Source: a virus
Direction: 5' to 3' (one strand)
Virus record (IMG/VR): IMGVR_UViG_3300037845_000146
Coordinates: 1 to 24,948 of that record
DNA length: 24,948 nt
Positions 1 through 24,948 of the stretch are shown in pieces. Below the pieces are notes generated by a model. The model did no database searches and had not been told where the DNA came from. It saw only the letters and a program-made list of their open reading frames with translations. Position 1 is the first letter of the stretch. Every line of letters begins with the position of its first letter. The position numbers and the translations under genes were made by a program.

Positions 1-1
1 C

Positions 2-106
2 GACCTGCCGGCGAATGCCGGCGCGCTTTTCGAGGGCCGGCCCGTCAGCTTCGAGATCGATCGCACCCACCGCGGGCTGCGCGCCATCAATATCGCGTTC
101 GAGTGA
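2..106 (+). CDS. C-terminal end of a cold-shock-domain-like protein (5' end outside window)
   Basis: The first 34 codons read through to a TGA at 104-106. The tail contains EGRPVSFEIDRTHRGLRAIN, which matches the last strand of CspA-type cold-shock domains (G..VSFE...G..A.N). Such proteins are small single-stranded nucleic-acid binders acting as RNA chaperones in the cytoplasm. Only the last third of a typical 65-70 residue protein is visible, so RNP1 and RNP2 cannot be checked. It is probably ordinary host or phage-flank sequence and unrelated to the toxin array. Confidence 0.55.
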   Translation, partial: DLPANAGALFEGRPVSFEIDRTHRGLRAINIAFE

Positions 107-187
107 TGGCGCTTATGCGGAAAGGTCTGGAAATAGCTGTCAAACTAACGGTAGCCCAGCCCCGGGCTTCTGAGATAGCGTAGCGTG

Positions 188-316
188 ATGGCCAAGAAGA
201 AATCGCGGAAGAAGACTCCAGCTTTCCGTAGAGGTCCGGCAAAATCCGGCGGCAAAAAGCCTGCTTCGCTACATCCAGGTCCGCGCCCGCCACGCGCAAG
301 TAAACGCAGCAAGTAG
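188..316 (+). CDS. small highly basic protein, 42 aa, function unknown
   Basis: An ATG at 188 opens a 42-codon frame rich in Lys, Arg, Pro and Ser (starts MAKKKSRKKTPAFRRG, ends KRSK). Its composition resembles small nucleic-acid-binding or ribosome-associated basic peptides, but no family is recognised. The Shine-Dalgarno is weak, and an overlapping 25-codon frame (106-183) lies just upstream. It could be a real microprotein or a chance open frame. Nothing links it to the phage genes. Confidence 0.3.
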   Translation: MAKKKSRKKTPAFRRGPAKSGGKKPASLHPGPRPPRASKRSK

Positions 317-411
317 GCTGTAGCGACACAACCGCCGCTAGATTATGCTATGCTCCGCTTCTCAGGGCGGGGACATAAGATGATTGGCGGCCAGATCGAA
401 ACGAGCAGTCC

Positions 412-1074
412 ATGGCAAGCAGCGAGAGAACCGAGGGAACCACCTCCGCCGCCTCCACCCCCGCCGCCTCCACCGCCCCCAACGCCGCCGCCCAGTCCGC
501 CAGATTGGATTCGGAAAGACGACGCGGGCCATCCGGGACCGAGGCCCCCGCGTCGGCCATAGAGGATGGCCTTCGCTGTAACCTCTACATGAATGCACGC
601 TATCACGCCTCCCGCGAGGCGTTCCTTGATAGCGCCCATCGAGCTTTGATGTTTTTCATCATTGTTTTGGGCGCAGCTGCCGTCACTGAGCTATTCCCCT
701 GGGCCTGGGTTAAGGGAGTTTGCGCCGCGCTCGCCGCAATCTTCGCGGCTTTCGATTTGACTGCGGACCTTTCAAATCGTGCCCGCTGTCATGCGCTCAT
801 GCGGAGGCGGTATTTTGAATTGTTGGCCGATCTCGCGGCCCACAGATACACCCCAGAACAGATCGAAGAGCACATGCACCGTTATAGCGCGGACGAAGAG
901 CCGGCTTTCCACGCTTTGCTCGCCGTTTCTTGGAACGCTGCCCAGGAAATGGTCTATGGCGACGATGCTCACGTCTATCAAATTCCGCGGCGCCATCGCG
1001 CGCTGAAAAACATCCGCCGCTATGCCGCGGTCAAATACAAGGTTATCAAGGCCACGGACAAGCTTGCGGCCTAG
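412..1074 (+). CDS. SLATT-like two-transmembrane protein
   Basis: The protein has 220 residues. A Ser/Ala/Thr-rich disordered N-terminus (about 1-55) is followed by an amphipathic stretch NARYHASREAFLDSAHR (61-77), a first membrane helix (about 78-98) and a second (about 100-118), then a soluble helical region. The order helix / TM / short turn / TM / helix and the N.RYH.SR..FL...HR signature match SLATT-type 2TM proteins, which are predicted pore-forming effectors often found with nucleotide-signalling or mobile-element genes. No SMODS, SLOG or other sensor gene is adjacent here. The ATG at 589 (MNARYH) is an alternative start that would drop the low-complexity leader. The DNA at about 440-490 is almost pure CCG/CCT triplets, so the N-terminus may be over-predicted. 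Confidence 0.5.
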   Translation: MASSERTEGTTSAASTPAASTAPNAAAQSARLDSERRRGPSGTEAPASAIEDGLRCNLYMNARYHASREAFLDSAHRALMFFIIVLGAAAVTELFPWAWVKGVCAALAAIFAAFDLTADLSNRARCHALMRRRYFELLADLAAHRYTPEQIEEHMHRYSADEEPAFHALLAVSWNAAQEMVYGDDAHVYQIPRRHRALKNIRRYAAVKYKVIKATDKLAA

Positions 1075-1203
1075 ATGTCCTCAAGGGCTGCGCATCAGTC
1101 CCCTCGATATTGAGCAAAACTTCAGTTTGCCTCCCGGTTACCAACGATCCGTTCGATTGCACATAAGCGACCACTTGGTGGGACTAGCGAGCTGGGAGCT
1201 TTC

Positions 1204-1683
1204 ATGTCGATGCAGATCTGTGTCTTCTCCGATCGGACCCTTGATTCGGTTGCCGAATGGCAGCAGGCGATCGACGCCGAGGATTTCCGGCTGCGGCTGT
1301 CCGATGACGTACCGCCAAGCCAGATCAGCGGTAAATGGCTCGGCCAATTGCACGACGAACTGACCGATTTCGAGTTTCACCCCAGAGACGCACAAGAGAT
1401 GATGGAGTTTTACGGAACTGAGAAATTCGATCGCAAATGGAAGTACGCGTTTGCATTTATCTGGGGTGGGCTGAATGTCAACAATTCAACGGCGGCGTGG
1501 ATGGCTGCGATAGCTTATGCTCGTGCTACCGACGGTGTCATATATGATGACGAGGAGGGCAAACTTTTCAGCCCGGCGGTGGCGCTCGATGTCGCGCGCG
1601 ATCTTGAGCAGTTCCTGCCGGAACTGCGGGAGCGCAAGCAGCATTTGATGCGGCGATTGGCGACGCAACGCAAACAAACTTGA
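1204..1683 (+). CDS. acidic soluble protein, unknown; possible orphan immunity protein
   Basis: The protein has 159 residues, is acidic, has no membrane segment or signal peptide, and starts MSMQICVFSD. GGAG about 7 bases upstream of the ATG supports the start; a second in-frame ATG lies two codons later. The core has W-rich segments and the string AYARATDGVIYDDEEGK near residues 105-121, a 'W.AA.A.A..T.G.V.D.E' layout shared by several immunity-protein families of polymorphic toxin systems. No toxin lies directly upstream, so if it is an immunity gene it is an orphan at the left edge of the array. The assignment rests on pattern resemblance and locus context; a general hypothetical protein is equally possible. 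Confidence 0.45.
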   Translation: MSMQICVFSDRTLDSVAEWQQAIDAEDFRLRLSDDVPPSQISGKWLGQLHDELTDFEFHPRDAQEMMEFYGTEKFDRKWKYAFAFIWGGLNVNNSTAAWMAAIAYARATDGVIYDDEEGKLFSPAVALDVARDLEQFLPELRERKQHLMRRLATQRKQT

Positions 1684-1740
1684 TCGGGGCGATCTGATCG
1701 TGCATCGCGCCGATGGCCAATATCCAAGAATAGTCCTTTT

Positions 1741-1759
1741 GGCGCGCGGTGAGCGCGCC
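1741..1759 (+). terminator. GC hairpin before terL, possible weak terminator
   Basis: GGCGCGC (1741-1747) and GCGCGCC (1753-1759) form a perfect 7-bp stem around a GGTGA loop, followed by GTTTATTTC. It sits between the 1204-1683 gene and the terminase gene and could separate the left flank from the phage operon. The T-tract is short, so termination is uncertain. Confidence 0.35.
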
Positions 1760-1846
1760 GTTTATTTCATCCTTGGCTCAACAGTGAGCGCCGCTCTCTC
1801 TGGCGCAGGAGTGTGATTCACCGAGCAGCAAAACGACAGAACGCGA

Positions 1847-3382
1847 ATGGGAAACGAGCGCGAGCCGTCTCAAAAGTCCCAATTCAAGCCCACTGCCAGG
1901 CAGCAGGAAGCGCAAGAGCTCCTTGAGGGCACGCAGCGGCATACGCTGCTCGTGGGCGGCGCGCGGTCCGGCAAGACCACGCTCCTGGTCCATGAGATCG
2001 TCACCCGCGCGCTGCGCGTGGGCGCCTCACGCCACGCCATCCTGCGCTTTCGCGCCAATGCGGTGCGGCCCTCGATTGCGCTCGACACGTTGCCGAAGGT
2101 GTTTCGATTCTGGAATCCGGCCGTGCCGTTCAAGCATCATCGCACCGAAGGGTATTTTTCGCTCGACAACCAATCGGAAATCTGGCTTGCCGGCCTCGAC
2201 GACCAGGAGCGCGTCGAGAAGATACTGGGCAAGGAATACGCCACCATCTTTCTCAACGAGTGCTCGCAGATTCCCTATTCGTCGGTGCTAGTGGCGCTGA
2301 CGCGGCTGGCGCAGGTTGCGGGTGATCTGCGGCAGGCCGCGTATTACGACCTCAACCCGACCAGCAAAGGCCACTGGACCAACGTGCTGTTCGGCGAGAA
2401 GCGCGATCCGATCTCGCAACTGCCGCTCGACGACCCGGACAACTACGAGCGGATGTTCCTCAATCCGCGCGACAATGCCGATAACCTGTCGGCGGATTAT
2501 CTCAAAAGCCTCGAACGGCTGCCGGAGCGGCAGCGCAAGTGCTTCTTCGAGGGCGCCTATATCGACGATCTCGACGGCGCGCTGTTCAGCTACGAGATGA
2601 TCGCCCGCGCCCGCGTCACCGATCTACCGAAGGCGGACCGCCAGCGCGTCGTCGTCGCGGTCGATCCGTCGGGCGCCTCGAGCCGCGACGACGAACGCGC
2701 CGACGAGATCGGCATCGTCGTTGCCGCGCGCGGCGCCGACGGCCATGCCTATGTGCTCGCCGACCGCTCGCTGCGCGATGCGCCCGCCGCATGGGGCCGC
2801 GTCGCGGTGCAGGCCTATCGCGATTTCGACGCCGACCGCATCGTCGCCGAGGAAAATTTCGGCGGTGAGATGGTGCGCTTCGTCATCCGCGCCGCCGATC
2901 CCAATCTGTCGGTGCACATGATCTCGGCCTCGCGCGGCAAGGTGTTGCGCGCCGAGCCAGTATCGGCGCTGTACGAGCAGGGTGTCGTGCATCACGTCGG
3001 CCGTTTCGCCGTGCTGGAGGACCAGCTCTGCGCCTTCACCACCGCGGGCTATCGCGGCGAGGGCAGTCCGGATCACGCCGACGCGCTGGTCTTTGCCGTC
3101 ACCGAACTGATGCTCAAAGCCGACAACACCGCGATCATCGAATTCTACCGCCTCAAAGTGGAGGACCAGGCCCAGCCGGCCGCCGCCGCGGCGGCGCCCG
3201 AAGCACCGCCGAAGATCCGCTTGCGCGCGCCGGAGAACATCTCCGGTGTTCACGGTCTGTCCAGTACATATTACATGGTCGACGCCGAGCGCGTGATCGC
3301 GGTGGAGCCGGGCGACGTCGAGTCCCTCCTTAAGGCCGGCTACCAGCAGCTGGTCGATGACGACAAAGGGTCGATTGCATGA
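1847..3382 (+). CDS. terL: phage terminase large subunit (TerL)
   Basis: This is the DNA-packaging motor: an N-terminal ATPase and a C-terminal RNase-H-like nuclease, 511 residues, normal for the family. Walker A is VGGARSGKTTLL (about 36-47) and Walker B is TIFLNE with Glu138. Candidate nuclease acids are Asp273 in VAVDPSG, Glu335/336 in AEENFGG and Asp412 in DHADALVFA, spaced as in other TerL nucleases. After residue about 440 there is an Ala/Pro linker and a conserved tail ending KAGYQQLVDDDKG. No small terminase subunit is visible upstream. The stop overlaps the next start (ATGA, 3379-3382), so the downstream carrier is translationally coupled. GC content and codon use match the other head genes. 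Confidence 0.95.
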   Translation: MGNEREPSQKSQFKPTARQQEAQELLEGTQRHTLLVGGARSGKTTLLVHEIVTRALRVGASRHAILRFRANAVRPSIALDTLPKVFRFWNPAVPFKHHRTEGYFSLDNQSEIWLAGLDDQERVEKILGKEYATIFLNECSQIPYSSVLVALTRLAQVAGDLRQAAYYDLNPTSKGHWTNVLFGEKRDPISQLPLDDPDNYERMFLNPRDNADNLSADYLKSLERLPERQRKCFFEGAYIDDLDGALFSYEMIARARVTDLPKADRQRVVVAVDPSGASSRDDERADEIGIVVAARGADGHAYVLADRSLRDAPAAWGRVAVQAYRDFDADRIVAEENFGGEMVRFVIRAADPNLSVHMISASRGKVLRAEPVSALYEQGVVHHVGRFAVLEDQLCAFTTAGYRGEGSPDHADALVFAVTELMLKADNTAIIEFYRLKVEDQAQPAAAAAAPEAPPKIRLRAPENISGVHGLSSTYYMVDAERVIAVEPGDVESLLKAGYQQLVDDDKGSIA

Positions 3383-4341
3383 ACGGACCGCGCATTTTGA
3401 CCGCCGTGCCGCAGACCTTGCACGCGCAGCTCGAGATCGCCGAGGCGATCCGCATGCTCGCCGGGCCGGACGAGGACGAATTGCTGCGGCAGCGGTGCGC
3501 GGAGATCGCCGCGATCCGCCGCGATTTGGATGTGCTCGCGCGCGGCGTTCGCAAGCTCGGCGAAGAATTGCCGGCGCTGGCGATGGCGGAGCTGCGGCCG
3601 GAGCTCAAAAAATACAGCCCCGATCAGCCGCGCGTGCCGGCGGGCAATCGCGACGGCGGGCAGTGGACGAGCGGGAGTAAGGTCGGCACCGACGCGCTTG
3701 ATGTGCAGAATGATCTACGCAACCTCTATCATGCGATCTTCACCGCTGGGCGCTCGCTTTTGGGCTCCTTCGCGCACCTCTTCGGGTCTCGCTACTTCGA
3801 CATTAAAACCATTGGGGCTGATCAAGTATCGGTCGGCCATCCGAGGGCACCGGTGCCTTTCGTGGACAGCAACGGCGATCAAATAGTCGATGCTCAGGGC
3901 AATCCGCTTCTCCGGCCGGTTGGCTTGCCGCCGGATCTGTATGCGCAGGCGGGAGCTGCGGTCAGTTCTTGGGCCGAAGATTTTAATGCTCTTAGGCCGA
4001 GGGTCTTGCTGGATAATCCTGAGGTTATAGCGACGATCGCTTCGAAGGTATTGCTTCCGCTCGCGCCTGGCGCACCTCTCGATGCCGAACGTTTCGACTG
4101 GACCTATGCTCGCGATTATCGCCACTATCAGAATATCATGATTGGCGTTTACGGTGCGGCAGCCGGTATGAGCAAGGAGGATGTACTATCACTCGTGGAC
4201 CTTTACGCCACAATTGTTTCTGAATTCCGTGCCAAAGAACCGAAGGATGAGATTTACACGCATTCGGCCAAGCAGGATGCCGAAGACACGAGATTGGGTT
4301 ATGAGCTGTACCGGTCCGGCCGCATTCGGCTGCAACGATGA
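3379..4341 (+). CDS. carrier protein with C-terminal toxin-like domain (possibly toxin-44-like)
   Basis: The protein has 320 residues. Residues 1-27 (MNGPRILTAVPQTLHAQLEI...) are a divergent form of the MKPPLPRTLSAVP start seen in three other carriers of this window. A helical, charged stretch follows, then the hinge DQPRVPAGNRDGGQW near 76-90, a motif that marks the switch from carrier to variable domain. DNA after about 3700 is less GC-rich than before it, as expected for a swapped-in domain. The last 80 residues contain YRHYQNIMIGVYGAAAGMSK and later DTRLGYELYRSG, recalling the 'YG..G.AAGFS ... D...I..G..LY' layout of bacterial toxin 44; this is a weak call made from memory of that family. 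The gene overlaps terL by 4 bases and is followed 13 bases later by a 3-TM gene that may be its partner. Confidence 0.6.
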   Translation: MNGPRILTAVPQTLHAQLEIAEAIRMLAGPDEDELLRQRCAEIAAIRRDLDVLARGVRKLGEELPALAMAELRPELKKYSPDQPRVPAGNRDGGQWTSGSKVGTDALDVQNDLRNLYHAIFTAGRSLLGSFAHLFGSRYFDIKTIGADQVSVGHPRAPVPFVDSNGDQIVDAQGNPLLRPVGLPPDLYAQAGAAVSSWAEDFNALRPRVLLDNPEVIATIASKVLLPLAPGAPLDAERFDWTYARDYRHYQNIMIGVYGAAAGMSKEDVLSLVDLYATIVSEFRAKEPKDEIYTHSAKQDAEDTRLGYELYRSGRIRLQR

Positions 4342-4354
4342 ATGATATCCCGAT

Positions 4355-4651
4355 ATGCACGGCGCAAACGACGACAATCGAGCCCCTCCGATCGACGATA
4401 GAATCCTCTATTGGCCAACCATATTGGCTGCTTTCTGGTGGTGGGCCTTCGCCAATCCATTAGACCCAGGTCCAAGGGAGGGAGACCTCATCGCGGGACC
4501 GGCTCTTATCTTTTTCGGCCCGCTGCTGTCTGCTGCCGTCGCGGTAGCGCTTTGCATATTCTGGATATCGCAGCGGGCTTGGCGTCGGGTGCTGTCCACC
4601 ATGATCTTGCCGCTCAGTGTTGTACTGATAATTTATATCGTCGGAATCTGA
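4355..4651 (+). CDS. small integral membrane protein, candidate immunity protein
   Basis: The 98-residue protein has three hydrophobic segments: about 19-34 (YWPTILAAFWWWAFA), 46-70 (IAGPALIFFGPLLSAAVAVALCIFW) and 80-97 (LSTMILPLSVVLIIYIVGI). Its start lies 13 bases after the toxin-like gene at 3379-4341, the position occupied by the immunity gene in every other cassette here. Membrane immunity proteins usually counter toxins acting at the inner membrane or in the periplasm. No family is recognised. No strong Shine-Dalgarno is visible, so coupling to the upstream stop is likely. A membrane-protein moron unrelated to the upstream gene remains possible. Confidence 0.5.
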   Translation: MHGANDDNRAPPIDDRILYWPTILAAFWWWAFANPLDPGPREGDLIAGPALIFFGPLLSAAVAVALCIFWISQRAWRRVLSTMILPLSVVLIIYIVGI

Positions 4652-5003
4652 ACGGCATGTCGTGTCCGTGGCCGACAGTTTCGTTTGGCGTCAGCCGGAA
4701 TTAGAAATCCACTTCCGACATTGAATTTCCAGTCATACCGCCGCGGCTGTGAGCCGCGGCGGCATGCGACGGCCCGCTTTGCGCGGGCTTGGTCCACGCT
4801 TGCCTTCGCGCACCGCTGCAACGCCCGTGTGTTCCGTCTTCAGCTCCGGCGGAACGCATGTCCCTCCCGGACAGCGGGTTGGCGGGAAGATGGCGTGGGT
4901 CGCCGGGCCGGGATCTGCCGCAGCTATTTTGACGGCGGCATCCCGGCCCACTTTTTCCGCGCGCCCTCGGCCGCGACAACGACCAGACAGAAACAGGATC
5001 ACG
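4652..5003. other. 352-bp gene-free stretch with palindromes before the portal gene
   Basis: No convincing gene is seen. The stretch contains a perfect 11-bp-stem palindrome (4738-4762) and a second hairpin (4772-4777 with 4783-4788, loop TTTGC). The rest is GC-rich, non-coding-looking sequence. The open frame running into the portal from 4749 begins inside the first palindrome and is not used as the start. Confidence 0.5.
4738..4762. repeat. perfect palindrome, 11-bp stem, 3-bp loop
   Basis: CCGCCGCGGCT (4738-4748) pairs with AGCCGCGGCGG (4752-4762) around GTG. It lies between a cassette and the portal gene, where a terminator or an intergenic repeat would be expected. There is no T-run after it. 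Confidence 0.6.
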
Positions 5004-7097
5004 ATGAGCGAACAGGTGCGCGGCGCCGGCCAGCCGACTTGGCCGCTGTCGCCGTATCAGATCCAGGTGTCCTACGGCCAAAGCCAAGGCACATCCCAAG
5101 GCACGTCCCAAGCCACGTCCCAAGCCACGTCGAGCAACGGCATCGCGCGCGGTTCGGGTGCCGACTGGTTCGGCCCGCTCGACCCGATGCGACCGATCGC
5201 GCCGCCGGATGTCGCGGGGCGGCGGTTCGATTTCCCGCCCGGCTACAACCTCATCACCCGGCCGCGCGCCTACGAGAGCATCGGTTTTGCGGAGTTGCGC
5301 GGTTTTGCCGACGCCTACGATGTGCTTCGCCTGGTCATCGAGACGCGCAAGGACCAGATGGAGCGCCAGCGCTGGCGCATCCGGCCGCGCGACGCGAAAT
5401 CCAAGCGCCGCAGCGCCGCGATCGATCCCGATGTGACCGCGCGCATCGCCGGCATCGAGGCCTTTTTCCAAAAGCCCGACGGCATCACGCGCTGGAAGAC
5501 CTGGCTGCGCGCGTTGCTCGAGGACATGTTCGTCATCGACGCGGCGACGCTGTATTGCCAGCGCACGCGCTCAGGCCAGCTCTGCGGCCTGCAGCAGCTC
5601 GACGGCTCGACCATCAAGCGTGTGATCGACGATTGGGGCCGCACGCCGCAGCCGTTCGCCGCGGCCGACGGCACGACGATCTGTCCGCCGGCCTATCAGC
5701 AGGTGCTCAAAGGCCTGCCCGCGGTCAACTATTCGGCGCGCGACATCGTCTATCGGCCGCGCAACGTGCGCGCCCACCGGGTCTACGGCTATTCGCCGGT
5801 GCAGCAGGTGCTGATGACCGTCAACATCGCGCTGCGCCGCCAGCTCTGGCAGCTCGATTACTTTACCGAAGGCTCGATCCCCGACGCGCTGATCGGCGTG
5901 CCGCAGGGCTGGACGCCGGACCAGATCAAGCAGTTCCAGGATTATTGGGACACCGAATTCGCCGGCGACCTCGCCAAGCGCCGGCGGGCAAAATTCGTGC
6001 CCGGCGAGACCGCGGCCAAGGTCGTGCAGACCAAGGAGCCGCAGCACAAGGACGATTTCGACGAGTGGCTCGCCCGCATCATCTGCTTTGCCTTCTCGGT
6101 GCCGCCGCAATGGGCCACCAAGGCGATGAACCGCGCCACCGCGGAGAATCAATCGGCCCAGGCCGAGGAGGAGGGTCTCGAGCCGACCAAGGAGTGGGTC
6201 AAGGATTTGATCGACGAGATCGTGGCGGAGGAATTCGCCTCACCCGATCTCGAGCTGCATTGGCTCGACGAAGACGAAGGCGATCCCGAGACGGTGCTGG
6301 AAGGCCGGCTGAAAGTCGGCGCGCTCACACTCAACGAAATGCGCGACGCGCTCGGCCTCGACCCCTTCGACAACGCCGCCGCCGACCGTCCGATGGTGCT
6401 CACCGCTACGGGCTTTGTGCCGATCGAGGCCAATGCGGGCGGGGAGAGGGTGAGTGACGGAAATGCCGACGCGAACGGGCAAACGCCGAATTCGATGAAG
6501 TCGGTGCTTGGGAAAGCCCGACCGGACGATCCCGGGCATCCCGGTTGGCCTGCCGGCACTCCGGGAGGTCGCGGCGGTAAGTTTAGGCCAAAGGACGATG
6601 CGACGAACGAAGGCGAGAACGCAACGCCGACTGCGTCAGAGAGGTCGGGCGACGAAAAGATTCGTCTGGCGCAGGAAGACACTCCCGGCATCGGGTCCGA
6701 CGCCTTTCCTCCTTCTCAAGGTAGAGGGCATACTTGGATGCCGACGGCAGTGTACAATAAATACGAATGGAAAAAAGAGACAGAGGCCGTGTTCAAAAAT
6801 TGGACTTCCGGTCCGCTCGCCGATCCGAAAGTGAATCGTTGGTCGCCTGAACATGACGCGTATAATGATGCTGCCGAGGAGCTTCTTAAGAAGTATCTGA
6901 AGGAGCATGATATGGATGTCGATGTCTCAAAGGATGCTACGCTAAAAGCGACTCCTGAGCAGGCAAAGGAGATTGTGGAGGAGGTATTGACTACACGCGA
7001 GCCGCGTATCAGCGTCCTCCGGTTTAAAGTCAGAATGGAAATGCTTCGTTACTCTCGAAGGTATGGCGTGCTACGCGCATTCGGTGATGAGGAGTGA
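5004..7097 (+). CDS. phage portal protein with C-terminal GHH-type nuclease toxin domain
   Basis: The protein has 697 residues from the ATG at 5004 (AGGA about 6 bases upstream). Residues about 45-480 are a complete HK97-like portal: GYSPVQQ, IPDALIGVPQGW, NRATAENQ and a GALTLNEMRDALGLDP end. Portals form the dodecameric DNA gate of the capsid, and in known structures the C-terminal crown/barrel faces the capsid interior. After VPIEA comes a Gly/Asn-rich spacer, then the hinge HPGWPAGTPGGRGGKFRPK (about 512-530), then a charged, less GC-rich domain (about 575-697) starting GHTW. This domain aligns with the GHHW and GHHY domains at 10766 and 16167: G-H-x, then ..ET..VF....SGPLADP..N, H..Y..A, TPEQA. 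That layout fits GHH/AHH-type HNH-EndoVII nuclease toxins. Here the second His is Thr (GHT), so activity may be altered. The partner immunity gene starts one base after the stop. Confidence 0.88.
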   Translation: MSEQVRGAGQPTWPLSPYQIQVSYGQSQGTSQGTSQATSQATSSNGIARGSGADWFGPLDPMRPIAPPDVAGRRFDFPPGYNLITRPRAYESIGFAELRGFADAYDVLRLVIETRKDQMERQRWRIRPRDAKSKRRSAAIDPDVTARIAGIEAFFQKPDGITRWKTWLRALLEDMFVIDAATLYCQRTRSGQLCGLQQLDGSTIKRVIDDWGRTPQPFAAADGTTICPPAYQQVLKGLPAVNYSARDIVYRPRNVRAHRVYGYSPVQQVLMTVNIALRRQLWQLDYFTEGSIPDALIGVPQGWTPDQIKQFQDYWDTEFAGDLAKRRRAKFVPGETAAKVVQTKEPQHKDDFDEWLARIICFAFSVPPQWATKAMNRATAENQSAQAEEEGLEPTKEWVKDLIDEIVAEEFASPDLELHWLDEDEGDPETVLEGRLKVGALTLNEMRDALGLDPFDNAAADRPMVLTATGFVPIEANAGGERVSDGNADANGQTPNSMKSVLGKARPDDPGHPGWPAGTPGGRGGKFRPKDDATNEGENATPTASERSGDEKIRLAQEDTPGIGSDAFPPSQGRGHTWMPTAVYNKYEWKKETEAVFKNWTSGPLADPKVNRWSPEHDAYNDAAEELLKKYLKEHDMDVDVSKDATLKATPEQAKEIVEEVLTTREPRISVLRFKVRMEMLRYSRRYGVLRAFGDEE
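5082..5129 (+). repeat. four 12-bp tandem repeats inside the portal gene
   Basis: Four in-frame 12-mers of the form TCCCAAGSCACG encode SQGT SQGT SQAT SQAT (portal residues 27-42). They extend a disordered N-terminal arm. Such short repeats change copy number by slippage without breaking the frame. Confidence 0.75.
5557..6437 (+). repeat. portal anchor block, copy 1 (parent)
   Basis: This 881-bp part of the portal gene reappears without length change at 9639-10519, and its inner 312 bp (5791-6102) reappear at 11665-11976. All copies are direct. Differences between copies are mostly single third-position changes, far fewer than between the toxin domains attached to them. Confidence 0.9.
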
Positions 7098-7098
7098 T

Positions 7099-7524
7099 AT
7101 GACGCCCCCCGACGAACACCTCCACCATTGGGACCAAGAGTCTCGCACGTTCGAGCAATTGTATCCTCTTGTAGAGCAGGTTCTTGAACGGTGTGGGAGA
7201 CCCAATTATCTGCCACAGCAGCCCCGAGGCGATTTCACAGTCCACGGCGATTATCTGGGATATCCCGAAGTCGTTGTCTTTGTCTCCAACCTGGAAATGT
7301 TGCGGCCTCCTATTGTCGCGGCGCTCCAAAAGCTTATCAGAAACTTTCCAGGGTGGCAGATCACGATGACGATCGCCATGCGAGGTCACTACGACGATTG
7401 GCCCCACATGGGCCTTTATATTCGCCCGCACGAAATTATTGACGGACTGCAGCGACAATATTTTCCCAAGGAATTCCAGAGCCTTGAGTATGGAGGCGCC
7501 CGACAAGGTGGCGCCTACGACTAA
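7099..7524 (+). CDS. immunity protein of the GHH toxin, family member 1
   Basis: The 141-residue soluble protein has start ATG 7099, chosen because GAGGAG lies just upstream and the toxin stop is at 7095-7097; an upstream in-frame ATG at 7063 would overlap the toxin end. It is clearly homologous to the products at 11120-11545 and 16498-16929. Shared features are an F..L...VE..LE..GRP start, GDFTVHGDY.GYP.VVVF, PGWQI..T, DWP.MGLYIRPHEI.D.LQRQYFPK and a YGGARQG..YD end. Each member follows a GHH-type domain directly, so the pairing strongly suggests specific inhibition of that nuclease in the producing cell. No Pfam name is assigned with confidence. Confidence 0.75.
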   Translation: MTPPDEHLHHWDQESRTFEQLYPLVEQVLERCGRPNYLPQQPRGDFTVHGDYLGYPEVVVFVSNLEMLRPPIVAALQKLIRNFPGWQITMTIAMRGHYDDWPHMGLYIRPHEIIDGLQRQYFPKEFQSLEYGGARQGGAYD

Positions 7525-7732
7525 GTGCGGGTGACCGCAAGCTTTAACGAATGCCCCAGAGAAGCAGGAACCACGCATTCTGTAGGTTCGCTGCTCGGAC
7601 GAAACAGATATCGACAAGCGGGCAAAACCGGCAGGGCTAGCCGAAAATGACCCACGTCGGACATGAGTGGCGGCTAGCGCTGGAGGCTGGAAAAAATTAG
7701 AATGGTTGGCGGGCTAGACAGGGAGTTTGTGG

Positions 7733-8113
7733 GTGCCTTGGAAATACGACCCAGGGGAAAGACGACGAAAGCACAAGTGGCACAACGACTACGCCGGCTT
7801 TGAAGTTGAGGGGGGCGTCGAGGTCGGCAAGTGCCCAAAGACAATTACGCAGGAACTTGCGGAACAACTTCTTAACACGGGCGTAGGATGGAATAATCCT
7901 AGTATGCCGTCATCGGACTGCCCACGAAACATATATAATGTTCATGAAGGCGTTGTTTACAAGGCAGCTATCACTCTAGGCGGGGTGTCTTACCATGGCT
8001 ATCCGTGTAAGGGTCAGGTTCCGCGAGAAGTTGTAACTCAGTTGAAAGCGTTGGCCGCTCAGAAGAACTGCTCGAAAGAGTTTGAAGCATGGCTCAGACG
8101 GTACATTCAATAG
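7733..8113 (+). CDS. small protein of unknown function, upstream partner of an ImmA/IrrE peptidase
   Basis: The protein has 126 residues from the GTG at 7733, chosen because GGGAG (7721-7725) is 7 bases upstream; a TTG at 7727 is in frame but too close to that site. The N-terminus is strongly basic (WKYDPGERRRKHKWHNDY), and the C-terminus has HGYPCKGQVPREVV and FEAWLRRYIQ. No transmembrane helix. No family recognised. Its 3' end overlaps the start of the metallopeptidase gene at 8089 by 25 bases, indicating a two-gene unit, possibly toxin and peptidase-type antidote. The DNA is less GC-rich than the portal sequence on either side. Confidence 0.5.
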   Translation: MPWKYDPGERRRKHKWHNDYAGFEVEGGVEVGKCPKTITQELAEQLLNTGVGWNNPSMPSSDCPRNIYNVHEGVVYKAAITLGGVSYHGYPCKGQVPREVVTQLKALAAQKNCSKEFEAWLRRYIQ

Positions 8114-9513
8114 GCAGGCCGGATAGCCTTCAATTCGATCTGCAGTGGCTCGATATGCCCGGGAGCGAGCATCCTCTGGGGTACGGTAGCCTTGTTGTTT
8201 GGGTTGCTGGAGAACTAATATGGGGTGAAAGAAACGAAGAGGGCCAAATTGTCGGTGTCGAATGGTTCTGGGATGATTTGCTTGAGCGACTTGCTTTTTC
8301 TTGGCGATATCTTCTGCTTGAAGAAGCTTACCCCATGGGTCTTCTCCCCGTTGCGCCGCAACTACTCAGAAGCATTTTGCGCGACCGACAGATCGGCGCA
8401 TCGGAAGAAATGATAAATGCGGAGGACAACGCAGTTTTCGCTTTCGAAGAAATGCATGATCTGTCCCGTGCCGTAGAAGGAGGTGCGCTTCCTAAACTAT
8501 TCTTCTTGCGGGAAGGAAATTTAATGCTGATAGCTACGTCATCGGGTGTGAAACAGGTGGCTCTTTCCCCAGTAATGGAAGCATTAAATGAGCTAGGCGA
8601 TGAAATCGCTGAACGAATCAAAGCGAAATCCGATGGGCGGACAAAGACGATTTTAGAAGCATGGAAAGCAAAAGGAAGCATTTCTGATATTGATCAAGTA
8701 GAAATTTCCTCTGGACTTCCAAGGTCGACAATTAACGCGATCACGCAAAATGCAGAGTTCAAAACGTTTTGGGAGGTAACGGCATATGAGCCCAATGAGC
8801 TTATGGCCGCTGCGCGAATGGTCGGGCGCTTGGTTTCGGACGATGATACGCGAGCAATAATTAACAATATAAAGTCCGCTTCAAAGGTTAAGACCGCCAT
8901 ACTTGATGACCTTTCATCCGAAGCAGTCAAAGAATTAGAAAAATATCAGTCGAAAGTGCCGAACGAGCAAGGGCGGCTACTAGCGGAGTGGCTGCGTGGC
9001 AAGCCCGATATTATTGCTAAGGACGGCCTTGTCTATCCTGAAGTAATTTTGAACAGATGGAATGTGAAGCTGACAGAAATTGATTTGCGCTCGCAAAACA
9101 TAGATGCGCTATGCGCTTGGGGACCTAAACATGGCCCAACGGTTCTAATTAACAGAAACGGTCGCCTATCCCATTTCCCTACTGGAAAACGCTCATCCCT
9201 CGCTCATGAAATCTGCCATCTTTTGGTTGATCGAAAGGGTTCTCTTCCCGTTGCGGAGGTTTTTGGCGGCGAAGTCCCGAAGGTGCCCGAACAAAGGGCA
9301 AATGCGTTTGGCGCAGAGCTACTTTTAACGCGCGGCGCCGCCCTTATCGCGTATTTGAAGATACGAGATATAGAAGAGACACTAGAGGCAATTGCGAAAA
9401 ACTACAACGTGAGTTTCGAAGTTGCCGCATGGCAGTTGCTTAATTCTCGCGCAGAGCTCTCTGCCAGTCAGCGCCAACTACTACTTAAGCACACCTTCCG
9501 ATACGCAGCCTAA
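8089..9513 (+). CDS. ImmA/IrrE-family zinc metallopeptidase-like protein
   Basis: The protein has 474 residues. The C-terminal third holds the zinc motif HEICH (373-377) within RSSLAHEICHLLVDRKG, and a downstream Glu401 in EQRANAFGAELLL as the likely third ligand. This is the diagnostic ImmA/IrrE (COG2856) arrangement. Family members cleave or regulate repressors, or act with antitoxins in mobile elements. The N-terminal ~200 residues (W-rich, with GRTKTILEAWKAKG near 184) match no domain I can name; no helix-turn-helix is evident. The gene is visibly A+T-richer than the flanking portal copies and overlaps its upstream neighbour, so it looks like a separately acquired module inserted between portal cassettes 1 and 2. 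Confidence 0.75.
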   Translation: MAQTVHSIGRPDSLQFDLQWLDMPGSEHPLGYGSLVVWVAGELIWGERNEEGQIVGVEWFWDDLLERLAFSWRYLLLEEAYPMGLLPVAPQLLRSILRDRQIGASEEMINAEDNAVFAFEEMHDLSRAVEGGALPKLFFLREGNLMLIATSSGVKQVALSPVMEALNELGDEIAERIKAKSDGRTKTILEAWKAKGSISDIDQVEISSGLPRSTINAITQNAEFKTFWEVTAYEPNELMAAARMVGRLVSDDDTRAIINNIKSASKVKTAILDDLSSEAVKELEKYQSKVPNEQGRLLAEWLRGKPDIIAKDGLVYPEVILNRWNVKLTEIDLRSQNIDALCAWGPKHGPTVLINRNGRLSHFPTGKRSSLAHEICHLLVDRKGSLPVAEVFGGEVPKVPEQRANAFGAELLLTRGAALIAYLKIRDIEETLEAIAKNYNVSFEVAAWQLLNSRAELSASQRQLLLKHTFRYAA

Positions 9514-9634
9514 ACGCAAGTCACACTTTGAATCTCCTGGGGCGCATCGTTTCGTTGGTGCTCTGCATTTTCTGTTAAGGCAATGTGAAAGTTGTGATGC
9601 GCATTGTCGCGCGTAACTTTTTTGTCTTGGATAG
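9514..9634. other. spacer between the metallopeptidase gene and portal copy 2
   Basis: No gene and no portal homology are seen. The abrupt return to portal sequence at about 9639 marks the recombination joint. A TTTTTT run at about 9619-9624 follows a weak GCGC stem and could act as a poor terminator. Confidence 0.4.
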
Positions 9635-9638
9635 GCCA

Positions 9639-10519
9639 GCCAGCGCACCCGCTCGGGCCAGCTCTGCGCGCTGGCGCAACTCGACGGCGCGACCATCAAG
9701 CGCGTGATCGACGATTGGGGCCGCACGCCGCGGCCGTTTGCCACGGCCGACGGCACCACGATCTATCCGCCGGCCTATCAGCAGGTGCTCAAAGGCCTGC
9801 CCGCGGTCAACTATTCGGCGCGCGACATCGTCTACCGGCCGCGCAACGTGCGCGCCCACCGGGTCTACGGCTATTCGCCGGTGCAGCAGGTGCTGATGAC
9901 CGTCAACATCGCGCTGCGCCGCCAGCTCTGGCAGCTCGATTACTTTACCGAAGGCTCGATCCCCGACGCGCTGATCGGCGTGCCGCAGGGCTGGACGCCG
10001 GACCAGATCAAGCAGTTCCAGGATTATTGGGACACCGAATTCGCCGGCGACCTCGCCAAGCGCCGGCGGGCAAAATTCGTGCCCGGCGAGACCGCGGCCA
10101 AGGTCGTGCAGACCAAGGAGCCGCAGCACAAGGACGATTTCGACGAGTGGCTCGCCCGTATCATTTGCTTCGCCTTTTCGGTGCCGCCGCAATGGGCCAC
10201 CAAGGCGATGAACCGCGCCACTGCGGAGAATCAATCGGCCCAGGCCGAGGAGGAGGGTCTCGAGCCGACCAAGGAGTGGGTCAAGGATTTGATCGACGAG
10301 ATCGTGGCGGAAGAATTTTCCTCGCCCGATCTGGAGCTGCATTGGCTCGACGAGGACGAAGGCGATCCCGAGACGGTGCTGGAGGGCCGGCTGAAAGTCG
10401 GCGCGCTCACACTCAACGAGATGCGCGACGCGCTCGGCCTCGACCCCTTCGACAACGCCGCCGCCGACCGCCCGATGGTGCTCACGGCGACCGGCTTTGT
10501 GCCGATCGAGGCGAATGCG
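9639..10519 (+). repeat. portal anchor block, copy 2
   Basis: This is a direct repeat of 5557-6437 with no length change. It begins abruptly at portal codon 185, with no homology upstream. Confidence 0.9.
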
Positions 10520-11116
10520 CAGGGACAGGAAGCGGCCGCTGAAGGCCGGGGCGCGAACGGGTCGGACGCGAACGGGCAAACGCAGTCCGCGAAATTGGTA
10601 CTTCTAAAAGCTAGCGCCGACGATCCCGAGCATCCCGGCTGGCCGGCAGGCACCCCAGGAGGCCGAGGCGGTAAGTTTCGGCCTAAGGATAGCGAAGGCG
10701 GCGAGGCTGCGGGGAACTCTGCATCAGTCGAAGATGAACGTGTACGTTATCAGAAATATGGTGAGGGGCACCATTGGGTGGGGTGGGATGTGTACAAAAA
10801 TTTCAACCTAAAACCTGAAACAAGAAAAGTCTTCGAGGACGCTACATCCGGTGCGCTTGCGGACCCTTCCGTGAATTTCTTCAATCGTGAACATAGGATC
10901 TATGACCGTGCTGTCGAAAAAGCATTGAGGGACTATCTGGCGGAACATAAAATGACAGACGATCAAATGGAGCCGCAACAGGCCGAAGAATTCTATCGAA
11001 AAATTCGAGGATCGAACGATCCTATCATTGGGGGACTCAATAGAAAGATCATACGACAACGGCTAAGATATATACAATACTTTTACTTAGGCCGTGGCCG
11101 CGGAGAGGTGGAGTGA
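9704..11116 (+). CDS. 5'-truncated portal copy fused to a second GHH nuclease domain (displaced cassette)
   Basis: Portal sequence resumes in frame just after a TAG at 9632-9634 and is open from 9635, but contains no ATG; the first usable start is GTG 9704. The residual portal (from CQRTRSGQLC-equivalent residues on) runs intact to VPIEA. It is followed by a different spacer, the same hinge HPGWPAGTPGGRGGKFRPK, and a second toxin domain with GHHW at 10766-10777. That domain has the full GHH signature plus PETRKVFEDATSGALADP, H..Y..A and QQAEEFY. It lacks the portal N-terminal half, so it cannot assemble as a portal. It is best read as a stored cassette that becomes expressed if recombination joins it to the complete 5' half, or as a decaying remnant. 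Confidence 0.8.
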   Translation: MIDDWGRTPRPFATADGTTIYPPAYQQVLKGLPAVNYSARDIVYRPRNVRAHRVYGYSPVQQVLMTVNIALRRQLWQLDYFTEGSIPDALIGVPQGWTPDQIKQFQDYWDTEFAGDLAKRRRAKFVPGETAAKVVQTKEPQHKDDFDEWLARIICFAFSVPPQWATKAMNRATAENQSAQAEEEGLEPTKEWVKDLIDEIVAEEFSSPDLELHWLDEDEGDPETVLEGRLKVGALTLNEMRDALGLDPFDNAAADRPMVLTATGFVPIEANAQGQEAAAEGRGANGSDANGQTQSAKLVLLKASADDPEHPGWPAGTPGGRGGKFRPKDSEGGEAAGNSASVEDERVRYQKYGEGHHWVGWDVYKNFNLKPETRKVFEDATSGALADPSVNFFNREHRIYDRAVEKALRDYLAEHKMTDDQMEPQQAEEFYRKIRGSNDPIIGGLNRKIIRQRLRYIQYFYLGRGRGEVE

Positions 11117-11119
11117 CGG

Positions 11120-11545
11120 ATGACACGAGCTGAAGAAGAACGGCAACGTTACCAAGAACAGGCTGTAGTTTTTGGAGAGCTGTATAGCCGCGTTGAGAGC
11201 TTGCTGGAGCACTTCGGGCGACCCGACAAGCTCTTAGCCCTGGAACCCGGTGACTTCACCGTGCATGGCGACTACAGCGGCTATCCGCAAGTCGTCGTCT
11301 TTGCTGAGAATCTAAGAATGCTTGAGCCGCGAATCGTGAGTGAACTTCAGTGTCTTATCAAGGACTACCCTGGCTGGCAGATTGAGATTACCGTTGCTGT
11401 TCCTGGCCACGACAACGATTGGCCAAATATGGGACTGTATATAAGACCGCACGAGATTGTCGATGCTCTACAGCGGCAATACTTTCCAAAGGACCTTCAA
11501 AACATTCAATACGAAGGCGCTCGACGCGGGACTGCATACGACTGA
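11120..11545 (+). CDS. immunity protein of the GHH toxin, family member 2
   Basis: The protein has 141 residues, start ATG 11120, three bases after the toxin stop, with GAGGTGGAG just upstream. It is homologous to the protein at 7099-7524 along its whole length (FTVHGDYSGYPQVVVF, DWPNMGLYIRPHEIVDALQRQYFPK). Variation concentrates in the first 30 residues and around 45-80, as expected if each member is matched to its own toxin. Coding sequence is intact, so this copy probably still confers immunity even though the toxin lacks a normal start. Confidence 0.75.
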   Translation: MTRAEEERQRYQEQAVVFGELYSRVESLLEHFGRPDKLLALEPGDFTVHGDYSGYPQVVVFAENLRMLEPRIVSELQCLIKDYPGWQIEITVAVPGHDNDWPNMGLYIRPHEIVDALQRQYFPKDLQNIQYEGARRGTAYD

Positions 11546-11572
11546 GCGGCGGGCGGAATCCTGCAGGCTGCG

Positions 11573-11981
11573 CCGCGCACGACATTACCTGCCGGCCGCG
11601 CGACGTGCGCGCCTACTCCCTCCTTAGCCTTCGTCCGCGAGCGTGGGGAGGGAGGAATGGACGCATTCGCCGGTGCAGCAGGTGCTGATGACCGTCAACA
11701 TCGCGCTGCGCCGTCAGCTCTGGCAGCTCGATTACTTTACCGAAGGCTCGATCCCCGACGCGCTGATCGGCGTGCCGCAGGGCTGGACGCCGGACCAGAT
11801 CAAGCAGTTCCAGGATTATTGGGACACCGAGTTCGCCGGCGACCTCGCCAAGCGCCGGCGGGCAAAATTCGTGCCCGGCGAGACCGCGGCCAAGGTCGTG
11901 CGGACCAAGGAGCCGCAGCATAAGGACGATTTCGACGAGTGGCTCGCCCGCATCATCTGCTTCGCCTTTTCGGTGCAGTGA
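11573..11981 (+). pseudogene. third, eroded portal fragment
   Basis: 11665-11976 is a near-exact direct repeat of portal bases 5791-6102. Just upstream, 11573-11614 is a diverged match to the preceding portal segment (AHDITCRPRDVRAY against ARDIVYRPRNVRAH). Between them, about 50 bp with inverted CTCCCTCC / GGAGGGAG arms replace 13 bp of portal sequence and shift the frame. After 11976 homology stops abruptly within the FSVPPQW codons and a TGA follows at 11979-11981. The fragment therefore lacks both the portal start and the end of the portal core. Confidence 0.85.
11616..11654. repeat. inverted repeat within the eroded portal fragment
   Basis: CTCCCTCC (11616-11623) pairs with GGAGGGAG (11647-11654) around a 23-bp loop. 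It interrupts portal homology and looks like a small palindromic insertion of the intergenic-repeat kind. Confidence 0.5.
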
Positions 11982-12376
11982 CCAGCAATAACCGTGTGGA
12001 GCTCGCACAGCTCAAAGTAACACCCGATGGATTTAGCATTTCCCGTCCGCCAGGAAGAGATCCCTTAGATCCAAAGGGATTGAACGGCCCGATATCGCCG
12101 GACGAACAGCAAAACGTTGCGGACGCACTGACTCTCATATTAAATCAAGACTTCAGTATGGTGCATCCACACGTCTACGAGAACTATCAGCACCCTGTGA
12201 CGGGAGCTGTCCTGCCTTCTAGCACGGCCAGATATATAGCTTTCGACGTGTCGGGGCTCGGCGCCGCAAGAGGCGTAGGCAGACTCGTGATTGATGCCGG
12301 TACCGGAGCGATCTATTACACAAACAACCATTACCTCAGCTTTTATCCCCTTAAACTGAATCCGCGCGGCGAGTAG
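11978..12376 (+). CDS. barnase-like ribonuclease domain, possible active-site substitution
   Basis: 132 codons from GTG 11978, which overlaps the portal-fragment stop (GTGA) in another frame. The C-terminus reads ARYIAFDV (85-92), GRLVID (101-106) and AIYYTNNHYLSFYPL (110-124), the layout of microbial RNases of the barnase/N1 type, which cleave cytoplasmic RNA. Arg102 and His118 align with barnase Arg87 and His102. The position of the general base Glu73, 14 residues before that Arg, is Ala88 here. A barstar-like gene follows 4 bases downstream, which supports the assignment. The domain lies in a different frame from the portal fragment and has no hinge motif, so the joint looks illegitimate. 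The true start is uncertain. Confidence 0.6.
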   Translation: MTSNNRVELAQLKVTPDGFSISRPPGRDPLDPKGLNGPISPDEQQNVADALTLILNQDFSMVHPHVYENYQHPVTGAVLPSSTARYIAFDVSGLGAARGVGRLVIDAGTGAIYYTNNHYLSFYPLKLNPRGE

Positions 12377-12380
12377 AACT

Positions 12381-12689
12381 ATGAAATTCATCAAACTTGA
12401 TGCCACCAACTGGAAGACGGTGATCGATTTCTATGATGCGCTTCTTGCAGCCATCGGTGCACCGAAGTGGCACGGTACGAGCCCGGACGCTTTGATCGAT
12501 TCTATGATCTGGGGAGGCATCAATGCTATCGAACCACCCTACACGATTCGTATCTTCGGAGCAGAGCAGCTGCCGAAGAATGTTCGTGAACATGTCGAAC
12601 TGGTAAAACAAGCCCTCGCAAAAGCGCGGCTTGAATATCAGAGCCGTAAGGGCGGCGATGTGGAGGTGTCGATGGAAACCGCCTCCTGA
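12381..12689 (+). CDS. barstar-like ribonuclease inhibitor (immunity protein)
   Basis: The protein has 102 residues and starts MKFIKLDATNW. The segment FYDALLAAIGAPKWHGTSPD (17-36) followed by ALIDSM aligns with barstar [20 protein letters not shown] followed by ALWDCL. Asp36 and Asp40 match barstar Asp35 and Asp39, the latter being the residue that plugs the barnase active site; barstar Trp38 is Ile here. Length is close to the 90 residues of barstar. It lies 4 bases after the barnase-like gene, so the two form a toxin/immunity pair. Binding would block the RNase in the cytoplasm. Confidence 0.75.
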   Translation: MKFIKLDATNWKTVIDFYDALLAAIGAPKWHGTSPDALIDSMIWGGINAIEPPYTIRIFGAEQLPKNVREHVELVKQALAKARLEYQSRKGGDVEVSMETAS

Positions 12690-12696
12690 TTTCAAG

Positions 12697-12731
12697 TACG
12701 GCTCCATCCCGGACGCGTTCGGTGGAGTAGG
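12697..12731 (+). pseudogene. scrap of portal-like sequence
   Basis: Codons reading YGSIPDAFGGVG match portal EGSIPDALIGVP, with close nucleotide identity over about 18 bases. It may be the last trace of a fourth portal fragment behind the barstar gene. It is too short to be certain. Confidence 0.3.
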
Positions 12732-12889
12732 GAATGATGTCCGATATGGAGTTGTTCCGCCGCTGAGCATTCTCACCGCGGTTTTTGTCTGCTGACGCTG
12801 AACGCCACATCGCGGCCTGACAGGCCGAAGGCGTAGCTGACGCTCCCACCACGCTCTTTGCCTCGCGTTTTTAACTGAACACTGCCCGC

Positions 12890-12916
12890 TGGCCGGAGCG
12901 CAAGGCGCTCCGGCCA
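12890..12916. repeat. perfect 12-bp-stem palindrome before the protease gene
   Basis: TGGCCGGAGCGC (12890-12901) pairs with GCGCTCCGGCCA (12905-12916) around AAG. It lies in the 270-bp gap between the barstar-like gene and the protease gene and could end cassette transcription. No T-run follows on the + strand. Apart from the portal scrap the gap holds nothing else recognisable. Confidence 0.55.
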
Positions 12917-12959
12917 AACCGACACGCATGCGCCGCCATAACGCAACAAGGAGTGCGCA

Positions 12960-13976
12960 ATGAACGACATGAACATCTTCGTGCCCATTACCAAGATCGA
13001 TGCGGCGCAGCGCCTGGTCTATGGCGTCGTTACCGCGGAGAAGCCGGATGTGTCCGGCGAGGTTTGCGACTATGCCTCGACCAAGCCGCATTATCAGAAG
13101 TGGTCGCGCAATTTCGCGTCCGTCACCGACGGCAAGAGCCTCGGCAACCTGCGCGCCATGCATTCCAACGTGGCGGCCGGCAAGCTCGTCCAGATCGCCT
13201 TCAACGACGAGGACAAGCGCATCGAGATCTGCGGCAAAGTGGTCGACGACGCCGAGTGGGAAAAAGTCGAGCAGGGCGTCTATACCGGCTTTTCGCAAGG
13301 CGGCCGCTATCTCAAGCGCTGGCCGGATCCGGACGAGCCGGCGCTGATGCGCTACACCGCCGAGCCCATGGAGGTGTCGCTGGTCGATCACCCGTGCCTG
13401 CCGGAAGCGACCTTTGCGGTGATCAAGGCCGATGGCTCGACCGAGCTGCGCAAGTTCAAGGACAATCCCGTGTCCGCCGCGCTGGCCGAGGCGCTCGCCA
13501 AGATCGGCGCGCGCCACTCCAAGGCCGACAAGGAACGCATCAAGCAAACCCACGATCTCCTGGTCGGGCTCGATCCGGATTGCTGCGCCGCGGCCGGGCC
13601 GGTCGCCGGCGCCAAGGTGGAGACGCGGCCGAAATTTTCGCCGCAGGCCGGCGAGGGAGCCGCCGAAGCTGCCGATGACAACGAGACGGCGAAGCTCGCA
13701 AAAGTCTTCGACCGCTCCTTGGCCAAGGCGATCCAGGCGGTTACGTCGCACGTTGACGAGTTGGCCGCGCGCGTGAAGAAAATCGAGGCGCAGCCGCTGC
13801 CGCTCGGCACCACCTCGGTGCGCGTCGCCGAGAAGAGCGAGGACTCGATCTTTCCCAAGCCGGAAGCGCTGCTCGATCAGCCGGGCGCGCTCGAAGCGCT
13901 CGCCGAGGCCGCGATCCGCAAGGCGCAATCGCAGCCGATGCGCGCCATTCCGGGTTTTCGTCCGCGCCGAGATTAA
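12960..13976 (+). CDS. prohead protease/scaffold (S78/XkdF-like)
   Basis: The protein has 338 residues; AAGGAG lies 6 bases before the ATG. The first ~160 residues are a phage head-maturation protease, with His68 in RAMHSN, Ser112 in TGFSQGG and Glu138 in PMEVSLVDHP matching the His-Ser-Glu triad order of the HK97-type family. It trims scaffold and capsid N-termini in the prohead. The remaining half is helical, charged and Ala/Lys/Glu-rich, and probably serves as fused scaffold. It follows the portal cassettes and precedes the capsid gene, the standard order. Sequence and composition look like unaltered backbone. No toxin hinge is present. Confidence 0.85.
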   Translation: MNDMNIFVPITKIDAAQRLVYGVVTAEKPDVSGEVCDYASTKPHYQKWSRNFASVTDGKSLGNLRAMHSNVAAGKLVQIAFNDEDKRIEICGKVVDDAEWEKVEQGVYTGFSQGGRYLKRWPDPDEPALMRYTAEPMEVSLVDHPCLPEATFAVIKADGSTELRKFKDNPVSAALAEALAKIGARHSKADKERIKQTHDLLVGLDPDCCAAAGPVAGAKVETRPKFSPQAGEGAAEAADDNETAKLAKVFDRSLAKAIQAVTSHVDELAARVKKIEAQPLPLGTTSVRVAEKSEDSIFPKPEALLDQPGALEALAEAAIRKAQSQPMRAIPGFRPRRD

Positions 13977-13991
13977 GTCCGTCTCCACTTA

Positions 13992-14094
13992 CGTCATTCC
14001 GGGGCGCGAGCGCAGCTCGCGAGCCCGGAATCCATATCCACCGCTCGTGAATATGGATTCCGGACTCGACGCTACGCGTCGCTCCGGAATGACG
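13992..14094. repeat. palindromic intergenic repeat element
   Basis: The ends CGTCATTCCGG (13992-14002) and CCGGAATGACG (14084-14094) are exact inverted repeats. Inner arms CGAGC/GCTCG-type and a GGATTCCGG segment give a double hairpin. Elements with this GTCATTCCGG signature are abundant between genes in Bradyrhizobium and Rhodopseudomonas, which supports the host assignment. It sits between protease and capsid genes. Confidence 0.75.
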
Positions 14095-14145
14095 GCTGAG
14101 CGTTTCACGTCAATCAACCAAACAACCAACCACGGGAACCACACC

Positions 14146-15717
14146 ATGTATCAGCCCAATCTGCCGCATCTCCTTGCCAAGTCGGCATTGCCGCACACCA
14201 TGCAGGATTACAGTGCCGCGCTGACCAATGCGGGCAGCTTCCTGCGCGAGATCGAGAAGGCGCACGCCAATCCGCTGCCCGGCGATCCGCTGGCGAAAGC
14301 CACGTTCTCGGAATCGAATTCGCCGACCTCGGGCCTGACCTATTACGACCTCGAGACCGGCGCCAAATTCGTCTATCCGATGCTCACGCCGCTGCGTAAC
14401 GAGATCCCGCGCGTCTCCGGCAAGGGCGGCATTCAGGCCAACTGGCGCGCGGTGACCGGCATCAACACCACGGGCTTGCGCATCGGCGTCTCCGGCGGCA
14501 ACCGCGGCGGCGTCAGCGCGGTGGCGACGCAGGATTACAGCGCCGCCTACAAGGGCATCGGCATCGAAACCTCGGTCGACTTCGAGGCGCAATATGCCGG
14601 CATGGGTTTTGACGACATCAAAGCGATCGGCGCCAAGATCGGGCTCGAAGCCTGCATGCTCGGCGAGGAGTTGTTGATCTTGGGCGGCAATACGTCGGTG
14701 CCGCTCGGCACCACGCCGACGCCGTCGCTGGCGCCGTCGACCTCCGGCGGCAGCCTCACCGCGGCGGCGTCGCCCTATAGCGTCATCTGCGTCGCGCTGT
14801 CGCTCGACGCCATCGTCAACGGCTCAGTTACCGGCGGCATCCAGGGCGCGATCACGCGCAGCAATGCCGACGGTTCGTCGGATGTGTTCGGCGGCGGCGC
14901 GGCCGGCAAATCGGCCAATGCCACGGCATCGATCTCGTCCGGCACCTCGGGCTCGATCGCAGCCAGCGTTGCAGCCGTCAGCGGCGCCATGGGCTATGCC
15001 TGGTTCTGGGGTGCTGCCGGCTCCGAAGTGCTCGGCGCCATCACCACCATCAATTCGCTGGTGATCACCGCCAACGCCGCCGGCACGCAGACTGCGGCCG
15101 CGCTCGGTTCGGACAATTCGACCAACGCGCTGGTGTTCGACGGCCTGCTCTACCAGGCGTTCAAGTCCGGCTCCAACGCCTATGTGCAATATCTCGCCAC
15201 CGGCACCGCCGGGACCGGCTCGACCCTGACCGGCGACGGCGCCGGCGGGGTGGTCGAGATCGACGCGGCGCTCAAGAACCGCTGGGACAATTACCGGCTC
15301 TCCCCAGACACCATGTGGGTCGGCTCGCAGGTCGCCAACGACCTGTCGAAGAAGATCCTCGCCGGCAACGCCAATGCGGCGCAGCGCTTCGTGTTCGATG
15401 CCGACCAGGGCGCGCTCGGCGGCGGCGTCATGGTGCGCACCTATCTCAACAAGTTCTCCATGGCCGGGCCAAAAGTGCTCGACATCCGCGTGCATCCCAA
15501 CATGCCGGCGGGTGCGTTGCTGATGACCTCGCGCACCTTGCCCTATCCGCTGTCGAACGTCGGCAATGTCATGCAGGTGCGCACCCGGCAGGACTACTAC
15601 CAGATCGAATGGCCGCCGCGGGCGCGCCGTTACGAGACCGGCGTCTATGCCGACGAGGTGCTGCAGCACTACTTCCCGCCGTCCATGGCGGTGATCGCGA
15701 ATATCGCGGCGGGGTAG
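14146..15717 (+). CDS. major capsid protein (HK97-like fold expected)
   Basis: The protein has 523 residues from ATG 14146 (MYQPNLPHLLAK); an in-frame ATG at 14047 lies inside the palindromic element and is rejected. The N-terminal part (about 60-180, TYYDLETGAKFVYPMLTPLR, GIETSVDFEAQYAG) and the C-terminal part (about 395-523, NRWDNYRLSPDTMWVG, NKFSMAGPKVLDIRV) look like the two halves of a phage capsid protein. Between them, about 181-325, is a Ser/Ala/Gly/Thr-rich insertion (SLTAAASPYS...) that may be a surface domain. It forms the icosahedral shell after protease processing. The last 119 codons are copied twice downstream (16991-17347 and 19557-19912). Confidence 0.85.
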   Translation: MYQPNLPHLLAKSALPHTMQDYSAALTNAGSFLREIEKAHANPLPGDPLAKATFSESNSPTSGLTYYDLETGAKFVYPMLTPLRNEIPRVSGKGGIQANWRAVTGINTTGLRIGVSGGNRGGVSAVATQDYSAAYKGIGIETSVDFEAQYAGMGFDDIKAIGAKIGLEACMLGEELLILGGNTSVPLGTTPTPSLAPSTSGGSLTAAASPYSVICVALSLDAIVNGSVTGGIQGAITRSNADGSSDVFGGGAAGKSANATASISSGTSGSIAASVAAVSGAMGYAWFWGAAGSEVLGAITTINSLVITANAAGTQTAAALGSDNSTNALVFDGLLYQAFKSGSNAYVQYLATGTAGTGSTLTGDGAGGVVEIDAALKNRWDNYRLSPDTMWVGSQVANDLSKKILAGNANAAQRFVFDADQGALGGGVMVRTYLNKFSMAGPKVLDIRVHPNMPAGALLMTSRTLPYPLSNVGNVMQVRTRQDYYQIEWPPRARRYETGVYADEVLQHYFPPSMAVIANIAAG

Positions 15718-15927
15718 TTCCGCGCCGCATTTGCTCCGTTATCCCGCGACTCGTCATGCGCGGGCGTGACCCGCGCATCGATACGGCCTCGCCGCCGCAT
15801 GGATTGCCGGGTCGCGCCCGGCAATGGCGCGCTCACGAGATCAGGCACATGAAACCACCGCTGCCGCGCACCTTGAGCGCCGTGCCGCGATTGCCGCACG
15901 TGCAGCTCGAGATCGTCAAGGCAATCC
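15361..15927 (+). repeat. capsid anchor block, copy 1 (parent)
   Basis: The 567-bp block covers the capsid 3' end, a 131-bp intergenic region and the first 26 codons of the carrier. It recurs at 16991-17558 and 19557-20120. The coding parts align without gaps; the intergenic part differs by 1-2 bases in length. All copies are direct. Homology stops at the same carrier codons each time. Confidence 0.9.
15718..15848. repeat. capsid-carrier intergenic region with two palindromes
   Basis: ATGCGCGGG / CCCGCGCAT and ATTGCCGGG / CCCGGCAAT form two 9-bp hairpins. The region is repeated at 17348-17479 and 19913-20041 with drift that partly destroys the stems. Its retention between capsid and carrier may attenuate transcription into the toxin gene. 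Confidence 0.6.
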
Positions 15928-16469
15928 TTACGCTCGTTGCGCCGTCTGTCGACCAGTCTGGTGGATCCTTAGAGACCACGGCACCAGATGACAATTACGC
16001 GTTGGCAAGAAGAATCTTCCGCACCTCCCTACGGGAGGAATTTTATAAGGCCGGCTTCCGCTCGGACCAGCCGCGCTGGCGTAGGGGCAGCGGACGACGT
16101 AGCGGACGTTGGTCAGGCGGAGCCGGCGGTGTCATTACGGATCAAGCCTATAGGCGGCTCCGGGGCGGTCATCACTACGTACCCAGAGAAATCTTCGATG
16201 ATCTATTTAAGAAAAATCAGCTTAGACCCGAAACTCGAAAGGTTTTCGATGAAGCTGTCACTGGGCCACTCCCGAAAGGCCTTCATAAGAACGACAGACC
16301 ACACAGAGAATATACGAAGGCAGTTTTAGGCCTGTGGCATCAATTCTTGGGAAGACTCGGAATTCGGTCCGAAGACATGACACCCGACCAAGCGCGAAAA
16401 TTCATTCACGAGGTTCTTCACTCAGACGATCCAAGAATAAGCCTTTATAATGGTAGATTTCGGCGTTAA
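15849..16469 (+). CDS. capsid-linked carrier with GHH-type nuclease toxin domain
   Basis: The protein has 206 residues. The start ATG 15849 is fixed by the shared beginning MKPPLPRTLSAVPRL of three carriers. Residues 1-26 are the conserved cap, followed by a short variable stretch, a DQPRWRRGSGRRSGRW hinge (about 73-88) and the toxin domain from GHHYVP (107-112). The domain has PETRKVFDEAVTGPLP, HREYTKAV and MTPDQARKFIHEV, clearly homologous to the portal-borne domains at 5004-7097 and 9704-11116. GHH plus H..Y..AV resembles GHH/AHH-type HNH-EndoVII toxins, which cut DNA. The shared domain on two unrelated carriers shows that toxin modules move between anchors. The frame is intact, so this is the active-position cassette behind the capsid gene. 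Confidence 0.75.
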   Translation: MKPPLPRTLSAVPRLPHVQLEIVKAILTLVAPSVDQSGGSLETTAPDDNYALARRIFRTSLREEFYKAGFRSDQPRWRRGSGRRSGRWSGGAGGVITDQAYRRLRGGHHYVPREIFDDLFKKNQLRPETRKVFDEAVTGPLPKGLHKNDRPHREYTKAVLGLWHQFLGRLGIRSEDMTPDQARKFIHEVLHSDDPRISLYNGRFRR

Positions 16470-16497
16470 AATAGATTCAGAAGGGTTAGGTGCAGTT

Positions 16498-16929
16498 GTG
16501 AGAAAAAAAATACAAAGCAAGGAAGATGAGGATCGTCGCTATGACGAGCAATTCAATACCTTCCTGCTGCTTCGAGACCGAATTGAGAGTCTTTTGGAGC
16601 AATACGGCCGAGCCGACTCTTTGGCGGGGCTGGGCGACTTTTCCGCGCATTATCATTTCGTTCAATCGGATCAAGTAAAGGTATCTGTCGCCAATCTCGA
16701 CCTATTTCAGCCATTTATTGTCTATCAGCTGCAGGATATCGTGAAGGAATTCCCGGGGTGGGAAATCGTATATACCGTAGCCCTCGACGATCACCTCAAG
16801 GATTGGCCCGACATGGGCCTATATATTCGCGGTGATGAAATCATCGACACATTGCAGCGGCAGTATTTTCCCAAAAAATATCAAAGCATAGAATATGCTG
16901 GGAGCAAGCGGGGGACGGAACCAGACTGA
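16498..16929 (+). CDS. immunity protein of the GHH toxin, family member 3
   Basis: 143 residues from GTG 16498, preferred over ATG 16450 because the resulting length matches the 141-residue homologues and AGG lies upstream; the ATG would give 159 residues and overlap the toxin by 20 bases. It shares ESLLEQYGR, PGWEIVYTVA, DWPDMGLYIRGDEIIDTLQRQYFPK and the final YAGSKRG...D with the products at 7099 and 11120. It is the most divergent of the three, as is its toxin. It presumably neutralises the GHHY domain encoded just upstream. Confidence 0.72.
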   Translation: MRKKIQSKEDEDRRYDEQFNTFLLLRDRIESLLEQYGRADSLAGLGDFSAHYHFVQSDQVKVSVANLDLFQPFIVYQLQDIVKEFPGWEIVYTVALDDHLKDWPDMGLYIRGDEIIDTLQRQYFPKKYQSIEYAGSKRGTEPD

Positions 16930-16990
16930 GTGATTTCGCGCGTAGTGACTGGCTTCCCTTTCCGGTGTCGATGATGCGCGGCTGAAACGC

Positions 16991-17347
16991 GCCGGCAACG
17001 CCAATGCGGCGCAGCGCTTTGTGTTCGACGCCGACCAGGGCGCGCTCGGCGGTGGCGTCATGGTGCGCACCTATCTCAACAAGTTCTCCATGGCAGGCCC
17101 GAAAGTGCTGGACATCCGCGTGTATCCCAACATGCCGGCGGGTGCGCTGCTGATGACCTCGCGCACCTTGCCCTATCCGCTGTCGAACGTCGGCAACGTC
17201 ATGCAGGTGCGTACCCGGCAGGACTACTACCAGATCGAATGGCCGCCGCGGGCGCGCCGTTACGAGACCGGTGTCTACGCCGACGAGGTGCTGCAGCACT
17301 ATTTCCCGCCGTCCATGGCGGTGATCGCCAATATCGCGGCGGGGTAA
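16991..17347 (+). pseudogene. capsid 3' fragment, copy 2
   Basis: 119 codons identical or nearly identical to the capsid C-terminus, beginning at GCCGGCAACG with no capsid sequence before it and ending at the native TAA. A GTG (17021) could start a 108-residue peptide, but there is no independent expression signal. It serves as the homology anchor of the next cassette rather than as a gene. Confidence 0.85.
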
Positions 17348-17558
17348 TTCTACGCCGCTGCGATCCATCCGACCGCGCCTCTTTGGTCGTCATGCGCGGG
17401 CTTGACCCGCGCATCCATGCTGCCTCGCAGCCGGATTGCCGCGTCAAGCCCGCAATGACGCGCTCACGAGATCAAGCAAATGAAACCACCGCTGCCGCGC
17501 ACTTTGAGCGCTGTGCCGCGATTGCTGCACGTGCAGCTCGAGATCGCCAAGGCAATCC
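16991..17558 (+). repeat. capsid anchor block, copy 2
   Basis: Direct repeat of 15361-15927, including the palindromic spacer and carrier start. Confidence 0.9.
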
Positions 17559-17941
17559 AGGTGCTCCTTGACCAGCACACACAACCTCTGCCGACCGCAG
17601 AAAAGGCAGTAATCAGCGCTTTGGACGGGGAAGCCGGGCGAGAGCTCCGCGACGCATGTTGCCAGTGGCTATTAGCGCGTTCCCGATCGCGCGGGGCAAG
17701 CCTGAAGGCCACGAAGGCGGCGGTCGATGACCCGATACATCCCGGTTGGCCGGCGCGAACGCCAGACAGCAAAGGAGGACAATTTCGCCCCAAGGATGGT
17801 GAAGCGGCCGTCGCGGCAAATACGCCGGGTATGGGTCACAATCAGGGGCCGCCATTCGATGAGTCGCCGCCGCCAATTCCACCAAAACCCCCGGCGATCG
17901 CGCGAGTGTTCAACAATTTCATCAAGGCCGCTGCATACTAG
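17480..17941 (+). CDS. carrier protein, cut from its toxin by an in-frame TAG
   Basis: The reading frame starts MKPPLPRTLSAVPRLLHVQL. After the cap and an Ala-rich helical region comes the hinge HPGWPARTPDSKGGQFRPK, then GMGHNQGPPFDE and a proline-rich stretch, ending AAAY-TAG (17939-17941). The next gene (HNH domain) continues in exactly the same frame with only CTA GCG between the stop and its GTG. The uninterrupted version would be one carrier-toxin protein, like the third cassette, which has the same GMGHN.GPP segment. The TAG is therefore most likely a nonsense mutation that disarmed the cassette; readthrough or restart at GTG 17948 cannot be excluded. Confidence 0.65.
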   Translation: MKPPLPRTLSAVPRLLHVQLEIAKAIQVLLDQHTQPLPTAEKAVISALDGEAGRELRDACCQWLLARSRSRGASLKATKAAVDDPIHPGWPARTPDSKGGQFRPKDGEAAVAANTPGMGHNQGPPFDESPPPIPPKPPAIARVFNNFIKAAAY

Positions 17942-17947
17942 CTAGCG

Positions 17948-18352
17948 GTGGCAGGAAAAGGGTTGGCGGCACGATATCTCAAAGTCCTGCAGGAAGTTTA
18001 TTGGGTAACGACCCTAGCCCTGCCGTACATACGCGCCTATCTTTCGCCACCGAAGACCCTACAGGAACTGCAGCAGGATGTGCTAAATCCACAAGCTGGA
18101 TACGATATCCATCATATCGTCGAGCAAACTCCCGCCAGGAAGGAGGGATTTTCGGACGAGAAAATCGATGGACCCGATAACTTGGTCCGCATCCCGACGC
18201 TGAAACACTGGCAGATTAATGCCTGGTTCCAGACGAAGAATCCCGACTATGGCGACATCTCACCACGAGATTATCTACGAGGCAAAAGTTGGGAAGAACG
18301 TCGCCGCGTAGGCATCGATGCTCTAACTAGGTTTGGAGTGCTCAAGCTATGA
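17948..18352 (+). CDS. HNH-like nuclease toxin domain (HHIVEQ type)
   Basis: 134 residues from GTG 17948. A hydrophobic helix (YWVTTLALPYIRAYL, about 18-32) precedes the nuclease-like part: YDIHHIVEQTP (52-62), DNLVRIPTLKHWQIN (77-91), then a basic tail ending RFGVLKL. HH..., N and a later H in this order fit an HNH/EndoVII metal-dependent nuclease. The frame is continuous with the carrier upstream except for one TAG. The stop overlaps the start of the DUF2019-like gene (ATGA, 18349-18352), the usual toxin/immunity overlap. The last codons FGVLKL are a useful landmark, because diverged versions of this tail lie in front of three other DUF2019-like genes. Confidence 0.65.
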   Translation: MAGKGLAARYLKVLQEVYWVTTLALPYIRAYLSPPKTLQELQQDVLNPQAGYDIHHIVEQTPARKEGFSDEKIDGPDNLVRIPTLKHWQINAWFQTKNPDYGDISPRDYLRGKSWEERRRVGIDALTRFGVLKL

Positions 18353-18720
18353 AAGGGCTCAACCTCAAGGACGTGACAACAGTCGAACTCGTCGATCGCT
18401 TTGCGTCAATTTGCGTCGAACAGGATCAAGCGCTGTTCGAAAACAGAATTGCTGAATTCAATCGCCTTTACGACCGGATGGCTGAAATCCGAGATGAACT
18501 GAGAGCTCGGCACGGAGACCAAAGGAACGCGCTTCTTGCGCTCTTTGATCATCAGAATCTGCAAGTTCGGCTGCAGGCAGCAAAAGCAACTCTGGCAGTC
18601 GCTCCTGCAGCGGCACGGAGGATGATTGAATTGATTCAAGAATGGGGTCGTCAGCCTTATGCGGGCGACGCCGGCATGTGCCTCGTGAACCTCGACCGCG
18701 GTATTTTCGTCCCTAAATAG
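18349..18720 (+). CDS. DUF2019-like protein, probable immunity to the HNH toxin, copy 1
   Basis: The 123-residue helical protein has the pattern VELVDRFASICVEQDQALFE, FNRLYDRM..IRDELR.R.GDQR.ALL.LFDH.N.QVRL.AAKATLAVAP and GDAGMCL..LDRG.F.P. This matches DUF2019, a small HEAT-like family common in rhizobia. The ATGA overlap with the HNH toxin stop makes it the likely cognate immunity gene. Three more homologues lie downstream. The family's function is not established to my knowledge; the immunity role is inferred from position. Confidence 0.68.
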   Translation: MKGLNLKDVTTVELVDRFASICVEQDQALFENRIAEFNRLYDRMAEIRDELRARHGDQRNALLALFDHQNLQVRLQAAKATLAVAPAAARRMIELIQEWGRQPYAGDAGMCLVNLDRGIFVPK

Positions 18721-18724
18721 TGCG

Positions 18725-18754
18725 GTCATTTTATTCAAGGTTCTCGAACCATGA
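18725..18754 (+). pseudogene. vestige of an HNH-toxin C-terminus
   Basis: Codons read VILFKVLEP-stop, with the TGA overlapping the next ATG exactly as the toxin tail FGVLKL-stop overlaps the ATG of copy 1. It is interpreted as the last codons of a lost toxin. Confidence 0.45.
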
Positions 18755-19122
18755 CAAATCAGAAGCTTAAAGAAATGTCCGTAGGTGAGCTGGTGGAGCG
18801 CTTTGTTGCGATTGCTATCGATCAGGACAAGGCCATATTCGATGATGACAATACTAAGTTTAACAAGCTTTACGATCAAATGCAGTCGGTCAAAGACGAG
18901 CTAAGGGCTCGTCCAGGCGATCAGCGTAACCCGCTTCGCGCGCTTCTTGATCATCCAAATATGCAGGTGCGGCTGAAGGCTGCAATTACTATGCTGGCGC
19001 TGGCGCCCGATATCTCCAAAGAGGTCTTACGCCAAATAGCGGACTCCAATCGTCTGCCCCAAGCTGCCGATGCCGGGCTTATTCTTAATGGTCTCCGCGA
19101 CGGCTCGTTCGTACTGAGCTAG
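18751..19122 (+). CDS. DUF2019-like orphan immunity protein, copy 2
   Basis: 123 residues with the same helical pattern as copy 1 (GELVERFVAIAIDQDKAIFD, DELRARPGDQRNPLRALLDHPNMQVRL). The end is changed (AADAGLILNGLRDGSFVLS) where the other copies keep GDAGMCL..LDRG. No toxin precedes it, only the tail vestige at 18725-18754, so it is an orphan. It could protect against toxins of neighbouring strains or be drifting. The start ATG 18751 is supported by equal length with copies 1 and 3. Confidence 0.65.
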   Translation: MTNQKLKEMSVGELVERFVAIAIDQDKAIFDDDNTKFNKLYDQMQSVKDELRARPGDQRNPLRALLDHPNMQVRLKAAITMLALAPDISKEVLRQIADSNRLPQAADAGLILNGLRDGSFVLS

Positions 19123-19123
19123 A

Positions 19124-19180
19124 TGCGGAGCGCTGAAGCATTTGGCTGCAAATCCCAAGTACGGAGTGCTCAAGCCGTGA
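19124..19180 (+). pseudogene. vestige of a second HNH-toxin C-terminus
   Basis: The frame ends ANPKYGVLKP-stop, with the TGA (19178-19180) overlapping the GTG of the next gene. YGVLKP matches the toxin tail FGVLKL, and the nucleotides GGAGTGCTCAAGC are identical at both places. Confidence 0.55.
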
Positions 19181-19548
19181 AAAATTCCGATCTTGACAGT
19201 CTCACCACCGCACAATTGGTCGAGCGCTTTGCAGCGCTCGGCATTGAGGAAGATAAGGCGGTCTTCGATGACGACAATGCAAAATATAATCGCCTTTATG
19301 GGCAAATGGACGCAATTAAGGAAGAATTGAAGCGACGACCCGGTGATCAACGGCGAGCGCTGCTGCCTCTTTTTGATCATCCGAATATCTGGGTCCGTTT
19401 GATGGCGGCCAAGGGGACGCTCGCTGTTGCACCAGAAGCTGCTCGAAAGATGCTCCAGGCCATTGAGTCCTGGGGTCGGCAACCTTATGCAGGCGATGCT
19501 GGCATGTGCTTAGTGAATCTAGATCGCGGTATTTTTGTTCCGAAATAG
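19177..19548 (+). CDS. DUF2019-like orphan immunity protein, copy 3
   Basis: 123 residues from GTG 19177, chosen because it gives the same length as copies 1 and 2 and overlaps the vestigial toxin stop (GTGA); the frame is open from ATG 19123, but those extra 18 codons belong to another frame's toxin remnant. Contains QLVERFAALGIEEDKAVFDD and GDQRRALLPLFDHPNIWVRL; the last ~20 residues (GRQPYAGDAGMCLVNLDRG) are identical to copy 1, suggesting recent duplication or gene conversion of the 3' end. It is followed after a few bases by capsid fragment 3. Confidence 0.65.
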   Translation: MKNSDLDSLTTAQLVERFAALGIEEDKAVFDDDNAKYNRLYGQMDAIKEELKRRPGDQRRALLPLFDHPNIWVRLMAAKGTLAVAPEAARKMLQAIESWGRQPYAGDAGMCLVNLDRGIFVPK

Positions 19549-19556
19549 CGTCTAGT

Positions 19557-19912
19557 CCGGCAACGCCAAAGCGGCGCAGCGCTTCGTGTTCGATGCCGAC
19601 CAGGGCGCGCTCGGCGGCGGCGTCATGGTGCGCAGCTATCTCAACAAGTTCTCCATGGCCGGCCCGAAAGTGCTCGACATCCGCGTGCATCCCAACATGC
19701 CCGCGGGCGCGCTGTTGATGACCTCGCGCACCTTGCCGTATCCGCTGTCGAACGTCGGCAACGTCATGCAGGTGCGCACCCGGCAGGACTACTACCAGAT
19801 CGAATGGCCGCCGCGGGCGCGCCGTTACGAGACCGGCGTCTATGCCGACGAGGTGCTGCAGCACTATTTCCCGCCGTCCATGGCGGTGATCGCCAATATC
19901 GCGGCGGGATAA
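19557..19912 (+). pseudogene. capsid 3' fragment, copy 3
   Basis: It begins abruptly at CCGGCAACGCC nine bases after the stop of the previous immunity gene and runs to the native capsid stop. It differs from the parent at only a few positions (for example Thr to Ser in MVRSYLNKF). It acts as the anchor of the third capsid-linked cassette. Confidence 0.85.
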
Positions 19913-20120
19913 TTCGGTGCCAGGTCACTCCGCGACCCTGCGTTCGTCAAGCTCGGGCGTGACCCGCGCAGCCATGTGGCCTCGTTGCCGCATGGGTTGC
20001 CGGGTCGCGGCCAGGAATGGCGCGCCCACGAGATCGAACACATGAAACCACCACTTCCGCGCACGTTGAGCGCTGTGCCGCGACTGCTGCATGTGCAGAT
20101 CGAGATCGCCAAGGCAATCC
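19557..20120 (+). repeat. capsid anchor block, copy 3
   Basis: Direct repeat of 15361-15927. The spacer is 2 bases shorter and its first palindrome is degraded. Confidence 0.9.
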
Positions 20121-20218
20121 GCACGCTCGCCGAGCAGGACGAACAGCGGCGAGCGGAGACTATCGCGTCCATCTTCAAGAAGCGTGTTCCCGATGGCTGC
20201 TGGCGCTTCCGCAATTAA
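20042..20218 (+). pseudogene. carrier N-terminus, frameshifted before its toxin
   Basis: MKPPLPRTLSAVPRLLHVQI starts the usual carrier cap, but this frame ends at TAA 20216-20218 after 58 residues. The expected continuation (ACSRWLLALP, hinge, toxin) is in the next frame, where it matches ACCQWLLARS of the second carrier. A single small indel between about 20150 and 20190 explains this. The intact ancestor would have been a carrier-toxin protein of roughly 280 residues. Confidence 0.65.
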
Positions 20219-20220
20219 AC

Positions 20221-20886
20221 GTGGGCCCTTCGACGGCGGCCAAGGCAGCGGCCGATGATCCAAAACATCCCGGTTGGCCGGCCGGAACGCCCGGCGGCAG
20301 GGGAGGTCGGTTCCGCCCCAAAGACGGCCAGGCCGGTATCGTAGATCAACCCGGTTCCGCCCCCGGTATGGGGCATAACGAGGGTCCACCACTCGAAGAA
20401 CCACCAGTCGAAGAGCCGTCCAAAGCCCCTCGCCCGCAACCGCCGTCGGCGCAGCGAATCTGGTCGCTGGCGAGGCTTGTCGCACGATGGCTCGGCATCG
20501 CTGCCGTTGAAGCCGCGGAGCCGCCGGTCGGTGAGATTCTCTTGGCAGTGCAAGTAGCAACCGCGCTCATCTATTTGCTCCATTCCGCGTTTGGGCGCGC
20601 CGGAATCGGACCAGGGCCGTTCGCAGGTGAGTCCATCCCAGCGCGTGGACCGGGGCGGGACTTCACCACCGACGAACGTGATGAAATCAATGGGATTGGA
20701 GCGGATACGGGATGCCATACTTGTGGAAGCACTGATCCGGGCACACCTTCGGGCAATTTCGTGCTGGATCATCAACCTCCCAGCGCGCTAAATCCCACGG
20801 GACAGGACCAGCGCCTTTACCCGCATTGTATTTGGTGTAGCCGGCTGCAAGGCGGGGTGGTGGGCAATTTGAAAAAGATGAGGTAA
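20221..20886 (+). CDS. hinge plus zinc/HNH-like nuclease toxin domain (CxxC...DHxPP)
   Basis: From GTG 20221, two bases after the carrier stop, the frame encodes 221 residues. It holds the hinge HPGWPAGTPGGRGGRFRPK, GMGHNEGPPLEE, a proline-rich stretch, a hydrophobic segment (EILLAVQVATALIYLLHSAF) and the toxin part: GCHTCG, NFVLDHQPPSAL, LYPHCIWCSRLQGG. Two Cys pairs plus DH suggest a zinc-bound HNH/EndoVII-type nuclease. The homologous frame is open further upstream into the carrier, but the start codon of the carrier is in another frame. Translation would need reinitiation at the GTG, so expression is doubtful. An immunity gene follows 2 bases after the stop. Confidence 0.6.
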   Translation: MGPSTAAKAAADDPKHPGWPAGTPGGRGGRFRPKDGQAGIVDQPGSAPGMGHNEGPPLEEPPVEEPSKAPRPQPPSAQRIWSLARLVARWLGIAAVEAAEPPVGEILLAVQVATALIYLLHSAFGRAGIGPGPFAGESIPARGPGRDFTTDERDEINGIGADTGCHTCGSTDPGTPSGNFVLDHQPPSALNPTGQDQRLYPHCIWCSRLQGGVVGNLKKMR

Positions 20887-20888
20887 CT

Positions 20889-21254
20889 GTGACCAGAACC
20901 GTAAAGGCTGCTCCAGTGAATTCTCTGTTATTCATCTCGGATCCTGACGGAGGAGACCCACCATTTCCGGTTTGGGGGGTAGAAATCCTCGCAACCGATT
21001 CGTGCGTTTCGATAGGGTGCTATCCGTCGATGGATGGGGAGACGGCAGTGACGCTCGGTCCGGCACGAGAGGTTGATCCCGGTGGCGCGCCGGTATTCGA
21101 CGCTATTTTGAAAACGCCGAGCCGTGCCCTCGTCATTTCAACGGTTGATGACGAAACGCTTCTGCGAGAGGAGGTTTCCGGAACGACAACGCGTGTCCGA
21201 GCTTGGACCAACAAGCCATCAATGCCGGATGAAGTGATTATTGGATACGATTAA
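20889..21254 (+). CDS. immunity-like protein, paralogue A
   Basis: 121 residues from GTG 20889, directly behind the CxxC/DHxPP toxin, with GAGGTAACT upstream. It is predicted all-beta and soluble: SLLFISDPDGGDPPFP, SIGCYPSMDGETAVTLGPA, TTRVRAWTNKPSMPDEVIIG. It is homologous along its length to the product at 21355-21723. Position gives the immunity assignment; no Pfam family is recognised. The regular alternation of hydrophobic residues would suit an inhibitor that covers the nuclease surface, which is inference only. Confidence 0.6.
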   Translation: MTRTVKAAPVNSLLFISDPDGGDPPFPVWGVEILATDSCVSIGCYPSMDGETAVTLGPAREVDPGGAPVFDAILKTPSRALVISTVDDETLLREEVSGTTTRVRAWTNKPSMPDEVIIGYD

Positions 21255-21355
21255 ATGCGATTGATCCAAACGGCAAAACGCAAAGATTGTTGCCGAAGTG
21301 CTTGAGTTGCAGTCAGCGGCAGGGTGGGATCTTGCGAAATCAAGGAGGGCAATAA
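21254..21355 (+). pseudogene. 33-codon vestige of a second CxxC/DHxPP toxin
   Basis: Translating from 21254 gives a run containing QRLLPKCLSCSQRQGG and ending at TAA 21353-21355, aligned without gaps to the last residues of the toxin at 20221-20886 (QRLYPHCIWCSRLQGG). By direct count 14 of 33 positions are identical, including both Cys and the QGG. The vestige starts exactly at the stop of paralogue A and ends overlapping the ATG of paralogue B. This is all that remains of a displaced toxin gene. Confidence 0.75.
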
Positions 21356-21723
21356 TGGAATCAAAGTCAGTAACTCTCCCGGTCCCAAACGCTGTGTTCT
21401 TCATTACAGGCTCTAATACGAATGACATACCTGAAATCCACCGCGGCTCCATTATTTGGTCTAAACCTGCTTGCATCGCTGTCGGCTCTACTCCCGACTG
21501 TGACGGCCAGACTCGAATTGTAATCGGGTTATCGCCGCAAGTTGATCTTGGCAACCAACCGGCGTTTGACGGCCGATTGGAGACGCCTGATCGTATCGTG
21601 AGTGTAGATATTGTTCCCGGCACCAAGGTCCTGCAACAAAAGGTACCAGGCGCCGATACGCGCGTCAGAATCTGGGTGAATCATCCAACACAGCCGGAAG
21701 ACGTAACGATCGCGCTCGGATAG
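21355..21723 (+). CDS. immunity-like protein, paralogue B (orphan)
   Basis: 122 residues from ATG 21355, preferred over the upstream in-frame 21298 start because AAGGAGGG lies 5-6 bases before it and the length matches paralogue A (121). Shared positions with A include AVFFITG/SLLFISD, CIAVGSTPDCDGQTRIVIG / CVSIGCYPSMDGETAVTLG and TRVRIWVNHPTQPEDVTIA / TRVRAWTNKPSMPDEVIIG. Its own toxin is reduced to the vestige at 21254-21355, so it is an orphan immunity gene with an intact frame and a strong ribosome binding site. Confidence 0.62.
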   Translation: MESKSVTLPVPNAVFFITGSNTNDIPEIHRGSIIWSKPACIAVGSTPDCDGQTRIVIGLSPQVDLGNQPAFDGRLETPDRIVSVDIVPGTKVLQQKVPGADTRVRIWVNHPTQPEDVTIALG

Positions 21724-21725
21724 CA

Positions 21726-21797
21726 AGTTTAGATTTGGCGGAGCGTTACCGTTTAAGCCTTGGTGTCTTGAAAATATTCAACGTGCTGAAGCCATGA
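21726..21797 (+). pseudogene. vestige of a third HNH-toxin C-terminus
   Basis: The frame ends AERYRLSLGVLKIFNVLKP-stop. Against the HNH toxin tail EERRRVGIDALTRFGVLKL, 8 of 19 positions are identical by direct count. The TGA overlaps the ATG at 21794 as in the intact pair. Confidence 0.6.
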
Positions 21798-22168
21798 GGA
21801 AAGTGGATGACTTTAGTACTCTCAACGTGGCCGACCTGGTCGAGCTGTTTGCTGCTCTCGGAGTCCTGAACGACCATGGGTTAATGAGGGGCCATAAAGC
21901 GGACGTCAACCGGGCCTTTTATCGCATGTCTGCAATTGCAGACCAGCTCAAAAGTCGGAAAGGTGACCGGCGCCGTGCGCTTTTGGCGCTCTATGACCAC
22001 CGGAATGCGGCGGTACGACTGGCGGCAGCGAAAGCTACATTGGCCGTTGCGCCGATCGAGGCGCGGTGAATGATCGAGAGCATCGCCGAGGGACGGCATA
22101 TGCATTACTCTGGCGACGCTGGCATGTGCCTTCTGATGCTCGACAGCGGCCGCTCTGTGCCTGAATAG
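21794..22168 (+). pseudogene. DUF2019-like immunity gene with an in-frame TGA, copy 4
   Basis: The frame starts MRKVDDFSTLNVADLVELFA and follows the DUF2019-like pattern to LAVAPIEAR, then meets TGA at 22067-22069. The same frame continues directly with MIESIAEG...SGDAGMCLLMLDSG to TAG 22166-22168. The total length, counting the TGA, equals the 123-124 codons of the other copies. The other copies have an Arg codon at this spot (AGG in copy 1), so a CGA to TGA change is the simplest explanation. The truncated 91-residue product lacks the last helices. Confidence 0.7.
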
Positions 22169-22201
22169 CAGCGGGGGCTTCACGTAGAAACCTGCTGCTG
22201 T

Positions 22202-22687
22202 TTAGGATGCGGCGCCCTTGCTCGCGGATAAAATCGGTTGCTCGCGATAGGGAGCATCGCAGCCCGGCGTGTCGGGCCAGCGGCCTTGGGGATCCGGCAA
22301 CAGCACTTGACGAACTTCGACCGTGTCGCTCTTGTAATAGATGCGGGCGAAGTACGCGTATTGCCTGTGCCCGATGTCGCCGGTGTCGACGATGCGCAGC
22401 GGAAATTTGCCGCCGACGCTGACGAGTTCTTCGTGTTCGAACGCCCTCCCGCGGGCGACTTGCATCTGGCTGAGCTGGTTCAATACGCCGCCGAAGGCGG
22501 CTTTATCCGTGCCAACGATCAATAGCTCAGGCAGACCCAGGGCGTAGTTCCCGATCGTGTACATGAACGGCTGCGTTCCAGGAGCGTCACTCTCGGTTAC
22601 ACCGACAGCCTGAATGCAGCGGCCGTGCTTTGCGATATGCGCGCGGATTGTTTCGCGCAGTTCTTGCCATTGCTGTTCGATCGTCAT
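22202..22687 (-). CDS. DUF4262-like protein
   Basis: 161 residues on the minus strand, the only clear reverse gene in the window. The start at 22687 (MTIEQQWQELRETI) is preferred over 22780 because the upstream extension is basic and unlike the family, and GGGGGA precedes the ATG. The pattern IAKHGRCIQAVG, FMYTIGNYALGLPELLIVG, GGKFPLRIVDTGD and YKSDTVEVRQVLLPD fits DUF4262, a family of uncharacterised cytoplasmic proteins. It lies between the last immunity remnant and the next head gene, in reverse orientation, and is probably an independent moron. Function unknown. Confidence 0.65.
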   Translation of the reverse strand: MTIEQQWQELRETIRAHIAKHGRCIQAVGVTESDAPGTQPFMYTIGNYALGLPELLIVGTDKAAFGGVLNQLSQMQVARGRAFEHEELVSVGGKFPLRIVDTGDIGHRQYAYFARIYYKSDTVEVRQVLLPDPQGRWPDTPGCDAPYREQPILSASKGAAS

Positions 22688-22783
22688 GCTGTCCCCCGGT
22701 CGCGAGGCAAGTTTAATCGGGTTCGAGGGCCAGCGAAATTGGAAAATGGCGCCGACTCCCCACCTAAAATCACGAGGCATGCC

Positions 22784-22993
22784 ATGAAGCTGAAAGCGCC
22801 GGAAGGCGTCGGCGATCCTTGCGTCGCCGGCGTCGTCATTGCGCCGCGCGACGGCCTCTATGAGGTCGAGGCCGAGATCGGTGCGCTATTGATCGAGTGC
22901 TTCGGCTTCGTCGAAACCGGCGCCGAGCAGAAGCCCAAAGCCGCGCCGCGGCGCCCGCGGGCGGGGTCGAAAAAGATCGCGGCGGAGGATTGA
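22784..22993 (+). CDS. small phage head-region protein, unknown
   Basis: 69 residues from ATG 22784 (GAGG 8 bases upstream). The first 45 residues (VGDPCVAGVVIAPRDGLYEVEAEIGALLIECFGF) look like a compact beta-rich fold; the tail is Lys/Arg/Pro/Ala-rich. It ends two bases before the connector gene. Small proteins at this place between capsid and gp6-like genes are common in HK97-like phages and often unannotated. Composition and GC match the head backbone, so the backbone resumes here after the capsid-linked array. Confidence 0.6.
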   Translation: MKLKAPEGVGDPCVAGVVIAPRDGLYEVEAEIGALLIECFGFVETGAEQKPKAAPRRPRAGSKKIAAED

Positions 22994-22995
22994 CA

Positions 22996-23826
22996 ATGGC
23001 CGCATCCGATCTCGCAACCCTCGCCGACGTCAAAACCTGGCTCGCCGGCTCGAGCGGCATCGGCTCGTCCGACGACGCGCTGATTTCGCGCCTGATCACC
23101 GACGTCAGCGGCGCCATCACCGCCTATCTCGGCCGGCCGTCGCTGACGCCGCGGCTGTTCATGGAGCGGCTCGACGGCAACGACAAGACGCGTTTGTTCC
23201 TGCGCCACTATCCGGTGCTGCAAATCATCACGTTGTTGATCGACACGGCCGTCGTGCCCGCGGCCGCGCCAGTCGGCATGCCGTCCGCCAAAGGCTATCT
23301 GCTCGAATCCTGGGACGGCTTGCCGCCCGGCCGGCCGCAGGCGCTCGACGTGTTTCGCACGTTCTATCGCAAGGGCCGGCAGAACGTCGTGGTCGATTAT
23401 ACGGCCGGCTATGCGGTCGAGAACGAAGCGGCGAGCGTGCCGGCTTCGCCGGGACCGTACAGCGTCGCGGCGGCGGCGCCGCTCGGGCCCTGGGCCAGCG
23501 ATGCCGGCGTCACTTACGCCAACGGCGCTCCGCTTGTGGCGGTGGCGAGCAATCCGGCCGCGGGCGAATATGCGGTCGCGAACGGCGCGTACACGTTCAC
23601 GGCCGCCGATGGCGGCGCCGCCGTGCTGATCTCCTATGGCTTCGTTCCGGCCGCGATCAACAATGCCTGCATCGAATGGGTGGCGGAGCGCTATCGCTAC
23701 CGTACCCGCGTCGGCCAGAGCGCGCAGACCGTGCAGGGCCAGCAGACGGCGTCGTATAGCCTGAAAGATATTCCGGATTTTGTCCGCGCCTCGCTCGATC
23801 CGTATCGCAGCGTGGTGGGGGCGTGA
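22996..23826 (+). CDS. head-tail connector protein (gp6-like)
   Basis: 276 residues; GGAGG lies 7 bases before ATG 22996. The N-terminus LATLADVKTWL..... SSDDALISRLITDVSGAITAYLGR is the typical helical start of gp6-type connectors (PF05135-like), which form a ring beneath the portal. The family is usually 100-200 residues; here a 60-residue Ala/Gly/Pro-rich segment (about 150-215) is inserted before the final helix-rich part (AINNACIEWVAERYRYRTRVG). Its stop overlaps the next start (TGATG). Confidence 0.8.
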   Translation: MAASDLATLADVKTWLAGSSGIGSSDDALISRLITDVSGAITAYLGRPSLTPRLFMERLDGNDKTRLFLRHYPVLQIITLLIDTAVVPAAAPVGMPSAKGYLLESWDGLPPGRPQALDVFRTFYRKGRQNVVVDYTAGYAVENEAASVPASPGPYSVAAAAPLGPWASDAGVTYANGAPLVAVASNPAAGEYAVANGAYTFTAADGGAAVLISYGFVPAAINNACIEWVAERYRYRTRVGQSAQTVQGQQTASYSLKDIPDFVRASLDPYRSVVGA

Positions 23827-24299
23827 TGTTTGCGGTCGAGCTGCGCGACGATTACAGCGCGAGTCTTGCCGGCATGCCCGACCGGGTGCGTCAGGCGCTG
23901 TCGAGCAAGGCTAATGTGCTCGCCGTCGCGCTGGAAGCGAAGATCCAGCAAAAGCTTTCCGGCGGCGTACTCAACACGCGAAGCGGCGCGCTGGCGAGCT
24001 CGATCATCGCCACGGTCGACGAATCCTCGGCCGACGTCGCGGTCCGCATCGGCACATCCGGCGACGTCAAATACGCCGCGATCCAGGAATTCGGCGGCAC
24101 CATCCCGCCCCACGAGATCGTGCCCGACAAAGCCAAGGCGCTCGCTTTCGCCGTCGGCGGCAAGCAGGTTTTCACCGCGCGGGTGAACCTGCCGGCGGTC
24201 ACGATGCCGGAGCGCTCTTACCTGCGCTCGTCGCTGGCGGAGATGGCGGGGGAGATCACCGAAGATCTCACCCAGGCGGTCGTCGAGGCCATCCGGTGA
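23826..24299 (+). CDS. HK97 gp10-like neck / tail-completion protein
   Basis: 157 residues from ATG 23826, overlapping the connector stop. MFAVELRDDYSASLAGMPDRV, then KANVLAVALEAKIQQKLSGGVLNTRSGALASSI, YAAIQEFGGTIPPHEIVP and RSYLRSSLAEM are the hallmarks of HK97 gp10-type proteins (L.TRTG.L..S, A..QE.GG, R.fL..al). These sit at the head-tail junction. No toxin hinge. It is the last backbone gene before another carrier. Confidence 0.85.
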   Translation: MFAVELRDDYSASLAGMPDRVRQALSSKANVLAVALEAKIQQKLSGGVLNTRSGALASSIIATVDESSADVAVRIGTSGDVKYAAIQEFGGTIPPHEIVPDKAKALAFAVGGKQVFTARVNLPAVTMPERSYLRSSLAEMAGEITEDLTQAVVEAIR

Positions 24300-24370
24300 G
24301 CCCAAGTCGGTCTCACCCTAGCTAAGCACTTTCCTTTCTACGCTTGCAAATACCGAACGGAGACAATCGC

Positions 24371-24948
24371 ATGCTCGTATTGCGAGGATTGCGCGCGTTT
24401 TCGCTTTCGGCCGCCCGGGATGACGGTGGCATTTCGTGCGATGCGCAAGGCGCTTTTGTCGGCAACGTGCCGCTGCTTAGGCGTGCGCATGTCGGTGGCG
24501 CGAGCAGCACGTGGACCGTTCGGCCGGTTACCGAACTCAACGATGAACTGACGACACGCTACCGGCTTCCGATCGATGTCACGGCAAAGACTGGCGCACT
24601 AGCGGTCATTGCAAAAGCGTTCAATCGCGGCGATCTCGCGATAGCCGCGATTGCCACGGTGCAGATGCAATTCCCCAACCCACCATCGCTCGCGAAAGGC
24701 GTCGAATCCGCCGACGACATTATGCGGCGCGCTTCAGAGCTCCACCGCAGTCATTTGCTCAAAGCGAATTGGGATCCTGCAAAACATCCACGCGCCGGAG
24801 CGCCCCCCAATCCCGGTTGGTTCGCGCCGGCGACTGCGGCACCCGAAGGTCCCAACGTCGTGCCGGTCATGATGGATCCCAGGCATAAGCCTTGGGAAAG
24901 ACCGGAGTTTGGCGGTGGTGGCGGGGAGGGCGGACCACCTGAGCTTCC
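24371..24948 (+). CDS. further polymorphic-toxin carrier (3' end outside window)
   Basis: From ATG 24371 (GGAG 8 bases upstream) the frame is open for 192 codons to the window end. The N-terminal part (about 1-110, HVGGASSTWTVRPVTELND, YRLPIDVTAKTGALAVIAKAF) is a compact domain unlike the MKPPLP cap. Near residues 134-156 comes NWDPAKHPRAGAPPNPGW, a hinge of the same kind as HPGWPAG and DQPR...GGQW in the other carriers, then a low-complexity Gly/Pro stretch. The pattern predicts a variable toxin domain and an immunity gene just beyond the window. The domain before the hinge has no name known to me. Confidence 0.6.
   Translation, partial: MLVLRGLRAFSLSAARDDGGISCDAQGAFVGNVPLLRRAHVGGASSTWTVRPVTELNDELTTRYRLPIDVTAKTGALAVIAKAFNRGDLAIAAIATVQMQFPNPPSLAKGVESADDIMRRASELHRSHLLKANWDPAKHPRAGAPPNPGWFAPATAAPEGPNVVPVMMDPRHKPWERPEFGGGGGEGGPPEL

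What the first reader, a model, noticed from the sequence alone, without database searches (positions are those of the whole stretch)
5004..22168. Phage head genes used as homology anchors for an array of toxin/immunity cassettes
Seen: the portal and capsid 3' ends each occur three times as direct, mostly gap-free copies, and each copy leads into a different toxin domain and partner gene. Known: Rhs and CdiA loci carry displaced CT/immunity cassettes behind partial copies of the parent gene. Inferred: incoming DNA recombines at the shared 3' end, installs a new toxin behind the intact head gene and pushes the old one downstream, so the array is a record of successive acquisitions and a possible switching device. 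I know of no described case built on portal and capsid genes.
Basis: partly seen in the sequence, partly recalled or inferred. Interest (0 to 1): 0.92.

Follow-up and report, generated by a model that had tools for sequence, protein, structure and literature searches.

The report
Phage-head toxin arrays that reshuffle
Soil phages, and gene-transfer-type particles encoded by related bacteria, carry swappable toxin genes behind their head genes; older ones are pushed downstream into arrays and can be brought back by recombination, which suggests that DNA-delivering particles may also be weapons.

Summary
The core of the finding holds. The window is part of a tailed phage whose portal gene reads in frame into a toxin-like domain; partial portal and capsid copies downstream lead into further toxin/immunity cassettes. 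Two other contigs each confirm part of the layout. Corrections: portal copy 3 is an internal piece, capsid-linked toxins are separate genes, and three of the six portal- and capsid-linked toxins are one family.

Relatives test the mechanism. The window's displaced second cassette lies directly behind the intact portal in L005 (1,156 bp, 100%), the crossover mapped to 323 identical bp. L013 and L017 are identical over 17.7 kb except for a 3.7-kb block: L013 has a copy of a distal cassette behind its portal and keeps the old one. L015 adds one cassette to L014/L016. In-frame extensions follow 38 of 40 intact portals, but only 24 of 62 displaced copies.

New: chromosomal clusters of gene-transfer-agent type in the host family carry the same linker, toxin and immunity families behind their own, distant portal, mostly with displaced portal pieces.

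It works like Rhs/CDI orphan arrays and lies near MuF polymorphic toxins, without a MuF domain. Toxicity and delivery in the head are inferred.

The parts
1204..1683 (+). small gene upstream of the terminase; member of the partner-gene family that accompanies REase-like toxins in gene-transfer-agent-type clusters (predicted immunity)
   Evidence: tblastn 32-38% identity to genes behind such toxins in L279, L281, L282, L332
1847..3382 (+). terminase large subunit
   Evidence: PF17289, PF04466, PF03237; phrog_979
3379..4341 (+). terminase-side cassette: N-terminal segment + linker PRVPAGNRDGGQW + Ntox44-like end
   Evidence: D5 repeat; linker and N-terminal pattern; Ntox44 weak, below cut-off
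4355..4651 (+). predicted partner (immunity) gene of the terminase-side cassette
   Evidence: position; homologue with 98 aligned codons in L009; not scanned against family libraries
5004..7097 (+). intact portal (core 5100-6419) read in frame through linker DDPGHPGWPAGTPGGRGGKFRPKD into toxin family A (about 6705-7094)
   Evidence: PF04860 1e-15; extension and linker; family alignment A2; model pLDDT 86
7063..7524 (+). partner (predicted immunity) gene A1
   Evidence: 57% and 43% identical to partners A2 and A3
8089..9513 (+). M78 / IrrE-like domain protein in the block absent from L005
   Evidence: PF06114 1e-12; block absent from L005
9518..10501 (+). displaced portal piece P2 (residues 120-440); crossover with P1 inside 9836-10158
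10502..11116 (+). linker plus second member of toxin family A, in frame with P2 but without the portal start
   Evidence: extension 204 aa; 100% identical to cassette 1 of L005
11120..11545 (+). partner (predicted immunity) gene A2
11658..11975 (+). displaced portal piece P3, internal (residues 229-334)
11939..12376 (+). barnase-like ribonuclease toxin, out of frame with the portal piece before it
   Evidence: PF00545 3e-6; portal-linker-barnase reading frame in L012
12381..12689 (+). barstar-like immunity gene
   Evidence: PF01337 2e-9; dN/dS 0.14-0.29 in three comparisons
12960..13976 (+). head maturation protease
   Evidence: PHROGs head maturation protease families; PF14550 just below cut-off
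14047..15717 (+). major capsid protein (assigned by gene order and relatives)
   Evidence: phrog_13692, function unknown; partial homologues annotated major head/capsid protein in Alicyclobacillus and Arthrobacter phages
15849..16469 (+). capsid cassette 1: N-terminal segment + toxin family A, intact gene
16450..16929 (+). partner (predicted immunity) gene A3
16970..17347 (+). displaced capsid 3' end C2
17480..18352 (+). capsid cassette 2: N-terminal segment + HPGWP linker, in-frame stop at 17939-17941, then toxin-like part from 17948
   Evidence: same stop in L084
18349..19548 (+). three DUF2019-type genes (18349-18720, 18751-19122, 19123-19548), predicted immunity
   Evidence: PF09450 2e-37 for the first; mutual identity 47-63%
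19556..19912 (+). displaced capsid 3' end C3
19976..20886 (+). capsid cassette 3: N-terminal segment (19976-20218) and linker + toxin part (20017-20886) in different frames
   Evidence: no indel here between window and L084 up to 20664
20889..21723 (+). two related partner (predicted immunity) genes, 20889-21254 and 21298-21723
   Evidence: 35% identical to each other; homologues beside the same toxin type in Shinella and in gene-transfer-agent-type clusters
21794..22069 (+). fourth DUF2019-like gene, broken: similarity runs on to 22165 beyond the stop
22897..24299 (+). head-tail adaptor (22897-23826) and tail-completion gp10-like gene (23823-24299); the latter is a further anchor in relatives
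   Evidence: PHROGs; gp10 3'-half pieces downstream of gp10 in relatives

Best explanation
This is a head-anchored polymorphic toxin array of a phage of Xanthobacteraceae and relatives. SHOWN BY SEQUENCE: the portal gene runs in frame through a conserved linker into a variable C-terminal domain, followed by a partner gene. Partial copies of portal and capsid, each with its own cassette, trail the intact gene in the same direction. Recombination inside shared portal sequence changes which cassette sits behind the intact portal. A displaced cassette can be copied back to the first position while the old copy and the former first cassette stay in the array. INFERRED: only the first cassette is translated as a full portal fusion; the fused toxin is built into the portal ring or released inside the head, enters the next cell with the DNA and harms it unless it holds the matching immunity gene; archived immunity genes are kept because they protect lysogens against siblings that carry older toxins.
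For: Turnover: identical or near-identical cassettes at position 1 in one contig and displaced in another in three sets. L013/L017: zero mismatches over 10,926 bp and over 6,785 bp, and 100% over 11,337 bp of their downstream parts L197/L181, which overlap those in part; in the sequence held they differ only by a 3.7-kb block. Junctions fall in L013 10775-10950 and 14569-14702, and in window 5754-6076 / 9836-10158 for L005.

Polarity: of 107 copies that follow another copy in their locus (duplicate loci included), 106 start after residue 100 and none holds the portal 5' end. In-frame extension of at least 100 aa in 38 of 40 distinct intact portals against 24 of 62 distinct displaced copies, Fisher p 2e-9. 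192 linker-bearing reading frames on the sense strand, none on the other (duplicate loci included).

Toxin nature: barnase, RNAse_A_bac, Ntox37 and Tox-REase-5 above Pfam cut-offs, in 4 of 20 stretches scanned.

Generality: partial portal copies in 13 of 19 distinct closed intervals of the clade against 3 of 46 in relatives below 79% identity; capsid 13 of 33 against 0 of 39.

Head link: the same linker-toxin fusion on a distant portal in gene-transfer-agent-type clusters.
Against: No virion or toxicity data. Capsid- and terminase-side toxins are not fused to a structural protein. Linker-toxin-partner genes also stand alone next to housekeeping genes in Shinella and Methylobacterium, so the cassettes are not specific to heads. 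24 of 62 displaced copies keep an open frame and might be expressed from internal starts. An extension of 100 aa need not be a toxin: three of the 38 are only 103-121 aa long before a stop (L155, L040, L107) and two run off their contig. Six of 19 closed portal intervals have no extra copy, two of them (L023, L028) no cassette. Four contigs hold portals that keep the 5' part and break later. Near-identical contigs share the first cassette in 6 of 9 contig pairs. L013 holds a 2,950-bp repeat with 2 mismatches, which short reads should not resolve; no reads were seen. 12 of 20 scanned stretches gave no toxin-family match and no MuF.
Confidence: 0.82

Rival explanations
1. The arrays are passive scars. 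Repeated illegitimate recombination among mosaic phages leaves duplicated head-gene pieces with toxin-immunity genes as hitch-hikers; there is no switching function and no toxin delivery by the head.
For: 27 of 62 distinct displaced portal copies stop short of residue 430 and 13 change frame inside. In the window, cassettes 2 and 3 behind the capsid are broken. Standalone cassettes occur in chromosomes or large replicons.
Against: First-position fusions are open in 38 of 40 distinct intact portals, many with a recognisable linker. L013/L017 show a precise, recent re-installation. dN/dS of most partner and toxin genes that could be compared is about 0.1-0.3, though this also reflects time spent at the first position. 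The arrangement exists on two distant portals.
Confidence: 0.2
2. The cassettes are bacterial toxin-immunity modules of an unknown export route that phages and gene-transfer-agent clusters merely picked up; they protect or arm the lysogen (abortive infection, superinfection exclusion) and are not delivered by particles.
For: Same linker, toxin and partner families next to dnaJ and penicillin-binding-protein genes in Shinella, and the same linker with an RNAse_A_bac toxin next to glutamine synthetase in Methylobacterium. Capsid- and terminase-side cassettes are free genes with their own N-terminal segment.
Against: At the portal the toxin is a C-terminal part of a virion protein, in two distant portals. 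In this phage the cassettes cluster at head genes (portal, capsid, gp10, terminase) and in sense.
Confidence: 0.2
3. The near-identical contigs that differ in cassette order are chimeric assemblies through repeated portal sequence.
For: Repeats share 134-323 bp identical stretches at the junctions. No reads are available.
Against: Window array repeated by L055 (100%, 9,556 bp) and L084 (99.6%, 7,765 bp). L015 differs in the same way from both L014 and L016. Portal pieces and cassettes also lie inside megabase contigs of bacterial genomes (G066, G026, G106).
Confidence: 0.08

Closest known systems
MuF polymorphic toxins of temperate phages (Jamet 2017, PMC5576092, passages read; Zhang 2012, PMC3482391, passages read)
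   Same: toxin domain at the C-terminus of a head/packaging-module protein, immunity genes, proposed loading into the head; barnase among the listed toxin types
   Different: no MuF domain in the window; carrier is the portal itself (MuF lies at that position behind the more distant portal L044); trailing arrays of partial carrier copies; in the held text of Jamet 2017 'orphan' occurs 0 times and 'cassette' once, for tails
Portal-effector fusions in polyvalent proteins and ADP-ribose systems (PMC5512222; PMC9503650; passages read)
   Same: enzymatic domains fused to portal or MuF, thought to be injected
   Different: the passages seen do not describe immunity partners or tandem displaced copies on the portal
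Orphan CDI and Rhs toxin/immunity modules (PMC4927057, passages read; Koskiniemi 2014, PMC3967940, abstract read)
   Same: displaced 3' ends with toxin/immunity pairs behind the parent gene; recombination with the parent brings an orphan into use; duplication before recombination keeps old immunity, as L013 would
   Different: carrier is a phage structural protein, not a secreted toxin; several anchors per genome
T6SS immunity-gene arrays of Vibrio cholerae (Kirchberger 2017, PMC5361080, abstract and start of introduction read)
   Same: successive displacement of effectors with retention of immunity genes
   Different: T6SS; the abstract mentions no fragments of a carrier gene
Polymorphic toxin cassettes of Mycobacterium abscessus prophages (PMC9934374, passages read)
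   Same: toxin-immunity cassettes exchanged between prophages
   Different: thought to be exported by type VII secretion, near att sites, not on head genes
RcGTA-type gene transfer agents (recalled; marker PF13547 tested)
   Same: clusters of this type in the host family carry the same linker-toxin-partner modules behind the portal, and in two genomes behind the capsid
   Different: distant portal (BLASTP E 0.16) and a capsid of Pfam PF05065, which the window capsid does not match; PF13547 not found in the window record, which may be a fragment. No report of toxins in such clusters is known to me; none was searched for

Membership tests
MuF polymorphic toxins | MuF domain (PF04233/PF06152 or relatives) as carrier | tested here: not met
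   portal fusion 4749-7094 matches only Phage_portal in Pfam at E up to 1; the MuF3 and MuF4 profiles of Jamet 2017 were not at hand
MuF polymorphic toxins | variable C-terminal toxin domain of known toxin families | tested here: met
   barnase in the window; RNAse_A_bac, Ntox37, Tox-REase-5 in relatives; family A itself has no family or fold match
MuF polymorphic toxins | located in the portal/terminase packaging module | tested here: met
MuF polymorphic toxins | temperate phage | tested here: inconclusive
   no lysogeny gene identified in the window; the relative in G002 lies on a contig with alanyl-tRNA synthetase and polyphosphate kinase genes, with an S24/HTH repressor-like gene 2.6 kb before its terminase
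Rhs/CDI-type orphan module arrays | displaced toxin/immunity modules headed by partial copies of the parent gene | tested here: met
Rhs/CDI-type orphan module arrays | carrier is Rhs or CdiA | tested here: not met
   carrier is the portal (PF04860)
Rhs/CDI-type orphan module arrays | recombination puts an orphan behind the intact parent | tested here: met
   L013 against L017, by sequence comparison only
Gene transfer agent cluster (for the clusters in G053, G066, G087, G026, G008, not the window) | GTA_TIM gene PF13547 in the same cluster | tested here: met
   same contig and strand, about 11-18 kb from the portal. Found on another contig in G168 and G040; not found in G154, G106, G123, G139
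Gene transfer agent cluster | particles transfer host DNA | not testable with these tools
   no experiment

The most novel reading that the evidence does not exclude
DNA-delivering heads of both phages and gene transfer agents in Xanthobacteraceae are armed with exchangeable portal-linked toxins drawn from one shared pool of linker-toxin-immunity cassettes. A particle gives its DNA safely only to cells that hold the matching immunity gene, so gene transfer and lysogeny are kin-selective. The array is a recombinational archive in which an old toxin can be re-armed without loss of immunity.
Probability: 0.45. Interest if true: 0.96.

Novelty: new variant of a known kind. Interest (0 to 1): 0.86.

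Why it matters
It shows orphan-array behaviour, known from Rhs, CDI and T6SS loci, on virion structural genes, with near-clonal contigs that catch the exchange. If delivery by the head holds, virions and gene transfer agents are weapons as well as DNA carriers. That would bear on an open question about gene transfer agents: how their benefit is kept among kin. The pairs L013/L017 and L014/L015 make switching directly testable with reads, and the chromosomal clusters are candidates for tests in culture.

Tried and rejected
Considered and rejected: (1) single-contig assembly artefact, excluded for the window by L055 and L084. (2) A plain chronological record: L013 carries cassette A twice, so order is not age. 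(3) Identifying toxin family A: Pfam, NCBIfam and a Foldseek search of the model against PDB gave nothing (best E 2.4); a GHH motif suggests a nuclease (recalled, weak). (4) Toxin turnover rate against divergence: only 5 of 583 aligned portal pairs were 97% or more identical in the 5' part, so no rate is claimed. (5) Horizontal import of cassettes between phages: cassettes of about 95-98.6% identity between contigs whose head genes are about 88-95% identical (best 40 of 56 rows seen, some rows being array pieces of one contig) hint at it but do not prove it. (6) HPGWP-type linker in named phages and plasmids: no match; the PRVPAG type matched two plasmid-collection records and was not searched in phages. 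(7) I first called the second portal 'unrelated'; it is the same Pfam family without a significant pairwise match.

Errors of mine: the query 'p2CT' and one row of the seed were read in a wrong frame. The family alignment A2 used correct frames, and hits of p2CT were not used. Counts include duplicate loci of the same contig; searches use distinct sequences, distinct contigs.

Literature: 10 of 10 searches used. In their listings, and in the passages read, I saw no portal- or capsid-anchored toxin array.
Full report
WHAT IS THERE. The window is a 24,948-base virus record with the head-gene order of a tailed phage: terminase large subunit, portal, head maturation protease, capsid, head-tail adaptor, tail-completion protein. 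The capsid has only a function-unknown PHROG match; it is named by order and by partial homologues annotated as major head or capsid protein. Between these genes lie toxin-like genes and partner genes. The portal gene (5004-7097) does not stop at the end of the portal: it reads in frame through DDPGHPGWPAGTPGGRGGKFRPKD into a further domain. Behind it lie a partner gene, an M78-domain gene, portal piece P2 (residues 120-440) with its own linker, toxin and partner, then portal piece P3 (229-334), a barnase and a barstar. Behind the capsid lie a cassette gene and partner; capsid 3' end C2 with a cassette and three DUF2019-type genes; and capsid 3' end C3 with a cassette, two partner genes and a broken DUF2019-like gene. 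A separate cassette follows the terminase. Portal-linked toxins and free cassette genes share two linker types (HPGWPAGTPxGxGGxFRPKD and PRVPAGNPDGGQW).

IS IT REAL. L055 is 100% identical to window 5950-15505 and L084 99.6% identical to 12900-20664, so the portal and the capsid array are each seen in a second contig. In the clade (portal core at least 79% identical), 13 of 19 distinct closed portal-to-protease intervals hold at least one partial portal copy; among more distant relatives 3 of 46 do. For the capsid the numbers are 13 of 33 (capsid at least 84% identical) and 0 of 39. Pieces of the 3' half of gp10 lie downstream of gp10 in several relatives. All 192 reading frames found with a linker lie on the sense strand of the head genes, none on the other (duplicate loci included).

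POLARITY AND DECAY. Of 107 portal copies that follow another copy in their locus (duplicate loci included) none holds the 5' end and 106 start after residue 100. On distinct sequences, 38 of 40 intact portals carry an in-frame extension of 100 aa or more, against 24 of 62 displaced copies (Fisher p 2e-9); 27 of the 62 are cut before residue 430, eight of them at residue 335. Not every extension need be a toxin: three are only 103-121 aa before a stop and two run off the contig. Against this picture, four contigs hold a first copy that keeps its 5' part and is broken later (L057, L078, L160, L176); L057 joins portal residue 335 to a free-cassette N-terminal segment. In the window the barnase is out of frame with the portal piece before it, while L012 has a portal-linker-barnase reading frame that ends in the same residues. 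Its barstar, like most toxin and partner genes that could be compared, shows dN/dS of about 0.1-0.3; for many pairs dS is saturated and gives no ratio, and the terminase-side cassette and its partner are higher, 0.34 and 0.55.

THE ARRAYS TURN OVER. The cassette behind the intact portal of L005 is identical over 1,156 bp to the window's second, displaced cassette, and L005 769-6501 matches window 9639-15371 without gaps at 99.5%. L005 is identical to P1 over 755 bp (L005 534-1288) and then follows P2; all three agree over 323 bp (window 5754-6076 and 9836-10158), where the exchange must lie. Upstream, L005 differs from the window at 127-533, so the two are not clones, and this pair does not tell insertion from deletion. 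L015 equals L014 and L016 apart from one additional cassette at the first position (shared blocks 98.5-99.5% identical).

THE CLEAREST CASE is L013 against L017: no mismatch in L013 25-10950, none in L013 14569-21353, and 100% over 11,337 bp of the downstream parts (L197, L181), which overlap those in part. Between these, L013 has an extra 3.7-kb block equal to L017's third cassette and the sequence behind it, installed behind the intact portal. Leaving smaller pieces aside, L013 has cassette order A-B-C-A where L017 has B-C-A; the two A copies differ at 2 of 2,950 positions, both near the start. The junctions lie in L013 10775-10950 and 14569-14702. This is the duplication-then-recombination route proposed for CDI and Rhs orphans, which gives a new toxin without loss of the old immunity gene (PMC4927057, passages read). 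In all, 6 of 9 contig pairs at least 98% identical at the intact portal share the first cassette and 3 do not (two events; window/L005 falls below that threshold). The exact repeat in L013 is longer than short reads should resolve; whether long reads were used is unknown to me, and a chimeric join is not excluded.

WHAT THE CARGO IS. 181 C-terminal regions behind linkers reduce to 111 at 90% identity and 28 similarity groups, 13 of them single sequences; some groups are short and may not be toxins. Of 20 stretches given to Pfam (18 behind linkers or portals of the clade and its linker-bearing relatives, two behind the distant portals of L079 and L044), four match toxin or RNase families above the curated cut-offs (barnase PF00545; RNAse_A_bac PF18431; Ntox37; Tox-REase-5), three match toxin families below them (Ntox44, CdiA_C, CdiA_C_tRNase), one has only a weak DUF218 match, eleven have none, and the stretch behind the distant portal of L044 is a MuF domain, PF04233. 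Tox-REase-5 and the two CdiA_C types come from relatives with portals about 57% identical. Family A, the window's own portal toxin, has no family match and no PDB fold match.

BEYOND THE PHAGE. The same linker and cargo occur in three other settings. (a) Single genes beside housekeeping genes in Shinella and Methylobacterium replicons. (b) Bacterial genomes with the window-type portal: 6 of 391 in the family of G001, the MAG titled Xanthobacteraceae that holds L155. In G002 it sits on a contig with chromosomal genes, with a repressor-like gene 2.6 kb before the terminase. (c) Clusters of the gene-transfer-agent type. Their portal belongs to the same Pfam family as the window's (PF04860, 302 bits) but shows no significant pairwise match to it (BLASTP E 0.16). 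It occurs in 163 of 296 family genomes (E at most 1e-80). The seven portals at least 83% identical to that of G066 all have frames of 579-726 aa, measured stop to stop; most others listed have about 390-450, with longer exceptions, and the list was cut. The seven (G066, G087, G106, G123, G139, G154, G168) were fetched and all show the linker; G026, whose portal has a frame change, shows it too.

IN THESE CLUSTERS the array repeats. L279 has portal-REase-like toxin-partner, portal piece-linker-REase-like toxin-partner, portal piece, capsid. L321 has portal-toxin of the window's capsid cassette 3 type-partner, portal piece-linker-family A-like toxin-partner, portal piece-linker-RNase A-like frame (names REase-like and RNase A-like by motif, not by a family match here). 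L332 has four partner-type genes in a row before a portal piece. Portal pieces were found in 7 of these 8 loci, not in the short L280. GTA_TIM lies on the same contig and strand about 11-18 kb from the portal in G053, G066, G087, G026 and G008, on another contig than the match in G168 and G040, and was not found in G154, G106, G123 and G139; G106 may hold a remnant. Six fetched portals of 62-67% identity (L324-L329; G115, G021 and G138 with GTA_TIM on the same contig) show no pieces and no linker, but L324 and L325 end soon after the portal. In G053 and G008 the portal is not fused, yet cassettes lie between portal and capsid and, with DUF2019-type genes, behind the capsid. PF13547 was not found in the window record.

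HOW IT MOST LIKELY WORKS. Shown by sequence: in-frame portal-linker-toxin fusion, partner genes, trailing partial copies, exchange by recombination in shared portal sequence, re-installation of an archived cassette, and the same design on two distant portals. Inferred: assembly of the fusion into the particle, entry into the recipient, toxicity, protection by the partner genes, and benefit from archived immunity. That two different DNA-packaging heads carry it at the same gene makes head delivery more likely than either alone, but the standalone genes show that the cassettes can live without a head.

NOVELTY. Toxins on phage head proteins (MuF) and effector fusions to portals are known, and so are orphan arrays of Rhs, CDI and T6SS loci. 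I saw no array anchored on portal or capsid genes in the listings of ten literature searches or in the passages read. For gene transfer agents no search was made, and the statement that toxins have not been described there rests on recall.

Noticed in passing
   Followed up: partly
L283 (G053) and L331 (G008): Unfused portals of such clusters, with linker toxins and partners between portal and capsid and a toxin-like gene plus DUF2019-type genes behind the capsid.
   Followed up: partly
L267 9899-10978 (Shinella), L268 10016-10820 (Methylobacterium): Standalone linker-toxin genes with a following small gene, next to housekeeping genes: cassettes without a head gene, export route unknown.
   Followed up: partly
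portal residues 334-337 in L006, L014, L017, L018, L057, L090, L092, L127 and window P3: Displaced portal copies often end near residue 335, joined to different cargo: a recurrent second junction with no explanation.
   Followed up: no
window 8089-9513: M78/IrrE-like protein inside the block that distinguishes the window from L005; possibly a separate defence or toxin-antitoxin element.
   Followed up: no
L013 4430-4531 and 78-2854; L017 same region: Upstream of the terminase, a repeat of the terminase 5' end (residues 2-35) and further direct repeats: perhaps another array on the 5' side.
   Followed up: no
L266 17490-18629 (G002): Gene behind the portal with OMP beta-barrel and Peptidase_S74 chaperone matches near the contig end.
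   Followed up: no
G186 contigs C257, C80, C184, C227: Nine matches to the terminase-side cassette in one genome, five of them on C257 within about 23 kb: another array, carrier unknown.
   Followed up: no
window 22202-22780, minus strand: DUF4262 gene (PF14081, 3e-20) in opposite orientation between the capsid array and the adaptor.
   Followed up: no
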